A stretch of 64,000 bases of DNA from Halosimplex salinum (GCF_003730195.1 NZ_QWGG01000013.1:1-64000), one strand, 5' to 3'. Counted from the first letter of the stretch, positions 1-64,000 are shown. The notes: generated by a model not told the origin, from the letters alone. Numbers and translations: made by a program.

Positions 1-305
1 ATCTCACTGCGTATCTCAGACTCTTCGAACTTCGCCGAGAAATCCTACGCAAACCCGGGCGAGACGCCCTGAAAGAGATTATTCGAACTGTTCTCTGACT
101 CACCAACAATGTCCTTCACAAGAGCGTAACTGTATTCGAAGTTTGCATGTGGGTACGTTCCAGCCGCCACCCGGAATCGTGCCGTCGGGCGTGGTCGCTC
201 CGTCGTTGCGCCTCGCCAGCGCGTGTTTCGGGACACGATCGAGCGCGACCGTCGAGCTCGAAACCGACTGCCGGCCGGAGGTCTCCGGTTCCCCGCTCCC
301 GAACC

Positions 306-327
306 ATTACAGCTGTAGTACTGTAAT
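306..327. promoter_or_regulatory. 22-bp palindrome, putative operator (copy A)
   Basis: ATTACAG and CTGTAAT form a perfect 7-bp inverted repeat around an 8-base centre. Copy B at 25123-25144 differs at only two central positions. Both copies sit in unusually long gaps upstream of pectin/uronate genes, about 500 bp before the next start codon. A dimeric regulator binding here is an inference; the regulator is not known. Confidence 0.55.
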
Positions 328-638
328 TTCAGGACGGCTCACCCGGCGACTTTCCGCCTCAGACTCCTTCGAGAGCGCCAGCTTAGTGTAGAAAATTGAA
401 TCTTCACCGTCTGTACATCGTAGATTCCGAGCTTTCGCGTGTGCCGAACGACGAATCCGCACCCGACGACGGGACGCCCACCCCGTCGTCGACTCGATAG
501 CGAGACGGAACTGCTCTCAGCAGGTCGGTTCCCAGCACACAGGCTCCCGGGGCGGACGGCGAGGCATCCGTTCCCGTCTCGTCTCCCGCGGTTCCGTCCG
601 TCGAGACGATCTCACCTGTTCCTCTGTGGGGAACGAGA

Positions 639-649
639 CTGTATTACAG
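639..649. promoter_or_regulatory. CTGTA-T-TACAG palindrome
   Basis: An 11-bp inverted repeat uses the same CTGTA/TACAG half-sites as the 22-bp palindrome at 306-327. A further perfect palindrome, CCTGTACAGG, follows at 668-677. Both are 150-200 bp upstream of the dehydratase start at 834. They may be secondary binding sites of the same regulator. Confidence 0.35.
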
Positions 650-802
650 AATTCGAGCGATTCGTGCCCTGTACAGGCCATCAAACGTCGATCTCTGGAT
701 ATTCCTCACCGATCCGATCGGCGGGGTCTCGGAGAGACGTCGGGATCCGGCTCCGATTCCGTTCCCGCTTCCCGAACGCTATCGCGTCGTGTCGTCACGC
801 AT

Positions 803-808
803 GTTTTA
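803..808 (+). promoter_or_regulatory. TATA-like box of gene at 834
   Basis: TTTTAT lies 26-31 bases before the ATG at 834. This is the spacing of a leaderless haloarchaeal transcript, and it favours 834 over the upstream in-frame ATG at 789. Confidence 0.5.
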
Positions 809-833
809 TGCTCGGCGGGGTGTGTGTACGCGC

Positions 834-2075
834 ATGGACATCGCTGCAATCCACAGCTACGCGCTCTCGTCGCCGATCGAACCGCATCAGGACAGACGGT
901 TCCACGGCGGGACGCGGCGGTTACTGAAACGCGACGTGGTCCTCGTCGTCGTCGAGACGGCTGACGGCGCTCGCGGGTTCGCCACCGCGGGCGCGAGCAG
1001 TTCGGCGATGACGGAGTACTTCGAGGGCGAATCGCAGGGGACGTTCGCCGACATCATGGAAGGGCCGGTGGCCGACGCCCTCGAGAGTGAGACGATCGAA
1101 TCGATCCCGGAGGCCCACGAGTTGATCCGGGACTCGGACGTGCCCGCGGGCGACGTGACCGAGGCCATCTCGGCCGTCGACGTGGCGCTCCACGACCTGC
1201 GGGGGAAAGAACACGGCGTCCCGGTGTACGAGTTGCTCGCGGAGGAGTACGGCACCGAGCCGACGCTGGAACTACCGCTGTACGCGAGCGCGGGGATGTA
1301 CATGGAGCCCGACGGGTTCGCCGAGCAGGCCGCCGTCATCGAGGACCTGGGCTTCTTCGGCTACAAGTACCGTCCGGGGATCGGCCCGGACGGCGACCGG
1401 CGGACTGTCGAACTGCTCGACAAGGTCCTGGAGGAGACGGAGTTCATGCTCGACACCCACACCTGGTGGAAACTCGGCGAGGCCTACGGCCGGGAGACGG
1501 TCCGTGAACTGGTGGCGTACGCGGGTAAGCGGGGCGCCTACTGGGTGGAAGAGCCGGTCGAGCCCGACGACTACGAGGGGTACGTCGACCTGGCGGAGAC
1601 CGGGACCCCGCTGGCCGGCGGCGAGAGCGAGGAGTCGCCCGCGGGCCTCGTCGAACTGGGCGAGACGGGCGCGGTCTCCTATCTCCAGGGCGACGTGCGC
1701 CACCACGAGGGGTTCACGGGCTGTCGCGACGCCGTCGAGTACTGCCGGGGCCGGGACGTCGAGTTCGTCCCGCACAACTTCGGCACCTGGGTGGGGCTCG
1801 CCGCGAACGCCCACCTCGTCGCCGCGGCGCCGGAGGTCCGCCTCCTCGAGTACCCGGTGTTCGAGAACGACCCCGCGCTCGACGCCGGTTCCGTCGCGGG
1901 GATGTACCCGTTCGACCTCGCCTTCGACGTCATCGAGGGCGAACCCGACGTCGAGGACGGCGTCCTCTCGGTCTCGGACGACCCGGGCCTCGGAATCGAC
2001 GTCGACCTCGACGTGGTCGAGGAGTACCCGTTCGTCGACGGGCCCTGGACCGAGTTCCACTACGACGACGAGTGA
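834..2075 (+). CDS. Enolase-superfamily sugar-acid dehydratase (first of three)
   Basis: This 413-aa protein belongs to the mandelate racemase/muconate lactonizing branch of the enolase superfamily. Members abstract a proton alpha to a carboxylate and usually dehydrate sugar acids. Visible in order are an N-terminal capping domain, a GYKYRPG strand (K-x-R rather than K-x-K), the metal ligands D in MLDTH, E in VEEP and E in GGESEES, and a C-terminal PHNFG histidine. It heads the pectin locus, so galactarate or another uronate-derived acid is a plausible substrate, but specificity cannot be read from sequence. The start at 834 is set by a TATA box at -27. It has only moderate resemblance to the other two dehydratases here (4272 and 9978). 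Confidence 0.8.
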   Translation: MDIAAIHSYALSSPIEPHQDRRFHGGTRRLLKRDVVLVVVETADGARGFATAGASSSAMTEYFEGESQGTFADIMEGPVADALESETIESIPEAHELIRDSDVPAGDVTEAISAVDVALHDLRGKEHGVPVYELLAEEYGTEPTLELPLYASAGMYMEPDGFAEQAAVIEDLGFFGYKYRPGIGPDGDRRTVELLDKVLEETEFMLDTHTWWKLGEAYGRETVRELVAYAGKRGAYWVEEPVEPDDYEGYVDLAETGTPLAGGESEESPAGLVELGETGAVSYLQGDVRHHEGFTGCRDAVEYCRGRDVEFVPHNFGTWVGLAANAHLVAAAPEVRLLEYPVFENDPALDAGSVAGMYPFDLAFDVIEGEPDVEDGVLSVSDDPGLGIDVDLDVVEEYPFVDGPWTEFHYDDE

Positions 2076-2183
2076 GAGCGGGTCGGGCGACCGGGAGCCG
2101 GGACGCTTCCCGGCCGGTGGTGACGAGAGAATTGCTTCGAGAACGAGCCGCAGAGAGACGTCAGTGCCGTAGCCGTCGCGGAC

Positions 2184-3128
2184 TCACTCGATGAGGCGAT
2201 TGATGTCGTCGTCGAGCTGATCGTAGAGATCGGCTGCGCGGTCGCGCTGGTCGGGCGTGAGCGGTCGGATCGGTTCGCGGACCGTGCCGTTGCCCCCGTT
2301 GAGTCCGGCGAGTTTCAGGCCTTCCTTGACGGCGGCGACGCTCGACGCGCCGGCCAGTGTGTTGTCCTGTCCCGTCTCGTCGCGGAACTCCTGGTACGGG
2401 AGACAGATGTTTCGGAGCTTCCGGGCGCGTTCCCAGTTCTCGTTCTGCAGCGCGGCGAACAGCTCCAGCCCGACCTCCGGGCGGAAGTTGCTGACGCCGG
2501 CGGAGAACCCCTCGACGCCTTCGGCCCAGAAGGCGACGGCGTAGGGCTCGGCGAGGCCGTCGACCCAGACCACGTCGTCGGCGCCGGCGGCGATGCCTGC
2601 GCCGAGCTTCACGCAGTCCTCGAGGGCGTACTTGACCCCGATGACGCCGTCGATCCGTGTGAGGTCGGCGAGGTAGTCGACCGAGGGCTCGAACCCGCGG
2701 ACGTAGGGGACGAGCGGTCGGTCGCTCGCGTCGTCGAGTTCCCGGTAGTAGTCGAGCAGTCCCTGCTCGTGGAGATACGTGTGGTCCGGGGGCATGATCA
2801 TCATCGCGTCCACGCCGATCTGGTCGTAGCCCTCGATCAGGTCGGTCGCGGTGGCGGTGCTCCCCCCGACGCCGGCGAGCACGCAGGCGTCGTCCGGGAG
2901 CGCGTCGACGCTCTGCTCCGCGACGGCGAGCCGTTCGTCCCGCGAGAGCGAGTGATATTCGCTGATGTTCGCAGTAGCGAGAAACGTTCGTATCCCCTCG
3001 TCGTAGAGCGCCTCCGCGTTGTGGGCGAGTTTGTCGTATTCGATTTCCAGGGAGTCGTCGAAGGGTGTCAAGAGGCCGACGGCAACCCCTCTGAGACGCT
3101 CCCGTATCTCGTCGGCTGACGAACGCAT
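2184..3128 (-). CDS. DHDPS/N-acetylneuraminate lyase family protein (divergent pocket)
   Basis: This 314-aa cytoplasmic TIM-barrel protein is in the dihydrodipicolinate synthase family, whose uronate-pathway members are 2-keto-3-deoxy-acid aldolases or 5-dehydro-4-deoxyglucarate dehydratases. The Schiff-base lysine is K166 (GVKYALED) and the catalytic Tyr is Y142 (PYVRG). The usual G-x-T-G-E pyruvate-binding loop reads A-N-I-S-E (residues 53-57), so substrate or chemistry may differ from its neighbour at 3191. A TTTATA box about 25 bases upstream supports the ATG at 3128. It lies 62 bases downstream of its paralogue on the same strand. The pathway role is inferred from context. Confidence 0.82.
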   Translation of the reverse strand: MRSSADEIRERLRGVAVGLLTPFDDSLEIEYDKLAHNAEALYDEGIRTFLATANISEYHSLSRDERLAVAEQSVDALPDDACVLAGVGGSTATATDLIEGYDQIGVDAMMIMPPDHTYLHEQGLLDYYRELDDASDRPLVPYVRGFEPSVDYLADLTRIDGVIGVKYALEDCVKLGAGIAAGADDVVWVDGLAEPYAVAFWAEGVEGFSAGVSNFRPEVGLELFAALQNENWERARKLRNICLPYQEFRDETGQDNTLAGASSVAAVKEGLKLAGLNGGNGTVREPIRPLTPDQRDRAADLYDQLDDDINRLIE

Positions 3129-3190
3129 GGTGTGTAAATCCGTGTCCTCTGGTATAAACCCATCGTCTACTCGAACCCGCCGGCGGGCGT

Positions 3191-4123
3191 TCAGGGCTGG
3201 GACGGCGTCCAGGAGTCGAGGTGTTCGAAGTGCGTCTCCATTCGGTCGCGGTCGGACGGCCCCAGATCTGTCAGCGGCGGTCGAACGGACCCGCCCTCGT
3301 AGCCCGCGAGGTCGAGTCCGCACTTGACCACCGGGACGTTGTTGCCGTTCGCTATCGTACTCCCCGCGCCGGGTTCGTCTCTGAGGTCCTCCAGCGGTCG
3401 AAGGGCCTGCTGTATCCGTCGGGCGCGGTCCCACTGCTCCTTCTCGATGGCCTCGAAGAGCGCGAGCGTCACGCGCGGCACGAAGTTCCCGACCCCGGTC
3501 GTGTAGCCCGTCGCGCCCCCGACGGCGAAGGGGATGGCGTAGCGCTCGGCGATGCCGTTGACCCAGGTGACCGCGCCCTCGGCGTCCTCGACGGTCTGTG
3601 CGAACTCCTTCACGTCGTCGACGGCGAACTTGACGGCGACGACGGCGTCGTGTTCGGTCAGGTCGACGATCACGTCCCGGGTCAGCGTCGGTCCGCGCTT
3701 GTATATCACCACGCCGAGGTCCGTCCCGTCGCAGATCGCTCGATAGTACTCTTTCAGTCCCTGTTCGTGGACGTACGTGTGGTCCGGGTGCATGACCATC
3801 AGCGCGTCCGCACCGGCGGCCTCGTACGCGTCGGCCAGGTCGAGCACTTCCTGCACGTTGCCGGCGGCCCCCGCCGCGACGGTCGCCTCGTCGCCCGTCG
3901 CCTCGACGTGTGTCGCTGTGACGGCGACGCGTTCCTCGTCCGTTAATGCGTAGTACTCCCCGGTGTTCCCGCAGGCCACGAACAGCCGTGCCCCGGCGTC
4001 GTAGATGCCCGAGAGGTTGCCGGCCAGCGCGTCGTGGTCGACTGCGCTCCCCTCGCTCTCGAAGGGCACTGCAGTGGTAAACGCGACTGTCTCGAAGGCA
4101 CTCCGCAGTCTCGTTCCGTCCAT
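3191..4123 (-). CDS. DHDPS-family dehydratase/aldolase, likely 5-dehydro-4-deoxyglucarate dehydratase-like
   Basis: This 310-aa TIM-barrel protein keeps a canonical GNTGEY loop (52-57), Y141 and Schiff-base K165 (AVKFAVDD). In an oxidative uronate route such an enzyme would convert 5-keto-4-deoxyglucarate to 2-oxoglutarate semialdehyde with loss of water and CO2; a 2-keto-3-deoxy-acid aldolase is the alternative. It is divergent from the enolase-family gene at 4272, with 148 bases between the starts. A TTTATTA box sits about 27 bases before the ATG at 4123, so upstream in-frame codons are not used. The next gene downstream (2184) is a paralogue with a changed loop. Confidence 0.83.
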   Translation of the reverse strand: MDGTRLRSAFETVAFTTAVPFESEGSAVDHDALAGNLSGIYDAGARLFVACGNTGEYYALTDEERVAVTATHVEATGDEATVAAGAAGNVQEVLDLADAYEAAGADALMVMHPDHTYVHEQGLKEYYRAICDGTDLGVVIYKRGPTLTRDVIVDLTEHDAVVAVKFAVDDVKEFAQTVEDAEGAVTWVNGIAERYAIPFAVGGATGYTTGVGNFVPRVTLALFEAIEKEQWDRARRIQQALRPLEDLRDEPGAGSTIANGNNVPVVKCGLDLAGYEGGSVRPPLTDLGPSDRDRMETHFEHLDSWTPSQP

Positions 4124-4271
4124 ACGTTCGGTTGCACGACGGAGGTAATAAACGTTCACCGCGGTCCCGAACAGTGGGACGCGGCGCCGTCGCCTCGGAC
4201 GAAAGGGCGGGTCGCGTCGAGTTCCGTCGCCCGTCGCAAAGTATATGCGCCGCGGGACAGGCCTGTCTGAC

Positions 4272-5405
4272 ATGGAGATCACCGATCTGGAGGTCGTCGG
4301 CCTCTCGCACACGCTCCCCGAGGGCGAGGGCCTCGGCGACGCGCGCGGGTTCGGCCACGACCGTTCGACCACGCTGATCAGACTGGAGACCGCCGACGGG
4401 ACCGTCGGCTGGGGCGAAGCGTTCGCCCCTGGCCCCATCGTCGACGCCACGGTCGAGGAACTGTTCCGCGACGAGGTCGTCGGGATGGACCCCTTCGACT
4501 CGGAGTCGCTCGCCACGCGGTCGTACACCGATCCCTACCACTTCGGCGGGAGCGTCTTCGTCCAGAGCGTCGTCAGCGCCGTCGACGTGGCCTGCTGGGA
4601 CATCCGCGGCAAGGCGGTCGGCCGCCCGGTCCACCGCCTCCTCGGCGGCACCGAGTGCGAGGAACTGCTCCCCTACGCGTCGACGATGTACTACACCGAG
4701 CGCGACCGCCCGATCGAGGAGCCGGTCCGCGAGGCCGTCGACGAGGGGTTCGAGGCGGCGAAGATCAAGATCGGCGCCGACCCGGCGACCGACGAGGAGC
4801 GCGTGCGGACGGCACGAGAGATCCTCGGCAACGACGCGCGGCTGATGGTCGACATGAACGGCAACTACCGCCCCGACCAGGCGATCCGGTCGATCCGCGC
4901 CATCGCCGAGTACGACCTCATGTGGGTCGAGGAGCCGGTCCCGCCGGAGAACCTCTCGGGCTACCGCGAGCTCAGACAGCGGACCGACGTGCCGCTCGCG
5001 GCCGGAGAGGCCCACTACGGTCGCTTCGAGTTCAAGCGGCTCGTCGACGACCGGCTCGTGGACGTCGTCCAGCCGAACCTCGCCCGGTGTGGCGGGCTCT
5101 CGGAGGCGCGACGGATCGCCGACCTCGCCTCGACGGAGAACGTCGGCGTGCGCCCGCACATCTGGAACAGCGCGGTCGGGCTCGCCGCGGCGGTCCAGTT
5201 CGCCGCCAGCGTCTCCGACTACCCGCACACCCGCAACGTCCCCGACCCGATGATGGTCGAGTTCGACCGCAGTCCCAACCCGCTCCGCGACGATATCCTC
5301 GAGACGCCGTTCGACCCGTCCGGTGGCTGCCTCGACGTCCCCCAGGAACCCGGACTCGGGATCACCGTCGACGAGGACGCGATCGAGCGGTTCCGCGCCG
5401 ACTGA
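4272..5405 (+). CDS. Enolase-superfamily dehydratase with K-x-K motif (second of three)
   Basis: This 377-aa protein has the full mandelate-racemase-type active site: KIKIG (K-x-K), D in VDMNGNY, E in WVEEP, E in AAGEAHYG, and a histidine in RPHIWNS. The position often Asp in the VVQPD strand is Asn here (VVQPNLARCGG). This layout fits dehydration of sugar acids such as galactarate, gluconate or galactonate, so it is the best candidate here for galactarate dehydratase. That is an inference from neighbours. A TATATG box at 4242-4247 is 25-30 bases before the ATG, indicating a leaderless mRNA, and excludes the in-frame ATG at 4245. Confidence 0.83.
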   Translation: MEITDLEVVGLSHTLPEGEGLGDARGFGHDRSTTLIRLETADGTVGWGEAFAPGPIVDATVEELFRDEVVGMDPFDSESLATRSYTDPYHFGGSVFVQSVVSAVDVACWDIRGKAVGRPVHRLLGGTECEELLPYASTMYYTERDRPIEEPVREAVDEGFEAAKIKIGADPATDEERVRTAREILGNDARLMVDMNGNYRPDQAIRSIRAIAEYDLMWVEEPVPPENLSGYRELRQRTDVPLAAGEAHYGRFEFKRLVDDRLVDVVQPNLARCGGLSEARRIADLASTENVGVRPHIWNSAVGLAAAVQFAASVSDYPHTRNVPDPMMVEFDRSPNPLRDDILETPFDPSGGCLDVPQEPGLGITVDEDAIERFRAD

Positions 5406-5484
5406 ACGGGCGTCGCGGAATTCTCGGGTCGGGCCCACTCGGCGATCCACCAGGTTTTTGCCCCGGTTCGGTCATTGTCAGGGC

Positions 5485-6693
5485 ATGTTAGACGAGAGCG
5501 ACCGCGGCGACCAGCCGCGGGAGTCGCGTCGGCCGTCCCGCAGACGGGTACTGTCTATGACCGGAACCGCCCTGCTCGGGTCGATCGCCGGCTGTAGCGG
5601 CGGCGAGTCCGATGGAACTCCCACCGACGGCGCCGCGGCGCCGACCGCGACGCCGACGGACTCCCCGACCGCCACTACCACCGCGACGGCGACCGACACG
5701 CCCTCCCCGACCGCGACCGACCGCGACGTGGAGGCGCTGATGGCCGAGTACGGCTGTCCCGGTGACGGCGACGAGTACGACGCCGTCGTCGCGAAGGACG
5801 GCTCCGGCGACTTCGAGTCGGTCCAGGCGGCGATCGACGCGATCCCGGCGGGGACGTTCGACGGCTACCGCGTGTTCATCGAGGCCGGGCGATACAGGGA
5901 GAAACTCCGCCTCCCGCCCAACCGGACGGACGTCACCTTCGTCGGCGAGAGCGCGGCGGAGACGGTCCTCACGTACGACGACCACGCGGACAAGATCGGC
6001 GACGACGGCGAGGAACTCGGGACGACGGGTTCGTCGAGTTTCTTCGCCCGCAGGATCGACTTCACGGCGAGGAACATCACGTTCGAGAACGCGGCAGACG
6101 ACGTGGCACAGGCGGTCGCCATCCGGATCGACGGCGACCGGTCGTACTTCGAGAACTGCCGGTTCGTCGGCAACCAGGACACCCTCTACAACTACGGCCG
6201 GGGCTCTCGCCAGTACTTCCGGAACTGCTACGTCGAGGGCGACGTGGACTTCGTCTTCGGCCTGGCGACAGCCGTCTTCGACAACTGCAAGATCGTCTGC
6301 AAGGACGAGGGGTACATCGCGGCCCCCGCGACGCCGGAAGAGCAGTCCCACGGGTACGTGTTCAGGGACTGCGAGATCACTGGCGACGCGCCGTCCCAGT
6401 CCGTGTATCTCGGCCGTCCCTGGGAGCCCTACGGGCAGGCGGTGTACATGAACTGCTATCTCGACGACGTGATCCGGCCGCGGGGCTGGGAACCGTGGGA
6501 CGAACCGGAGCACGACGACAAGACGAAGACCGCCTTCCTGGCCGAGTACGGCAACGAGGGGCCGGGCGCCCGCCCCGACGAGCGCGTCGACTGGGCCCAC
6601 CAGCTGAGCGACGCCGAGGCCGACCCCTATCGGTCGCTGGACACGCTGTTCGACGGGTGGGGGATCCGCGAGTGCATCGAGGGCGACGCCTAG
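5485..6693 (+). CDS. Pectinesterase, surface lipoprotein (CE8-like)
   Basis: The 402-aa protein removes methyl esters from pectin, making polygalacturonate for the lyases. Residues 19-40 form a Tat signal (SRRRVLSMTG) ending in a lipobox-type IAGC, so it is probably lipid-anchored outside the cell. A Thr/Ala/Pro-rich linker leads to a right-handed beta-helix domain. Family landmarks are all present: DGSGDFESVQAAI, GNQDT (Q231, D232), VDFVFG (nucleophile-type D255) and LGRPW (R311). The start at 5485 follows a T-rich box about 30 bases upstream and gives a well-formed signal peptide. It lies between a dehydratase and the uronate dehydrogenase, all on the plus strand but each with its own promoter-like box. 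Confidence 0.93.
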   Translation: MLDESDRGDQPRESRRPSRRRVLSMTGTALLGSIAGCSGGESDGTPTDGAAAPTATPTDSPTATTTATATDTPSPTATDRDVEALMAEYGCPGDGDEYDAVVAKDGSGDFESVQAAIDAIPAGTFDGYRVFIEAGRYREKLRLPPNRTDVTFVGESAAETVLTYDDHADKIGDDGEELGTTGSSSFFARRIDFTARNITFENAADDVAQAVAIRIDGDRSYFENCRFVGNQDTLYNYGRGSRQYFRNCYVEGDVDFVFGLATAVFDNCKIVCKDEGYIAAPATPEEQSHGYVFRDCEITGDAPSQSVYLGRPWEPYGQAVYMNCYLDDVIRPRGWEPWDEPEHDDKTKTAFLAEYGNEGPGARPDERVDWAHQLSDAEADPYRSLDTLFDGWGIRECIEGDA

Positions 6694-6749
6694 CGGGCGG
6701 TCGACTCCGGATCCGATATTTTCATAGGGCGACGTGCCCCGGATCGGGT

Positions 6750-7589
6750 ATGGACGTACTAGTCACCGGTGCGTACGGTCGGTGCGGGACGGCGCTGATC
6801 GACCATCTCCACGACGAGGACGACTACGACTTCACGTACTACAACCGGTCGGACCGCCCCGACGACCACCCCTACGGCGGCTACGACACGATCGTCGGTA
6901 ACGTCACCGACGCCGACGCGCTCCGCGCAGCCAGCGAGGGCAGGGACGCGATGGTTCACATGGCCGCCTACCCGAGCCCGAGCGGGGACTGGACGGACGT
7001 GCTCGAACCCAACATCGTCGGGACCTACAACGCGCTGGAGGCCGCGAGAGAGGAGGAGGTCGAGTCGTTCGTCTTCCTCTCGACCAACCACGTGATGGGC
7101 CTGTACGAGACGGAACACGCGCCGGAACTGTACAGCCGCGACTACAGCCTCGTGGTCGACCACACGGACCCGGTGCGCCCGGACTCGTACTACGGCGCGT
7201 CGAAGAGCTTCGGCGAGGACCTGGCCCGCTACTACGTCGAGGAGTTCGAGTACCCGAAGCGCGTGTACAACCTCCGCGTCGGGACGGTCAACATGCCCGA
7301 GTACGATCACCCCTACGGAAACGCCGAGTCGGGCGTCGACGACGGCGACTTCGAACGCGGCGACCCCGAGTACGAGCGCGCCGTCGCGCGGATGAAGTGC
7401 ACCTGGCAGTCCCGCCGGGACTTCGCTCACGAGGTCGAGTGCTGTCTGGCCGACGACGACGTGGAGTACGGCATCTTCTACGGGGTCAGCGACAACCAGC
7501 GCCGGTGGTTCGACCTCGAACACGCACGCTCGCGGATCGACTACAACCCGCAGGACGACGGCGACGAGTGGGACGAACCGCCGGCCTGA
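6750..7589 (+). CDS. NAD-dependent uronate dehydrogenase-like SDR
   Basis: This 279-aa short-chain dehydrogenase/epimerase-fold protein has an N-terminal GAYGRCG nucleotide loop and a Y148-x3-K152 catalytic pair (YGASK). It resembles uronate dehydrogenases in length and in the SNHVMGLY and DYNPQ segments. Such enzymes oxidise galacturonate or glucuronate to the aldaro-lactone with NAD+. Sitting 57 bases after the pectinesterase, it is the likely entry step of oxidative galacturonate use. A sugar epimerase role is the main alternative. Confidence 0.78.
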   Translation: MDVLVTGAYGRCGTALIDHLHDEDDYDFTYYNRSDRPDDHPYGGYDTIVGNVTDADALRAASEGRDAMVHMAAYPSPSGDWTDVLEPNIVGTYNALEAAREEEVESFVFLSTNHVMGLYETEHAPELYSRDYSLVVDHTDPVRPDSYYGASKSFGEDLARYYVEEFEYPKRVYNLRVGTVNMPEYDHPYGNAESGVDDGDFERGDPEYERAVARMKCTWQSRRDFAHEVECCLADDDVEYGIFYGVSDNQRRWFDLEHARSRIDYNPQDDGDEWDEPPA

Positions 7590-8000
7590 ACGGCCGACAC
7601 GCGTCTCTTTGTGCGGTAGATGTCCGGTAGAAGTCGGGACGATGCCTCGCGCAGACGCCGACTCGGGCGAGTGGCACAGACCACGGCCGGGTCGGCGTCG
7701 GGTCCCGACTCTCGGATCGGGTTCGATGTGGGGTGGTCGACGACGAGGCCCGCGTCGGCCGGAGTGACGGTGGTGGGGTGTATCCGGCCGGCGGGCCCGT
7801 GGTCGGGGGATGACAGCAGTGCCGCAGGTGGATCTGTATCGAGTGGATCTGTTGTCTGACAGTACAGTTCTGTCCCGTGTTGCCTCGGGACGTAGATGGC
7901 TTCGTGGCAACAGTATATATTTCTATTGAACGAAATATGATGTGTTTCGGGGAGACCGTGACCCAAACGGATAAGTACGAGTCCGCCGCAGATACCGATA
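7590..8000. other. 411-base noncoding gap
   Basis: No gene is supported. The right part is AT-rich (about 7910-7945), and a palindrome GACAG-N7-CTGTC lies at 7858-7874 with an internal TACAG. It separates the uronate dehydrogenase from a small membrane protein and may hold the promoter of the latter. Confidence 0.4.
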
Positions 8001-8264
8001 ATGGCTACCAGCAGTCAAGCGAGCGGCGCGAACAGGCTCTCGACGCGGGCGCTCTCGGAGTTGCGCGACTCGGTGATGGTGAAGCTAGCGACGATGGGCG
8101 TCGTCCTCGTCGTCCTCGCGATAGCGATCGAGGCGGCCATCCAGTCGGGCCTCCTCGTCCGCGGCGAGTCCGCGGTCTGGGCGACGATCTTCCTCCTCTG
8201 GGGGACCGGGCTCGTCGTCGCGGGCACGGTCGGACGCACGTTCATCTGGTGGCGTCGCCGGTAA
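8001..8264 (+). CDS. Small two-helix membrane protein
   Basis: The 87-aa protein has a polar N-terminus, one hydrophobic helix (about residues 27-50, MVKLATMGVVLVVLAIAI) and a second (about 60-80, WATIFLLWGTGLVVAGTV) ending in a basic WWRRR tail. This predicts two transmembrane segments with a cytoplasmic C-terminus. I do not recognise a family. It converges with the gene at 8283, with 18 bases between stops. There is no clear link to pectin use. Confidence 0.65.
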   Translation: MATSSQASGANRLSTRALSELRDSVMVKLATMGVVLVVLAIAIEAAIQSGLLVRGESAVWATIFLLWGTGLVVAGTVGRTFIWWRRR

Positions 8265-8282
8265 GAAGGGACGGGTCGGCCG

Positions 8283-8717
8283 TTATCGCTCCGTCAGTTG
8301 CGAGACGTTGTGTTCTCCGGGCTCGCGCGTCAGCGAGAGCCCCTCGAACTTCTTGATCGTGAACTCGCCGAGGACGTTCACTTCACACCCCTCCTCCAGG
8401 TGACCGCCCACGGTCCGCTCGCCGTCGAACGCCGTGACGTGCAGGTGCGGTTCGCCGTCGGCGATCGCGCCGCCGACGTCGGTCACCTCCCAGGCACCCT
8501 CCAGTTCGAGGTCGACGTTCCGGTCGCTCTGGTCCTCCGGCAGGTCCGTCCGGTCGACGTAGTGGATGTTGAGGTTGCTGAACGTGCCGATACCGGACAC
8601 GACCGCCCCGGTGTCGACGTCGTGTTCCTCGCAGGCCGCTTCGATCGATTCCAGCGCCATGTCGCCGCGGTCGAGACGGACCACGACGTGGCCGTCGTCT
8701 GATTCGAAGGTCTCCAT
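8283..8717 (-). CDS. PPC (DUF296) domain protein
   Basis: This 144-aa protein is almost entirely a PPC domain. It shows a G-x-G-x-F segment (SGIGTFSNLNIHY) and the GEPHLHVTAF plus GGHLEEGCEV histidines that cluster in this trimeric fold. Bacterial and archaeal members are often called DNA-binding, but their function is mostly unknown. A TTTTATT box about 25-30 bases before 8717 favours this ATG over one 66 bases upstream. It follows the lactonase gene on the same strand after 62 bases, so a role linked to the pectin locus is possible but unproven. Confidence 0.78.
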   Translation of the reverse strand: METFESDDGHVVVRLDRGDMALESIEAACEEHDVDTGAVVSGIGTFSNLNIHYVDRTDLPEDQSDRNVDLELEGAWEVTDVGGAIADGEPHLHVTAFDGERTVGGHLEEGCEVNVLGEFTIKKFEGLSLTREPGEHNVSQLTER

Positions 8718-8779
8718 ACGCTCGACGGGAGGGCGGGAACGAGAATAAAACTGCCCCTCTCCGCGGCGAGGGCCCCCGT

Positions 8780-9832
8780 TCACTCCCGGGCGAGGAACGC
8801 GAGACAGGTCGGTTTTGGGACCGTGCGTCGCGCGCGTTCGGCGAGACGCCCGTCGCCCTCGACGGCGAAACTCGCGACGGTGAAGTCGTCGCGGTTCTCG
8901 ACGAGCAGGTATCTGCCCGAGGGGTCGAGGGCGAAGTCCCGCGGGTTCGCTCCGCCCGTCGGTACGTGACCGAGCGACTGCAGGGTTCCGTCGTCGTCCA
9001 CCGCGAAGCCGGCGATGCTCTGGTGGCCGCGGTTCGAGACGTACACCCAGCCAGCCGGATGGACGTGGACGTCCGACGGCGCGTTGTCGGCGGCCGCCTC
9101 GTCTGGAACTGTGCTGGCGCTCCCGTCGACGGTCAACGCGCCCGTCTCGGGGTCTCGTGACAGTGCGGTCACGGTCGAGTCGAGTTCACCGACGAGGTAC
9201 GCCCGTTCCCCGTCCGGTCCGAACGCGAGGTGCCGCGGGCCGGTCCCTGGCGGGAGCGTCACGCCCGCGGACTCCGCGGGGACGAGCGAGTCGGTGTCGT
9301 CGTCGATCCGATACGCCTCGACGCGGTCCGTTCCCAGGTCGGGAACGTACAGGTATCGGCCGTCGGGCCCGGGAACGGCCGAGTGCGGATGCGGTTCGGC
9401 CTGACGGTCCGAGTCGGGACCGCTCCCCTCGTGGCGGACCACGTCGCTCGCCGGCCCGAGGCCGCCGTCGTCGGCCAGTGGATACATGGCGGCCGACCCG
9501 CCTCCGTAGTTCGCGACGAACGCGTAGCGTCCGTCGGCGTCGACGCTCACGTAACAGGGACCGAGGCCCTCGCTCGACCGGTCGGCTCGGCGGTCGAGCG
9601 ACCCGTGGCTCCGGTCGACCTCGAACTCGGTGACGAGGCCGCCGTCGGTCCGGTTGGCGACGTACACGCGGTCGCGATCCGGGTGGACGGCGACGTACAT
9701 CGGGTGTTCGACGGCGGTGTTCGCCGCGTCCGAGAGCGTCCCGTCGGTCGCGTCGAAGGCGTAGGCGTAGACGCCGGCGTCGCCGTCGCTCGCCGTCGAG
9801 CAGACGAGTGCCAGCCGGTCGGAGTCGGTCAT
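8780..9832 (-). CDS. Beta-propeller lactonase (6-phosphogluconolactonase family)
   Basis: The 350-aa protein consists of repeated blades typical of the seven-bladed lactonase family. Recurring segments include HPDRDRVYVANR, VSVDADGRYAFVANYGGGS, PHPHSAVPGPDGRYLYVPDLGTDRV, GPRHLAFGPDGERAYLVGELDSTV and NPRDFALDPSGRYLLVENRD. No signal peptide is seen, so it is cytoplasmic. In this locus it could hydrolyse the galactaro-lactone made by uronate dehydrogenase; that substrate is an inference, since the classical substrate is 6-phosphogluconolactone. Its upstream gap is filled by a 24-bp tandem repeat. Confidence 0.82.
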   Translation of the reverse strand: MTDSDRLALVCSTASDGDAGVYAYAFDATDGTLSDAANTAVEHPMYVAVHPDRDRVYVANRTDGGLVTEFEVDRSHGSLDRRADRSSEGLGPCYVSVDADGRYAFVANYGGGSAAMYPLADDGGLGPASDVVRHEGSGPDSDRQAEPHPHSAVPGPDGRYLYVPDLGTDRVEAYRIDDDTDSLVPAESAGVTLPPGTGPRHLAFGPDGERAYLVGELDSTVTALSRDPETGALTVDGSASTVPDEAAADNAPSDVHVHPAGWVYVSNRGHQSIAGFAVDDDGTLQSLGHVPTGGANPRDFALDPSGRYLLVENRDDFTVASFAVEGDGRLAERARRTVPKPTCLAFLARE

Positions 9833-9862
9833 CGCTCCGAGGTACGGCCGCCCTCGCCTTGA

Positions 9863-9958
9863 TTCGACCGGTCGGCGCCGTCTCCGTTCGACCGGTCGGA
9901 ACCGTCCCGGTTCGCTCGGTCGGTGCCGTCCCGGTTCGCCCGGTCGGCAGCGCTCCGA
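9863..9958. repeat. Four 24-bp tandem repeats between dehydratase and lactonase genes
   Basis: Four imperfect units start at 9863, 9887, 9911 and 9935, each beginning TTCG followed by an (A/C/T)-rich triplet and CGGTCGG. The period is a multiple of three, so every frame stays open, but neither neighbouring gene reads through it in frame. It occupies most of the 145-base gap upstream of the lactonase start at 9832. Confidence 0.75.
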
Positions 9959-9977
9959 TCCGCTCGGACACCGCCCC

Positions 9978-11111
9978 TCACGGTTCGACCCGGTTGGTTT
10001 CGATGTACGACCAGTCGAAGTCGTATCCGAGGCCGGGGGACTGTGGGACGCGGACGTGCCCGTCGTCGTCGAGCGGGTCTCTCGGCGACGCCAGGTACGC
10101 CGGGGTGGCGTCGTAGTCGTAGTCGGGGTGGAGCAGTCCGCGCTCGTAGTAGTCGCCCGACTCGGCCATCGCGCCGAGGAGGTGGAGGTTCGGGAGGTTC
10201 CCGCCGTGGAGCTCGCACTCGACGTTGAACGCCTCGTAGCAGTGGATCGCCTTCAGCGCGGGCGTGATCCCGCCGACGTCGTGGACGCCGACGCGTCCCA
10301 CGTCCGCGGCGTCGCGCTTGAGCCACTCGGCACGGGTGTAGATACCGCCCTCGGCCGTCTCGGGGCCGACCACCGGCACGTCGACGTTCCGGGTCAGCCA
10401 CTCGTACGACGAGACCGAGTGTTCGTCCATCGGTTCCTCGAACCACGCGAAATCCAGTTCCGCGAGCGCGTCCCCGATCCGCTTGGCCTCCGTCCGCGTG
10501 TAGAAGTGATGCGAGTCGAGCATCAGCGGCACGTCCGGTCCGACCCGCTCCCTCACGGCGCGACAGGCCGCGACGGTTCGCTCCGGGCCGGCGTCGTACG
10601 GCGGCATCCACCCGTGGAGTTTCACGGCCGGATACCCCCGGTCGACCAGCGACTCCGCGAAGTCCGCGTAGGCCTCCGGCGTTCCGAGGCCGTCGGGGTC
10701 GTCGTCGCCGACCATCGTGCTGCCGTAGGCCGGAATCCTGTCCCGGTGGCCCCCGAGCAGCCGATACACCGGTTCGCCGTAGTGCTTGCCCGCGGCGTCC
10801 CACAGCGCGCAGTCGATCCGCGAGACGGTCGTCTCGCTCAGCGTGTCGCGCCTGAGCCGTCCCATCCGGCGGAGCCTGCGGGCCACCCGCTCGCGCTCAC
10901 GGGGGTCCTCGCCGGACAGCGTCTCCGACGCGAGGTCGTTCGTCGCACGGTGGCCGCCGAGACAGTGGCCGTCCGGGCCGCCGTCGACGGCCACGCGGGT
11001 GATCCGGCGGACCCGCTCACGCGGTGGTCCCGGGTGGGCGTGCCCCTTCTCGTCACTGGTCTTCGTCGTCTCACAGGTGAACTCGATCGTCTCGATATCC
11101 GTGATCTCCAT
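9978..11111 (-). CDS. Enolase-superfamily dehydratase with K-x-H motif (third of three)
   Basis: This 377-aa protein of the mandelate racemase/muconate lactonizing group has VKLHGW (K-x-H), D in LMLDSHHF, E in WFEEPMDE, E in VGPETAEG, D in GVHDVGG and a C-terminal histidine in ELHGGN. The motif differs from both other dehydratases in the window, so a different sugar acid is likely. Rhamnogalacturonan- or galacturonate-derived acids are possible substrates by context. The N-terminus MEITDIETIEF is a normal start for the family. The lactonase follows on the same strand after 145 bases. Confidence 0.8.
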   Translation of the reverse strand: MEITDIETIEFTCETTKTSDEKGHAHPGPPRERVRRITRVAVDGGPDGHCLGGHRATNDLASETLSGEDPRERERVARRLRRMGRLRRDTLSETTVSRIDCALWDAAGKHYGEPVYRLLGGHRDRIPAYGSTMVGDDDPDGLGTPEAYADFAESLVDRGYPAVKLHGWMPPYDAGPERTVAACRAVRERVGPDVPLMLDSHHFYTRTEAKRIGDALAELDFAWFEEPMDEHSVSSYEWLTRNVDVPVVGPETAEGGIYTRAEWLKRDAADVGRVGVHDVGGITPALKAIHCYEAFNVECELHGGNLPNLHLLGAMAESGDYYERGLLHPDYDYDATPAYLASPRDPLDDDGHVRVPQSPGLGYDFDWSYIETNRVEP

Positions 11112-11235
11112 CTGGACAGCGACTGTTGTTCCTGTGGCGTGTTAACAGTACGGGCGGACCGAACGAGCGATCCGGTCGAGCGCGCGCGACGGGGGGCATC
11201 GAAAGACCCTTACTGTGCCACGGTGACCCACGGGT

Positions 11236-12111
11236 ATGGATCGGCGCGCGTTTCTCGCGACAGCAGCGGCAGTCACGGCCGGTTGCGGTCAGGGCGACTC
11301 GGGCCCGGACACCGCGACCGACTCGAACGACACGCCGACGGAGACTCCGTCGAGTGGGGGATCGACCCCGACCGAGACCGAGACACCGGCACCCGCGTCG
11401 GTGGCGGCGGTCGACGTCTCGGTCCCGTCGACGATCGAGATCGGGACGCCGGGCACGCTCTCGGTCACGCTCGAGAACACCGGCGGGCAGTCGGGGTCGT
11501 TCGAGTCCGAAGTCGAGGCGACGGTCGGGACCGGCGACTGGGAGGGGACCGGAGCGACCGTCGCGGAGACGGTCGACCCCGGCGAGCGCGTGACGGCGCA
11601 GGTCGAACTCCCGGCGAATCACTACGTCGAACCGGCGTCGTATCGCCTCGCGGACGCCGAACCGGTCGCGCGGACCCGTTTCGTCGCGCGTGAGATTGCC
11701 ATCGGTGAGGACCACGAACTCCCGAACGGCGTGGTTCTCTCCGTCGGTGACGTGGCGATCGGGGGCTCGTACACCTACGAGGGGGACGACGGCGAGACGA
11801 CCGCGGACCCACCGGGCGGCGACAAGTGGGCCGTCGGGACCGTCCGCGCCGAGAACACGAGCGAGGAGGCGGCGCGGGCGCCGCTGGTTTCGGACTTCGC
11901 GTTCTACCGGGGCGGAGAGGAGTACTCCTACCGGCACCTCGGCGACAATCGCGACCGCTACCGGGGCGGCGAACTCGCCCCGGGGGCGGTCAGCGAGGGC
12001 GACCTACCGACGAACGTCCCGGTCGACGCCGACCGGGCGGACCTCAGAGGCCAGTACAGCGAGGATCTCGAGGGGGGCCGCGTCACCGTCCACTGGCTGC
12101 TCGGCGAGTGA
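11236..12111 (+). CDS. Predicted surface lipoprotein, unknown function
   Basis: This 291-aa protein starts with a Tat-like DRRAFLATAAAVTAGC, where the cysteine is a lipobox, then a Thr/Glu/Pro-rich linker to about residue 55. A CARDB-like beta domain follows (VPSTIEIGTPGTLSVTLENTGGQSGSF, about 60-150), then a second beta domain resembling telokin-like DUF4352 (about 155-290). It is divergent from the dehydratase at 9978 and convergent with the ABC genes. No enzymatic motif is seen. Confidence 0.7.
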   Translation: MDRRAFLATAAAVTAGCGQGDSGPDTATDSNDTPTETPSSGGSTPTETETPAPASVAAVDVSVPSTIEIGTPGTLSVTLENTGGQSGSFESEVEATVGTGDWEGTGATVAETVDPGERVTAQVELPANHYVEPASYRLADAEPVARTRFVAREIAIGEDHELPNGVVLSVGDVAIGGSYTYEGDDGETTADPPGGDKWAVGTVRAENTSEEAARAPLVSDFAFYRGGEEYSYRHLGDNRDRYRGGELAPGAVSEGDLPTNVPVDADRADLRGQYSEDLEGGRVTVHWLLGE

Positions 12112-12222
12112 GTCCGTAGAACCGGCGACTGCGACTGTCGAATCTCTCTTTCTGTAGGTCGAGTCAGGGAGCGAACGCAGCGACGGAGCGAGAAACGGAA
12201 CGAACGGTCGAACGGCCGCCCG

Positions 12223-14457
12223 TCAGTCGTCGGACGGGGCGGTTCCGGTATCGGCCGCCGAGTCGAACGAGTCCTTGGACTCGTCGACGATGGACTCGCT
12301 GTGCCAGTACTCGTGGTCGTCGACCATCCGGAAGCAGGTCCCGCGATGGGACGGTGCGTCGGTGTCGGCGGAGTACGACTCGGGCGTCTGTTCGGTGCAC
12401 ACCTCGCGCGCCTCGGGACAGCGGGTGTGGTAGCGACAGCCCGACGGCGGGTTCGTCGGGTCCGGGACGTCGATCTCGCGGATCGGCGACTCCTCGGCGC
12501 GCTCCTCCGCGGGGTCTAGCTCCGGCGTCGCCCATCGCAGCGCCTGCGTGTAGGGGTGCTGCGGGTTGTTGATGACCTGTTCGGGCGGTCCGATCTCGAC
12601 GAGTTCGCCGAGGTAGAGGACGCCGATGCGACCGCCGGTCCGCTCGGCGATGTACCGGGCGTTCGCGAGGTCGTGGGAGATGAACAGGTACGACGTGTCG
12701 AACATCTCCTGCAGTTCGATGAGGAGATCCATCATCTCCACGCGCAGGCTCACGTCGAGCGCGCTGACCGGTTCGTCGGCCAGGATGACCTCCGGGTTCA
12801 TCAGCATCGCGCGGATGAGCGCGACGCGCTGCTGTTCCCCGCCGGAGAGCTGGTGCGGGTAGCGCTCGTAGTAGTCCTCCGGCGGCGTCATCCCGACGTG
12901 TTCGAGCATGCTCATGACGCGCTGGCGGCGGTCGTTGCCGTCGAGCTCGTCGTGCCAGCGCTTCAGCGGCGCTTCGAGGATCTTGCTGTTGCGCCGGTGG
13001 GGGTTGAGCGCGCTCCCCGGGTCCTGGTGGACGATCTGGAGCGAGCGCCGGATGTGGCCCCACGACACCGACCCGTCGCCGTCGCCGTCGCGGACCTTCC
13101 AGATGTCGTCGCCGCGGTACTCGACGCTGCCGCCAGTCGGCCGCTGGAGGCCGACGGCGGTCTTCCCGAGCGTCGTCTTGCCACAGCCCGATTCGCCGAC
13201 CAGCACGACGACGTCGTTCTCGTAGATGTCGAGGTCGATGCCGTCGACGGCCTTGACCGCCGGCGGGTCACCGAAGAAGTCCATGAAGCCGGTGTCCTTC
13301 TCGAAGTGGACCTCGACGTCCTGCATGGACAGGACGGGCTCCTCGCCCTCGTGGTCGGGGGTCGGTTTCGTCGACCGACTCTCGACGCCTTCGTCGGCGA
13401 GGCCCGCCGTCTCGGACGCGTCCTCCATCGGGATCTCTTCCGCGGAGTGCTCCCAGTGGTGACAGTGGACGAACCGGCCCTCGCCGGCGTCGTACGGGCC
13501 GGGGTCGACGTCGATGCACTCCTCGTCGGCCAGCGGACAGCGCGGGTGGAACGAACAGCCCTCCGGGACGTTGACCGGGTCGGGCGCCGACCCCTCGACG
13601 GGGCGCATGTTCTCGATCGACGACTCGAGGTTCGGCGTCGACTTCAGCAACATCCGCGTGTAGGGGTGCGCCGCGTCCTCGAGGATCTCCTCGGTCGGGC
13701 CGAGTTCGACGAACTCGAAGGCGTACAGCACGCCGACGCGGTCCGCGATGTCCGCGACCAGCGGCAGGTCGTGCGTGATGAAGACGATCGTGAGGTCGTA
13801 GCGCTCCTTGAGGTTCTCCAGCAGCGAGATGATAGAGCGCTGCATGAGGAGGTCGAGCGCGGCCGTCGGCTCGTCCATCACGAGCACTTCCGGTTCGAGC
13901 ACGAGCGACAGCGCGATGAGCGCCCGCTGTTTCATCCCGCCCGACAGTTCGTGCGGGTAGGAGTCGAGCACCCGTTCGGCGTCGAGGTACAGGTCCGAGA
14001 GGATCTGTTTCGCCCGCTGCATGCCCTCGCGGACGTCGTAGTCGTGGGCCTCCAGCGTCTCGACGAAGTGCGTCTCGATGTCCCTGACCGGGTTGAACGA
14101 GCTCATCGCGCCCTGGAACACCATCGACACCTCCTCCCAGCGGTACTGCTTGCGTTCCCGCTTGCTCATCTCGAGGACGTCGACCGACTCGCCGTCTCCG
14201 GGGTTGTAGGTGATGTCCCCTCTGAGGTAGCCGGGGTCGACGACTGCGTCGAGGAGGGCCGAGGCGAACATCGACTTGCCCGACCCCGACTCGCCGACGA
14301 CGCCGAGCACTTCGTTGCGCTCGATGTCCATGTCGACGTTGTCGAGGACGCGCGATTCGCCCCGCTCCATGTCGAACGAGACCGTCGTGTCCCGCATCTG
14401 CAGGATCGGGTCGCTGTGCGCCACCGTCCGTTCGTAGTCCGTTTCAGATACTGTCAT
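12223..14457 (-). CDS. Fused dipeptide/oligosaccharide ABC transporter ATPase (DppD-DppF type)
   Basis: This 744-aa protein carries two complete ATPase domains that are normally separate proteins. The first has GESGSGKS, LSGGMKQRA and VMDEPTAALD, then a C-terminal oligopeptide-transporter extension with a cysteine-bearing GCSFHPRCPLADEEC. The second has GESGCGKTT, LSGGEQQRVA and ADEPVSALD, and a matching GCRYHTRCPEAREVC tail. It powers import through the permeases at 14459 and 15752. The ATG at 14457 is preferred because GGAGGT (14466-14471) lies 8 bases upstream; a GTG at 14466 overlaps that Shine-Dalgarno. The start is one base past the stop codon of the preceding permease gene, suggesting coupled translation. 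Confidence 0.9.
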   Translation of the reverse strand: MTVSETDYERTVAHSDPILQMRDTTVSFDMERGESRVLDNVDMDIERNEVLGVVGESGSGKSMFASALLDAVVDPGYLRGDITYNPGDGESVDVLEMSKRERKQYRWEEVSMVFQGAMSSFNPVRDIETHFVETLEAHDYDVREGMQRAKQILSDLYLDAERVLDSYPHELSGGMKQRALIALSLVLEPEVLVMDEPTAALDLLMQRSIISLLENLKERYDLTIVFITHDLPLVADIADRVGVLYAFEFVELGPTEEILEDAAHPYTRMLLKSTPNLESSIENMRPVEGSAPDPVNVPEGCSFHPRCPLADEECIDVDPGPYDAGEGRFVHCHHWEHSAEEIPMEDASETAGLADEGVESRSTKPTPDHEGEEPVLSMQDVEVHFEKDTGFMDFFGDPPAVKAVDGIDLDIYENDVVVLVGESGCGKTTLGKTAVGLQRPTGGSVEYRGDDIWKVRDGDGDGSVSWGHIRRSLQIVHQDPGSALNPHRRNSKILEAPLKRWHDELDGNDRRQRVMSMLEHVGMTPPEDYYERYPHQLSGGEQQRVALIRAMLMNPEVILADEPVSALDVSLRVEMMDLLIELQEMFDTSYLFISHDLANARYIAERTGGRIGVLYLGELVEIGPPEQVINNPQHPYTQALRWATPELDPAEERAEESPIREIDVPDPTNPPSGCRYHTRCPEAREVCTEQTPESYSADTDAPSHRGTCFRMVDDHEYWHSESIVDESKDSFDSAADTGTAPSDD

Positions 14458-14458
14458 C

Positions 14459-15589
14459 TCAGACACCTCCGACCGTGGCTTCGGCGGTCATTTCGTCGTC
14501 CTCGCCGTCGGCTTCGCTGCCCTCGGACCGCTTCTCGTGACGGGCGCGGACTCGCGGGTTGAACACGCGGTCCAGCGACTGCCCGAGGAGGATCAGTCCG
14601 ACGGAGAAGACGATGATCGCGATCATCGGCACCAGGAACCAGTGAAGCGCCCCCGGTCGGTAGTGGGCGCCCGAACCGTAGGCGAGGTTCAGGGTGATCC
14701 CCCAGTTCAGGTTCTCGAAGGGGAGGATCCCGAGGTAGTACAGCGCGACCGCCGAGAAGATGACCCGGCGGGCGGCGTTGGTCAGGTTGATGACCACGAA
14801 CGGCATCAGGTGCGGGACGATCTCCTTGAAGATGATCGCCCGCGAGGAGATGCCCATCGCCCGCGAGGCCTCGACGAACGACTCCCCGCGCAGGGTGAGC
14901 ATCTGCGAGCGGATCGCTCGCGCGAGTCCGCCCCACGCGGCGATGCTCAGCAGGAGGCCGACCACGTACGGGTTGTTCCCGATCGGGAGCAACAGCGCCA
15001 GCACCATCACGGTCGGCAGCCCGGGGAGGTTGATGAAGATGTCCGTGATCGAACTGAGGACGGTGTCGATCCATCCGCCCTTGTACCCGGCGATGGCGCC
15101 GACCATCGTCCCGACGCCGACGGTCGCCAGCGCGCCGGAGGTGACCATCTTCAGGATCTCCGTCGTCGAGAACACGACCTGTGACAGCAGGTCCCGACCC
15201 ATGTCGTCCGTCCCGAGCGGGTAGTCCATGTTCTGGAAGGGCTTGGCGAGCGCACCGGCCTCGCCGACCTCCGTGGGCTCGATGATGTGCGGGCCAACGA
15301 GACCCATGAAGAGGTACGTGAACACGATCGTGAACCCGATCCGCGCTCGCCAGTCCGTCCAGATGATCAGGAACGGCGCCCGGATGTAGGTGTCGTAGAG
15401 CTTCCGGAACCGGTCGAGGCGTGTCTCCTCGACCTGCGAGACGACCTCGAACGGCGAGTCGACGCCGACGTTCCCGCCGTCGGTCCGGGCGACGCCGTCG
15501 GCGTCGCTCGTCGACCCGTCGCGGTCCGGGATCGCTTCCAGCGCGTCCGCGTGGTCCCGCTCGCCGGGTCCGTCGTTCGGGTCACTCAT
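14459..15589 (-). CDS. ABC transporter permease, DppC type
   Basis: This 376-aa permease has a polar acidic N-terminus (about 75 residues), a first membrane helix (IGFTIVFTYLFMGLVG), a loop with YPLGTDDMGRDLLSQV typical of DppC/OppC, then five further helices. The EAA-type cytoplasmic loop is ASRAMGISSRAIIFKEIVPHLMP. It pairs with the DppB-type permease upstream to form the channel. A GGAGGG about 9 bases before the ATG supports the start. The stop is adjacent to the ATPase start. Confidence 0.92.
   Translation of the reverse strand: MSDPNDGPGERDHADALEAIPDRDGSTSDADGVARTDGGNVGVDSPFEVVSQVEETRLDRFRKLYDTYIRAPFLIIWTDWRARIGFTIVFTYLFMGLVGPHIIEPTEVGEAGALAKPFQNMDYPLGTDDMGRDLLSQVVFSTTEILKMVTSGALATVGVGTMVGAIAGYKGGWIDTVLSSITDIFINLPGLPTVMVLALLLPIGNNPYVVGLLLSIAAWGGLARAIRSQMLTLRGESFVEASRAMGISSRAIIFKEIVPHLMPFVVINLTNAARRVIFSAVALYYLGILPFENLNWGITLNLAYGSGAHYRPGALHWFLVPMIAIIVFSVGLILLGQSLDRVFNPRVRARHEKRSEGSEADGEDDEMTAEATVGGV
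14466..14471 (-). promoter_or_regulatory. Shine-Dalgarno of fused ABC ATPase
   Basis: On the minus strand GGAGGT precedes the ATG at 14457 by 8 bases, and lies inside the end of the upstream permease gene. It decides against the GTG start at 14466. Confidence 0.6.
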
Positions 15590-15751
15590 CGGTCGATCCC
15601 TCCGTTCGCCGTCTCGGTCGCTCCGTGGATGTCCATCGTATCACTCTGTTCGTGTCCGCTCCGTGACGGGACTGTCCCGTCGTCGTGGCCGCGAGCGGCC
15701 GTCGACCGCACCGACCGGCCGCGGGACGAGCGCGCGCCCGTCCGCTGGGTC

Positions 15752-16756
15752 TCAGTACGACTCACTTTCCTGCCCCCGTGCTCGCGGGTCGAGATAGCCG
15801 TACGTGAGGTCGGCGATCAGCAGCGCGATGACGACGGCGAGCGTGATGACCACGAACCCGCCCATCATCAGCGGGTAGTCCCGCTGGTACGTCGCCGACA
15901 GCATGTACCATCCGACGCCCCGGTACTGGAACACCTGTTCCAGGACGATCGACCCGCCGAACATCTCGCCGATCCCGATGAGCAGCGTCGTGTACATCGG
16001 GAGAATGGCGTTGCGGGCCACGTACTGCGTCGAGATGGTCACGTCGGAGAGCCCGCGGAGTCTGGCGACCCGCAGGTAGTCCTCACCGAGCACCCGGATG
16101 GCGTTGCCACGCATCCCCAGGGACGCCACCCCCGAGGCGACGATCATCGACAGTATCGGTAACGCCGCGTGGTGTATCACCCCCGATATGAACGGCCACG
16201 TCAGTCCGGGTTCGATGCCGGTCGGTCGCTTGCCGCCCGTCGGGAAGAACCCCCATCGATACGACATGAAGATGAGCAGCATGATCGCGAGTACGTAGAA
16301 CGGGATCGATCCCATGAGGATCGCCCACGACGTCAGTCCCACGTCCAGTTTCCCACCTTCCCAGTACGCCATCAGGGCGCCGACGGAGATACCGATGAAG
16401 AAGCTGATGAACGTCGCCCAGCTCAGCACGAACAGCGTCCAGGGCAACGACTGCGCGATGATGTCGACGACGGACTCCTGGTAATACACCGACTGGCCGA
16501 GGTTCCCCTGGACCATGTTTACCATGTAGTCGACGTACGCCGCAGGTATCGGTTTCGTCGGGTCGATGCTCAGACGGAGTTCGACGAGTTGTCTCGCCCG
16601 CACCGGATCCATCCCGCGCCGCTCGAGCTGCTGGATCATCGCCCCCATCGGGTTGCCCGGCATCATCCGGACGATTACGAACGAGAGCGTGATAACGGCC
16701 CACGCGGTGAACGCTGTCTGCCCTAGCCTGCGCAGACGCCAGTCTATGTTTACCAT
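15752..16756 (-). CDS. ABC transporter permease, DppB type
   Basis: This 334-aa permease has six predicted helices, beginning WRLRRLGQTAFTAWAVITLSFVIVRMMPGNP, with the DppB landmark GNLGQSVYYQESVVDII and the EAA loop RVARLRGLSDVTISTQYVARNAILP. The ATG at 16756 gives the usual short N-terminus before helix 1; in-frame starts at 16810 and 16870 would add an atypical polar extension. A gap of 162 bases separates it from the DppC gene and contains a GACGGGAC/GTCCCGTC inverted repeat (15665-15681). Confidence 0.88.
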   Translation of the reverse strand: MVNIDWRLRRLGQTAFTAWAVITLSFVIVRMMPGNPMGAMIQQLERRGMDPVRARQLVELRLSIDPTKPIPAAYVDYMVNMVQGNLGQSVYYQESVVDIIAQSLPWTLFVLSWATFISFFIGISVGALMAYWEGGKLDVGLTSWAILMGSIPFYVLAIMLLIFMSYRWGFFPTGGKRPTGIEPGLTWPFISGVIHHAALPILSMIVASGVASLGMRGNAIRVLGEDYLRVARLRGLSDVTISTQYVARNAILPMYTTLLIGIGEMFGGSIVLEQVFQYRGVGWYMLSATYQRDYPLMMGGFVVITLAVVIALLIADLTYGYLDPRARGQESESY

Positions 16757-16880
16757 GATCCTACTACTTGATGAGTAGCGATTCCGAGTAACTTGAATCT
16801 GTCTCTCCATTGCCCGTGCGCGCGAAGGCACCCTGCCCACTGCGGGCAGTTCCTGTCGCCCGTTCGTCACCCCTGGGGCC

Positions 16881-17075
16881 TCAGAACGGTTCCCAGCCCG
16901 TTCGGATGACGACGGCGCTGGCGACGAACGAGAGGAGCGTCGGGACGAGCGTCAACTGCGCGACGACGTACGGCGCGCTCCCCGGTTCGAGATAGTAGAA
17001 GCAGAACGCCAGCAACAGCAAGAAGAGGATGTCGATCCCGAGGATCACCTTCGCGGCGGATTTGAGTAGTCCCAT
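16881..17075 (-). CDS. Small two-helix membrane protein in ABC transporter cluster
   Basis: The 64-aa protein has two hydrophobic helices (VILGIDILFLLLLAFCFYYL and VVAQLTLVPTLLSFVASAVVI). A CTTATG box about 27-30 bases upstream points to the ATG at 17075, not the in-frame one at 17102. It lies between the solute-binding protein and DppB genes on the same strand, so it may assist the transporter. I do not recognise a family. Confidence 0.68.
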   Translation of the reverse strand: MGLLKSAAKVILGIDILFLLLLAFCFYYLEPGSAPYVVAQLTLVPTLLSFVASAVVIRTGWEPF

Positions 17076-17208
17076 ACCGGGCGTCTGACGCCGCGCGGAC
17101 ATAAGCGTTCGCTCGGGCCGTCGATACGCGGTGTCTCGGGCGACACGGCGACCGCTCGCCGTCGTGGAGTCAGCCGAAGAAAAAACGTGAATCGGGGCCG
17201 TCGCGGCG

Positions 17209-19146
17209 TCAGTTACCGGTGTAGCTGATCCCGTCGCCGACCTTCGTGGCGATGAACAGCGCGTCGTCGATCCCCTCGGTGATGGCCGAGTCCGCGTTGA
17301 GCTCCCAGTTCGCCGTGTTGAACGCGCCCGCGTCGGGCTCGTACATGTTCTCGTGCTCCGGGACGTGCTGGTTCCACCACCACATCAGCTCCTTGTGGTA
17401 CTGGCTGTCGCCGGTCGTCTGCCAGCTCTGGATGTGCTCGGCGACGTTGATGTCCTTCGTCCCGTTCTCCCCCTCGGGGTCGCCGATGGGCATCGGGATG
17501 GTCTGGTCGAGCGAGAACTGCGCGAGACTGGACAGCCAGTCGACGACGAGGCCCGGCGCCCACATCGCGGTGATCCCGTTGGCCGAGGAGCCGTCGGGGA
17601 TCATCTCGTACTCGCCGTTCTGTCGGCGCTCGTCGAACGTCGCGGAGTCGACGGAGTTCTGCGTGACGCTGATCCCGAAGTTCTCGAGGTTCTGCTGGAG
17701 CACCTGGAAGTCGACGCGCTCCGTCGCGTTCAGGAACTCGAGCTCGAACTGCTCGCCGTCGGGGGTCAGCCAGTTACCGTTGCTGTCCTGCTCGAAGTCC
17801 GACCGGCGCAGGTACTCGGCCGCGCGCTCGGTGTCGTTCTGCCCGTACAGCTCGAAGTCCTGGACCCACTCGGTGGACTCGTGCTCGCCGAGCTCCATGA
17901 TACGACCGGGGACGCGGCACGGCGCCCACTCGAAGCGTCGTTTGACGCCCTGGAGCAGCGGGTCGACCGACTGTCGGTCGAAGACGTGGCAGATCGCCTT
18001 GCGGACGTTCCGGTCGTTGACCGGCGTGTCGTAGTCGTTGTTCGCGCCGCAGTTGAACGTGAACAGGCTGTTGGCCGACCGCGCCTCGCGGTACAGCGAG
18101 TGCGTGTCGGGCAGCTGCGCCTTGAGGTCGTCCTGGACCGGGAAGCCGCCCGCGGTCGCGTCGACCTGGTCGTTCGAGTACGGCTGGACCGGCTGGTTCG
18201 TGTTCGGGAAGTTGCGCATCGCGAACTCCCGGAAGTTGATGTTCTCCGCGTTCGGGTGGTCCTCGTACAGCTCGCAGACGATGATGTTGTCACCGACGTT
18301 CTTGATCTGGAAGGGACCGTGACCGATCGCGTTGTCCCCGTTGATCTTCGGGTAGTTCGAGGTCGTGATCTCCTCGATGACCGCCGTCAGCTCGTCGCCC
18401 GACGAGTCGCGAAGGCGCCCGTGCCAGTCGCTCCACTGGTCGTCGTCGTGTTTGGTGAAGACCCCACGCGCGAGGTTGCCGTGGTAGTCCGCGATGGTGT
18501 TCTGCATCGCGAACTTCGGCGCGTACGGCGTGTGGAGGTTGACGCGGACGAGCTGGTCGTCGACCGCCTCGATGCTCTCCATCGCGACGTGCGCGTTCTC
18601 TCCGTCCTCGGCCTGGGCCTTCAGGATCTCCAGTTCGATCTGCTGTTCCATCACGTAGTCCTGGGCGACGAACTGGTCCCCGTTGTGCCACGTGTAGTCG
18701 TCGCGGAACGTGGCCTCGAGGGTCGTGTCGTCCGTCATCTCCCAGTCCTCGATCATCACGTTGATGATCTCGTCTGCCGAGGGGCTGTAGGCCGCCGGGC
18801 GGTCCATGATCGCCGCACCGGGCCACCAGCAGCCCGTCTGGGCCGGGTTCCACGGGTTCAGGTGCCGCTCGGGCGGCGCCGCGTCGGCGTGGTCGAACAG
18901 GCGGAATCGCTCGTCGCTGACGCCGGACATCCCGTCGCCACCGTCGCCGCCTCCGCCTCCGCCACCGCCATCGTTCCCGTCACCGTCGCCCCCGCCGCCG
19001 TTTCCATCGCCGTCGCCGTCTCCCGGGGTGGGCGTCCCGTCGTCCCCCGAGCAACCGGCGAGAAGGATGACGCTCCCTGCCGCACCAGCCCTGATGAACT
19101 CACGTCTCGTACTCGCTTCTGATCGCCAGTTGTCAAAGTCTGGCAT
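17209..19146 (-). CDS. ABC solute-binding lipoprotein (SBP family 5)
   Basis: This 645-aa protein captures the transport substrate outside the cell. It starts with a Tat signal (STRREFIRAGAAGSVILLAGC) and lipobox, followed by a long Gly/Asp-rich linker (about residues 38-75) that probably tethers it to the membrane. The rest is a family-5 extracellular binding protein, with segments such as WHNGDQFVAQDYV, GHGPFQIK and NDRNVRKAICHVFDRQ. Family members bind peptides or oligosaccharides; here oligogalacturonides are likely from context. The start at 19146 is fixed by a strong TATA box at about -27 and by the signal peptide. Confidence 0.9.
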   Translation of the reverse strand: MPDFDNWRSEASTRREFIRAGAAGSVILLAGCSGDDGTPTPGDGDGDGNGGGGDGDGNDGGGGGGGGDGGDGMSGVSDERFRLFDHADAAPPERHLNPWNPAQTGCWWPGAAIMDRPAAYSPSADEIINVMIEDWEMTDDTTLEATFRDDYTWHNGDQFVAQDYVMEQQIELEILKAQAEDGENAHVAMESIEAVDDQLVRVNLHTPYAPKFAMQNTIADYHGNLARGVFTKHDDDQWSDWHGRLRDSSGDELTAVIEEITTSNYPKINGDNAIGHGPFQIKNVGDNIIVCELYEDHPNAENINFREFAMRNFPNTNQPVQPYSNDQVDATAGGFPVQDDLKAQLPDTHSLYREARSANSLFTFNCGANNDYDTPVNDRNVRKAICHVFDRQSVDPLLQGVKRRFEWAPCRVPGRIMELGEHESTEWVQDFELYGQNDTERAAEYLRRSDFEQDSNGNWLTPDGEQFELEFLNATERVDFQVLQQNLENFGISVTQNSVDSATFDERRQNGEYEMIPDGSSANGITAMWAPGLVVDWLSSLAQFSLDQTIPMPIGDPEGENGTKDINVAEHIQSWQTTGDSQYHKELMWWWNQHVPEHENMYEPDAGAFNTANWELNADSAITEGIDDALFIATKVGDGISYTGN

Positions 19147-19167
19147 ACCCCGACTTTGCACATGACC

Positions 19168-19180
19168 ATATATATAATTA
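19168..19180 (-). promoter_or_regulatory. Strong TATA box of the ABC transporter cluster
   Basis: On the minus strand TAATTATATATAT lies 22-34 bases before the solute-binding protein ATG at 19146. It is the most AT-rich promoter in the pectin locus and implies a leaderless, strongly expressed transcript. Confidence 0.7.
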
Positions 19181-19340
19181 ACCATCTTTCAGGCCAAATC
19201 TCGCCCTGAGCGGTGCGATCGGTGCTCGAAGACGGCTCGATCACGGCGCAGTCCGAACGTGACGGGGCCACGGGGTCGACTGTCGCCCTCACGGCTGCCG
19301 GTCCGGCAAGTTTAACGGATCGTACACCCTCGAAGCGGAC

Positions 19341-20774
19341 ATGACGGAGGAGAGCGGAGCGAACAGTGGTAGTGATCGGACTCGCGACCGACCGTCGCGA
19401 CGGCGCTTCCTGACGCTCGCCGGACTCGGCGGAGCGGCGCTGACCGCCGGCTGTAACGCCATCGGCGGCGACGGATCTGACGGTCCGACCGACGAGCTGA
19501 CACCGTCCCGATCGGAGACTCCGACGCCCGAACCGACGCCGACAGCGACGCCGGAACCGACGCGGACGGACACGGAAACGGCCGTCGCGCCCGGCTTCGA
19601 CGCGTCGGTCCTCGCCGACTCGCCGAGTTCGCACGTCGCGCCGACGGACGGCTTCGCCGACGCGTCGTGGCTGTCGGGCGCGATGCCGGAGGTCGTGAAA
19701 GTCACGACCCTCGACGCGTCCGGGGAGGGGTCGCTCCGATGGGCCCTCGACCGGCCGGGCGCCCGGGTCGTCGTCTTCGAGGTCGGGGGCGTGATCGACC
19801 TCGGTGGCGACTCCCTGACCGTCTCGCGGCCGAACGTCTTCGTCGCGGGCCAGACCGCGCCGTCGCCCGGGATCACGCTCGTCCGCGGCGGTCTCCACGT
19901 CAACGCCGACAACGTGATACTTCAGCACCTCCGGGCGCGCCCGGGAGACGAACTCTCGGGCCCCGTCGATGCGATCGGGAACGACGACGGGTCGAACGTG
20001 ATAATTGACCACTGTACCGCGAGCTGGGGGACCGACGAGGGGATGTCGACGAACTCGCCGGGCGCGCCCGACGTCACGCTCAGCAATAACCTCGTCGCCG
20101 AGTGCCTCGTCGACTCCATCCACCCGAAAGGCGACCACTCCATGGGCTCGCTCGTGATGAACAACAGCGACAACGTCACGCTCGCCGGCAACCTCTGGGC
20201 GCACAACGTCGGCCGCCACCCGCGCCTGAAAGGCGGGACGAGTTCGGTCGTCGCGAACAACGTCGTGTACGACTTCGACCGCGGGACGAATCTCGGCGGC
20301 GGCGTCTCCGACGAGACGACGGCATCGATCGTCGGGAACTACTACCGGGGCGGGATGCTGACGGCCGACACCGAGCCCGTGGTCGGGACGACCTACACGG
20401 ACGCGGAGGGGACAGTCACCGCGTTCGTCGCCTACAACGCGACCGACCCGTCCACGATGCCGGTCGTGGCCGACGGGACGCGCATCGAGATAGCGAGTCA
20501 GCGACCGCTTTGGCCGGAGGGATTTACGGCGGTCGGAGCCGACGAGGCGTACGAGACGGTCCTCTCCTCTGCCGGAGCCCGTCCCGCCGACCGAACGCCG
20601 CACGACGAGCGGATCGTCGAGGACGTGCGCGACCGGTCGGGCGGCCCGATCGACAGCCAGGACGACGTCGGCGGCTACCCCGAACTCGAACCGACGACGC
20701 GTGAGCTATCCGTTCCCGAGGACGGACTCGGCGCGTGGCTCCGGGAGTTCACCGTCGCCGTCGAAGGGAACTAA
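19341..20774 (+). CDS. Pectate lyase, Tat lipoprotein (family 1-like), short form
   Basis: This 477-aa protein cleaves polygalacturonate by beta-elimination outside the cell. It has a Tat signal (SRRRFLTLAGLGGAALTAGC) with lipobox, a Thr/Pro-rich linker to about residue 80, and one right-handed beta-helix domain. Landmarks are VVFEVGGVIDL, AGQTAPSPGITL, the vWiDH-like VIIDHCTASW and RHPRLKGGT, whose arginine matches the catalytic Arg of family-1 lyases. Unlike the paralogues at 25624 and 27960 it lacks the N-terminal sugar-binding-like and Fn3-like modules. A TTTAAC box about 27 bases upstream supports the start. It is divergent from the ABC transporter genes. Confidence 0.9.
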   Translation: MTEESGANSGSDRTRDRPSRRRFLTLAGLGGAALTAGCNAIGGDGSDGPTDELTPSRSETPTPEPTPTATPEPTRTDTETAVAPGFDASVLADSPSSHVAPTDGFADASWLSGAMPEVVKVTTLDASGEGSLRWALDRPGARVVVFEVGGVIDLGGDSLTVSRPNVFVAGQTAPSPGITLVRGGLHVNADNVILQHLRARPGDELSGPVDAIGNDDGSNVIIDHCTASWGTDEGMSTNSPGAPDVTLSNNLVAECLVDSIHPKGDHSMGSLVMNNSDNVTLAGNLWAHNVGRHPRLKGGTSSVVANNVVYDFDRGTNLGGGVSDETTASIVGNYYRGGMLTADTEPVVGTTYTDAEGTVTAFVAYNATDPSTMPVVADGTRIEIASQRPLWPEGFTAVGADEAYETVLSSAGARPADRTPHDERIVEDVRDRSGGPIDSQDDVGGYPELEPTTRELSVPEDGLGAWLREFTVAVEGN

Positions 20775-20995
20775 CCCCCTCGCGCGAACCGGCAGGACCA
20801 GCCCGGCGTTCCATTCTGTGAAACCCACGCGGTCAGCAGCGGCCGGTGTTCCACGGATATCCGGTTCTGGGCCACTCTCACGGACGTTTTCGACGATCTG
20901 ACGACCGCGGTATCGCGCACGAGCCGACGAGGCGACACCTCGGCGTGCGATGTCGTTCGAAAAAATCGACTGCGTCGACCGAGTGGGACCGCCGG

Positions 20996-23617
20996 TCAGT
21001 CGCGGCGGCGTGCGACCAGCGCGGCCGCGAGCAGCGCCACGACTGCCGCAGCGATGCCGAAGCCGGGGCCGTCGCCGGAGGCGGTCGTCTCGACGTCGGG
21101 TTCGGGCTCGGTCGTCTCCGTGCCGTCACCGTCGTCGGGCGTCTCGGTCGGTTCGTCGGTCGGTTCGTCAGTCGGCTCTGCCGTGGCCGTCGGAGTCGGC
21201 GTCGCCTCGAGCGTGTACGCCGCGCTCGCGGCGACGGTCGACCCGTCGTCGTTCGTCAGCGGGTCGTCCGAGGCCGGGAAGTCGAACTCCTGGTTGTTGT
21301 TGGAGTCGACGTGGGCGGTCACGTAGAGGGTCGTGTCCCCGGAGACCGCCTCGTCGAGCGCGATCGAGAGGTCGGAGTGCTCGCCGGACTCGAGGTAGTC
21401 GCTCACGCCGATCGTGGGACCGGTCGCGCTCCCGGTGTGGACGGAGACGAACCCGCCGTCGCTCAGTTCGAGACTGTCGACGGTCACGCTCTCGCCGTCA
21501 CCGGACTGATCGCTCATCTCGATCGACCCGCTGGGCGGGGCGCGGATGGTACCGTTGATCGTCTCGACGGTCACGACGTCGCGGTCGGGGACGTCGGCGA
21601 CGATCCGGGCGGAGGCGGTGATCTCGGTGCCGACGGGCAGTTCGCTCGTGTCGAACGTCGCGGAGAGCGACCCCCACGGGTTCGTCATCCCGCCGTCACA
21701 GCAGATCTGCGGGCCGAGACCGCGGAGGCCCATCTCGCCCGTGTTCTCGTCCATGATGACCTCGCCGTCGTCGTTCCGGGCGACGAGGCGGATGCCCATG
21801 GCCGTGCCGCGGGCCTGCGTGGAGTTGAACGTGATCTCGGTCTCCTCGGACTGCGGGAGTTCGAGTTCGTCGGCGTTCGCGAGGACCGTCTCACCCTCGA
21901 CGAAGCGGAACTGCGTCGACTCCTCGCGAGTGCCTTGCTCGGTCTCGATCGTCAGGGTCGCCTCGAAGCGGTCGCCCACTTCGGGTTCGACCGCTTCGCC
22001 GTCCTGGTACAGCACCATGTCGTTGGGGAGCATCGAGAAGAAGATGCCCGTCATCTCGGAGCTGTTGTAGATGCGCTGGTCGGACTCCTCGTCGTCCGGG
22101 GCGATGAACACGCCCGAAGCGTTGCGCGAGAGGTTCAGCACTTTGGGCTCACCGTCGGCGTTGACCTGCTCGACCTCGAGCGAGAGGGGCGAACTCTGGA
22201 ACTTCGCGACCTGACTGCGACCGGGCGACCGGTCGATGGCCTCGAAGATCTCGTCGCTGGTCTCGAAGTGGACCCACATCTCGTCGAACATGCCGTGGCC
22301 GTCGACGTTCTTGGCGATCGACGGGTCGCCCGACGCGTGGCCGTCACCGACCTGTTCGCCGACCCCGAACGCCGTCTCGTGGTCGGGGTTGTGGTAGGCG
22401 ATCGTCATCACCTTCGAGTCACGGATCGTCGCGTTCTCGATGGTGTACTCGGGGTCGATCACGTCACGCACTTCGCCGGACCCCTCGGCGACCTGGATCC
22501 GGTGTTCCTCGTCGAGGTAGTCGTCGTCGTCGCGGGCCGGTTCACCGTCGACCGTGGCGTTCTCCGGACCGGGCGCGTACGCGGTGACCGTGAACTCCTG
22601 GTTCTCCTTGCCGGAGAGGTCGAAGTTCCCTTCGACGGTCCCCCACGGCGCGGACGCCTTGGAGTCGCTGTCCATCAGCGTCTGGTCGCCCTCGACCTCG
22701 ACGGTCGTGGACTGGGTCTCGCCGTCCTCCGTCTCGAGGACGAGTTCCACGTCGGTGCCACCGGCGAACGTCGACTCGCCGCCGACGGGCGTCCCGAATG
22801 TGTTGGCCGGGGAGAGGGAGTCGTTGAAGCGGACCTGACCGTCGACCATCTCGAAGGTCGTCGTGTCGGTCTCGCCGTCGACTGTGAACGTCGCTTCGAA
22901 CTCGTCGCCCGGCTCGAAGCTGGCTTCCTCGCCGTTCTGGGAGAGAGTCGCCCTGTTGGGGTCGACCCAGACGAAGATGCCCGAGTCGGGTTCGCTACCG
23001 ACCGTGAAGTCGTCGTCGATCTCCTCGGTGTCGGCGAAGACCATCACGGGCGGGATGTCGCGTTCGGTCCCCTGCGAGACCGGCGGGTTCTCGAACCCGT
23101 CCTGGTTGTCCTCGACGTTCAGAACCTTGTCGCCGTTGGTCTGGGTGATCTCGACGTCCCAGTTCTCGTTCTCGACGAAGTTCTGGGTGACGAGGCCCTT
23201 GTCCGGGCCCTCGGTGGGCGGGTTCAGGGCTTCGAGCCCGTCGGTCTCGACGTGGAGTGCGAGCATGTCCCACTGGCCGTTGGGGTTCCGAGCGGTCGAG
23301 TTGTCAACGCGCAACTGGGCGTCGCCTTCCGCGTTGGTGAACATCTCGATCCCCTCGGACTCGTTCCCGTCGTACTCGTTCGGCGGGACCGGGTACGGGC
23401 CGTTCGCGTCACCGTCGTCCCGGAACCACGATATCGTCAGGGGCTTGGCACTCCCGTTCTCGAGCGCCGCGACCGACTCGGCGCTGTCGACGGCCGACTG
23501 GTCTCCGGCGTCTGTGTTCGTCTGTGCTCCCGCGACCGCGACGGTCCCTGCACCGACCGACAGGACCATCACCATCGCGAAAAATACGGCTCCTATCGTA
23601 TTGAGTCGCGTTGTCAT
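20996..23617 (-). CDS. Large secreted surface protein with PGF-CTERM anchor
   Basis: The 873-aa protein has a Sec signal (about residues 1-31) and a C-terminal GPGFGIAAAVVALLAAALVARRRD, the PGF-CTERM tripartite signal processed by archaeosortase A in haloarchaea. A Thr/Glu/Pro-rich stretch precedes it. Two similar modules of about 250 residues (about 85-345 and 370-645) share an N/D-G-x-W/M-W-x-H-x-ET start, a GIF segment, GD-x-FEAT and a closing PWG-x-L/V core. A DUF7282-like domain follows (about 670-780). It resembles S-layer-type glycoproteins and may organise or bind substrate at the cell wall; that role is an inference. AGGTGG a few bases before the ATG marks a leadered message. Confidence 0.82.
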   Translation of the reverse strand: MTTRLNTIGAVFFAMVMVLSVGAGTVAVAGAQTNTDAGDQSAVDSAESVAALENGSAKPLTISWFRDDGDANGPYPVPPNEYDGNESEGIEMFTNAEGDAQLRVDNSTARNPNGQWDMLALHVETDGLEALNPPTEGPDKGLVTQNFVENENWDVEITQTNGDKVLNVEDNQDGFENPPVSQGTERDIPPVMVFADTEEIDDDFTVGSEPDSGIFVWVDPNRATLSQNGEEASFEPGDEFEATFTVDGETDTTTFEMVDGQVRFNDSLSPANTFGTPVGGESTFAGGTDVELVLETEDGETQSTTVEVEGDQTLMDSDSKASAPWGTVEGNFDLSGKENQEFTVTAYAPGPENATVDGEPARDDDDYLDEEHRIQVAEGSGEVRDVIDPEYTIENATIRDSKVMTIAYHNPDHETAFGVGEQVGDGHASGDPSIAKNVDGHGMFDEMWVHFETSDEIFEAIDRSPGRSQVAKFQSSPLSLEVEQVNADGEPKVLNLSRNASGVFIAPDDEESDQRIYNSSEMTGIFFSMLPNDMVLYQDGEAVEPEVGDRFEATLTIETEQGTREESTQFRFVEGETVLANADELELPQSEETEITFNSTQARGTAMGIRLVARNDDGEVIMDENTGEMGLRGLGPQICCDGGMTNPWGSLSATFDTSELPVGTEITASARIVADVPDRDVVTVETINGTIRAPPSGSIEMSDQSGDGESVTVDSLELSDGGFVSVHTGSATGPTIGVSDYLESGEHSDLSIALDEAVSGDTTLYVTAHVDSNNNQEFDFPASDDPLTNDDGSTVAASAAYTLEATPTPTATAEPTDEPTDEPTETPDDGDGTETTEPEPDVETTASGDGPGFGIAAAVVALLAAALVARRRD

Positions 23618-23749
23618 GTCTGAACCACCTGAATATGCGTCCCAAAAATTGATACACCGGCATATATATGTTTGTGATCTTTACGCACGGATCCGACGGG
23701 ATCGATGGCGACTCGTCGGCCGAGGGACCGTTCGGCACGCAAGCGGCGA

Positions 23750-24796
23750 CTACTCGAAGACGCCGTCGAGGAACGGGAACTCGTCGACGATGGAGAGCCG
23801 TTCGTTCCGGCGGCCCGACTCGTAGGCCGCCATCGTCACGACCACGGCCTTGAGGCCGTCCAGCGCGGTCGCGGGCGGTTCGTCGCCGGTCTCGACCGCG
23901 TCGAGGAACGCGTTCCCCTTGCTCAGTCGGCGGTCGTAGCCGGAGTAGGGGTCGTGCTCGGTCCCGTCGGCGTCGATGGTCATCCCGGTGCGGTCGTCCC
24001 ACTCACGACCTTCCAGATAGACGGCGCCCTCCTCGTCCCAGATGTGGACGTGCTCGCGCGTCCTGGCCACGATCCCCGTGTCCGAGACGTTCGCCATCGC
24101 GCCCTCCTCGAACTCGATGATGGTAGAGGACTGCCTGTCGAATATCTGGTCGTCGTCGTGGAAGTCGACGTAGGCGTTGACGTGCGTCGGCGTCAGTCCC
24201 GTCGTCCACAGGATGGCGTCGACGACGTGCGTCCCGACGTTGAGGAGGTGTCCGCCACCGGAGAGTTCGGGGTCCATCCGCCAGTCCTCCATCGTCTCGT
24301 AGTAGGACTGCCAGTCGTGCGTGATCTCGCCGGTGATGAAGCGCGGTTCGCGGTCGCCGAGCGCCCACCGCTCGCGTGCGAGGTCGTACGCCGGGTTGAA
24401 GTGGCGCTGGTAGCCGACCATGAACGTGCTGTCGCTCGCTTCGGCCCGCTCGTAGAGGGCGTGCGCGTCCTCGACGCTCGTCGCGAGCGGTTTCTCGCAG
24501 AGGACGTGCAGGTCGCGGTCGAGGGCCGCGGTCGCCTGTCGGTAGTGCAACCCGTTCGGCGTCGCGATGCCGACCGCGTCCAGCGGCTCGTCGTCCAGCA
24601 TCCGCTCGTAGTCGAGATACTGCGCGGACGCGGGGACGGACAGCTCCTCCCCCGCCGCGGCGAGGCTCTCCTCGCTCACGTCGGCGAGCGCGACCAGTTC
24701 GCTCCCGGCCAGCTCCTCGAACTGCCGAGCGAGCCGGACCCCGAGACTCCCGACGCCGACGACGCCGACGGTAACCGCATCTGAACCTGTGACCAT
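23750..24796 (-). CDS. Gfo/Idh/MocA family oxidoreductase
   Basis: This 348-aa NAD(P)-dependent sugar oxidoreductase has an N-terminal Rossmann loop (GVVGVGSLG), the family CEKPLA motif with the lysine that contacts cofactor and substrate, and GGGHLLNVGTHVVD, where the histidine is the usual catalytic residue. Members oxidise or reduce cyclic polyols and uronate derivatives. In this locus it may act on an unsaturated uronate or another pectin sugar, but the substrate is unknown. A TTAATG box at about -30 supports the ATG at 24796. Confidence 0.85.
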   Translation of the reverse strand: MVTGSDAVTVGVVGVGSLGVRLARQFEELAGSELVALADVSEESLAAAGEELSVPASAQYLDYERMLDDEPLDAVGIATPNGLHYRQATAALDRDLHVLCEKPLATSVEDAHALYERAEASDSTFMVGYQRHFNPAYDLARERWALGDREPRFITGEITHDWQSYYETMEDWRMDPELSGGGHLLNVGTHVVDAILWTTGLTPTHVNAYVDFHDDDQIFDRQSSTIIEFEEGAMANVSDTGIVARTREHVHIWDEEGAVYLEGREWDDRTGMTIDADGTEHDPYSGYDRRLSKGNAFLDAVETGDEPPATALDGLKAVVVTMAAYESGRRNERLSIVDEFPFLDGVFE

Positions 24797-25623
24797 AGTG
24801 GCCGTGAGTAGACGCAAACCGACATTAACTGTTTCCCTCGAGGTACCGGCCCACCGTCGGGTCACAGCCCCGTGCGACCGCCTGAAACCGCCGATATCGG
24901 ACGGCGACGATCGTTCGCCAGGGGAGAACGTAGAATCGTAGAAATAGCGTCCCTCCGAGACCTTAGTCCGTGAATTTCTGGAGTTGGAATCCCGAACCGA
25001 GGGTTTCGCCTCTCGGGAACGGCATCTGAGACGGGAGCCGACAGTCCTTGCATTTCAAAGCCGAAGTCGATCGGCGTCACCCAGCGCCACACTGTTGGCG
25101 AGATTCCGTCAGGGACGGAATAATTACAGTGGTAGTACTGTAATACTGCACGTTCGGGCCGGGTGGGACGTGGTGCGACCGCCGGAGAATCCGTCGCTCC
25201 TCGACGACGGGCGCCGAAGTTTGCCTCCGGGGTCACGACGGAGAGAGGCCGATCTCGGCGGCGAACCCGGCCGAACACGTTTCGACCTCGGGAACGGTCG
25301 CTGAGAGCGGTTCCGTCACGACCGCGTCGAGAACTGGGTCGAGAGCGGCGGAATCGGCCATCTCTCGATCGGAAGCGGGGAACGGGGACGACGGAGCCGC
25401 TCGTAGCTGTTCTCTTCTCGGGAACGGATTCCGGGTCGGGCGCGAAGCGCCGCCTTCGGAGGCTCTGCGCGCAGTTCTGTCGCGTCTAGCGCGACCAGCC
25501 CAGCGCCGGAGGGCCCCGGTCTCAACGGACGGCCCGTGTTCGAAACGGCGGCCAGCGGGGTGACGGCGGTCGAACGACCAAAACCGTTAATACGACCCAT
25601 CCAAACTTCATATAACAGACGAC
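24797..25623. other. Long noncoding gap with palindrome, divergent promoters
   Basis: These 827 bases separate the divergent oxidoreductase and pectate lyase genes. No open frame has convincing protein character. It contains a bulged hairpin (24990-25018, TCCCGA/TCGGGA) and the 22-bp palindrome at 25123-25144. Its size is unusual for this genome and matches the gap at 1-833, which has the sister palindrome. Confidence 0.6.
25123..25144. promoter_or_regulatory. 22-bp palindrome, putative operator (copy B)
   Basis: ATTACAG-N8-CTGTAAT, with 20 of 22 bases identical to copy A at 306-327. It is about 330 bases before the oxidoreductase start (minus strand) and about 480 bases before the pectate lyase start at 25624 (plus strand). 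Co-regulation of pectin genes by one factor is a reasonable inference. Confidence 0.55.
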
Positions 25624-27846
25624 ATGAGCCCCGATAGACGAACCTTTATTCGGACGCTGGGAGCCGGCACTGTCGCCGGCCTCGCCGGCTGTTCGGCGTT
25701 CTCCGACGGCGAGGAGTCGACCCCGACGGAGGAGCCCGAACCGACCGATACCGACGGCGAGAGTACAGCGACACCGGACGAGACGGAGACGGAGACGGAC
25801 GTATCGACCGACGCCGACGGATCGGCCGGCGGCGACGGGCCGACGATCATCACGCTGAAAGCGGCCGGTGCGGACATCTGGAACTCGACCGACCTCGGAC
25901 ACATCTACTACGCGGAGGTCAGCGGCGACTTCGACGCCCGCGTACACGTCACGTCGCTCGAGAACACCAATCCCCACGCGAAGGCGGGACTGATGGCGCG
26001 CGCGTCGCTCGAACCGGACTCCCGGAACGTGATGGTACGCAAGCGCGCTGGATTCGGGATCTCCCCGCAGTGGCGTCCACAGGACGGTGCGTCGACGACG
26101 AGTACGACCTCCGAGCAGGGCGCCCCGCTCAGCAGAGTCGAGGGCGGCGTCATGGAGGACGCGACCTGGCAGCGCCTCCAGCGTGTCGGTGACACGATCC
26201 GGGCCTACGGGTCCGAGAACGGTGAGGACTGGACGCTGATGGTCGAGCTCACCGCCGACCAGATCGAGTTCCCGGACACGGTCGTCCTCGGGCTGGCAGC
26301 GACGAGTCACGACAACGCTAACGCCACGACGGCCAAGTTCCGCGACCTCTCCGGCGTCGAACCGACGGACAACCAGGACCTCGGGAGCCCGATCATCTCC
26401 GGGAGTGTCTCGGTCGCGCAGGCCGCGGTGGTCTCCGACCTCGGCGCGGAGTCCTCCCCGGAGGCGGCCACGCTACAGGGGACGCTCGAGAGCATGGGCG
26501 GTGCAGACAGCGTCGACGTGCGCTACGAGTACCGCGAGGCGACGACCGACGAGTGGACCGCGACGGACGCGACGAGCGTCTCCGAACCCGGGTCTGTCGA
26601 AATCGACGTCTCCGGGCTCACGCCGCGTCGGTACTACGAGTTCCGCGCCATCGCGGACACCGGCGACGACGAGTTCGGTACCGTCGCCCAGCTGTTCTCG
26701 ACGCCCAGCGGCTCGGACGGGAGCTCCGAGAGCGGGCCCGAGAGCGCCTCGCAGTTCGACCCCTCGGACGGGTTCGCCGACCTGGCGCCGTGGCTCGACG
26801 ACGACACGCCGCTCGCCGTCGTCGACGAACCGACCCGCGAGTCGCTCGCGGCCGCGACGAGTATCCCCGGACCGCGCGTCGTCGTCTTCGAGACCAGCGG
26901 GACGATCGACCTCGGCGCGGAGGACCTCAACGTCCGCAACGACAGGTGCTGGATCGCGGGCCAGACCGCGCCGTCCCCGGGGGTCACCCTGACCCGGGGC
27001 GGACTCTGGTTCTACGGGAACGAGTGCGTCGTCCAGCACGTCCGCGTCCGGCCCGGAGTCGCCGGCCAGGAACAGGGCTGGCAGCCCGACGCCATCGAGG
27101 TGGCCGACGACACGACCGGCAACGTCGTCGACCACTGCACGGCCACGTGGGGCGTCGACGAGAATCTCAACGTCGGCTACGACACGAGCGACTCCACGAT
27201 GACCAACTGTCTCGTCGCCGAACCGCTGAACGACGCGACGCACGCGAAGGGCGAACACGGTTACAACTCCATCATCGGCGACCGGGCGAAGAACGTCACC
27301 CTCGCCGGCAACGTCTGGGGGCTCGGGACCGACCGCAACCCGCGTCTCAAGCAGGGCACGGAGACTGTCGTGGTCAACAACTTCGTCCACCACTACCACG
27401 ACGGCATGTGGGCCGACCCCGAGACGAACCACAGCATCGTCGGCAACGTCTTCGAGGACCCGCAGACCGACCAGCCCAACGTCTTCGGCGAGGGCAGCGT
27501 CTACGCCGAGGACAACGTCCAGCGCGACGACGCCAGCGTCCCGATGATCGGCGACGGCATCACGCAACTGGACTCCGAGCCGCTGTGGCCGGAGGCGCTC
27601 GAGGCCGTCTCCTCGTCGGAGGTCCGCGCGCACAACCTCGAGAACGCCGGCGCACGCCCGGCCGACCGCACCGAGACCGACGAGCGGATCATCAGGCACA
27701 TCCGCAACGGCGAGGGCGGCGTCATCGACCACCAGGACGAGGTCGGCGGCTACCCCGACCTCGACGAGAACACCCAGTCGCTCGACGTGCCGACGACGGG
27801 ACTGCGCGCCTGGCTCCGCGAGCAGGCTCGCGCCGTCGAACCGTAA
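25624..27846 (+). CDS. Multidomain pectate lyase lipoprotein (paralogue 1)
   Basis: The 740-aa protein has a Tat signal and lipobox (DRRTFIRTLGAGTVAGLAGC), an acidic Thr-rich linker, and a DUF1349/concanavalin-like beta module (about residues 75-250, with WNSTDLGHIYY, KAGLMARASL and RVGDTIRAYGSENGEDW). An Fn3-like module (about 265-365) and a C-terminal pectate lyase beta-helix follow. The lyase domain has AGQTAPSPGVTL, VVDHCTATWGVDE, HAKGEHGYNS and DRNPRLKQGTE, with the catalytic-type Arg in the last. The module probably tethers the lyase to polysaccharide; that is an inference. The next gene (27960) has the same architecture, indicating tandem duplication. Confidence 0.88.
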   Translation: MSPDRRTFIRTLGAGTVAGLAGCSAFSDGEESTPTEEPEPTDTDGESTATPDETETETDVSTDADGSAGGDGPTIITLKAAGADIWNSTDLGHIYYAEVSGDFDARVHVTSLENTNPHAKAGLMARASLEPDSRNVMVRKRAGFGISPQWRPQDGASTTSTTSEQGAPLSRVEGGVMEDATWQRLQRVGDTIRAYGSENGEDWTLMVELTADQIEFPDTVVLGLAATSHDNANATTAKFRDLSGVEPTDNQDLGSPIISGSVSVAQAAVVSDLGAESSPEAATLQGTLESMGGADSVDVRYEYREATTDEWTATDATSVSEPGSVEIDVSGLTPRRYYEFRAIADTGDDEFGTVAQLFSTPSGSDGSSESGPESASQFDPSDGFADLAPWLDDDTPLAVVDEPTRESLAAATSIPGPRVVVFETSGTIDLGAEDLNVRNDRCWIAGQTAPSPGVTLTRGGLWFYGNECVVQHVRVRPGVAGQEQGWQPDAIEVADDTTGNVVDHCTATWGVDENLNVGYDTSDSTMTNCLVAEPLNDATHAKGEHGYNSIIGDRAKNVTLAGNVWGLGTDRNPRLKQGTETVVVNNFVHHYHDGMWADPETNHSIVGNVFEDPQTDQPNVFGEGSVYAEDNVQRDDASVPMIGDGITQLDSEPLWPEALEAVSSSEVRAHNLENAGARPADRTETDERIIRHIRNGEGGVIDHQDEVGGYPDLDENTQSLDVPTTGLRAWLREQARAVEP

Positions 27847-27959
27847 CGGCCCGCTGTCGCCGTTCTCCGCAGTTTGCGAACTCTTCTCCCGCCGTCGCCA
27901 GTCCGAAACCACCCAAAACACTAAGCCGGTGGCATTTCACCGCTCAGTCGGCATCGATC

Positions 27960-30185
27960 ATGGAGCAAGACAGACGCGCGTTTCTCAGAGCCATCGGTAT
28001 CGGAACGGCCGGCGGACTCGCCGGGTGTTCCGCGCTATCGGGCGGAGAGACGGCGACACCGGAGGAGAGCGAGAGCGACGAATCGACTGACCCAGGGACG
28101 GAGACGCCGACCGACGCTCCGGCGGCGACGGACACACAGGCCCCGACCGAGGCGGCGCCGGAGGCGTCGGGGGGTCAGACGCTCGTGACCGTCTCGGGCG
28201 GCGGCGAGGACATCTGGAACTCGAACGACTTCGGGCACTTCTACTACGAGTCGCTGACGGGCGATTTCGACGTCCGCACCGAAGTCGTCTCGATCCAGAA
28301 CACGGACACGTACGCGAAGGGCGGGCTGATGGTACGGGCGAGCCTCGACAGCGGCTCGCGCAACGTGTTCATGCGCAAGCGGCCGGGAGACCTGCCCGTC
28401 TCGCCCCAGTGGCGCCCCAAAGACGGTTCGAGCTCCGCGAGCGTCACGTCGGACGCGGGCAAGGAACTCGCGCGCAACGGCGGGGTCTTCGAGGGGAACT
28501 GGCAGCGCATCGAGCGCGTCGGGGACACGATACGGACCTACGGCTCCGCCGACGGCGAGAACTGGACGCTCCTGCTCGAACTCGGGGCGAACACCATCGA
28601 ACTCCCCGACGAGGTGCTGGTCGGGCTCGCCGTCACGAGCCACGACCGGGCGTCCGTCTGCGAGGGGCGGTTCCGGAACCTCGACGGGTTCTCGCCCGAC
28701 CGGAACAACGACATCGGCGGTCCGATCATGAGCGGGGACGTATCCGTCGTCGAGGACGTCCCGGTCGTCGAGACCGGGGAGGTGTCCGACGCGTCCGCGA
28801 CCGGCGCGACGCTCAGGGGAGACGTGACGAGTCTCGGCGCTGCGGACTCGGCGGATCTGACCTTCGAGTACCGCGAGATCCCCGACCAGGAGTGGTCGGA
28901 GGCGGCCACGACGACCGTCTCCGAGTCGGGGGAAGCGACGGTCGATGCGTCCGGCCTCACGCCCCGGCGCTACTACGAGTACCGGGTCACGATCGACAAC
29001 GGCGAGGTGACCTCGACGAGTCCGCCGGGCCTGTTCTCGACGCCCGGCCCGGGGAGCGGCGACGCGGGCGGCGGCCCGCGCTCCGCCGCGGCGATCGACC
29101 CGTCCGACGGCTTCGCGGAGATGGCGTCCTGGCTCGACGACGACACGCCGGTCATCGTGATCGACGAGCCGTCGGTGCCGAAACTCAAGACGGCGTTCAA
29201 CGTCAACGGACCGCGAGTCGTCGCCTTCGAGACCAGCGGGACGTTCGACCTCGACCAGTCGCATCTCGCGATCCCCTACGACGAGTGCTGGGTCGCCGGC
29301 CAGACCGCGCCGTCGCCCGGGATAACCCTGATCCGCGGCGGGATCCAGATCAACGGCGACGACTGCGTCGTCCAGCACGTCCGCGCCCGGCCGGGCGACG
29401 TCGGACTCGAAGAGACGTGGCAGAACGACCCGATCCGGACCGCCGACGGCTCCGAGAACAACGTCGTCGACCACTGTACCGCGACCTGGTCGACCGACGA
29501 GAACCTCTCGGTCGGTTACGACACGGACGGGACGACGGTGACCAACTGCCTCGTCGCCGAACCGCTCCACGACTCCATCCACCCGAAGGGACCCCACGGC
29601 TACAACTCCCTCATCGGGAACAACGCGAAGAACGTCACGCTTGCCGGCAACGTCTGGGCGTTCGTGACGGACCGCAACCCGCGTCTCAAGCAGGGCACCG
29701 AGACGGCCGTCGTCAACAACCTGATCCACCACCACAGCGACGGCATGTGGGCGGACCCGGACACCCGACACAGCATCGTCGGCAACGTCTTCGAGGACCC
29801 CCAGAGCGGCAAACCCAACGTCTTCGGTCAGGGCGAAGTCGCGGCCGAGGACAACGTCCAGAACGACGACGCCGACGTCCCGATGATCGGTGACGACGTC
29901 GCGCAACTGGATTCGCGCCCGCTGTTCCCGAGCGAACTGACACCGATCGCCTCGGGCGAGACGAAGGCGCACAACCTGGAGAACGCCGGCGCGCGTCCGG
30001 CCGACCGGACCGACCACGACCGCCGGATCGTCTCGAACATCCGCAACGGCGAGGGCGGCGTCATCGACAGCCAGGAGGAGGTCGGCGGCTACCCCGACCT
30101 CGCGGAGAACACCGACGAGATATCGGTTCCCGACTCCGGCCTCCGGGTCTGGCTCCGCGAAGAGGCTCACGCCGTCGAACCGTAA
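27960..30185 (+). CDS. Multidomain pectate lyase lipoprotein (paralogue 2)
   Basis: This 741-aa protein mirrors the upstream gene. It has a Tat signal with lipobox (DRRAFLRAIGIGTAGGLAGC), a Thr/Glu linker, a DUF1349-like module (WNSNDFGHFYYESLTGDFDVRTEV), an Fn3-like module (LTPRRYYEYRV) and a lyase beta-helix with AGQTAPSPGITL, VVDHCTATWSTDE, HPKGPHGYNS and DRNPRLKQGTE. It starts 113 bases after its paralogue. The same frame stays open upstream into the neighbouring gene, but the signal peptide fixes the start at 27960. The two copies have clearly diverged, so they may prefer different pectin chain lengths or esterification; this is not visible in sequence. Confidence 0.88.
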   Translation: MEQDRRAFLRAIGIGTAGGLAGCSALSGGETATPEESESDESTDPGTETPTDAPAATDTQAPTEAAPEASGGQTLVTVSGGGEDIWNSNDFGHFYYESLTGDFDVRTEVVSIQNTDTYAKGGLMVRASLDSGSRNVFMRKRPGDLPVSPQWRPKDGSSSASVTSDAGKELARNGGVFEGNWQRIERVGDTIRTYGSADGENWTLLLELGANTIELPDEVLVGLAVTSHDRASVCEGRFRNLDGFSPDRNNDIGGPIMSGDVSVVEDVPVVETGEVSDASATGATLRGDVTSLGAADSADLTFEYREIPDQEWSEAATTTVSESGEATVDASGLTPRRYYEYRVTIDNGEVTSTSPPGLFSTPGPGSGDAGGGPRSAAAIDPSDGFAEMASWLDDDTPVIVIDEPSVPKLKTAFNVNGPRVVAFETSGTFDLDQSHLAIPYDECWVAGQTAPSPGITLIRGGIQINGDDCVVQHVRARPGDVGLEETWQNDPIRTADGSENNVVDHCTATWSTDENLSVGYDTDGTTVTNCLVAEPLHDSIHPKGPHGYNSLIGNNAKNVTLAGNVWAFVTDRNPRLKQGTETAVVNNLIHHHSDGMWADPDTRHSIVGNVFEDPQSGKPNVFGQGEVAAEDNVQNDDADVPMIGDDVAQLDSRPLFPSELTPIASGETKAHNLENAGARPADRTDHDRRIVSNIRNGEGGVIDSQEEVGGYPDLAENTDEISVPDSGLRVWLREEAHAVEP

Positions 30186-30265
30186 CTCCGGCACTCCGTT
30201 TTCACCTTCCGTTCGTGAGCGGCTGTTCGAACCGGCTCGGACAGGTCGGGTAGAAAGCGGGACGG

Positions 30266-30297
30266 CGAGTCGGCGGGTCGGCGAGTCGGCGAGTCGG
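30266..30297. repeat. Four 8-bp tandem repeats
   Basis: CGAGTCGG is repeated at 30266, 30282 and 30290, with the variant CGGGTCGG at 30274. It lies between two convergent genes and is probably a simple-sequence expansion with no known role. Confidence 0.6.
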
Positions 30298-30328
30298 CGG
30301 CGCCTCAGTCGGCGTTTCAGTCGATGCT

Positions 30329-31876
30329 TCAGTGGGCGTCGACGGAGAAATTCTCGCTGTCCGGCGCGACGACGTGCTCGTTCAGGTCCCCGTGGTTGCC
30401 TGCGAACGAGACCCGTCCCGGGTCCTCGCCGCGGACGCGGAGGAACGCGCCCGAACCCTGCCAGTCACAGCCGCTGACGAGCGTTTCGTCGACGTCCCGG
30501 ACGTCGAGCACCGGCGCCTCCTGATCGGCGTCCACGTGGAGTCCGTCGACGGAGACGCGACCGGTCTCCTCGAAGGCCAGCGCGGGTGCCTCGTCAGTCC
30601 GGATCCGCACGTCGGAGAAGGAGATGTCGTCGATGGACTTGCAGAACAGCCCGTGGCGCTGTTCGATCCCGTCGGCCATGGCCGGCGAGAGGTCCGTCGC
30701 GTCGAGCGACCGGGTGGCGTCGATCTCGACGTTCGAGAGGGTGATGTTCTCGAAGCGCTGTTCCGGGAGTCCGGCGAAGAACCCGGCCGTCTCGACCTCG
30801 CGGGCGGTGATGTTCGAGTAGTGGACGTTGCGGACCAGCGGCGTCCCGTCGTCGACCGGGATCGGCTCGCTGTCGATGTCCATGAAGTAGTAGCCGTTGA
30901 TGGTGAACGGACAGGCGACCCGACGCATGACGAGCGAGTCGAAGCGCAGGTCCTCGACGCACCCCCCGCGGCCTCGCTGGGTCTTGATGCGGATCCCTCG
31001 GTCGGTGTCGGTGAACGTGCAGTTGCTGACGGTCACGTCGCGGACGTCGCCGGACATCTCGCTGCCGACGACGACGCCGCCGTGTCCGGCCTCGACGGTG
31101 CAGTTCGTCACCGTGATCTGCGAGGCGGGCCGGCCGACGCGTCGCCCCTCCTCGTCCTTGCCGGACTTGATGCAGATGGCGTCGTCGCCGGCGTTGATGT
31201 AGGTGTCGCTGATGCGGACGTACCGCGAGGAGTCGATGTCCATCCCGTCGCCGTTGGGGGCGTCGTGGGGGTTCTCGATGTTCACGTCGTGGAACGTGAC
31301 GTTGTCGGAGAAGACCACGTGCGTGTTCCAGAACGGCGAGTTGCGGAGCGTGATCCCGGAGACGGAGACGTTCTCGGACTCGTAAATCTGGAACAGCGGC
31401 GGCCGGAGCGTGAAACTGCTCACGTCGTCGGACTTGTCGTTCTGTTCGTCGAAGTAGTCGAGCCGTTCGACGAGTCCGTCGGGGAGGTCGGCGTCGTCGA
31501 CGCCGTAGAACTGCCACCAGTACTCGCCCTGGCCGTCGACGGTGCCGCGGCCGGTGATCTCGACGTTCTCGGCGTCCTCGACCAGCAGACAGGGGTGGAA
31601 GCCGGTCTTCGACCAGCCCTCCCAGCGGCTCTCCTTGGCGGGGAACGCCTCGTGGTCGCGGACGAACGACAGCGTCGCGCCGGCCTGGAGTTCGAGCGTC
31701 GTGTCGTTCCCGACCGTGAGCGGCCCCGTCAGGTACTCGCCCGGTGTGACGACGACCGTTCCACCCGTCCCGGCGCACTCGTCGAGCGCGGACTGGAGCG
31801 CCTCCGTATCGCGTTGCTCGCCGGTTCCAGTCGCACCGAAGTCTCTCACGTCGCGGCTCCCGTCGCTATCGGACAT
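30329..31876 (-). CDS. Polygalacturonase (GH28), cytoplasmic
   Basis: The 515-aa protein hydrolyses galacturonan. All four GH28 motifs are present in order: NGDGMDID, GDDAICIKSG, GHGGVVVGSE and RIK (RGIRIKTQ), covering the three catalytic aspartates, the histidine and the substrate-binding Arg-Lys. No signal peptide is visible at the start, which is fixed at 31876 by an ACTTATCG box about 28 bases upstream. It therefore probably acts inside the cell as an exo-enzyme on imported oligogalacturonides, releasing galacturonate for the uronate dehydrogenase at 6750. It is the last pectin gene on the right and is convergent with the pectate lyase at 27960. Confidence 0.9.
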   Translation of the reverse strand: MSDSDGSRDVRDFGATGTGEQRDTEALQSALDECAGTGGTVVVTPGEYLTGPLTVGNDTTLELQAGATLSFVRDHEAFPAKESRWEGWSKTGFHPCLLVEDAENVEITGRGTVDGQGEYWWQFYGVDDADLPDGLVERLDYFDEQNDKSDDVSSFTLRPPLFQIYESENVSVSGITLRNSPFWNTHVVFSDNVTFHDVNIENPHDAPNGDGMDIDSSRYVRISDTYINAGDDAICIKSGKDEEGRRVGRPASQITVTNCTVEAGHGGVVVGSEMSGDVRDVTVSNCTFTDTDRGIRIKTQRGRGGCVEDLRFDSLVMRRVACPFTINGYYFMDIDSEPIPVDDGTPLVRNVHYSNITAREVETAGFFAGLPEQRFENITLSNVEIDATRSLDATDLSPAMADGIEQRHGLFCKSIDDISFSDVRIRTDEAPALAFEETGRVSVDGLHVDADQEAPVLDVRDVDETLVSGCDWQGSGAFLRVRGEDPGRVSFAGNHGDLNEHVVAPDSENFSVDAH

Positions 31877-32454
31877 GGCTCGACTATCACCGACGCAGTC
31901 GATAAGTCTTCCCACTCCACGCCGCCTCGACGGCCGCCCGTACCCCGCCCGACATCTCGCTTACTCGCCCGACCCACTCGCCAGATTATAAATAAGATAA
32001 ATTATGATTGGTTCGAACGGTACGATACTATACACCATCTGGAAACGGATTCGTCTGTTCGAGTGTGATTCGACGGACGAAAGGAACGGATTCGATTCAG
32101 GTCACAAATATGCAGATACTAGCCTTTGAAGCTGTAATTAGGGACATTTAGAAATGAGGGGTGCCGCAGGTAGAACCGGATAGCCAGTGGGACCAGTTCG
32201 AAGCGACTCTAGTTGCAGTGTCGCCCGATATTCCCCGATTTGCGCCCTTTACGACCATATTCCGCACGGAAGGTTCGTCGACATGCCGAGGAACGCGGAC
32301 GAGATCGCGTTAGATCGCTGAGCAAATAGCATCGGAATACGATGTATTATTGAAATCCGATACAAATTCGATCGTCTCGATCTCGGCGGACGGTCGCGTC
32401 GCTACGGGGTAGCTCGTCGCGGCTTCGCGCTCGCCGGCGGGCGTCGGAAGAGAG
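31877..32454. other. 578-base AT-rich noncoding gap at locus edge
   Basis: No gene is supported. An AT-rich patch lies at about 31980-32015 and the stretch is less GC-rich than both sides. A single CTGTAAT half-site is at 32132-32138. The gap marks the change from pectin genes to housekeeping genes and might be an old integration boundary, but no repeats or tRNA fragment flank it. Confidence 0.45.
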
Positions 32455-32745
32455 TTAGTCGATGTGACCTTCGTCGCGCAGCTGCTCGGCGTCCTGCTCG
32501 TCGTAGCGCCACTCGATGTTGGCCTTCTCGTCCTGCCAGTCCCACGGTTCGACGAGGACGACGTCGCCCTCGCTGATCCAGGTGCGGTACTTCATTCGAC
32601 CGGGGATACGGCCCATGCGGTCGACGCCGTCCTCGCACTGGACTCGGACGTGGTTTCCGCCGTTGTGCTGTGTCACTACCGCGAACAGTTCGTCGTTCGA
32701 GGGCATCCGAAGGTTCCGACGCCCGCTGTTGTCGCTCTCGCTCAC
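32455..32745 (-). CDS. Translation initiation factor aIF1A
   Basis: The 96-aa protein has an OB fold ([59 protein letters not shown] in shorter conserved blocks) and a conserved C-terminal tail. It binds the small ribosomal subunit and helps select the start codon. The start is a GTG at 32745: a TTTAAAC box 23-29 bases upstream fits a leaderless message, and the RRNLRMP N-terminus is conserved in haloarchaeal aIF1A, so the internal ATG at 32706 is too short. Confidence 0.95.
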
Positions 32746-32767
32746 AGGATAGGTACGTGCTCGCCAC

Positions 32768-32776
32768 GTTTAAATT
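32768..32776 (-). promoter_or_regulatory. TATA box of aIF1A
   Basis: TTTAAAC on the minus strand is centred about 26 bases before the GTG at 32745. It decides the start and marks a leaderless transcript. Confidence 0.6.
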
Positions 32777-32871
32777 ACCTGAGAATCGCGGTACCACGTG
32801 ACACGACCATCGAAAGCCGCTGCGATCGACTCGCCAGCCCCGCAGACGCCGATCCGGAGGGCAAGGTGAGG

Positions 32872-34077
32872 TCAGACGTGTCGGGCGATTGCCGGGAGTT
32901 TCGACAGGTCGCTCGGGTCGAAGGGGTACAGGTCGAGGTAGTCGCCGACGGTCAGTTCGTACGCCTGCAGCCGCCCGACCTGTGCGTCGCTCAGTCGCCC
33001 CGCGCTGGTGACGAACCGGCGCTGTTGCTCGGGCGTGAAGTCGTAGAGCAACTCACAGACGATCCGCTGGATCCGCCACTGAAGCCCCTTCTCGTCGTTC
33101 CAGGCGTCCTCGTACACCGAGAGGCGCTCCCGAGAGGTGTCGCCGCGGTCGAGCGCCGCCAGGGCGACGTTCGCGGCCATCTCCGCGGACTCCATCCCGG
33201 GACGGATCCCCTCGCCGAACAGCGGGTTGATGCTCGACACGGCGTCGCCGACGGCGACCAGTCCGTCGGTCGCCCGCTGGTTGATGGAGTTGTTCGAGAC
33301 GGCGTCGCCCGCGTGGACCGCCCGGCGGTCCTCGGCCTCCCAGCGCGGATCCCTCGTCAGCCACTCCGCGACGTACTCGTCGATAGTGCCGTCGTCGGGG
33401 GCGCGGTGAGTGTCGTAGAAGTCCTCGATCCAGCAGATACCGACCTTGAACACGTCGTCGCCGGCGGGGAACGTCCACGCGTACCCGCCGGGTGCGACCT
33501 CGTGGTCGAATCGGAACAGCATCGAGTCGAGGTCGTAGCGGCCCCTGACCTCGTACTCCTTGCCGATGCCCCGCTGTGCGCTAGCGGGGTCGAACATGTC
33601 CAGTTGCTTGGCGAGGACGGCCCGCGGCCCGGTCGCGTCGACGACCAGGTCGGCGTCGAATCGCCGCTTCTCCCCGTCGTCCCAGTACTCGACGCCGACG
33701 ACCCGCCCCCGTTCGACGACGGGTTCGGCGACCCGCGCGCCGGTTCGGATCTCGGCGCCGTGCGACTCGGCGTCTTCCCCGAGGAACTCCAGGAACGCGG
33801 GGAAGTCGAGCACGTAGCCGGGGATCGGGAGCCGGGAACTCGCGCCGGGCGCCTCGAACACGACGTCCTCGTTCTCGGCCATCACCACGCTGTCGGGGAT
33901 GCCGTAGCGCTCGATCACCTGGTCGAAGGTCCCGCCTGTCGACTTGTCGTTGTCCGAGAGGCGGTCGTTCGCTTCCAGGACGGTGACGGAATACTCGGAG
34001 CGTGACGCGATCTCGCGGGCGAACTGGAGGCCGGCCGGCCCGCCACCAGCGACGACGACGTCAGCGTCTGCCGACAT
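32872..34077 (-). CDS. Geranylgeranyl reductase-family FAD oxidoreductase
   Basis: The 401-aa flavoprotein has an N-terminal FAD loop (VVVAGGGPAGLQFA), an internal DLVVDATGPRA and a GLVAVGDAVSSINPLFGEGI motif, all typical of the geranylgeranyl reductase/digeranylgeranylglycerophospholipid reductase family. Such enzymes saturate isoprenoid chains of archaeal lipids or quinones. It lies 79 bases after the squalene/phytoene synthase-like gene on the same strand, supporting an isoprenoid role. The exact substrate is not determined. Confidence 0.83.
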   Translation of the reverse strand: MSADADVVVAGGGPAGLQFAREIASRSEYSVTVLEANDRLSDNDKSTGGTFDQVIERYGIPDSVVMAENEDVVFEAPGASSRLPIPGYVLDFPAFLEFLGEDAESHGAEIRTGARVAEPVVERGRVVGVEYWDDGEKRRFDADLVVDATGPRAVLAKQLDMFDPASAQRGIGKEYEVRGRYDLDSMLFRFDHEVAPGGYAWTFPAGDDVFKVGICWIEDFYDTHRAPDDGTIDEYVAEWLTRDPRWEAEDRRAVHAGDAVSNNSINQRATDGLVAVGDAVSSINPLFGEGIRPGMESAEMAANVALAALDRGDTSRERLSVYEDAWNDEKGLQWRIQRIVCELLYDFTPEQQRRFVTSAGRLSDAQVGRLQAYELTVGDYLDLYPFDPSDLSKLPAIARHV

Positions 34078-34156
34078 GGCCGGCGCTATGGATCAGTGCG
34101 ACTAATCCGTTCCGGTATCGCCGCACGGAGTCGAGGACGACCGGGAAACTACCACG

Positions 34157-35203
34157 TCAGTACTCGTCGAGCGGGCGCTGACGGATCTTCGTCCGGAGTT
34201 CGGCCAGCGACGGGTCGTCCTCGCGGGCGAAGGTCGCGAAGATGGTGGTGACCTCCGAGCGCGACACCTTGACGTTGCCCTCCTTGATCACGTCCTCGGG
34301 GCGCTCTTCGAGTTCGCGGATCGTCCCGACGGCGAGGAGGAAGGGGATCGCCCACGCCGAGAGCGTGTTACCGCGGATCTCTGGCATGGCTTCGAGCCAG
34401 GTCTGGGCGCCGTCGAGGTACCCCTCCGCGCGGTCGACGACACGGCGGATGACGGGGACGAACGCTTCGCTGTTGTCCTCGTCGGGGATGTCCGCGGTGT
34501 CGAGTTCCTCGGCATCGAGCAACTCCTGGGGAATGTAGACGTTGTTCTCCTCCTCGAAGTCGGTGGCCACGTCCTTCGAGACGTTGACTAGCTGGAGGAG
34601 CATCGCGAACGAGCGAGCGTTGTTCTGGAGGGTTTCGCGGACGGAGTCGTCGACGTTGCGCGAAAGGAGGCCGGTGACGAGCGTCCCGACGGTGCCGGCG
34701 GCGTACCAGCAGTACTCCTCGAGTTCACCGAACGTCTCGAGGCGCAGGCCACCCTGCTCGGCGTAGCGCTCGACGAACATCGCCATCCCGCCGACGAGTT
34801 CGCGCACGGGCGGCCGGATCGCCGCCTGCGAGTCCTCGTCGAGCCCCTCGAAGGTGCGGAACACCCGCTCGCACTCGGCGACGACCTGCCAGTCGTCGTT
34901 CGGGTCTTCGGGGATCCACTCGTCGATCGCCGCCCGGAACTCGGCGCTGGTCTCGTCGTCGTCCGGGTCGAGCACGCGGTCGTACTGCTCCAGGAGCGCC
35001 CGCTGCTCGGCGGGCGGGATATGCCCCGCGTCCTCTATCGTGTCGGCAACCCGACAGAGGAGGTATCCGACACAGATGTCGCGCGACATGGGCTCGTCTA
35101 ACTCCGCAACCGTCAGGGCGAACGTGCGTGAGACGTCTTCGACGGCCTCGTAACAGTAGTCGAGGTCGTCCTGAAACACCTGTTCGGTCTGGTTTCGTGA
35201 CAT
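34157..35203 (-). CDS. Squalene/phytoene synthase family protein
   Basis: The 348-aa all-helical prenyltransferase joins two prenyl diphosphates head to head. Both aspartate motifs are present: CRVADTIED (about residues 50-58) and NVSKDVATDFEEENN (about 210-224), which bind Mg-diphosphate. DVSRTFAL near the N-terminus and YCWYAAGTVG fit the squalene synthase branch better than phytoene synthase, but I cannot exclude the latter. It lies upstream of a geranylgeranyl reductase-family gene in the same orientation. A TTTTTAC box lies about 30 bases before the ATG. Confidence 0.87.
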   Translation of the reverse strand: MSRNQTEQVFQDDLDYCYEAVEDVSRTFALTVAELDEPMSRDICVGYLLCRVADTIEDAGHIPPAEQRALLEQYDRVLDPDDDETSAEFRAAIDEWIPEDPNDDWQVVAECERVFRTFEGLDEDSQAAIRPPVRELVGGMAMFVERYAEQGGLRLETFGELEEYCWYAAGTVGTLVTGLLSRNVDDSVRETLQNNARSFAMLLQLVNVSKDVATDFEEENNVYIPQELLDAEELDTADIPDEDNSEAFVPVIRRVVDRAEGYLDGAQTWLEAMPEIRGNTLSAWAIPFLLAVGTIRELEERPEDVIKEGNVKVSRSEVTTIFATFAREDDPSLAELRTKIRQRPLDEY

Positions 35204-35313
35204 TCCCGATACAGTCCCTTAACCCTTCCACAAGTAAAAAGTTCGCCTACCGACCGCGCAGTCGGTCCCGCCGACACGTCCCTCGATTCCGAGCGGTTCC
35301 TGTCTCCGAACCG

Positions 35314-36534
35314 TCACCGGCCCACCACGTCGCTGTCGGAGGGGCCGGGACCGCCCAGCGACGACACGAACTCGTCGAGCAGAGCGGGGTCAGACGCGCC
35401 GGGGAGTTCCGTCTCGGCCGTTCGGCAGGGCTCGTCGACGCCGAGTCTCTCACAGACGGCGTCCGCGGTCGCCTCGGCCATCAGCCGGTAGGTCGTCAGT
35501 TTCCCGCCGACGACCGAGAGGAAGTTGTCGACTCCCTCGTCGGCGTGGTCGAGCAGGAAGAAGCCCCGCGAGATGCCGCGACCGCCGCGGTCGGCCTCGT
35601 CCGGTTCGTACAGCGGGCGGACGCCCCACCACTCCCGGACCGCCGCCGCATCACTGACGGCAGGATACATCGTCGCGCACTCCTCGCGAACGCGTTCGCG
35701 CTCCCAGTCCGCGCGCTCGAACTCGTCGGGGTCGTCGACGGGTTTACTGGTCGTCCCCAGCACGGCCTCGTGCTCGTGGGGTACGACGATGTCGCCGTCG
35801 CCCGGTTCTCGGCTCCGGTTCACGACCGTCTCCAGGTCGGCGTGGTCGACCGACACCATCAGCCCGCGGGTCGGGCGCATCTCGACGGTCGCGCCGGCCA
35901 TCGCCGCGAGTTCGCCGGCCCACGCGCCCGTCGCGTTGACGACGACCTCCGGGCTGACCGTGTCGTCGACCTCGCCGCCGACGGCGACGCCGACGACCTC
36001 GCCGTCCTCGACGCGCATCCCCTCGACCGGGGCGTGGGAGAACGCGTCCGCGCCCCGTTCGGTGGCTCCCCTGACGTTCGCGGCGACGAGACGCGACGGC
36101 GAGACGACGGCGTCCGGGACGCGCATCGCCCGTTCGACGTCGTCGGAGAGTCCCGGCACCGCCTCCCGCGCGTCGTCGCCGTCGACGACTTCGACCGGGA
36201 TCCCGATCTCCTCACAGGCGCGTCGCTTGGCGTCGAAGTACGCGGGGTCGTCCTCGGCAAGCTGGACGAACAGACCGCCGGTCTCGTCGACACAGGCGTC
36301 CGCGATCTCTCTGAGCGTCCGGTTCTCTTCGAGGCACTCCGTGGCGCCGGCAGCGTCGGCCTCCGCGTAGCGTGCGCCGCTATGGAGGAGGCCGTGCGAC
36401 CGGCTGGTCGTCCCGTGAGCGAGCCCCTCCCGGTCGACGAGCGTCACGTCACAGCCGCGGAGCGCGAGGTCGCGGGCGGTGCCGGCGCCGGTCGCGCCGC
36501 CGCCGACGACGAGGACGTCGGTTTCGACTGGCAT
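35314..36534 (-). CDS. GlpA-like FAD-dependent glycerol-3-phosphate dehydrogenase, short form
   Basis: The 406-aa protein has a GGGATGAGTARDLALRG flavin loop and the HGTTSRSHGLLHSGARYAE segment characteristic of GlpA/GlpD. WWGVRPLY and a GGKLTTYRLMAE segment near the end also match. Anaerobic GlpA proteins are longer and carry a C-terminal [2Fe-2S]-binding domain, which is absent here, and no glpB or glpC follows. It may be a diverged or alternative glycerol-3-phosphate or 2-hydroxy acid oxidase. The start at 36534 gives the family N-terminus directly. Confidence 0.78.
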   Translation of the reverse strand: MPVETDVLVVGGGATGAGTARDLALRGCDVTLVDREGLAHGTTSRSHGLLHSGARYAEADAAGATECLEENRTLREIADACVDETGGLFVQLAEDDPAYFDAKRRACEEIGIPVEVVDGDDAREAVPGLSDDVERAMRVPDAVVSPSRLVAANVRGATERGADAFSHAPVEGMRVEDGEVVGVAVGGEVDDTVSPEVVVNATGAWAGELAAMAGATVEMRPTRGLMVSVDHADLETVVNRSREPGDGDIVVPHEHEAVLGTTSKPVDDPDEFERADWERERVREECATMYPAVSDAAAVREWWGVRPLYEPDEADRGGRGISRGFFLLDHADEGVDNFLSVVGGKLTTYRLMAEATADAVCERLGVDEPCRTAETELPGASDPALLDEFVSSLGGPGPSDSDVVGR

Positions 36535-36626
36535 ACGGATCGCTCGGGAGCGGAGACGTATGTGTGTGATGGCGTGCCGGAACACGCATGAGAAACCCTT
36601 ATTTTCGAACCGGCAAACTGCCGAAC

Positions 36627-36935
36627 ATGGAACGACTACAGACACGTCTCCGTCGGCACTGGCGCGAGACGCGACCCTGGATACTGATCGGTGCCGGCGT
36701 CTATACGTTCTACTTCGGTGCGGCCCTGCTGGTGGTCGTCGCGTACTACGGCGTCGACGTCGCGGCCAGCGTCGCCGGGTCGGCCGCTGGGGTGCTGTTC
36801 GTCCTGTCTGCGGGGGCGGTGGCCGTGGTCACCGGGCGGTGGCTGATCGACTGGTATCAGCCGAACTTCGAACCCGGCCACCCCCGCGACGAGTACCTCT
36901 CCTCGACCCAGCTGTGGTTCGACGAAGAACAGTGA
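36627..36935 (+). CDS. Small membrane protein, two helices
   Basis: The 102-aa protein has an Arg-rich amphipathic N-terminus (MERLQTRLRRHWRETRPW), two predicted membrane helices (about 20-43 and 50-73), and a soluble tail with PRDEYLSSTQLWFDEEQ. A TTATTTT box about 27 bases upstream supports the ATG at 36627 rather than an in-frame ATG at 36588. It is a haloarchaeal hypothetical; I see no function. Confidence 0.7.
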   Translation: MERLQTRLRRHWRETRPWILIGAGVYTFYFGAALLVVVAYYGVDVAASVAGSAAGVLFVLSAGAVAVVTGRWLIDWYQPNFEPGHPRDEYLSSTQLWFDEEQ

Positions 36936-37013
36936 GGATGTAATTCCCCGCTCCCGGTCCCGCGTCGGCCAGAACAATGATTAGCGCGGCCGACGGAGGG
37001 TCGCCAACGGCCG

Positions 37014-39722
37014 ATGACTCGCTACAACCACGCCCGGGTGCAGGAGTACTGGCAGTACGTGTGGGACGCCGAGGGGGTTTACGAGGTCCCCGACGACGCG
37101 ACGGACCCGACGTACGTCCTCGGGATGTTCCCCTACACCTCCGGGACGCTGCACATGGGCCACGTCCGAAACTACGCTATCACGGACGCCTACGCCCGCT
37201 ACCGCTCGCTCCGGGGCGACACCGTCCTCCAGCCGATGGGCTGGGACGCGTTCGGCCTCCCGGCCGAGAACGCCGCCTACGAGCGAAACACCGACCCGGA
37301 GTCCTGGACTCGCTCCTGCATCGAGCAGATGCGCGAGGAACTGGAGACGATGGGCTTCGGCTACGACTGGTCGCGGGAGGTCACGACCTGCGACCCCGAG
37401 TACTACCGCTGGAACCAGTACCTCTTCAAGCGCTTCCACGAGGAGGACCTCGTCGAGTACACCGGCGCGCGCGTCAACTGGTGTCCCGACTGCGAGACGG
37501 TCCTGGCCGACGCACAGGTCGAACACCCCACCGAAGCCGACGCGGCGGCCGACGGCGGTACGGCCAGCGGGGCCGCCGCGGACAGCGGAGCGGTCGAGGG
37601 CGGTCACGGCGCCGGCGTCTGCTGGCGCTGTGAGACGCCCGTCGAGCGCCGCGAACTCGACCAGTGGTTCTTCACCATCACCGACTACGCGGACGAACTC
37701 GACGCCGGCCTCGACGATCTAGAGGGGTGGCCCGACAGCGTCCGGGACATCCAGCGCAACTGGATCGGCCGCCAGGAGGGCGCCCACGTGTCGTTCGCGG
37801 TCGACGCCGCGGAGGGAGAGTTTGACGAGGTCGACGTGTTCACGACGCGCCTCGACACGGTGTACGGCGCGACGTACGTCGCGCTGTCGCCGGGCCACGA
37901 CCTCGCGGCCGCAGTCGCCGAGCGCGACGACGACGTGGCCGAGTACGTCGAGGATGTCACCAGCGCCGGCGCCGACGCGAGCGGTACCTCGGGCGTCGAG
38001 ACAGGGCTCACGGCGACTCACCCGATCACGGGCGACGAACTGCCCGTCTACGTCGCCGCGTACGTCCTCGACGACGTGGGCACTGGGGCGGTGATGGGCG
38101 TCCCCGCGCACAACGAGCGCGACCACGCCTTCGCCGCGGCCCACGACCTCTCTGTCGAGCAGGTCGTCGAACCCGTCGACGGGAGCGGAACCGACCTGCC
38201 GGACGCCCCCTACACGGACGACGGCATGTTGACCGACAGCGGCGAGTACGACGGCCTCGCCAGTTCCGCCGCGCGCGAACGCCTGCTCGGCGCCGACGGC
38301 GTCGAGTCCGCGACGGAGTACCGCCTGCGCGACTGGCTCATCTCCCGGCAGCGCTACTGGGGCACCCCGATCCCGATGATCCACTGCGACGACTGCGGTC
38401 GCGTGCCGGTGCCCGACGAGGACCTCCCCGTCGAACTGCCGCCGTACGTCCGCACGGCGGGCAATCCGCTCGAAGAGAGCGAGGAGTGGAAGTCGGTCGA
38501 GTGTCCCGAGTGTGGTGGGCCCGCCGAGCGCGAGACGGACACGATGGACACGTTCGTCGACTCCTCGTGGTACTTCCTGCGCTTCCTCTCGCCGGACCTC
38601 GATACGGCCCCGTTCGACACCGAGCGGGCGAACGACTGGCTCCCCGTCGACGTGTACGTCGGCGGCGAGGAACACGCCATCCTCCACCTCCTCTACATCC
38701 GGTTCTTCACTCGCGCCCTCGCAGATCTGGACCTGCTCGACACCCGCGAACCCGTCGAGCGCCTGATCAACCAGGGAACCGTCCTCTACGACGGCGAGAA
38801 GATGTCCTCCTCGAAGGGCAACGCCATCGCGCCCCACGAGTACGGCGCGGAGACGACTCGTCTCTTCCTGCTGTCGGCCGCCCACCCGGCACAGGACTTC
38901 GAGTGGACGGTGAAGTCGGTCGGCGACGTGTACGACTTCCAGCAGCGGCTCTTCTCGATGGTCGCGGACCGCGACGAGGTGGAGACGCGCGATGGGGGCG
39001 CCCTGCGTGACGACTACCTCCAGCGCGAGATCGACCGGACGGTGACGGCTGTCGCCGAGGAGTACGAGCGGTTCCGCTTCCACCGCGTCGTCAGCGAGAC
39101 ACAGCGGTTCGCCCGCCTGCTGCGCCGGTACGCCGAGTACGGCCCGGTCGACGAGGCGACGTATCGGCGCGGCCTGCGCGCCCTGACGCGCTTCGTCGCG
39201 CCGATGGCCCCCTACCTCGGCGAGGAGATGTGGAACCTGCTCGACACCGAGGGGATGGTCGTCGAGGCCGACTGGCCGACGGTCCGGGAACCGGTCGAGG
39301 ACTACGAACTGGAGCGCCAGCTCGTCGAACGGACGCTCGACGACGTGCGCGACATCACCGAGGTCGTCGACATCGACGACCCCGAGACCATCGAGATCGT
39401 CGTCGCCGAGGGCTGGAAGTACCGCGCCTACGACCACGTCCGACGCGCAGACCCGGGCGACGCCGTCGTCGGGTCGGCGCTGGACGACGAGTCGATCGGC
39501 GACCACGGCGACCGCGCCGCGGAGTACCTCGGCGAACTGGCCTCTCGTGCGGGCGCGCTCGAACCGGTCCTGGACGCGGACCGCGAACTCGACGTGCTCG
39601 GGGAGGCAGCGTGGCTGTTCGGCGACGAGTTCGGGGCAGCCGTCGAGGTCCGCCGCGCGAGCGCGGACGACGACCTCGCGGACAAGGCCGACCCCGCCAA
39701 GCCCGCGATCCACATCGACTGA
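37014..39722 (+). CDS. Leucyl-tRNA synthetase, bacterial type
   Basis: The 902-aa class I synthetase charges tRNA-Leu. It has HMGH (47-50, the HIGH motif) and KMSSS (596-600, the KMSKS motif). A zinc-type pair C157-x2-C160 and C203-x2-C206 flanks a low-complexity Ala/Gly insert. The opening PYTSGTLHMGHVRNYAITDAYARY and WDAFGLPAENAA, and the layout of the editing insertion, match bacterial LeuRS rather than the usual archaeal/eukaryotic form. This fits earlier transfer into haloarchaea. It is a single-gene unit. Confidence 0.96.
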   Translation: MTRYNHARVQEYWQYVWDAEGVYEVPDDATDPTYVLGMFPYTSGTLHMGHVRNYAITDAYARYRSLRGDTVLQPMGWDAFGLPAENAAYERNTDPESWTRSCIEQMREELETMGFGYDWSREVTTCDPEYYRWNQYLFKRFHEEDLVEYTGARVNWCPDCETVLADAQVEHPTEADAAADGGTASGAAADSGAVEGGHGAGVCWRCETPVERRELDQWFFTITDYADELDAGLDDLEGWPDSVRDIQRNWIGRQEGAHVSFAVDAAEGEFDEVDVFTTRLDTVYGATYVALSPGHDLAAAVAERDDDVAEYVEDVTSAGADASGTSGVETGLTATHPITGDELPVYVAAYVLDDVGTGAVMGVPAHNERDHAFAAAHDLSVEQVVEPVDGSGTDLPDAPYTDDGMLTDSGEYDGLASSAARERLLGADGVESATEYRLRDWLISRQRYWGTPIPMIHCDDCGRVPVPDEDLPVELPPYVRTAGNPLEESEEWKSVECPECGGPAERETDTMDTFVDSSWYFLRFLSPDLDTAPFDTERANDWLPVDVYVGGEEHAILHLLYIRFFTRALADLDLLDTREPVERLINQGTVLYDGEKMSSSKGNAIAPHEYGAETTRLFLLSAAHPAQDFEWTVKSVGDVYDFQQRLFSMVADRDEVETRDGGALRDDYLQREIDRTVTAVAEEYERFRFHRVVSETQRFARLLRRYAEYGPVDEATYRRGLRALTRFVAPMAPYLGEEMWNLLDTEGMVVEADWPTVREPVEDYELERQLVERTLDDVRDITEVVDIDDPETIEIVVAEGWKYRAYDHVRRADPGDAVVGSALDDESIGDHGDRAAEYLGELASRAGALEPVLDADRELDVLGEAAWLFGDEFGAAVEVRRASADDDLADKADPAKPAIHID

Positions 39723-39749
39723 GGACCGACGCCGACCACACCGAACAGC

Positions 39750-40862
39750 ATGACACCGACCCGTCGCGCCGTCCTCGCGGGGTCTGCGGCGTCGGTCGTG
39801 GCGCTCGCCGGCGTCGCCGGGTCGGTCCGCACCCGTCCGCGCCGTCCCGTCCCGGCGACGGTCCCGGGGAGCCCGGACGCGCGCCTCGGGTTCGTCGGCG
39901 ACGTGATGCTCGGCCGCAACGTCGACGACCGCTGGTCGAAGGAGGACCCCGCCGGCGTCTGGGGGTCGACGCTCGACTCCCTGCGCGCGCTCGACGGCCT
40001 GTTCCTGAACCTCGAGTGTTGCCTCTCGGCCCGGGGCGAGCGCCGGCCGAACCAGACGTACTACTTCCGGGCGGATCCGGAGTGGTCGCTCCCGGCGCTC
40101 GACGCGGCCGGGACCGCGTTCACGTCGCTCGCCAACAACCACCTCCTCGACTACGGCCCCGTCGCGCTGCTGGACACGGTCGGCCACCTGAACCGGGCCG
40201 GAATCGCGAACGCCGGCGCCGGTCACGACCGCGGGGCGGCGACGCGACCGACGGTGGCGAGCGCCGGCGACGTCGACGTGGGCGTGATCGCCCTGACCGA
40301 CCAGTCGCGGTCCTATCGAGCGGGTCCCGACAGCCCCGGGACGGCGTGGACACCGCTCCGACGGGGGGATCCCCGGACGCGACAGCGGGTGACGGACGCG
40401 CTCCGGGTACTCGACCGGCGCGACGCCGACCTCGTCGTCGCGTCGCTCCACTGGGGACCCAACTGGGAGGTTCGACCCGCCGGGGGCCAGCGGCGCTTCG
40501 CCCGCTGGCTGATAGACCGGGGCGTCGACGCGGTCCACGGCCACAGCGCCCACGTGCTACAGGGTGTCGAGGTGTATCGCGGCCGTCCCATCGTCTACGA
40601 CGCCGGCGACTACGTGGACGACTACGTCGTCAAACCGGACCTGCACAACGACCGGAGCGTCCGCGCCGAACTCGTGATCGAGGACGGACGGCTCGACCGC
40701 TTGCACCTCGCACCGGTCGAAATCGTCGACGAGCGCGTCGAACGGGCGACGGGCGAGGTGGCCGCCTGGGTCCGCGAGCGGGTCCGTTCGCTCTCGGGCG
40801 AGTTCGGGACGACTGTCGAACGAGCGGGTCGGGGCGTTTCGATACCGCTCGCGCCGGACTGA
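39750..40862 (+). CDS. CapA-family metallophosphatase-like protein
   Basis: The 370-aa protein belongs to the PGA_cap family (poly-gamma-glutamate capsule protein CapA). Motifs are GDVMLGR (about residue 50), NLECCLS, LANNHLLDYG, LHWGPNWE and HGHSAHVLQGVE, corresponding to the metallophosphoesterase-like metal site. A Tat-like N-terminus (TRRAVLAGSAASVVALAGVAGS) without an obvious lipobox Cys suggests export. No cap biosynthesis genes are nearby, so the substrate is unknown. It starts 27 bases after leuS. Confidence 0.85.
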   Translation: MTPTRRAVLAGSAASVVALAGVAGSVRTRPRRPVPATVPGSPDARLGFVGDVMLGRNVDDRWSKEDPAGVWGSTLDSLRALDGLFLNLECCLSARGERRPNQTYYFRADPEWSLPALDAAGTAFTSLANNHLLDYGPVALLDTVGHLNRAGIANAGAGHDRGAATRPTVASAGDVDVGVIALTDQSRSYRAGPDSPGTAWTPLRRGDPRTRQRVTDALRVLDRRDADLVVASLHWGPNWEVRPAGGQRRFARWLIDRGVDAVHGHSAHVLQGVEVYRGRPIVYDAGDYVDDYVVKPDLHNDRSVRAELVIEDGRLDRLHLAPVEIVDERVERATGEVAAWVRERVRSLSGEFGTTVERAGRGVSIPLAPD

Positions 40863-41367
40863 CCGGTGAGCGGGCACAGCCGTCGGATCGTCTCGGTGGA
40901 AGTAGCGCAGGTAGCGGTGCGGTGGCGCGCGCTGGAGCGCGCTTTCATGCGCGCGACGAAGCCGTGCGAGGGACGAGAAGCGCAGGGAGCGGAGCGACCG
41001 AGCATCGCAGTCGGTTGGGGAGGCGTGAGGCTGTCTGCGGTGCTGTGCGGTACGGTCGTCGTTCTGGCGGACTGAAAGGGCGAGGCGCGGTCGCGCCGAC
41101 CGGAGAGACGGGAGTCACTGAGTCGGCCCTATTCGAGTGAGCGGAGCGAACGAGAATATCCGGCTCAGTGACCGCGAGCGGGCCGAGGGCTTTCAACGCT
41201 TGCAGTCTCCTGCGGACGATCCATCTCGTAGCGAGCGGGGCGAGGGCTTTCGTCGCCAGCCGTCGAGTGAAGTCGAAGTAACTCCTAACGAGCAGGTCGT
41301 AGCCCGCCAGCGCACACAGTCGACAGGAGATGCGACTCGTTTTGAGCGAGGAGGCCGAACGGCCGCC
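40863..41367. other. 505-base noncoding gap with dispersed repeat copy 1
   Basis: Most of this gap (40916-41216) is copy 1 of the dispersed repeat. The remainder (41217-41367) contains a second partial GAGGGCTTTC segment at about 41242, then the leader of the oxidoreductase at 41368. No protein-coding gene is supported. Confidence 0.6.
40916..41216 (+). repeat. Dispersed structured repeat, copy 1
   Basis: Shared blocks in order are a GCGCGC-rich head, GGGGAGGCGTG (41015-41040 region), GGACTGAAAGGGCGAG (about 41071-41086), a terminal hairpin (41116-41170) and GAGGGCTTTC. The head 40916-40973 is identical, base for base, to copy 2 in reverse. The hairpin pairs CACTGAG with CTCAGTG, then CGG with CCG, then TATTC (41130-41134) with GAATA (41154-41158). 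Compared with copy 3, two base pairs are changed on both sides, so pairing is kept. Confidence 0.75.
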
Positions 41368-42405
41368 ATGACACGGATCGGAGTCGTCGGCGCGGGCGCA
41401 GCGGCCGCGGCCGCGACGTACGTCCTCGACGGGGCGCTCCCGTCGGCCGAGATCACGGTGCTGGAGAAGTCACGGGGCGTCTGCGGCCGCGCCGCGACGC
41501 GTCGCCGGGGCGACGTGACGTACGACTACGGCGCCAACTACGTCAAGAGCGACGACGAGCGGGTCGTCGAACTGCTCACCGAGACGCTCGACTCGGACGG
41601 GCTGGTCGACGTGACCGACCCGATCTACACCTTCGACGCGGACGGAACCGTCTCGGAGGGCCGCGACGCCGACGACCACAAGTGGACCTACCGCCAGGGG
41701 CTCACACAGGTCGCGAAACGACTGTTCGGCGAGACCGACGCGACGGTCCACAATTCGACGCGCGCCGAGACGCTCGTCCGCGACGACGAACAGTGGCGCG
41801 TCGTCGATTCCGATGAGACCGAGTGGGGTCCCTTCGACGCGCTCCTGCTGAACCCGCCCGCGCCGCAGTCCGCGGAACTCCTCCGCGACGCCGAGTGGGA
41901 GTCGGGGGCGCGAACGGCGCTGGCCGAGGCGGCCGAGGCCGTCCCCTACCGCACGATCTGGACCGCAGTGCTGGGCTACGAGTTCGAACTCGACCGGCCG
42001 TACTACGCGCTCGTCAACCCGGACCGCGACCACCAGGTCGGCTGGTTCGCCCGCGAGGCGTGCAAGGCCGGTCACGTGCCCGACGGCGAGTCAGTGCTCG
42101 TCGTCCAGGCTAACCCCGACTGGTCGGTCGCGCACTACGACGACGACCCGGCGGAGAACGTCGCGAAACTCGCCGACCTGTCCGCCGACGTGCTCGGCGA
42201 CGAGCGACTGGCCGACCCGGCGTGGACCGATCATCAGGGCTGGCGCTACGCGCTTCCGGACGAGGGCGTTCGACGGGGCGCCGTCGACGACGTCGCGGAC
42301 GCGGATCTCTACCCGATCGGCGACTGGGTCGCCGGCGAGGCCCGACTCCACGCCGCGCTCCGGAACGGACTGGACACCGGCGAACGAGTCGCGTATTCGC
42401 TGTAA
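41368..42405 (+). CDS. Renalase-like FAD/NAD(P)-dependent oxidoreductase
   Basis: The 345-aa flavoprotein has an N-terminal dinucleotide loop (GVVGAGAAAAAATYVL), followed by LEKSRGVCGRAATRRRG and YDYGANYV, which match the flavin-containing amine oxidase/renalase group. A C-terminal YPIGDWVAGEARLHAAL is the usual FAD-contacting end motif. The substrate is unknown; haloarchaeal members are generally orphan. It begins just downstream of dispersed repeat copy 1. Confidence 0.8.
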   Translation: MTRIGVVGAGAAAAAATYVLDGALPSAEITVLEKSRGVCGRAATRRRGDVTYDYGANYVKSDDERVVELLTETLDSDGLVDVTDPIYTFDADGTVSEGRDADDHKWTYRQGLTQVAKRLFGETDATVHNSTRAETLVRDDEQWRVVDSDETEWGPFDALLLNPPAPQSAELLRDAEWESGARTALAEAAEAVPYRTIWTAVLGYEFELDRPYYALVNPDRDHQVGWFAREACKAGHVPDGESVLVVQANPDWSVAHYDDDPAENVAKLADLSADVLGDERLADPAWTDHQGWRYALPDEGVRRGAVDDVADADLYPIGDWVAGEARLHAALRNGLDTGERVAYSL

Positions 42406-42486
42406 CCGTCCCGGGTCGGGGCGTCGCGGTCTCTCCTTGCACGTGCAGGCCCCGGTAGTTCCCTCGATGGGGCCCTCAGCACCGGC

Positions 42487-43077
42487 ATGGACAGTTCGCC
42501 GTCGCTCGTCGAGGACCGGTCGCGAAACGCCGTCGTCTCGTGGTCCCTCGTCGCCGTCCTGTCAGTCGTCGTCGTGCTGGACGTCCTGCGAGGGGACCTC
42601 CTGTGGGCGGTCTTCACGGCGGTCGTCGTCGCGGTCGCCGCGCTCCCCGCCGTCGTCACCCGCGATCGGTCGGTCGTGGTCTCGTGGGAGGCGCTCGCGC
42701 TGGCGACGGTGCCGCTGGTCGCCAGACTCGCCGGTCGCTCCGTCGAACTGCTGACCTACGTCTCCGTGGCGACGCTGGCACTGCTGGTCGCGCTGGAGAT
42801 CGTCGCGTTCACCGACGCCGAGATGCCGCCGTGGTTCGCCGTCACCTTCGTCGTGATGACGACGATGACAGTCGCGGCGCTCTGGGCGGTCGTCCAGTAC
42901 CACGCCGACGCGCTCCTCGGCACCGAGTTGCTCTCCAGTCGGACGGCGCTGATGTGGGACCTCCTCGGGGCGACCGGCGTCGGCATCGCCGCGGGCGTCG
43001 TCTTCGAGTTCTACTTCCTGCGCACGACCGTCCCCCGGGACGGCCGCGTCACGAGCGGGGGTGAGACGGATGGCTGA
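42487..43077 (+). CDS. Integral membrane protein, unknown
   Basis: The 196-aa protein has about six hydrophobic helices beginning SWSLVAVLSVVVVLDVL and ending in a polar tail (FLRTTVPRDGRVTSGGETDG). It overlaps the next gene by 8 bases and is therefore probably translated with it. The paired gene is also a multi-helix membrane protein, so they may form a complex. No function is recognised. Confidence 0.75.
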   Translation: MDSSPSLVEDRSRNAVVSWSLVAVLSVVVVLDVLRGDLLWAVFTAVVVAVAALPAVVTRDRSVVVSWEALALATVPLVARLAGRSVELLTYVSVATLALLVALEIVAFTDAEMPPWFAVTFVVMTTMTVAALWAVVQYHADALLGTELLSSRTALMWDLLGATGVGIAAGVVFEFYFLRTTVPRDGRVTSGGETDG

Positions 43078-43729
43078 AGCCGGCCGGAGCGAAGACGGCG
43101 GCGACTCCGCCCTCGGGCGCGCACTCCGCGTGTTGGCCCGTCTCGGACAGCTGGCACTCGTCGGTCTCGTCGCCTACGCGGTGTTCGTCGAGCGGAGTGT
43201 CGGGCTGGTGATCAACACGTCGCTCCCGCTCGCTATCGCGCTGATCCCCGTGTACGTCCACCGCCGCTACGACTTCCGGTTCAACCCGGTCCTGACGCTG
43301 TTCGTCGTCGTCGCCGCCGCGTTCCACAGCGTCGGCGCGCTGGGGCTGTACCGGTCGATCGGCGCGTTCGACCAGATAGCCCACGGCGTCGCCGGGGCGC
43401 TCATGGCCGGGATCGGCTACGCGCTCCTCCAGGTCGTCGAGTCCGAGTACGACTCCGTCGTGATCCCGCCCCGGCTCCGCTTCGCCTTCGTCGTCATCTT
43501 CGCCGTCGCAGTCGGCGTCGCCTGGGAGGGCGTCGAGTTCAGCCTCGAACTCGCGGCGACGACGCTCGGCAGCGAGGACGCGCTCCTCTCGCAGTACGGC
43601 CTCGCCGACGTGGTACTCGACCTGCAGTACGACCTGTTCGGCGCCGTGATCGTCGCGCTCTGGGGAACCGGGTACTTCGACGGCGTCAGAACGGTCCTCG
43701 ACGAATACGTCGGCCCGTCGGGCGGGTGA
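43070..43729 (+). CDS. Integral membrane protein (DUF2238/YjdF-like)
   Basis: The 219-aa protein has about six helices. It shows the features HRRYDFRFNPVLT, RSIGAFDQIAHGVAGALMAGIGYAL and VAWEGVEFSLE, with membrane-embedded His and Glu residues as in DUF2238/YjdF-type proteins, which have no established role. ATG at 43070 lies within the stop region of the upstream gene (ATGGCTGA overlap) and is preceded by a G-rich Shine-Dalgarno-like GGGGGTGAG. Confidence 0.75.
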   Translation: MAEAGRSEDGGDSALGRALRVLARLGQLALVGLVAYAVFVERSVGLVINTSLPLAIALIPVYVHRRYDFRFNPVLTLFVVVAAAFHSVGALGLYRSIGAFDQIAHGVAGALMAGIGYALLQVVESEYDSVVIPPRLRFAFVVIFAVAVGVAWEGVEFSLELAATTLGSEDALLSQYGLADVVLDLQYDLFGAVIVALWGTGYFDGVRTVLDEYVGPSGG

Positions 43730-43756
43730 CGACTCCCGCGCCGTTCACGCGCCCGC

Positions 43757-44350
43757 CTACAGCACTGCCTCGACGCCCGGAACGGACTTCCCCGTGACGT
43801 GAGCGTTGAGCTTCGCGGCAGCCGGCGACTCGCGGACCGCCTCGTCGTCGTACCCGGCGTCCTCGAACGCCGACTGGATCGCTCGCTTGCTCCGCAGGTT
43901 GAACTTCTGGTGGTACGGCTCCGCGGCGTGGAACCCCGCCAGCGGTTCGACTCGCGTCTCGACCCGGTCGAGGTCCAGCCGCCCGAGTCGCTCGTCGATC
44001 GCCTCGCGCTGTTCGGCCGCCTCGAAGAAGAGGACGCGCTGGTACTGGCGCTTCTCGGGCTGGTTCCGGGGGTCGTGGTTCGCAATCGCGAGGTCGACCA
44101 GCTCCTCGAACGAGACGGTCTCGGGGTCGAAGTCGACCTGCACGGCCTCGCTGTGCCCGCCGAGGTCGTGATAGGTCGGGTCCGCTTTCTCGCCGCCCGC
44201 GTAGCCGACTCTCGTCCTGACGACGCCCTCCCGCGCGCCGAACGTCGCGTCGGGTCCCCAGAAACAGCCGAGCGCGAAGGTGGCCGTCTCGGTCTCCGCG
44301 GGACTCGGCGCCCGTTCGTCGTACGCGACGATCCGGTCGGGGTCGGTCAC
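43757..44350 (-). CDS. Peptide methionine-S-sulfoxide reductase MsrA
   Basis: The 197-aa enzyme repairs methionine S-sulfoxide. The catalytic cysteine is in FALGCFWG, with GYAGGEKADPTYHDLGGHSEAVQVDFDP following as usual. The start is a GTG at 44350, preceded by GGGAGTG about 8 bases upstream. It lies 31 bases after msrB on the same strand, so the two stereospecific reductases form an operon. Confidence 0.95.
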   Translation of the reverse strand: MTDPDRIVAYDERAPSPAETETATFALGCFWGPDATFGAREGVVRTRVGYAGGEKADPTYHDLGGHSEAVQVDFDPETVSFEELVDLAIANHDPRNQPEKRQYQRVLFFEAAEQREAIDERLGRLDLDRVETRVEPLAGFHAAEPYHQKFNLRSKRAIQSAFEDAGYDDEAVRESPAAAKLNAHVTGKSVPGVEAVL

Positions 44351-44381
44351 CGGTCGCCACTCCCGACGACGACAGCGGCCG

Positions 44382-44795
44382 TCACTCGTCGGCCTCGAAG
44401 GTCAGGCCGTCGCCGTTGATGCAGTAGCGTTTCCCCGTGGGCTTCGGTCCGTCGTCGAAGACGTGGCCGAGGTGGCCCTCACAGCGACTGCAGAGCACTT
44501 CCGTCCGCGTCGAGAGGAGGCCGCGGTCCGCCCGCGTCGCGACGGCGTCCTCGTCCGCGGGCGCCCAGAAGCTCGGCCACCCCGTCCCGGAGTCGAACTT
44601 CTCGTCGCTCGTGAACAGCGTCTGTCCACAGCCCGCACAGCGGAACTCTCCGTCTCCCTTCACGTCGAGCAGGTCCGACGAGTAGCGCGGCTCCGTCCCC
44701 GATTCGCGGAGGATCCGGTAGGCGTCCGGCGAGAGTCGCTCGCGCCACTCCGCCTCGCTCTCCGGGAGGGCGTCCGTGGCGTCCTGTTCAGACAT
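44382..44795 (-). CDS. Peptide methionine-R-sulfoxide reductase MsrB
   Basis: The 137-aa enzyme reduces methionine R-sulfoxide. It has two zinc-binding C-x2-C pairs (CAGC and CSRC), GTGWPSFW and GHVFDDGP, and the catalytic cysteine in KRYCINGDGL. It is the first gene of the msrB-msrA pair. The context indicates defence against oxidative damage. Confidence 0.95.
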   Translation of the reverse strand: MSEQDATDALPESEAEWRERLSPDAYRILRESGTEPRYSSDLLDVKGDGEFRCAGCGQTLFTSDEKFDSGTGWPSFWAPADEDAVATRADRGLLSTRTEVLCSRCEGHLGHVFDDGPKPTGKRYCINGDGLTFEADE

Positions 44796-44860
44796 AGTCG
44801 CCGGTTAGGACTGGTCGCTCTTGAACGTCTCGGGGGCGTTCACTCCCTCGGAGGCGGGGC

Positions 44861-45709
44861 TCAGTAGACGCGATCGTCGTCTTCGGGCCGCGCGACCGTG
44901 TGGTGTTCCTCGCGTTCCGGCGGACCGAGGTGGGCGCGGTGCCACTCCTTCAGACTCCCCTCGGCGTCGGCCACCCACGCGGTCTCGCCGGGTTCGACGT
45001 CGAGCTCCAGTTCGTACTCGCGTTCGTCGACGAGGTCGGCGTCGCCGGCGCGGGACTCCGCGCGCGGTTCCTCGGCGACGAGATACCGCTCCTCGACGGA
45101 CGCGGCGACGTCGTCGGTCGCCTCGTCGCCGACGACGGTGAAGTCCCGTTCGAGGACGTGGACGCGGCCGGTTTCGTCGGCGAACGTGTGCGAGGCGTTG
45201 AACGCGGCGTCCGCGTCGGCGTCGTCGAGGAGGTTGCGCTGCTGGAACTCGGTGTGGCGGTGGTCGAACCCCGGCGGGAGGTGGTGGCCGGCGGTCAGGT
45301 CCTCCGGTTCGTGGGCCGGCGTGTCGAGGTGCTCGCGCGCGAACGAGGAGAGCCAGGTCCAGTCGTGTTCGTCTCCGAGGTCGACGAGGTGGTCGCCGAG
45401 CGACTCGTCGTCCTCGACGCGGCGGTGCTCGGTGTCGTCGTCGACGACGACCCGTTCGTTCTCCCGGTCGATGCGGCCTTCGTGGACCACCTTCTCGCCG
45501 GGTTCGTAGAGGAGCGGGCCGGCTGCGGACCCGGAGCCCTCCCCGGGGAACCCGACCCACTCCACGCGGTCGACCGGTTCGGTCTCGCGGTCGGGGGTCG
45601 CGCGCTCGACTGGCCACTGTTCGTACGCGTCGTAGCGCCGCACCGGCCAGTTGTCGAAGCGCGGGTCCGTGTGGTGGTCGGACGCCGCGTCGGTGTCGCG
45701 GTCGGACAT
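44861..45709 (-). CDS. Conserved haloarchaeal hypothetical protein
   Basis: The 282-aa protein is very acidic and soluble, with no signal or membrane segment. Its N-terminus has PRFDNWPVRRYDAYEQWPVERATPDRETEPVDRVEW, and the rest is rich in Asp, Glu and His, with HDWTWLSSFAREHL and AGHHLPPGFDHRHTEFQQRNLL. I do not recognise a family. The start at 45709 gives a typical short acidic head. It is the next gene upstream of msrB on the same strand. Confidence 0.7.
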   Translation of the reverse strand: MSDRDTDAASDHHTDPRFDNWPVRRYDAYEQWPVERATPDRETEPVDRVEWVGFPGEGSGSAAGPLLYEPGEKVVHEGRIDRENERVVVDDDTEHRRVEDDESLGDHLVDLGDEHDWTWLSSFAREHLDTPAHEPEDLTAGHHLPPGFDHRHTEFQQRNLLDDADADAAFNASHTFADETGRVHVLERDFTVVGDEATDDVAASVEERYLVAEEPRAESRAGDADLVDEREYELELDVEPGETAWVADAEGSLKEWHRAHLGPPEREEHHTVARPEDDDRVY

Positions 45710-45825
45710 CGTTCGACGGAGTAGGTGGCTCGGACGCAAAGGAAACAGGCGCCTATCGGCGGACGGCGTTCGAGTGACGCCGTCGGCCGCCGATATGGCC
45801 GGCCTACCGGGGCTCGCTCCCGTTC

Positions 45826-46275
45826 TCAGGCGTGTTCGGGAACCGATCCGTCGCCGGTGACCGACGCGAGCGCCGCGTCGGCGTGCCAGAGGACGGAGAA
45901 GTCCTGCGGGCTCGGGAGCGCACAGGCCATCCAGCCGAGGACGGCGAAGCGCGCGACCCCCTCGACGGCGAAGGGGTCAGAGACGACACCGGCGGGTATC
46001 AGGGCCAGCGGCGTGACGAGCGCGAGCGGCATCATCGCGGAGAGGCGGAGGAGCCACGTCGGCGTCTCCGCACCGGGCCGGGGCCGGACGACGGCCCACT
46101 GCCCGCGCAGTCCCGCGTGGAGGACGCCGCCCGTCTGGCCGGGGAACCAGTCGATCTCGTGCGGGACGCTCGCCGCGCGCAGGACGGCGGCGTGCGCGAG
46201 TTCGTGTGCGACGAGGCCGAGGCTCACTGTCAGCGCCAGCACGACGGCCGCCGCGATAAGTTCGATAGGCGTCAT
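45826..46275 (-). CDS. Membrane protein with HELAH metalloprotease-like motif
   Basis: The 149-aa protein starts with a helix (IELIAAAVVLALTVSLGLVAHELAHAAVL) carrying HELAHA, the zinc-binding HExxH of membrane zinc peptidases of the M50/DUF3267 type. Two or three more helices follow. No second metal ligand such as NxxPxxxLDG is clear, so peptidase activity is uncertain. It is divergent from the VOC gene at 46385. Confidence 0.7.
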   Translation of the reverse strand: MTPIELIAAAVVLALTVSLGLVAHELAHAAVLRAASVPHEIDWFPGQTGGVLHAGLRGQWAVVRPRPGAETPTWLLRLSAMMPLALVTPLALIPAGVVSDPFAVEGVARFAVLGWMACALPSPQDFSVLWHADAALASVTGDGSVPEHA

Positions 46276-46384
46276 CTACTCCTCGTACGTTGGTCTTACC
46301 AGACCGGTAGGGCGGTATCAATCTATCGGTCCCGGTCATCCCTGTCGGGCTGAGACCTTTGTGTCTCACTCCCCTATGGGGGGT

Positions 46385-47005
46385 ATGACAACGGACGACA
46401 GCCCGGAGATAACCGCGGAACCGCCGAACAGCCCGGTTCACACGACGGGGACGGACCACATCACGCTCATCGGGAGTAACGAGGCCGACACGATCGAGTT
46501 CTACCGCGACCTGCTGGGGATGCCCCTCGTGCTCCGCCAGCCGAACCTCGACGACCCGGACTCGACGCACCTGTTCTTCGACACCGGCGACGGCCGGATC
46601 CTCACGTTCTTCGTGACCGACGACCGCGACTCGAACGCGGCGCCCCTGCGCCACCAGATTGGGTCGGTCCACCACCTCTCTTTCAGTATCGACCCCGAGC
46701 GGTTCGCGGACGTGAAGGCGGCGCTCGACGAGTTCGGGCACGGTTACAACGAGTTCGACAGGGGGATCTTCCACTCGCTGTACACCCGCGACCACAACGG
46801 GCTGACAATCGAACTCGCGACCGACAAGTACGACGTCCCCGACGACCGGCGCGGCGAGGTCCTCGCGACCGTCCAGCGCATCCGCGTGCAGGACGGCGCC
46901 GACTACGCCGAGGCCGAACACTTAGAACGGGCCCTCGACGAACTCGGCATCGACAGCGACCCCGTCGAACTGCCTGACGCGCCGACGGGCGCCGGCGTCG
47001 ACTGA
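46385..47005 (+). CDS. VOC-family (glyoxalase/dioxygenase) protein
   Basis: The 206-aa protein has two beta-alpha-beta-beta-beta modules. Candidate metal ligands are H in TGTDHITLIG, H in GSVHHLSFSI and E in GLTIELATDKYD. FYRDLLGM is the usual module start. Family members are glyoxalases or extradiol dioxygenases; no specific reaction can be assigned. An alternative in-frame ATG is 9 bases upstream (46376). Confidence 0.8.
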   Translation: MTTDDSPEITAEPPNSPVHTTGTDHITLIGSNEADTIEFYRDLLGMPLVLRQPNLDDPDSTHLFFDTGDGRILTFFVTDDRDSNAAPLRHQIGSVHHLSFSIDPERFADVKAALDEFGHGYNEFDRGIFHSLYTRDHNGLTIELATDKYDVPDDRRGEVLATVQRIRVQDGADYAEAEHLERALDELGIDSDPVELPDAPTGAGVD

Positions 47006-47073
47006 GGCGAGGCCGCGTCGCTCCCTGCGACGGCAAGTCGGCCCCTTTTGCGCGTTCCCGTCCAACTCGGCCC

Positions 47074-47232
47074 ATGGCAAACGAGGAAGAACGAGACGAC
47101 GACGAGGACTCGGACGACCCGGAACAGGGACAGGGGCAGTACGGCGGCGGCGAGGGCGACATCGACGCCGTCGAGCAGACCGAGATGATGGAGGACGACG
47201 AAGACGAGGACGACGAAGACGACGCGGAGTAA
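47074..47232 (+). CDS. 52-aa highly acidic small protein
   Basis: This short gene encodes MANEEERDDDEDSDD followed by a Gln/Gly-rich stretch, EGDIDAVEQTEMMEDD and a run of Asp/Glu to the end. About half of the residues are acidic. A CTTTTG box 27 bases before the ATG fits a leaderless promoter, and codon use is normal for the genome. It may be a disordered partner of a basic protein or nucleic-acid-associated factor; nothing more can be said. Confidence 0.6.
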   Translation: MANEEERDDDEDSDDPEQGQGQYGGGEGDIDAVEQTEMMEDDEDEDDEDDAE

Positions 47233-47296
47233 CGGACGACGACGCGGACGATAGAGCGACGCGGGAGAGCGGGCGACGACGACCGGACGGGCGCCG

Positions 47297-48382
47297 CTAC
47301 GGGTCGTCGGTCGGATTCGAAGACGCCGAGCGGTCGCGCTCGGTCTCGTCGGATTCCGAGACTGGTACGTCTGATCGCGACTCTGCCTCCGTCGGCGAAT
47401 CGGAGCGCGGTTCCTCCGCTGATCCGCCGACGAAGAACTCCCCGTCGGACCCCGGCCGGGAGACGAACGGGCCGACGCCGATGGTGCGTTCCGAGACGGC
47501 GGCCACGCGGAGGATGTACGACGAGAGGAGCGCCAGCGGCGAGAGCGCCGCGGTCAACAGGAGGCTCACGACGACGACTCGCTGCCAGCCGTCGACGCCG
47601 GGGAACGTCGACAGTCCGAGGACGAACGTCGCCAGTATCGCGGGGAGCCCGGTGTAGAGCAGCAGGCGCGAGAGCCGCGCGAGCGTCCGCTGTGTGTACG
47701 TCGTGCGGAAGTGCGTTCGCGCCACGTCGAACAGTTCGAGCAGTTCCTGGAGGGCGTGTATGGTCTCCCGTGCCTCGGGCGAGAGCGCGTCGCCGTGGTC
47801 GGACAGGAGTCGCCGCGCCTCGTACAGCTGGCGCGAGTCGTCGAAGTCGAGCAGGGAGATGACCGCGTTGACACGTCCGGGGTCCGCCCCGCTCACCCGG
47901 CGGTCGGCGTGCTCGGCGGCGGCGCGGACGGCCGTCGCGTACTCGACGACGGCGCCGTCTGCCGGGGCGTCGTGCTCGGACGCCGTCGTCTCCAGCGTGT
48001 TCGCCTTCTGGACGATGGTCTCGACGAGGACCGAGAGGAACCCCGTCGGAGCGAGCGGCGAGGGCGCCTCGTGGGACCGCCGCTCTACCTCCTCGCGGAA
48101 CTCGCGTACGTCAGCGACGCGCTCTCTGACCTGATCCACTGTCCCCGTGGACTGGGACAGCACCAGCTGGTTGATCGCGAGGACGATAGACAGGAACGTG
48201 AACAGCCCCGGGACGAGGCCGCCCGCGATCGTATCGACGGCGTCGGCGTCGGCGAGTTCGAGGACGCCGACCTGTCCGAGCGCGACGAGGAACGCGAAGA
48301 CGCCGGTCAGGAACAGGAGCGCCAGCGTCTCGCGGTCGCCGTCGAACAGCAGCCAGCGAGTGAGCGGGCTATCAGTGTCCAT
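47297..48382 (-). CDS. Four-helix membrane protein, unknown
   Basis: The 361-aa protein has two N-terminal helices (LALLFLTGVFAFLVALGQVGVL and AGGLVPGLFTFLSIVLAINQLVL), a long cytoplasmic helical middle part, two more helices (LLLYTGLPAILATFVLGLSTF and VVVVSLLLTAALSPLALLSSYIL) and an acidic Ser-rich tail. Its start overlaps the end of the upstream TIGR00341 gene by 11 bases, so the two are co-translated and may work together. No function is recognised. Confidence 0.78.
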   Translation of the reverse strand: MDTDSPLTRWLLFDGDRETLALLFLTGVFAFLVALGQVGVLELADADAVDTIAGGLVPGLFTFLSIVLAINQLVLSQSTGTVDQVRERVADVREFREEVERRSHEAPSPLAPTGFLSVLVETIVQKANTLETTASEHDAPADGAVVEYATAVRAAAEHADRRVSGADPGRVNAVISLLDFDDSRQLYEARRLLSDHGDALSPEARETIHALQELLELFDVARTHFRTTYTQRTLARLSRLLLYTGLPAILATFVLGLSTFPGVDGWQRVVVVSLLLTAALSPLALLSSYILRVAAVSERTIGVGPFVSRPGSDGEFFVGGSAEEPRSDSPTEAESRSDVPVSESDETERDRSASSNPTDDP

Positions 48383-49718
48383 CGGGGGCCGCCAGCGAGG
48401 ACCCTCCGCCCGTCTCCTCGGACCGGTTCGCGTTCCCGCCCGAGCGGTCGAAGTCGAGGTACCGGACCTGGACGGAGACGTTCTCTCCGGTTTGTTCGGT
48501 GATCTGTCGGTCGAGCGTTCCCGGGAGATCCGGGTACGACTCGCCGTCGGTCCGGCTGAGGACGACGGTCACCAGCGACGGGTCCCCCAGCGGACCGACC
48601 GCCGTGTACTCGGTCGAGACGTCCGTGATACCGAGGTTCTGGTACTCGGACTGCTGGAGGACGCCGGTGGCGGCGTCGTTGACGGACCGCTCGAAGGAGA
48701 CGTGCTGGTAGGAGCCGACGGCGACCGTCCCGACGAGCGCGGCGACGAGAAGTGCCGTCCCGGCGAGGACGACCGCGTCTCGGCCGGTGGGGATCTCGAA
48801 CAGCCCCTCGTCGACCTCGTCGGGCCGGTAGCCGAGATAGCGGAGCATGAGGTAGCCGCCGAGGTTGACGGCGACCATCGTGATGACGAGCAGGACGATC
48901 GACCCGACGGCGACGACGGACTGTCCCCAGGCGACGCCGATCCCCGTCACGGCGGCGGTCGGGATGAGCGCCGCCGCGATCATGACGCCGACGATGGTCA
49001 CCGACCCCTTGGTCGCGAGGCCGTAGGCGCCGGCCGCGCCCGACGCGAGGCCGATGACGATCGAGAGGAGGCTGGGCGCGACCCGACCGGAGACGAGGTT
49101 CATCGCCGTGATGTCGAGCGCCGTCGGCACGGCGAAGAACTCCTTGGCGAGGTAGCTGAAGGCGACGGCCGCGAGGACCGCGACCCCGAGTCCGAGCATC
49201 TGCTGGTGGACGCTGTCGACGAGCATCTCGCGGTCGTCGCGGACCGCGCCGATGCTCGCGGTCAGCATCGGGCTGACGATGGGCGCGATCACCATCGACC
49301 CGACGACGACGGCCGGCGAGGCGATGAGGATGCCGGAGACGGCCACGGCGGCGCTCAGGACCATCATCCACAGGTACGAGCGCGTGTTCAGCCGCATGTC
49401 CTTGGCCTTCGAGCGGAGCGTGGCCGGGGAGATCTTGTTCGGCGTCTTCGCCCACTCGTCTTGCACCTCGTCGATGTTCTCCAGGTCGGCGAACTGCGTC
49501 GCGATCGAGACGGTGTACGTGCCCTTGTCGTACCCCTCGGCTTTCAGGTCGTCGAGGACGTGTTCGACCGCGTCGGCCGGCACCACGAACGAGACCAGGT
49601 CGTGACCGTCTTTCGCGCCATCGCCGTCGGCGACCGAGTACGTGAGCCCGTAGTCGTCGAGGACAGAGAGGACCGCATCGCGTTGCTCGCCGGGCACCGA
49701 GAGCTGGAGCAACCGCAT
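48372..49718 (-). CDS. TIGR00341/DUF389 membrane protein
   Basis: The 448-aa protein has a soluble N-terminal domain (about 1-110, MRLLQLSVPGEQRDAVLSVLDDYGL), six or more membrane helices including SMVIAPIVSPMLTASIGAV and IAAALIPTAAVTGIGVAW, the landmark of this family, and a C-terminal soluble domain after a seventh helix. Function is not established. It is the first gene of a two-gene operon with 47297. Confidence 0.88.
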   Translation of the reverse strand: MRLLQLSVPGEQRDAVLSVLDDYGLTYSVADGDGAKDGHDLVSFVVPADAVEHVLDDLKAEGYDKGTYTVSIATQFADLENIDEVQDEWAKTPNKISPATLRSKAKDMRLNTRSYLWMMVLSAAVAVSGILIASPAVVVGSMVIAPIVSPMLTASIGAVRDDREMLVDSVHQQMLGLGVAVLAAVAFSYLAKEFFAVPTALDITAMNLVSGRVAPSLLSIVIGLASGAAGAYGLATKGSVTIVGVMIAAALIPTAAVTGIGVAWGQSVVAVGSIVLLVITMVAVNLGGYLMLRYLGYRPDEVDEGLFEIPTGRDAVVLAGTALLVAALVGTVAVGSYQHVSFERSVNDAATGVLQQSEYQNLGITDVSTEYTAVGPLGDPSLVTVVLSRTDGESYPDLPGTLDRQITEQTGENVSVQVRYLDFDRSGGNANRSEETGGGSSLAAPDGH

Positions 49719-49847
49719 GGTTCGACAAGGATCGGCGGCCTGAAAAGCCCAGAGCCGGCAATCGCGGGGGTCGAGACGGTTGCAGGTGGGGCCCTACAGA
49801 TCCGCCGGGAAACCAACGCCTAAGCGACCGGCCGCCCAGTGGCCGGT

Positions 49848-50855
49848 ATGGAGTACAGACGACTCGGAGAGACCGGTCTGCAGGTATCGCCCGTCTGTTT
49901 CGGGACGTGGCGCTTCGGCAAGGAACACGACGGCGTCGTCGAGACCGACCGCGAGGACGCACACGAACTGCTCGACGCCTACGCCGAACGGGGCGGCAAC
50001 TTCATCGACACCGCGAACGGCTACGGCGGCGGCGATTCCGAACGCTGGATCGGCGAGTGGCTCGAAGACGAGGACCGCGAGGACTACGTCATCGCCTCGA
50101 AGTGCTTCTGGTCGACGGTGTCGCGCTTCCAGGAGAACCTCTCGAAGAAGAACGTCCGGGCGGAGGTCGAGGGGTCGCTCGACCGCCTCGGCACGGACTA
50201 CCTCGACGTCCTCTACCTGCACAGATTCGACGACGAGACGCCCATCGAGCACACCCTCCGTGCCGTCGACGACCTCGTCAGCGAGGGGAAGGTCCATTAC
50301 GTCGGCATCTCGACGTGTGACGCCTGGAAGCTCACCAAGGGCCTCTGGAAAGCCGACGTGAACAACTACGAGGCGTTCAGCCTCACGCAGCCGCTCTTTC
50401 ACGCGGCCTACTACGAGGACGTGGCGGAGTACCTCGACGTCTGTGCCGATCAGAACCTCGCCGTCTGCCCGTACTCGCCGCTCGCCGGCGGGTTCCTCAC
50501 TGGCAAGTACGAACGCGTCGGCGACGGCACCTACGACCTCGACGCCGACGAGGGGACCCGAGGGGACCTCGATCCGATGTTCGAGGACTGGTACGTCTCC
50601 GAACGGGGCTGGCACGTCCTCGACGCCGTCCGCGAGGTGGCCGACGAGGTGGACGCGACGCCCGCGCAGGTCGCGCTCCGCTGGCTGATCGACCAGCGCG
50701 ACTTCACTTGCGTCCCCATCGTCGGCGCTCGAACTGTGGAACAACTCGACGAGAACTTCGGCGCTGTGGACGTCGAACTGTCCGACGACCAGTTCGACCG
50801 TATCTTCGAAGCGCGGTACGACGAGGACGGCGACCTCTACGAGACGAACGCGTGA
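49848..50855 (+). CDS. Aldo/keto reductase
   Basis: The 335-aa TIM-barrel NADPH oxidoreductase shows the catalytic set D and Y in FIDTANGYGGGDSE, K in IASKCFW and H in YLHRFDDETPIEH. It begins MEYRRLGETGLQVSPVCFGTW, typical of the family. A CTAAG box about 27 bases upstream supports the ATG at 49848 over a GTG 9 bases earlier. The substrate is unknown. Confidence 0.92.
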   Translation: MEYRRLGETGLQVSPVCFGTWRFGKEHDGVVETDREDAHELLDAYAERGGNFIDTANGYGGGDSERWIGEWLEDEDREDYVIASKCFWSTVSRFQENLSKKNVRAEVEGSLDRLGTDYLDVLYLHRFDDETPIEHTLRAVDDLVSEGKVHYVGISTCDAWKLTKGLWKADVNNYEAFSLTQPLFHAAYYEDVAEYLDVCADQNLAVCPYSPLAGGFLTGKYERVGDGTYDLDADEGTRGDLDPMFEDWYVSERGWHVLDAVREVADEVDATPAQVALRWLIDQRDFTCVPIVGARTVEQLDENFGAVDVELSDDQFDRIFEARYDEDGDLYETNA

Positions 50856-51407
50856 GAGGACGTTCGTGGTGATTCTCGTGCGGGTTGCGTAGTCGGTCCG
50901 CGCCGAACCGACTGGGGAGTCGATTACTGAAAGCCCTCGACCCGCTCGCTCACGGGTCGCTTCGCTCCCCGTTCGGGTCGAGGCCTCCCTCCGGTCGGCC
51001 TCGCTCTCGCGGTCGCTGAGCGGGATATCCGCGCTCGAACAACAGCACCGCCCCGCACTCGCGCGGATAGTGCCCGCTCAGACGACTACAGTGAACGCGA
51101 GCGCGTCTCGCCCTTTCAGTCCACCAGGACAGCACGGCAGACCGCACCGCACGGTACCGCAGACAGCCACACGCCTCCCCAGCCGATTCGCTCGGTCGTC
51201 CCTCCCTCGCTCATCCCTCGCACGGCTTCGTCGCGCGCATGAAAGCGCGCTCCAGCGCGCGCCACCGCACCCTACCACCCACACCACGCCGCACCCCCAC
51301 CGCCCACACCACACCACCACGCCGCACTCCTCCCTCACCCGACTGAGGTGGATTCCCTCGCGGGGTCAGGTCCGTGCGCTTATCCGTCGCCCGCTGTTTC
51401 TGACCGT
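50856..51407. other. 552-base noncoding gap with dispersed repeat copy 2
   Basis: Copy 2 of the dispersed repeat fills 50929-51272. To its right a C/A-rich low-complexity stretch (51273-51335, built of CCAC and CACACC units) precedes the FKBP promoter. No gene is supported. Confidence 0.6.
50929..51272 (-). repeat. Dispersed structured repeat, copy 2
   Basis: Reading the minus strand it has the same ordered blocks as copy 1, including GGGGAGGCGTG, GGACTGAAAGGGCGAG and GAGGGCTTTC. Positions 51214-51271 are identical to 40916-40973 in reverse complement (58 bases). The hairpin (51016-51081) pairs CTGAGCGGG with CCCGCTCAG, and its inner stem is longer than in the other copies (TATCCGCGC with GCGCGGATA). 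Confidence 0.75.
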
Positions 51408-51878
51408 ATGGCTATCGCAACTGGTGACACGGTCACCATCGAGTACACCGGTCGACTCGACGACGGCACCGTCTTCGACACGTCGCTCCAGTCGGTCGCG
51501 GACGAGGAGGGACTCACCGAGGACCAGCCCCAGCGGGAGTACCAGCCGCTCACGGTCGAGATCGGCGAGGGACGCATCATCGAGGGCCTCGAGGACGCAC
51601 TCGTCGGCATGGAGGCCGGCGACGAGGAAGACGTGACCATCGAGCCCGAACGCGCCTACGGCGAACGCACCGACGACCGCGTCGTCGAGTACGACACTGC
51701 CGAGTTCACCGAGATGCTCGGCGGCCGCGAGCCCACCGAGGGAATGGAGATCCAGACCGAGGACGGTCTCCCGGGCGAAGTCGTCGACGCCGACGCGGAG
51801 ACGGTCGAGGTCGACTTCAACCACGAACTCGCCGGGAAGACGCTCACCTTCGAAGTCGAAGTCGTCTCGGTCGAATAA
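51408..51878 (+). CDS. FKBP-type peptidyl-prolyl isomerase (SlyD-like)
   Basis: The 156-aa protein has an FKBP fold (TGDTVTIEYTGRLDDGTVFDTS, VEIGEGRIIEGLEDALVGM) with an inserted flap domain (PERAYGERTDDRVVEYDTAEF to VVDADAETVEVDFNH) and a closing LAGKTLTFEVEVV, as in SlyD-type chaperone/isomerases. It is very acidic and lacks the metal-binding His-rich tail of bacterial SlyD. A CTTATCC box 27 bases before the ATG fits a leaderless message. Confidence 0.93.
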   Translation: MAIATGDTVTIEYTGRLDDGTVFDTSLQSVADEEGLTEDQPQREYQPLTVEIGEGRIIEGLEDALVGMEAGDEEDVTIEPERAYGERTDDRVVEYDTAEFTEMLGGREPTEGMEIQTEDGLPGEVVDADAETVEVDFNHELAGKTLTFEVEVVSVE

Positions 51879-52027
51879 CCCGAGCTTTGCGCCCCTAGCC
51901 GAGGGGATCGCTTCGGGATGCCGTCGCTCTCGTTCGGTGGATCGACTACCGTATCCTGTGATTAAACGTAGCCTCTAGGCCTGTTATGTGGAAAATAACA
52001 ACAAGATATCGTGTTTCACAGTGAGAC

Positions 52028-52198
52028 ATGTCTGGGACGAGGGACGGTCGAGCGCGAGACCAGCCACTCGGGCGGTGTCCGATCTGTGAGTCGATGATAC
52101 CCCCGGGGAACCTCCTCATCCGGTACGAGTCGGCCGACGGATGGCCGAAACTGTTCGCCGAATGTCCCGGCTGCGAGGACCCGGTGCATCCGCAATGA
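52028..52198 (+). CDS. 56-aa zinc-finger protein
   Basis: The small protein has CPIC near residue 17 and CPGC near residue 47, an apparent four-cysteine zinc site separated by MIPPGNLLIRYESADGWPKLFAE. Its stop overlaps the start of the next zinc-ribbon gene by four bases (ATGA). Small zinc-finger proteins of this size are common in haloarchaea and some affect stress responses, but I assign no function. Confidence 0.65.
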   Translation: MSGTRDGRARDQPLGRCPICESMIPPGNLLIRYESADGWPKLFAECPGCEDPVHPQ

Positions 52199-52344
52199 GG
52201 GCGATGAGCTTCCTCGGGGCGCTGGTACCGGGCGACGAGACGGTCGTCGCGGAGTGTCGGCGCTGCGGGACCACCGTCGACCGAAACGCGTCTGGGTGTT
52301 CGATGTGCGACTCCGAGGACATCGTCAGATACGAGATCAGCTGA
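52195..52344 (+). CDS. 49-aa zinc-ribbon protein
   Basis: The protein has two C-x2-C knuckles (ECRRC about residue 21 and CSMC about 35) and ends DIVRYEIS. Its ATG lies inside the stop region of the preceding zinc-finger gene (ATGA overlap), so the two are translationally coupled. A protein-protein or nucleic-acid-binding role is likely for so small a double-knuckle ribbon; there is no specific evidence. Confidence 0.62.
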   Translation: MRAMSFLGALVPGDETVVAECRRCGTTVDRNASGCSMCDSEDIVRYEIS

Positions 52345-52380
52345 TCGGTCGCAGACGAGTTCCGCCCCGCCGCGTTCAGT

Positions 52381-52428
52381 CCCATCCCGTTCTTCCCGTC
52401 CCGTCCCATCCCGTTCTTCCCGTCCCGT
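52381..52428. repeat. Perfect 24-bp direct repeat pair
   Basis: Two identical 24-base units, starting CCCATCCCG and ending CGTCCCGT, lie head to tail at 52381 and 52405, followed by degenerate CCCGTCC units to about 52452. It sits between two convergent genes. It is likely slipped-strand expansion. Confidence 0.75.
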
Positions 52429-52464
52429 CCAGGCCCGTCCGGTCCCGTCCCCCTTCCGTTCCGT

Positions 52465-53469
52465 TCAGTCGTCGACTGCGGCCGCGAACGGAGCCGTCGC
52501 GTCCCGCCAGGCGTCGATAATCTCGTCGTCGTTCTCCGCGTCCCAGTCGTCGATAGCGTCGCGTTCCTCGAGGTCCGCGATAGTTCGCTCGACTCCCTCT
52601 CGGAAGGAGATGGTGTACTCGAAGTCGAGGTCGCGTTTGGCCTTGCTGTTGTCGAACACCGTCGAGTACTGGAAGTGGTCGAGGAGCGGGTCGGTCCGGT
52701 CGGGCGCGGCCGCGACGAGCTGGTCGGTCGGGATGGAGACGAGGTCGGGTTCGGGCGCGTCCATCGCGTCGGCGACGTACTCGTGGTACTGCTTCCAGGA
52801 GATGACCTCCTCGCTGGTCACGTGGTACGCCTCGCCGTAGGCGGTCTCGTTGCCGACGGCGTTGACGAACGCGACCGCCACGTCGTCGCGGTGGCAGGGG
52901 CCCCACAGCGTCGCGCCGTCGCCGTGGACGATGATCGGCTCGCCCTTGCGGACGCGGTCGAGGTAGTACGTTCCCCAGCCCATCGTGTGGATGACGGGGC
53001 CGCCCTCGCCGTAGGTGCTCCACGGACGGATCACGGTCGTCTCGAAGGCGTCGCCGTGGGCGTCCATGAAGACGTCCTCGCACTCGGCCTTGTCCTCGCC
53101 GTAGTCGCTGACCGGCGGGTGACGGGCGGCCTCTTCGGTCGCCGGGTTCCGGTCCAGGGGTCTGTGGTACACGTCGACCGTCGAACAGAAGATGTACTGG
53201 TCGACGCCGGCGAACGCCTCGACGGCGTTCTCGGCCTGTTCCGGCGAGAAACACACCATGTCGATCACGACCGCCGGGTCGACGTCGGCGGCGACTTCGG
53301 CGAGGCGCTCGTCGTCGTTGCGGTCGCCGTGGATATGCGAGACTGCGTCCGGGAGGTCGGCGTCGGTCTCGCCGCGGTGGAACGCGGTCACGTCGTGACC
53401 GGCGTCGACCGCCTGCCGCGCGATGCCGGTGCTGATCAGCCCTGTACCGCCGATGATGAGGACGTCCAT
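52465..53469 (-). CDS. NAD-dependent epimerase/dehydratase family protein
   Basis: The 334-aa extended short-chain dehydrogenase has an IIGGTGLISTGIARQA cofactor loop, a DMVCFSPEQ segment and VIRPWSTYGEGG. The usual Y-x3-K is only approximate (DYGEDKAE), as in atypical CSP41-like members, so catalysis may be altered or lost. A TTTTATCC box about 27 bases before the ATG at 53469 fits a leaderless message. The substrate is unknown. Confidence 0.83.
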   Translation of the reverse strand: MDVLIIGGTGLISTGIARQAVDAGHDVTAFHRGETDADLPDAVSHIHGDRNDDERLAEVAADVDPAVVIDMVCFSPEQAENAVEAFAGVDQYIFCSTVDVYHRPLDRNPATEEAARHPPVSDYGEDKAECEDVFMDAHGDAFETTVIRPWSTYGEGGPVIHTMGWGTYYLDRVRKGEPIIVHGDGATLWGPCHRDDVAVAFVNAVGNETAYGEAYHVTSEEVISWKQYHEYVADAMDAPEPDLVSIPTDQLVAAAPDRTDPLLDHFQYSTVFDNSKAKRDLDFEYTISFREGVERTIADLEERDAIDDWDAENDDEIIDAWRDATAPFAAAVDD

Positions 53470-53613
53470 GCCCACGGGTGGGCGAGGGCGCGGATAAAAC
53501 GTCCCTTCGCGGAAGCCCGCGCCGCGAGGCCGAATCGCTGCCACCCGGACTCGGTCCACCGTCTGCCCCGACGAACGACAGGCTTTCGACCGGTCGGGAC
53601 CGCATCCGTGGAT

Positions 53614-55053
53614 ATGAGTGATTCGGACGGGTCGACGGCCGACGAGTCGGCCCCGCCGTCGAAGTCGACGGCGCCGCTGCCGCCGTCGCCGCCTCGACTC
53701 CCGGTAGTCGGCCACACCCACCGCTACGCCCACGACCCGTTCGCGTTCGTGGAGTGGGCGACCGATCGCGTGGGCGACTGCCTGCTCGCCAGTGTCCTCG
53801 GGGAGGGCGACGTCTGCGTACTGGCCCATCCCGACTACGTCGAGCAGGCGCTGGTGACCGACCGCGATGCGTTCGCCAAGAGCCAGGGGTTCACCGTCGC
53901 CTTCGGCGAGAGCATCGTCACCGTCGAAGGCGAGCAGTGGGAGCGCCAGCACGACGCGATGCGGGAGTTTTTCTACCCCGGCACGATCCGCGGCTACGCC
54001 GAGGAGATGGTCGCCCTCACCGAACGCCGCGTCGACCGCTGGAGCGACGGCGAGCGCCTCTCGCTCCACGAGGAGATGCAGGCGCTCGCGCTGGAGAACC
54101 TCTTCGGGACGCTGTTCGACCGCGAACTGGCCCTCGACGGCGACGACGACCTCCGCCGCGCGGCGTCGAATCTCAACGAGTGGTTCGACCCCTCGTCGTG
54201 GGTGCTCCCGCGGTGGGTTCCGACCCCCGCCCGCCGCCGCTTCGCCCGCGCGGCGGACACGCTCGACGCCGAGGCCCGTCGACTGCTCGCCGAACGCGAG
54301 AGGGCCGTCGAAGCCACCGGTGCGACGGACGCAGACGGCGGGCCTCCCGGCGACGACCTGCTCTCGACACTGGTCGCGCTCCGCGAACGCGGCGACGCCG
54401 ACCTCACCGACGACGAGATCGTCGACCAGGTGGTCGGGTTCATCTTCGCCGGACACGACACGACCGCGCTCGCGATGACCTACGCCTGGCACCTGCTCGG
54501 GACCCATCCCCGGATTCGCGAGCGCTTCCACACGGAACTCGACGACGTGCTGGGCTCGGATGTCGATGACCGCGACGCTCGTCGGAACGGGACCGACGGT
54601 CCGACGCGCCCGTCGCTCGCAGACGTGGGCGACCTCGAGGTGACCGAGCGGGTCGTCCTCGAGACCTTGCGCCTCTACCCGCCCGTCCACACTATCCCGC
54701 GCGTAACCACTCGCGACGCCCGTATCGGCGAGTACCGCGTCCCGGACGGGACCACGACACACGTCTCGGTCCGCGCGATCCATCGGGACGAGCGCTTCTA
54801 CGACGACCCCGACACCTTCCGGCCGTCGCGGTGGCGCGACGCCAGCCCGCAGTCGAAGGGGTACGCCTTCGTCCCGTTCGGTGCCGGCCCGCGTAACTGT
54901 CTCGGGCGCCGATTCGCGATGCTGGAGGCCACCCTCGTCCTCGCGACGGTCGGCCGGCGCTACCGGCTCGACCCGCTCGGCGACATCGAACTCTCGCCGC
55001 AGATGACGACGCAACCCGCCGACGGCGTCCCCGCTCGCGTCGTCGAGCGGTAG
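53614..55053 (+). CDS. Cytochrome P450
   Basis: The 479-aa monooxygenase has the I-helix AGHDTT (279-284), the E-x2-R of the K helix (LETLR), PxRW (FRPSRW) and the heme-binding FGAGPRNCLGRRFA with Cys429. No membrane anchor is visible, so it is soluble. Neighbours give no clear redox partner or substrate. The start at 53614 gives a short Ser/Pro-rich acidic head before PRLPVVGHTHRY. Confidence 0.95.
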   Translation: MSDSDGSTADESAPPSKSTAPLPPSPPRLPVVGHTHRYAHDPFAFVEWATDRVGDCLLASVLGEGDVCVLAHPDYVEQALVTDRDAFAKSQGFTVAFGESIVTVEGEQWERQHDAMREFFYPGTIRGYAEEMVALTERRVDRWSDGERLSLHEEMQALALENLFGTLFDRELALDGDDDLRRAASNLNEWFDPSSWVLPRWVPTPARRRFARAADTLDAEARRLLAERERAVEATGATDADGGPPGDDLLSTLVALRERGDADLTDDEIVDQVVGFIFAGHDTTALAMTYAWHLLGTHPRIRERFHTELDDVLGSDVDDRDARRNGTDGPTRPSLADVGDLEVTERVVLETLRLYPPVHTIPRVTTRDARIGEYRVPDGTTTHVSVRAIHRDERFYDDPDTFRPSRWRDASPQSKGYAFVPFGAGPRNCLGRRFAMLEATLVLATVGRRYRLDPLGDIELSPQMTTQPADGVPARVVER

Positions 55054-55150
55054 CTGCTGGGCCGATACCGCCGCGGAGCGAACCCGAGCAGTCCCGGCCC
55101 GAACTTCCCCCGGCGGAATCCTTTTGCCCGCGTCACGCCATCGGGTGGCC

Positions 55151-55903
55151 ATGGCTCGGGATTTCGATATCGGCGTCCAGACCGTCGTCTACAGGGACTT
55201 CTCGCTCGCCGCCCTGCTCGCCGAACTCGAGACGACGGGCGTGACCGAGATCGAACTCTGGGGACACCACCTCTCGCCCGAACACGACGACGCGACTGTC
55301 GCCGTCGCGCTCGACGTGCTCGACGACGCCGGTGCGTCCGTCTGTGGCTACGGGGTCGTCGACCTCGAAGACACCGGCGAGGCCCGTGACCACTTCGAGT
55401 TCGCGGACCGACTCGGTGCGGAGTACGTCACCGTAAACTACCCCCCGGCCGCCGACGCGATCACCGAGGAACTGGTCGACCTGGCCGAGGAATTCGCCCT
55501 CGACGTGGGCATCCACAACTACTCGTCGGTCCACCACGACGACCTCTCGCAGGTCTTCTCCACCATCGACGACGTCCGGTCCGTGCTCGATCGCTACGAC
55601 CACGACCGCCTCGGCCTCTGTCTCGACACCGGCCACTTCCTCGTCGAGGACGTCGTCCCGGAGGACGTGGTCCGCGAATTCGGCGACCGGATCAACAGTT
55701 GCCATCTCAAGGACACCTCCGAGGCCGAGATCGAGGACGTCCCCGGCGCCGGCCAGCTGGACGTCCCGACGTTCGTCGACCTGCTCGACGACCACACCGG
55801 CCTCGACGCGCCGCTGGTGATCGAGTACGAACTCCCGCAGGACCGCGCGACCGACGCGCTCGACGAGGCTGTCGGGACGCTACGGGACGCGATCGACGAC
55901 TGA
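55151..55903 (+). CDS. Sugar phosphate isomerase/epimerase (xylose isomerase-like TIM barrel)
   Basis: The 250-aa protein starts with GVQTVVYRDFSLAALLAELETTGVTEIELWG and has the metal-site segments GIHNYSS, GLCLDTGHFL, NSCHLKD and VIEYELPQ, typical of the AP endonuclease 2 family barrel. Members isomerise or dehydrate sugars and inositols. The substrate is not defined and it is far from the pectin locus. A CTTTTTG box lies about 27-30 bases upstream. Confidence 0.87.
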   Translation: MARDFDIGVQTVVYRDFSLAALLAELETTGVTEIELWGHHLSPEHDDATVAVALDVLDDAGASVCGYGVVDLEDTGEARDHFEFADRLGAEYVTVNYPPAADAITEELVDLAEEFALDVGIHNYSSVHHDDLSQVFSTIDDVRSVLDRYDHDRLGLCLDTGHFLVEDVVPEDVVREFGDRINSCHLKDTSEAEIEDVPGAGQLDVPTFVDLLDDHTGLDAPLVIEYELPQDRATDALDEAVGTLRDAIDD

Positions 55904-56014
55904 CGGCGGAATATCGCTTTCCTACTCGCATCCCGCGGTTTGAATGGGCAATAATCGACTAAATCCGGGCTCACGACGACGCCGGTTTACGGTGGTGGCT
56001 TCCCGAGGGCGAGT

Positions 56015-56296
56015 ATGAGTTCCACCGAGCAGGTCCCCGACGCTCTCCCGATAGCTCGTACCGCGATCGAGGACGAGGAGGAGGCCACCGACGCGCTCCT
56101 GCGCGCGGCCCGGCGCGCCCACGTCGAACTGGACGGCACCGACCCGCGCCTCTACGACCAGATCGACGCCGGCGCCCTCGACGCCCTCACCGACCACAAC
56201 CGGTCGCGCGAGACGAGCGGCGACTTCGTCCTCGTCGCCGACCTCTGGGACCGCACGTTCGTCGTTCGACCCACCGCCATCGAAGTGTTTCCCTGA
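56015..56296 (+). CDS. HalOD1-like small regulatory-domain protein
   Basis: The 93-aa protein has ARTAIEDEEEATDALL, DPRLYDQIDAGALDALTDHN and a C-terminal beta hairpin. This resembles the HalOD1 output domain used by haloarchaeal signalling proteins. It is a stand-alone domain with no receiver or sensor attached. A TTTAC box about 27 bases before the ATG indicates a leaderless message. The function is unknown. Confidence 0.72.
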   Translation: MSSTEQVPDALPIARTAIEDEEEATDALLRAARRAHVELDGTDPRLYDQIDAGALDALTDHNRSRETSGDFVLVADLWDRTFVVRPTAIEVFP

Positions 56297-56363
56297 TTGC
56301 GACCCGTCCCACGACGGCATCCGTAGCGTAAGGTGTTTGCGAGCGCCGCGCCCAGTCGGTGGT

Positions 56364-56699
56364 ATGAGCCTCGACGATCTGCAGGACGACGTCCAGTCCG
56401 AGTACGGCGACCTCGACGCGGAACTGGCCGTCGACACCGACCGTGAGACGCGCAACGAACTCGCCATGCTGCTGGCCGCCTTCGACACGGACGACCCCGA
56501 CGAACTCGTCCGCCGCGGCGTCCACCTCCTCTTCCAGTCCGCCGTCGAGACCGGCAACCTCGACTTCCACCTCCGCAGCGAGTACGACGTCACCTACGAC
56601 GAGTACCTCTCGGGCATGACCTTCGAGGAGATGGCCGGCGGCGCCGACCTGCCCCAGACCGGCACCGGCGACCCCGACGACCGCCGCTATCAATTCTAA
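56364..56699 (+). CDS. Conserved haloarchaeal hypothetical protein
   Basis: The 111-aa acidic protein is mostly helical, with ETRNELAMLLAAFDTDDPDELVRRGVHLLFQSAVETGNLDFHLRSEYDVTYDEYLSGMTFEEM. It has no signal, cysteine or membrane segment. I do not recognise a named function. It lies 67 bases after the HalOD1-like gene on the same strand. A T5 run follows soon after its stop (56710-56714). Confidence 0.72.
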   Translation: MSLDDLQDDVQSEYGDLDAELAVDTDRETRNELAMLLAAFDTDDPDELVRRGVHLLFQSAVETGNLDFHLRSEYDVTYDEYLSGMTFEEMAGGADLPQTGTGDPDDRRYQF

Positions 56700-56708
56700 G
56701 GGCCCCAT

Positions 56709-56837
56709 CTTTTTCCGCCTCGGGTGTCCTCGGGCCTTCGGCCCTGCGGGCACCTCTCGGCGCAAAAACATGGGTGAAAAAGGCCGGAGCCTCGCTCTGC
56801 TCGGCTCCGGTGAACCGCGCTCGCTTCGCTCGCGCGG
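56709..56837. other. T-run followed by three consecutive hairpins
   Basis: After the T-run at 56710-56714 come hairpin 1 at 56723-56754 (GGTGTCC/GGGCACC around GGGCC/GGCCC), hairpin 2 at 56784-56810 (CCGGAGCC/GGCTCCGG, 8 perfect pairs) and hairpin 3 at 56815-56837 (CCGCGC/GCGCGG). It may be a terminator region or part of a small RNA. Transcription has not been shown. Confidence 0.55.
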
Positions 56838-56866
56838 ATGCTCAGTACAGTCCACAAACTGAACAA

Positions 56867-57126
56867 TCGCGGTGGCGCGCGCCGTCGAGCGTCTCGTCGC
56901 GAGACGGCGTCGCGCGAGGGATGACTGAGCGAGCGGAGCGAGCGAAGGAATCGGTTGGGGAGGCGTGAGGCTGGTTGCTGAGCGGTCCTTGGTGGACTGA
57001 AAGGGCGAGGCGGGCTCGCGTTTATGTAGTCGCCTGAGCGGGCACTATCCGACCGAAGGGAGGATATCCCGCTCAGCGGCCGCGAGCGCGCCGAGGGCTT
57101 TCGTCGCTTGCTTTCTCTTGCGGTCT
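56867..57126 (+). repeat. Dispersed structured repeat, copy 3
   Basis: This copy has the same order of blocks as copies 1 and 2, with a shorter and different GC-rich head. The hairpin at 57034-57076 pairs CTGAGCGGG with CCCGCTCAG and then TATCC (57046-57050) with GGATA (57062-57066). It lies downstream of the hairpin array and before the convergent aminotransferase gene. Confidence 0.75.
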
Positions 57127-57238
57127 GTTTAGGCCGACTTCTCTTCACGAAATTGGAATCTGCAACCTCTGCTCGAGAAGCACGGATACTGAACGGAATT
57201 CATCGGATCGTAATGGGGTGTCATCCCGCCCTACTCCG

Positions 57239-58576
57239 TCAAGAGGCGTCCCCGATAGCGTCGGTCAGCAGGTCCACGCCCAGCCCGATCTCCCGCTCGG
57301 TCACGTCCATCGGCGGGAGGATGCGGAGCGTCTTGTGACCGCAACCGAGCGTCAGGAGCCCGCGCTGGAGCGCCGCCGCCTGCACGTCGTCGCGTCGCTC
57401 CTTCGAATCGAACTCGACGGCGAGCAGGAGGCCCTTGCCGCGCACGTCGACGACGGAGTCGAGGTCGGCGTCGCGCATCGATTCCTGAAACTGCCGACCG
57501 CGGACGACGGCGTTGTCCATCAGGTCGTAGTCGTCGATCACGTCGAGGGTGAGCGCGCCCTGCAGGGCGGAGACGATGTCGCCGGCGCCCCACGTCGAGG
57601 AGAGCCGACTCGTCTGCTCGGGGAACACCTCCTCGCGGGAGATGGTCGCGCCGACGCGCAGGCCCTTCGCGCTCGCGATCACGTCCGGTTCGATGGGGTA
57701 GTGGTCCGAGGCCCAGAACTCGCCGGAGCGACCGACGCCGGACTGTATCTCGTCGGCGACGAGCGTCAGGTCGTGCTCGTCGCACAGGTCGGCGATCTCC
57801 TCGACGAACGCGTCGCTGGGGAAGCGATACCCGCCCTCGCCCTGCACGGGTTCGATGATCAGGTACGCCACGTCGTCGGGGTTCACGGCGCCGCGCTGGG
57901 GATGCAGGAGTTTCCGCAACTGCGAGGTGCCGCCGGCGAAGAAGCCACAGGAGCAGGTGTCGGGGTCGCAGGTCCGGTCGTCGCAGAAGGGCACGTCGTG
58001 GACCTTCGGGATCTCGGGGAACTCCCGGCGGTAGACGGACTTCGAGCGGTTGAGCGAGAGCGCGCCGAGCGTCCGGCCGTGGAAGGCGCCCTGGAAGGTG
58101 ATCCCGTAGTCGCCGCCGGTGTGGTCGTAGGAGATCTTGATGGCGTTCTCGACGGCCTCGGCGCCGCTGTTCGAGAGGAACACGGTGTCCATGTCGTAGT
58201 GGGCGCTCCGGTCGGTGAGGCGGTCCATCAGGTCGGCGGGGGTCGGGAACGGGTGGTCGCCGAGGTCGCCGCTGGCGACGTAGAAGTCCTGCCCGGCCAT
58301 CTTCGTCGGGTCGACGAGGTCGAACCCCTCCATGCGCTCCAGCAGTTTGGGGTTGTTGTAGCCCAGCGGCGAGGCGGCGACGTGGCTGGTGAAGTCCATG
58401 AGGACGTTGCCGTCGACGTCGGTGCAGAACGGACCCTCGGCCGGTTCCGTGTAGTCCCAGACGAAGTCGTAGACGTAGGTGCTCGGGGCGGCCGACTCGT
58501 GGTGGTACTCGACCCACTCGCGCGCTCGCTCTCCGGGGAGCGACGACACGTCGGGTTCCGCCGTGTCCCTGTCCAT
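57239..58576 (-). CDS. Class III aminotransferase with cysteine-rich insert
   Basis: The 445-aa PLP enzyme is of the acetylornithine/GABA aminotransferase class. The PLP lysine is in IASAKGLRVG, the phosphate loop is SNSGAEAVENAIK, and LVADEIQSGVGRSG holds the Asp that contacts the ring nitrogen. Residues 198-210 contain four cysteines (C198, C203, C208, C210), an insert unusual for the family. It probably transfers an amino group from a basic or gamma/omega-amino acid to 2-oxoglutarate. A GACTTAACT box lies about 27 bases before the ATG. Confidence 0.9.
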   Translation of the reverse strand: MDRDTAEPDVSSLPGERAREWVEYHHESAAPSTYVYDFVWDYTEPAEGPFCTDVDGNVLMDFTSHVAASPLGYNNPKLLERMEGFDLVDPTKMAGQDFYVASGDLGDHPFPTPADLMDRLTDRSAHYDMDTVFLSNSGAEAVENAIKISYDHTGGDYGITFQGAFHGRTLGALSLNRSKSVYRREFPEIPKVHDVPFCDDRTCDPDTCSCGFFAGGTSQLRKLLHPQRGAVNPDDVAYLIIEPVQGEGGYRFPSDAFVEEIADLCDEHDLTLVADEIQSGVGRSGEFWASDHYPIEPDVIASAKGLRVGATISREEVFPEQTSRLSSTWGAGDIVSALQGALTLDVIDDYDLMDNAVVRGRQFQESMRDADLDSVVDVRGKGLLLAVEFDSKERRDDVQAAALQRGLLTLGCGHKTLRILPPMDVTEREIGLGVDLLTDAIGDAS

Positions 58577-58659
58577 GCCGATAGTGAGGGCCAGTCGCCA
58601 GTTAAGTCATGTGACCGTCTGCCGGCGGTCACCGGTGGGTAGCGGCGGCTCTGTCGACG

Positions 58660-59937
58660 CTACATCGTCACGACCGCGGTCACCACGCCGGCGGCGACGA
58701 GCAGGACGGTGCTGACCGTCGCCGTCTTGACCGCGAACTCGCGGTCCGGGCCGGCGAACGTCAGACCGGCCTTGACGACGATGCTCGACGCCGTCGCGAG
58801 CAGGATGGCGAGGACGGCCGCCTCTCCCGAGAGCCCGCCGCCGCGATAGAGGATCACCGCCGACGTGGTCGCGCCGGCACTGGACACCAGTCCCGTGAGC
58901 GCGGCGGTGACGTAGAACCCGAGGCGGCCGAACTGCGCGGCGGCGAGCCCGCCGGCGACGACCACGATCAGGAAGAGACCGCCGAAGCCGAGGACGTTCC
59001 GCATGGAGAACGGGCTCTCCAGGTCCATGTCGAGGTTCTCGGTCCAGTCGGCCGTGTACGCGGCGATCGCGACGCTCCCGAGGATCACTGCGCCCAGCGG
59101 GACGACCGCACCCAGCAGGAGTCCGGTCTCGAACGTGAACAGGAGGGCGATGACGAGGTTGCGTGCGGCCATCGCGGCGTCGGCGAGGAGGATGGCGGCG
59201 ACGGCGTAGGAGCTCACGGCCGGACGCTGCTTGACGTGGTCCAGCATGGCGCCGACGACCGCCGTCGAGGACGCCAGTCCACCGAAGAATCCCGTGACGG
59301 CGATGCCGCGGCTCCCGTAGGTCTGGACGATGGCGTAGTTGACGATACCGATCCCCGCGACGGTGACGACCATCAGCCAGATGACGCGCGGTTCCACCGC
59401 GACGACCAGGTTCCCGGCGCCGACGTCGAAACTCCCGGCGGGGAGGAGCGGGTAGATGACGAACGCGAGGATGGCGAACTCGGCTGCCGACCGGAGTTCG
59501 GTGCGGGTCATCCCCCAGGCGAACGAGTGGAGTTCGCGCTTGAGGACGAGCAAGAGCGCGGAGAAGACGGTGACGGTCACCGCTTCCAGCACGAGCCCGG
59601 AGGCGACGAGCGTCCCGACCCCGTAGGCCATCAGCATCGACATCGAGGTGGTCAGCGACAGCCCCTCCTCCTCTTCCTCCTCGGCGAGGAGCCCTCTGAC
59701 GGCCAGCAGGGCGCCCTGCACGATGACGAGCACGCCGCCGAGGACGACGAGGGGGGCCGACCCGAGCACGGTGAACGCCGCGCCGAGGATGCTGATGAGC
59801 GAGAACGTCCGCACGCCCGCGGACTTGTGTGACCACTCGCGTTCCAGTCCGAGGAACAGCCCCAGAACGCCCGCGAGCGTTATCTGAAGCACCTCGGTGT
59901 CCAGCGGGATCGACGCGAACTGCGCGACGCTCGACAC
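58660..59937 (-). CDS. MgtC/SapB plus DUF4010 membrane protein
   Basis: The 425-aa protein combines an N-terminal MgtC-like four-helix part (ITLAGVLGLFLGLEREWSHKSAGVRTFSLISILGAAF) with a DUF4010 multi-helix part (TGFFGGLASSTAVVGAML, AALTGLVSSAGATTSAVIL). The role is unknown, possibly in ion homeostasis. The start is a GTG at 59937. A TTTTTAC box about 27 bases upstream supports it, and no ATG exists nearby that keeps helix 1. Confidence 0.88.
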   Translation of the reverse strand: MSSVAQFASIPLDTEVLQITLAGVLGLFLGLEREWSHKSAGVRTFSLISILGAAFTVLGSAPLVVLGGVLVIVQGALLAVRGLLAEEEEEEGLSLTTSMSMLMAYGVGTLVASGLVLEAVTVTVFSALLLVLKRELHSFAWGMTRTELRSAAEFAILAFVIYPLLPAGSFDVGAGNLVVAVEPRVIWLMVVTVAGIGIVNYAIVQTYGSRGIAVTGFFGGLASSTAVVGAMLDHVKQRPAVSSYAVAAILLADAAMAARNLVIALLFTFETGLLLGAVVPLGAVILGSVAIAAYTADWTENLDMDLESPFSMRNVLGFGGLFLIVVVAGGLAAAQFGRLGFYVTAALTGLVSSAGATTSAVILYRGGGLSGEAAVLAILLATASSIVVKAGLTFAGPDREFAVKTATVSTVLLVAAGVVTAVVTM

Positions 59938-59960
59938 TCTTCGAGATTACCGCTTCAGAC

Positions 59961-59968
59961 GTAAAAAC
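59961..59968 (-). promoter_or_regulatory. TATA-like box of DUF4010 gene
   Basis: TTTTTAC on the minus strand is about 27 bases before the GTG at 59937 and decides that start as a leaderless GTG. Confidence 0.5.
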
Positions 59969-60032
59969 AGTCTCCCGCTATCCCGTGATTCGACTGGCCA
60001 TTTTATACGGCCGCCGACACATAGGCGGGACG

Positions 60033-61301
60033 ATGGTGGAGTTCGAGTTCGATCCGAACTGGGGCCGAATCGGCTGGGCGTCGCTCGGGGCGGTGCTCGG
60101 GCTCGCCCTGCTGTGGGTGTTCCACTCGTTCGTCGGGACGTTCGTGTTCGCGCTGTTCATCTACTACTCGACGCGCCGGGTCCACGGACACATCCGCGAC
60201 CGGGTCGGCCAGCGGTCCGTCTCGGCGGCGCTCGCGCTGTTCGCGCTCGCGCTCCCGGCCGTCCTGCTCCTGCTGTACGCGACGGCCATCGGCATCCAGG
60301 AACTCCAGGAGTTCGCCGGCACGACGGACCTGAACGAGTACATCGAGATCGCGGGGCCGTACCTGAACGTCTCCGAGGCCGTCGAGAACCCCCGCGGCGT
60401 CTTCGAGGGCGCTGGCGGCGTGAGCCTCGTCCAGTCGGCGCTGACCCGTGGAACGAGCTATCTCGGGTTCATCGCCACCGGACTGCTCCACCTGTTCATC
60501 ATGTTCGCGGTCGCGTTCTACCTGCTGCGCGACGACCACAAACTCGCCGCCTGGGTCTCGAACTACGACGACGGGGGGAGCGTGTTCGAGGAGTTCGGCC
60601 GCGAGGTCGACGACAGCCTCGAACTGATCTTCGCCGGCAACATCCTCAACGCGATCGTCACCGCGACGGTCGGCGCGATCACCTACAGCGTCCTGAACGT
60701 CTTCGCACCCCCAGAGGTGGCGATCCCCTACGCCGCACTCGTCGGGCTTCTCACGGGTATCGCGAGCCTGATCCCGGTCGTCGGCATGAAACTCGTGTAC
60801 GTCCCGGTGACGTTCTACCTCGCCGCGACGGCGTTCTCGGAGGGGACCGGCTGGGGATTCGTCGTCGCCTTCGCCGTGATCTCGTTCGTCATCGTCGACG
60901 CGATCCCCGACCTCATGGTCCGCCCCTACGTGACCGGGGGCTCGCTCCACACCGGGAGCGTCATGTTCGCGTACATCCTCGGTCCGCTGCTGTTCGGCTG
61001 GTACGGTCTGTTCCTCGGGCCCATCATCCTCGTCTTCGTCACCCACTTCGCGAAAGTCGTCGTCCCGGAACTGCTCGGTGAGGACGCCGAGACCACCGAC
61101 GGACCGGACGGGGACCGTCCGTCAGCGAGCGACGAGTCGGAGACTGTCGAGTCGACGACGCGGAGCGAACCGGGCGAGGTGCCCGGAGAAAGTGAGGACA
61201 GCGTGACCGAAGGCGGGGCAACCAGCACCGACACCCGGCCGGCAGACGCGGCGGGCGAGGACGCCGACGGAACGCCGTCCGACGACTCCGGACCGGCCTA
61301 G
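60033..61301 (+). CDS. AI-2E (PerM) family transporter
   Basis: The 422-aa membrane protein has seven or more helices and the PerM/AI-2E signature (IPYAALVGLLTGIASLIPVVG and GPLLFGWYGLFLGPIILVFVTHF). A long acidic Ser/Thr-rich C-terminal tail (about residues 350-422) is haloarchaeal. The family exports diverse small molecules; no substrate is known here. A TTTTATAC box at 60001-60008 is 25-32 bases before the ATG. It converges with the PadR gene, sharing four bases. Confidence 0.9.
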   Translation: MVEFEFDPNWGRIGWASLGAVLGLALLWVFHSFVGTFVFALFIYYSTRRVHGHIRDRVGQRSVSAALALFALALPAVLLLLYATAIGIQELQEFAGTTDLNEYIEIAGPYLNVSEAVENPRGVFEGAGGVSLVQSALTRGTSYLGFIATGLLHLFIMFAVAFYLLRDDHKLAAWVSNYDDGGSVFEEFGREVDDSLELIFAGNILNAIVTATVGAITYSVLNVFAPPEVAIPYAALVGLLTGIASLIPVVGMKLVYVPVTFYLAATAFSEGTGWGFVVAFAVISFVIVDAIPDLMVRPYVTGGSLHTGSVMFAYILGPLLFGWYGLFLGPIILVFVTHFAKVVVPELLGEDAETTDGPDGDRPSASDESETVESTTRSEPGEVPGESEDSVTEGGATSTDTRPADAAGEDADGTPSDDSGPA

Positions 61302-61573
61302 AGGTCGACGTACTGTTCTTCCCACTCGCGACGCGCCTCGATCTCGCGGCGCCCGCGACGGGTGAGACTGTAGAAGTTGGTCCGACGGTCGCGTTGCCCC
61401 TTCTCGACGAGCCCCTTGTCGACGAGCGTGTCGAGGTTGGGGTAGAGCCGACCGTGGTGGATCTCCTTCTCGTAGTACTCCTCGAGTTCTTCCTTGATAG
61501 CGAGTCCGTGTGGTTCCTCCTTTCCCGCGATGACGTACAGCAGGTCACGCTGGAATCCTGTCAGGTCGTACAT
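61298..61573 (-). CDS. PadR-family transcriptional regulator
   Basis: The 91-aa winged-helix protein fits PadR: LTGFQRDLLYVIAGKEEPHGLAIKEELEEYY, then GRLYPNLDTLVDKGLVEKGQRDRRTNFYSLTRRGRREIEAR. The GRLYPNLDTL helix is the DNA-recognition helix of the family. The stop codons of this gene and of the AI-2E gene overlap in the palindrome CTAG (61298-61301). An inverted repeat ATATCC-N17-GGATAT just upstream may be its own operator. Confidence 0.9.
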   Translation of the reverse strand: MYDLTGFQRDLLYVIAGKEEPHGLAIKEELEEYYEKEIHHGRLYPNLDTLVDKGLVEKGQRDRRTNFYSLTRRGRREIEARREWEEQYVDL

Positions 61574-61578
61574 CGGTA

Positions 61579-61607
61579 ATATCCACCTGAAAGTTACTGT
61601 CGGATAT
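61579..61607. promoter_or_regulatory. Inverted repeat upstream of PadR gene, putative autoregulatory site
   Basis: ATATCC (61579-61584) and GGATAT (61602-61607) form an inverted repeat with 17 bases between. It lies 6-34 bases before the PadR ATG, next to an AGGTGG Shine-Dalgarno-like stretch and a TATTTAT-type promoter at about -40. PadR regulators often repress their own genes; binding here is an inference. Confidence 0.4.
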
Positions 61608-61825
61608 GCATAAATATATCGACTGATGATCTCTCTGGGGCCCACAATATCGGGGTTACTCGGCTGTTACTCCGTAACTAATAGGTAATTCGACTGATGT
61701 GAAATCGGTAGCTGTCGTATTCGTTGATTTTCAGGTATCACACTCGAAACGTTCTCTCGCGGGGACACGCCGGCGACTCGACGCTGATCGGCGACACTTA
61801 TCCTCCCAGGGGCCCTACACCCGGT

Positions 61826-62098
61826 ATGCCCGAAAAAGTGCTCTTCGAGGACGAGCGTCAGTTGCCCCGCACCGACGTCGCGGCGTACCTCAGGACCATC
61901 GCCGAGCGACTGGAGACCGGAGACTCGCTCACGCTCGAGTCCGGGTCCGACTCCTTCACCGTCGAAGTCCCGAACGACGTGGAGTTCGAGGTCAAAGTCG
62001 AGCGCGAAGGCCCGGCCGACGGCGACGGCGAGCTCGGGCTCGAACTCGAACTCGAGTGGGACGAGAACGCCGACGACGGCTCGCTCTCGATCCAGTAA
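61826..62098 (+). CDS. Amphi-Trp domain protein
   Basis: The 90-aa protein matches the haloarchaeal amphi-Trp domain: MPEKVLFEDERQLPRTDVAAYLRTIAERLETGDSLTLESG, then VEFEVKVERE and ELELEWDE. A CTTATCC box 24-30 bases before the ATG supports this start over an upstream in-frame ATG at 61724. The function of the family is unknown. Confidence 0.85.
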   Translation: MPEKVLFEDERQLPRTDVAAYLRTIAERLETGDSLTLESGSDSFTVEVPNDVEFEVKVEREGPADGDGELGLELELEWDENADDGSLSIQ

Positions 62099-62476
62099 CG
62101 CCGCCACCGCTCCTCCAGTGCTGTGTTCGACGGGCAGCGACGTCTCTCACGGTGGTAAGCATGGACTACTCTGATCGAACGGAGAACGGCGTCGCTCGTC
62201 GGTCGGTCACGAAAGGAATGGAAAGCGAACGCGTGGGTGAAAATCCCACGCGAACGCTTGCCGCCCTGAATTGGTCCCCGCTGACGCTTCGGCCCTCCAA
62301 GCGAAGCGTCGCCTGTATCTCTTGCCGGGAATAACTTAAAAGTACCGACCCAGGTGCGAAATCGGCGTCTCTCGACCACGGTGGCGGCGACCGGCCGCCA
62401 GTCGAGGGGCTCCCGTGAGCCGTTCAGTGAGGGGCCGACCGGGCGCATTTTAGTCGCTCGGGTGTAACTCGGAGAT
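62099..62476. other. 378-base noncoding gap with two strong hairpins
   Basis: The left end has no recognised feature. The central part holds two hairpins (62223-62259 and 62283-62310), and at 62328-62340 an AT-rich patch (AATAACTTAAAAG) reads as a promoter-like box on either strand. A CATTTTAG box at about 62447-62454 serves the gene at 62477. No protein is supported. Confidence 0.5.
62223..62310. ncRNA. Candidate structured RNA with two hairpins
   Basis: Hairpin 1 (62223-62259) pairs AAGCG with CGCTT and GCGTGGG with CCCACGC, with a symmetric 3x3 internal loop (AAC/GAA) and a 7-base apical loop. Hairpin 2 (62283-62310) pairs GACGCTTCG with CGAAGCGTC. Transcription direction is unclear: the AT-rich patch at 62328-62340 would be a promoter if read on the minus strand. 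It could be a small RNA or a remnant of an IS200/IS605-type element end. Confidence 0.35.
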
Positions 62477-63196
62477 ATGAAGATCCGCGGCGAGCGCGAG
62501 TGCCAGGCGTGTGGAACCCGCTGGTCGTACTACGAGACGGGGAGCGTGGTCTGTCCGGACTGCGGGAGTCTGCGGAGCGTCGGACTCGACGACCCGACCG
62601 AACACACGGCGAACCCCGCGAACCTCGACCTGACTGAGATACGCGCGCTGGTCGACGACGAACCCGTCGCGGACGTGGCCGAGGCGGCCGCCGAGCGCTG
62701 TCGGGAGTTCGTCCGCAAGAGCGGGTTCGTCAGCGGGGGCGCCCTCCAGGTGCTCGACGACACCTATCTCGCAGCCATCGAACTCCGGTACGCGGGCGAG
62801 GAGGTCGCGCGCTCGATGCGAGTCAGCGACGACGAGGAGTACTACGTCCTCGAACTCCTGCGCGGCGCCGACCGGGGCGAGCGCCCCCAGGCCGACGACG
62901 TGCCCGAGTCGCTGCGGTCTGCCCGCGGGCTCGCGTACGCGGAGGCCGTCGACGCCTACCGCGCGGACGTGCGCCGCTACCTCGACGACAACCCCGACGA
63001 GACCGCCCGCTCGCTCCTCGCGACGCTCCGCGATCACCAGAAGCGCATCGAAGCGCTCGACGGCGACGTCTCCGCGCGGACCGCCGGGGAACTCGTCTAC
63101 GTCGCCCGCGCCATCGGTCGCGCGCTGATCGACGACGACGAGACCGCCCTGGCCGAGGCCCAGCGCCGACTCGACGACTTCGAGGTCGCTCTGTAG
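62477..63196 (+). CDS. Zinc-ribbon protein, conserved haloarchaeal
   Basis: The 239-aa protein starts with a rubredoxin-like zinc ribbon (CQACGTRW at about residue 9, CPDCGS at about 26). The rest is an acidic helical domain with VLDDTYLAAIELRYAGEEVARSM and DHQKRIEALDGDVSARTAGELVYVARAIGRALI. It looks like a soluble haloarchaeal protein of unknown function. A TTTTAG box about 27 bases before the ATG supports the start. Confidence 0.78.
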   Translation: MKIRGERECQACGTRWSYYETGSVVCPDCGSLRSVGLDDPTEHTANPANLDLTEIRALVDDEPVADVAEAAAERCREFVRKSGFVSGGALQVLDDTYLAAIELRYAGEEVARSMRVSDDEEYYVLELLRGADRGERPQADDVPESLRSARGLAYAEAVDAYRADVRRYLDDNPDETARSLLATLRDHQKRIEALDGDVSARTAGELVYVARAIGRALIDDDETALAEAQRRLDDFEVAL

Positions 63197-63222
63197 AACG
63201 GCTCCGCGCCGGCCGGTCTCGA

Positions 63223-64000
63223 CTACTCCGACAGCGCGCTCTCGACGCCGGACTGCAGCGCGGCGGCGTTGACGGTGTTGTACAGCAACATCGCGCGGGT
63301 CATCGGCCCGACGCCGCCGGGGACGGGCGTGATGGCCGACGCCTTCGCCTCGACGCTGTCGAAGTCCACGTCGCCGACCAGTTCGTAGCCCTTCTCGTTG
63401 TCCGCGTCGACCTGGTTGATGCCCACGTCGACGACGACCGCCCCCTCGCCGACCATCGAGGCGTCGATCATCTCGGGGACGCCGGCGGCCGCGACGAGGA
63501 TGTCAGCGCTCCGGGTCTTCTCGGCGAGGTTCTCGGTCCGGGAGTGACACACCGTCGTCGTCGCGTTGCCGCCGTCGGCCTTCTGGATCAGGAGGTTTGC
63601 CATCGGCTTGCCGACGAGGCGCGAGCGGCCGACGACGACCGCGTCCTTGCCCTCGGTCTCGACGTCGGTGGCGGCGAGCAGGCGCTGGATGCCGTGGGGG
63701 GTACAGGGCTTGTACCGGGCGTCGCCGGCGACGAGGCGGCCGATGTTCTCCGGGTGGAGCCCGTCCACGTCCTTCTCGGGGTCGATGCTCCGCAGCACCC
63801 GGCGGTCGTCGACCTGGTCCGGGACTGGCATCTGCACGAGGATGCCGTTCACGTCGTCGTCCGCGTTCAACTCGTCGATAGTGTCGTAGAGCTCCTCGGC
63901 GGGCGCGTCGGAGTCCAGTTCGACGTCGACTGTGTCGATGCCGACCTCCTCGCAGTCGTTCTGTTTCATCGAGACGTACGTCTCGCTGGCCGGGTCGTCG
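63223..64000 (-). CDS. FolD, methylene-THF dehydrogenase/cyclohydrolase (partial, 5' end beyond window)
   Basis: The visible part covers the C-terminal three quarters of FolD, which interconverts methylene-, methenyl- and formyl-tetrahydrofolate. The frame stays open to the window edge, where DDPASETYVSMKQNDCEE contains the catalytic Tyr and Lys, so the gene starts beyond 64000 and not at the internal ATG at 63969. Other landmarks are VVGRSRLVGKPMANLL (NADP loop), DVGIN and PGGVGPMTRAML. Confidence 0.93.
   Translation of the reverse strand, partial: DDPASETYVSMKQNDCEEVGIDTVDVELDSDAPAEELYDTIDELNADDDVNGILVQMPVPDQVDDRRVLRSIDPEKDVDGLHPENIGRLVAGDARYKPCTPHGIQRLLAATDVETEGKDAVVVGRSRLVGKPMANLLIQKADGGNATTTVCHSRTENLAEKTRSADILVAAAGVPEMIDASMVGEGAVVVDVGINQVDADNEKGYELVGDVDFDSVEAKASAITPVPGGVGPMTRAMLLYNTVNAAALQSGVESALSE

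Follow-up and report, generated by a model that had tools for sequence, protein, structure and literature searches.

The window, the 64,000-nucleotide stretch of the Halosimplex salinum genome analysed here, contains three copies of a structured repeat that carry no gene and lie between genes, as called with the codon model of this analysis (acidity-based training). Two covariance models were used, R1 for the 3′ domain and R2 for the 5′ domain of the repeat. Copy 1 (40921–41293, plus strand) belongs to a short class and has two 3′ tail units, with GGTGGCGCGC at 40921, GGGCTTTC at 41187 and 41244 and the tail end AACTCCTAACGAGC from 41280. Its 5′ domain at 40923–41031 scores 78.7 bits with R2, and its 3′ domain, or core, at 41069–41194 scores 119.5 bits with R1. 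Copy 2 (50929–51266, minus strand) carries extra hairpins within its 3′ domain. The reverse complement of GGTGGCGCGC is found at 51257–51266, the 5′ domain at 51166–51264 (R2, 85.2 bits) and the 3′ domain with its inserted hairpin modules at 50929–51122, comprising an R1 match at 50993–51122 (83.2 bits) and a distal GGGCTTTC at 50929. A G/T-rich low-complexity stretch directly adjoins this copy at 51276–51345. Copy 3 (56843–57182, plus strand) runs from CAGTACAGTCC to GAGAAGCA, the 5′ and 3′ ends common to a long class of copies, and includes a 5′ domain at 56873–56971 (R2, 102.3 bits) and a core at 56994–57102 (R1, 118.8 bits). Positions 56700–56842 are occupied by another dispersed unit, GGGTGAAAAAGGCC-hairpin-GGTGAACCGC-hairpin-GCGGATGCTCAGTACAG. 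It often lies directly upstream of long-class copies, is also seen beside the element at loci L009, L030, L029 and others, and stands apart from the element at L055 and L006.

An earlier note on this DNA had described three copies with ordered blocks in common. All three are present where it placed them and share these blocks; the units are longer than it gave, copy 1 extending to ~41293 and copy 3 covering ~56843–57182. When up to two mismatches are allowed, GACTGAAAGGGCGAG occurs three times in the window, once in each copy, compared to 0.21 in shuffled sequence. The compensatory changes that had been named are also correct: a C-G pair in copy 1 corresponds to G-C in copies 2 and 3, the inner stem reads TATTC/GAATA in copy 1 against TATCC/GGATA in the other two, and the inner stem of copy 2 is extended by matched GCGC. 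The number three holds for the window and is a strong undercount of the family, which has about 60 copies genome-wide.

Architecture of the element

The anatomy was deduced from 62 copies read in register. Each copy is ~300–450 nt long and has two domains; the plus strand is defined as the strand that reads GGACTGAAAGGG...GGGCTTTC. Reading from 5′ to 3′, TGGCGCGCGC precedes a hairpin whose hexaloop, NYYYRT, is conserved, and GTGCGAGGGATGA separates this hairpin from the next, which leads into ATCGGYTGGGGAGGYGTGDGGC. Then come a variable G+T-rich stretch, CCTGG and GGACTGAAAGGGCGAG, followed by a long stem whose two strands flank a variable hairpin, and by GAGGGCTTTC. Beyond GAGGGCTTTC lies a 3′ tail of ~57 nt, and 25 of 61 copies carry one or more additional units of it. 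Long-class copies are bounded by extra conserved sequence, which is ACAGCCCACAG on the upstream side and either ...CTCAACTCGCA or ...AAGAAGCA on the downstream side. The plus strand folds into the two-hairpin 5′ domain and then a long closed stem, GAAAG...CTTTC, that encloses the variable hairpin, and conserved blocks including GGGATGA and TGGGGAGG are left unpaired. Twin-hairpin modules of the GGAAGAC type are inserted at fixed junctions in 17 of the 62 copies. Some inserted modules have CUUG loops, and UCCG loops are found in other genera, both of which are typical of stable RNA.

Covariation and the folded strand

The RNAalifold consensus of 37 copies contains 33 base pairs, 14 of which show double changes. 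The alignment has 63 double-change cells, compared to 11.4 (s.d. 2.8) in 500 shuffles and 1–11 when the structure is slid along the alignment. Another set of 100 copies, drawn chiefly from other records of Halosimplex and Halorussus, gives 157 such cells compared to 23.8 (s.d. 3.9) in shuffles, in an alignment that was fitted to the model and so leans towards the structure. The 5′ domain reads GAT/ATC in some copies and GAC/GTC in others, and tandem G-A likewise takes turns with Watson–Crick pairs. The motif GA-NN-GNA-NN-GA, in which tandem G·A pairs lie beneath a GNA triloop, was counted 137 times on the plus strand of the element and 9 times on its minus strand; the remaining 63 kb of the window contains 7 on both strands together. 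Watson–Crick pairing is symmetric between strands and the non-canonical motifs are not, and therefore the single plus strand is the folded form. The same strand specificity rules out a purely double-stranded palindrome, and a structure confined to one strand, as a single-strand origin or an ssDNA promoter requires, is present. The earlier proposal of a dispersed family under selection for RNA or single-strand DNA structure is thus supported, with strong covariation in a larger alignment of copies from this genome and its relatives, well above shuffled and slid controls, and with strand-specific non-canonical motifs.

Distribution among haloarchaea

The source genome of the window (5.07 Mb in 28 contigs) has 61 matches to R1 at E ≤ 0.001, and a longer form of GACTGAAAGGGCGAG occurs 63 times in it, compared to once for the reversed control. 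Among 116 haloarchaeal genomes, R1 finds matches in 47 and R2 in 63, with E-values that are rough since both models were short-calibrated. All eight Halosimplex genomes are multicopy. Elsewhere the spread is patchy, with at least 31 matches in genome G029 and none in its congener G010; counts that reach 31–35 copies, as they do in many genomes, are lower bounds. Outside Halosimplex the interior of the 3′ domain is often different (GACGACGCAAGCACCGCA...), some copies consist of the 5′ domain alone, and some genera have divergent pairs of cores. Rfam release 15 gave nothing above the gathering threshold in the window, and at a threshold relaxed to E 0.5 it gave no match in loci L051, L163, L209, L228 and L196. 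The phage records searched contain no match to the element, and searches of the open-access literature on haloarchaeal repeats, MITEs and structured RNAs turned up no account of the family. Few noncoding mobile elements whose large fold is under selection have, to our knowledge, been reported in archaea. An element this abundant and haloarchaea-wide probably shapes intergenic regions in many genomes, and the two covariance models can now be used to annotate it.

Insertion sites and genomic position

Site 1, filled by copy 1 in the window, is also filled in genomes G004 and G007 and is empty in G001, G002, G003 and G005, where 16–40 nt separate the aligned flanks compared to 440–476 nt in the window. 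At the orthologous position G006 has a different sequence with inverted TGTTCAGATAAG ends that resembles an insertion sequence (L188, 15133–15856). At site 2 the element is present in G006 and missing from G005 and G007, and at site 3 it is present in G002. The identity of copies to their best neighbour has a median of 85%, with only two copies above 95%; recent insertions are therefore a minority.

With respect to neighbouring genes, 23 copies lie in convergent gaps, 16 and 15 in same-direction gaps in sense and antisense orientation, respectively, and 7 in divergent gaps. The small number in divergent gaps fits avoidance of promoters. The near equality of sense and antisense copies means that there is no strand link to genes. 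Orthologous sites that are filled in one species and empty in another, together with copies that are gene-free and orientation-free, therefore identify mobile, non-autonomous elements rather than mRNA switches. This goes beyond the earlier note: the family is mobile, orientation-free and haloarchaea-wide. The note had also raised a fragment of a known insertion sequence as an explanation, and the ends of the element are unlike insertion-sequence ends.

Clustering the neighbours of all copies revealed no shared neighbour gene or autonomous element near the Halosimplex copies; an OB-fold protein gene is common to the Haloarcula copies alone. No conserved promoter was found at the copies. At locus L018 (G000 contig C22, 159189–159539 and 159817–159920) the core follows the RNase P RNA gene at a distance of ~280 nt, and at L020 a tRNA-like sequence (CGGCGGGATTTGAACCGGA...) in the flank 3′ of the core suggests insertion near a tRNA gene.

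Relatives on Haloarcula plasmids

On Haloarcula megaplasmids a conserved structured region of ~400 nt terminates in the core. Six of the 11 plasmids inspected are typed MPF_T, and in all 11 a gene for an OB-fold (SOSS B-like) ssDNA-binding protein starts 230–374 nt away on the other strand; the encoded proteins are 58–97% identical to that of pNG500. Location on a plasmid near rep or ssb, as for a single-strand origin or an ssDNA promoter, is seen for the Haloarcula relatives (11 of 11 plasmids) and not for the dispersed Halosimplex copies. Just upstream of the region, in the plus direction, a TATA-like box is conserved in all 11 plasmid sequences where the anchor was found. At L163, L198 and L229–L232 the intergenic region between the OB-fold gene and the structured element is extremely conserved and contains a TATA-like box.

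The 5′ half of the Haloarcula region is 70–74% identical to a sequence upstream of rep in the two small plasmids pNB101 and pHLAJ5II, where it shares the strand of rep. On rolling-circle plasmids R1 found nothing convincing, its best match (E 0.019) lying within a coding region of pHK2, and the best R2 match reached ~15 bits (E 0.2). The small plasmids at L201, L204 and L206 share a noncoding GCGAAAGC-hairpin-GAACGTGGAGG, present on several rolling-circle plasmids and possibly their single-strand origin.

By analogy with Frpo (PMC11541004), the Haloarcula arrangement is what an ssDNA promoter beside ssb would look like. This arrangement is connected to the dispersed copies in Halosimplex by the core alone. 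Should that connection be borne out, it would suggest that ssDNA promoters or single-strand origins have a counterpart in archaea.

Discussion

We favour the explanation that the family is a gene-free, non-autonomous mobile element of haloarchaea, whose folded strand acts mainly as single-stranded DNA and which is spread by an enzyme supplied in trans, and we give this a probability of about one half. The folded plus strand would be an origin-like or ssDNA-promoter-like structure in single-stranded DNA. A replication, conjugation or HUH-type enzyme acting in trans would process this strand, and its processing would allow copies to spread. A more far-reaching form of the proposal is speculative and rather unlikely to be correct as a whole: a selfish family that would colonise archaeal chromosomes in the form of folded single-stranded DNA. 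It would descend from, or imitate, the single-strand origins or ssDNA promoters of plasmids, and enzymes of replication or conjugation, rather than a transposase of its own, would move it. The rolling-circle Rep PF07232 was considered as the enzyme and rejected: it is scattered (19 of 116 genomes), absent from the genome of the window and from G009, and does not track copy number. Reverse transcriptase (RVT_1) was found in none of the 116 genomes, with control genomes positive, which speaks against a group II intron, retron or diversity-generating element.

G-U makes up 2.8% of the standard pairs compared to 14% in the SRP RNA of the same genome, i.e. it is about 5-fold rarer, where the control is one RNA and the cells are not independent. 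This favours single-stranded DNA. G-U cells exceed A-C cells by 55 to 20, which fits a single strand, RNA or DNA alike. DNA mini-hairpins are exceptionally stable when a GNA loop is closed by two or more G-C pairs (PMC4686876). The RNA-type loops of some inserted modules and the TATA-like box of the plasmid version count against DNA. Taken together, DNA has a moderate lead over RNA as the folded strand, which should not be read as a verdict.

The alternative that survives best is a mobile or multicopy gene for a noncoding RNA, in which the plus strand would be transcribed and the fold of the RNA selected; the product could be, for instance, a small regulatory RNA or a protein's guide or scaffold. 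The strong, strand-specific conservation of structure agrees with such a gene, as do the inserted hairpins, which resemble expansions at fixed junctions in large RNAs, and the excess of G-U over A-C. The TATA-like box at the Haloarcula plasmid version fits a transcribed RNA and leaves room for such a role there. However, the dispersed copies lack a conserved promoter (an AT-box at promoter distance upstream is found in 1 of 48 short-class copies only), and the Halosimplex copies have no linked protein gene. The rarity of G-U and the absence of an Rfam match, even at the relaxed threshold for the loci tried, also argue against an RNA gene, which we regard as a serious but lesser possibility. 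The family makes the question of RNA versus single-stranded DNA directly testable.

If a Y1 transposase instead moves the folded strand as DNA, acting on its single-strand hairpins, the element would be of the IS200/IS605 or REP type. The strand-specific hairpins, the absence of terminal inverted repeats and the lack of a visible target duplication fit this type, and Y1 transposases are found in 61 of the 116 genomes, with two matches in G000. However, there is no Y1 match in G005, G009 or G029, each of which has ~30 copies or more, and no shared autonomous element was found near copies, so we consider this origin improbable.

Paired changes could also arise by template switching, which perfects imperfect palindromes in DNA with no selection on a folded molecule. 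The scarcity of G-U pairs agrees with such a process, and the entire 5′ hairpin at site 1 is different from species to species and is still self-complementary. However, template switching does not explain the excess of tandem G-A and GNA loops on one strand, the hexaloop NYYYRT or the conserved unpaired blocks, and as a general account it is doubtful at best.

A MITE-type remnant of a DNA transposon, moved through terminal inverted repeats by a resident DDE transposase, would likewise be short, intergenic, multicopy, non-autonomous and present or absent between species. We looked for exact ends and target duplications at near-identical and long-class copies. The 5′ TGGCGCGCGC is unrelated to the 3′ ...CTCAACTCGCA or ...AAGAAGCA, so the two ends do not form an inverted repeat, and inspection by eye revealed no target duplication beside the near-identical copies L035, L046 and L051; the orthologous flanks are too diverged to give an exact empty site. 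A conserved interior fold is also unexpected for such elements, and this origin is disfavoured as very improbable. A cis-acting mRNA element (riboswitch, attenuator or terminator) is hardly credible, since despite the excess in convergent gaps, i.e. at 3′ ends of genes, the copies in same-direction gaps have no fixed orientation and the genes beside Halosimplex copies belong to no common family.

Dispersed structured repeats are well known in bacteria, where ERIC, BOX and RUP are multicopy, intergenic and folded on one strand. Compared with them by description only, the present family differs in being archaeal and modular. REP/REPIN and PATE-type repeats, which are moved by Y1 enzymes of the IS200/IS605 kind, share with the element their dispersed, noncoding, intergenic and strand-specific hairpins, and in neither case are terminal inverted repeats or target duplications seen. 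Unlike a single REP, the element is ~10-fold larger and has a two-domain fold and inserted twin-hairpin modules, and several genomes with high copy numbers lack the Y1 match that REP/REPIN would lead one to expect. Single-strand origins of rolling-circle plasmids are likewise strongly structured, orientation-specific noncoding DNA, and the likeness extends to the Haloarcula module beside the core, which is the part that resembles the DNA upstream of rep. The core and the Halosimplex 5′ domain, in contrast, have no significant match on the rolling-circle plasmids searched.

The last comparison is with Frpo/ssi, single-stranded DNA promoters of conjugative plasmids (PMC11541004). The bacterial –35 and –10 elements of these promoters are not expected in archaea, and most copies of the element are dispersed on chromosomes. 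Like Frpo, however, it is a folded single strand of DNA in the reading preferred here, and its Haloarcula relative adjoins a gene for an ssDNA-binding protein on plasmids that include the MPF_T type, with the polarity that Frpo would need.
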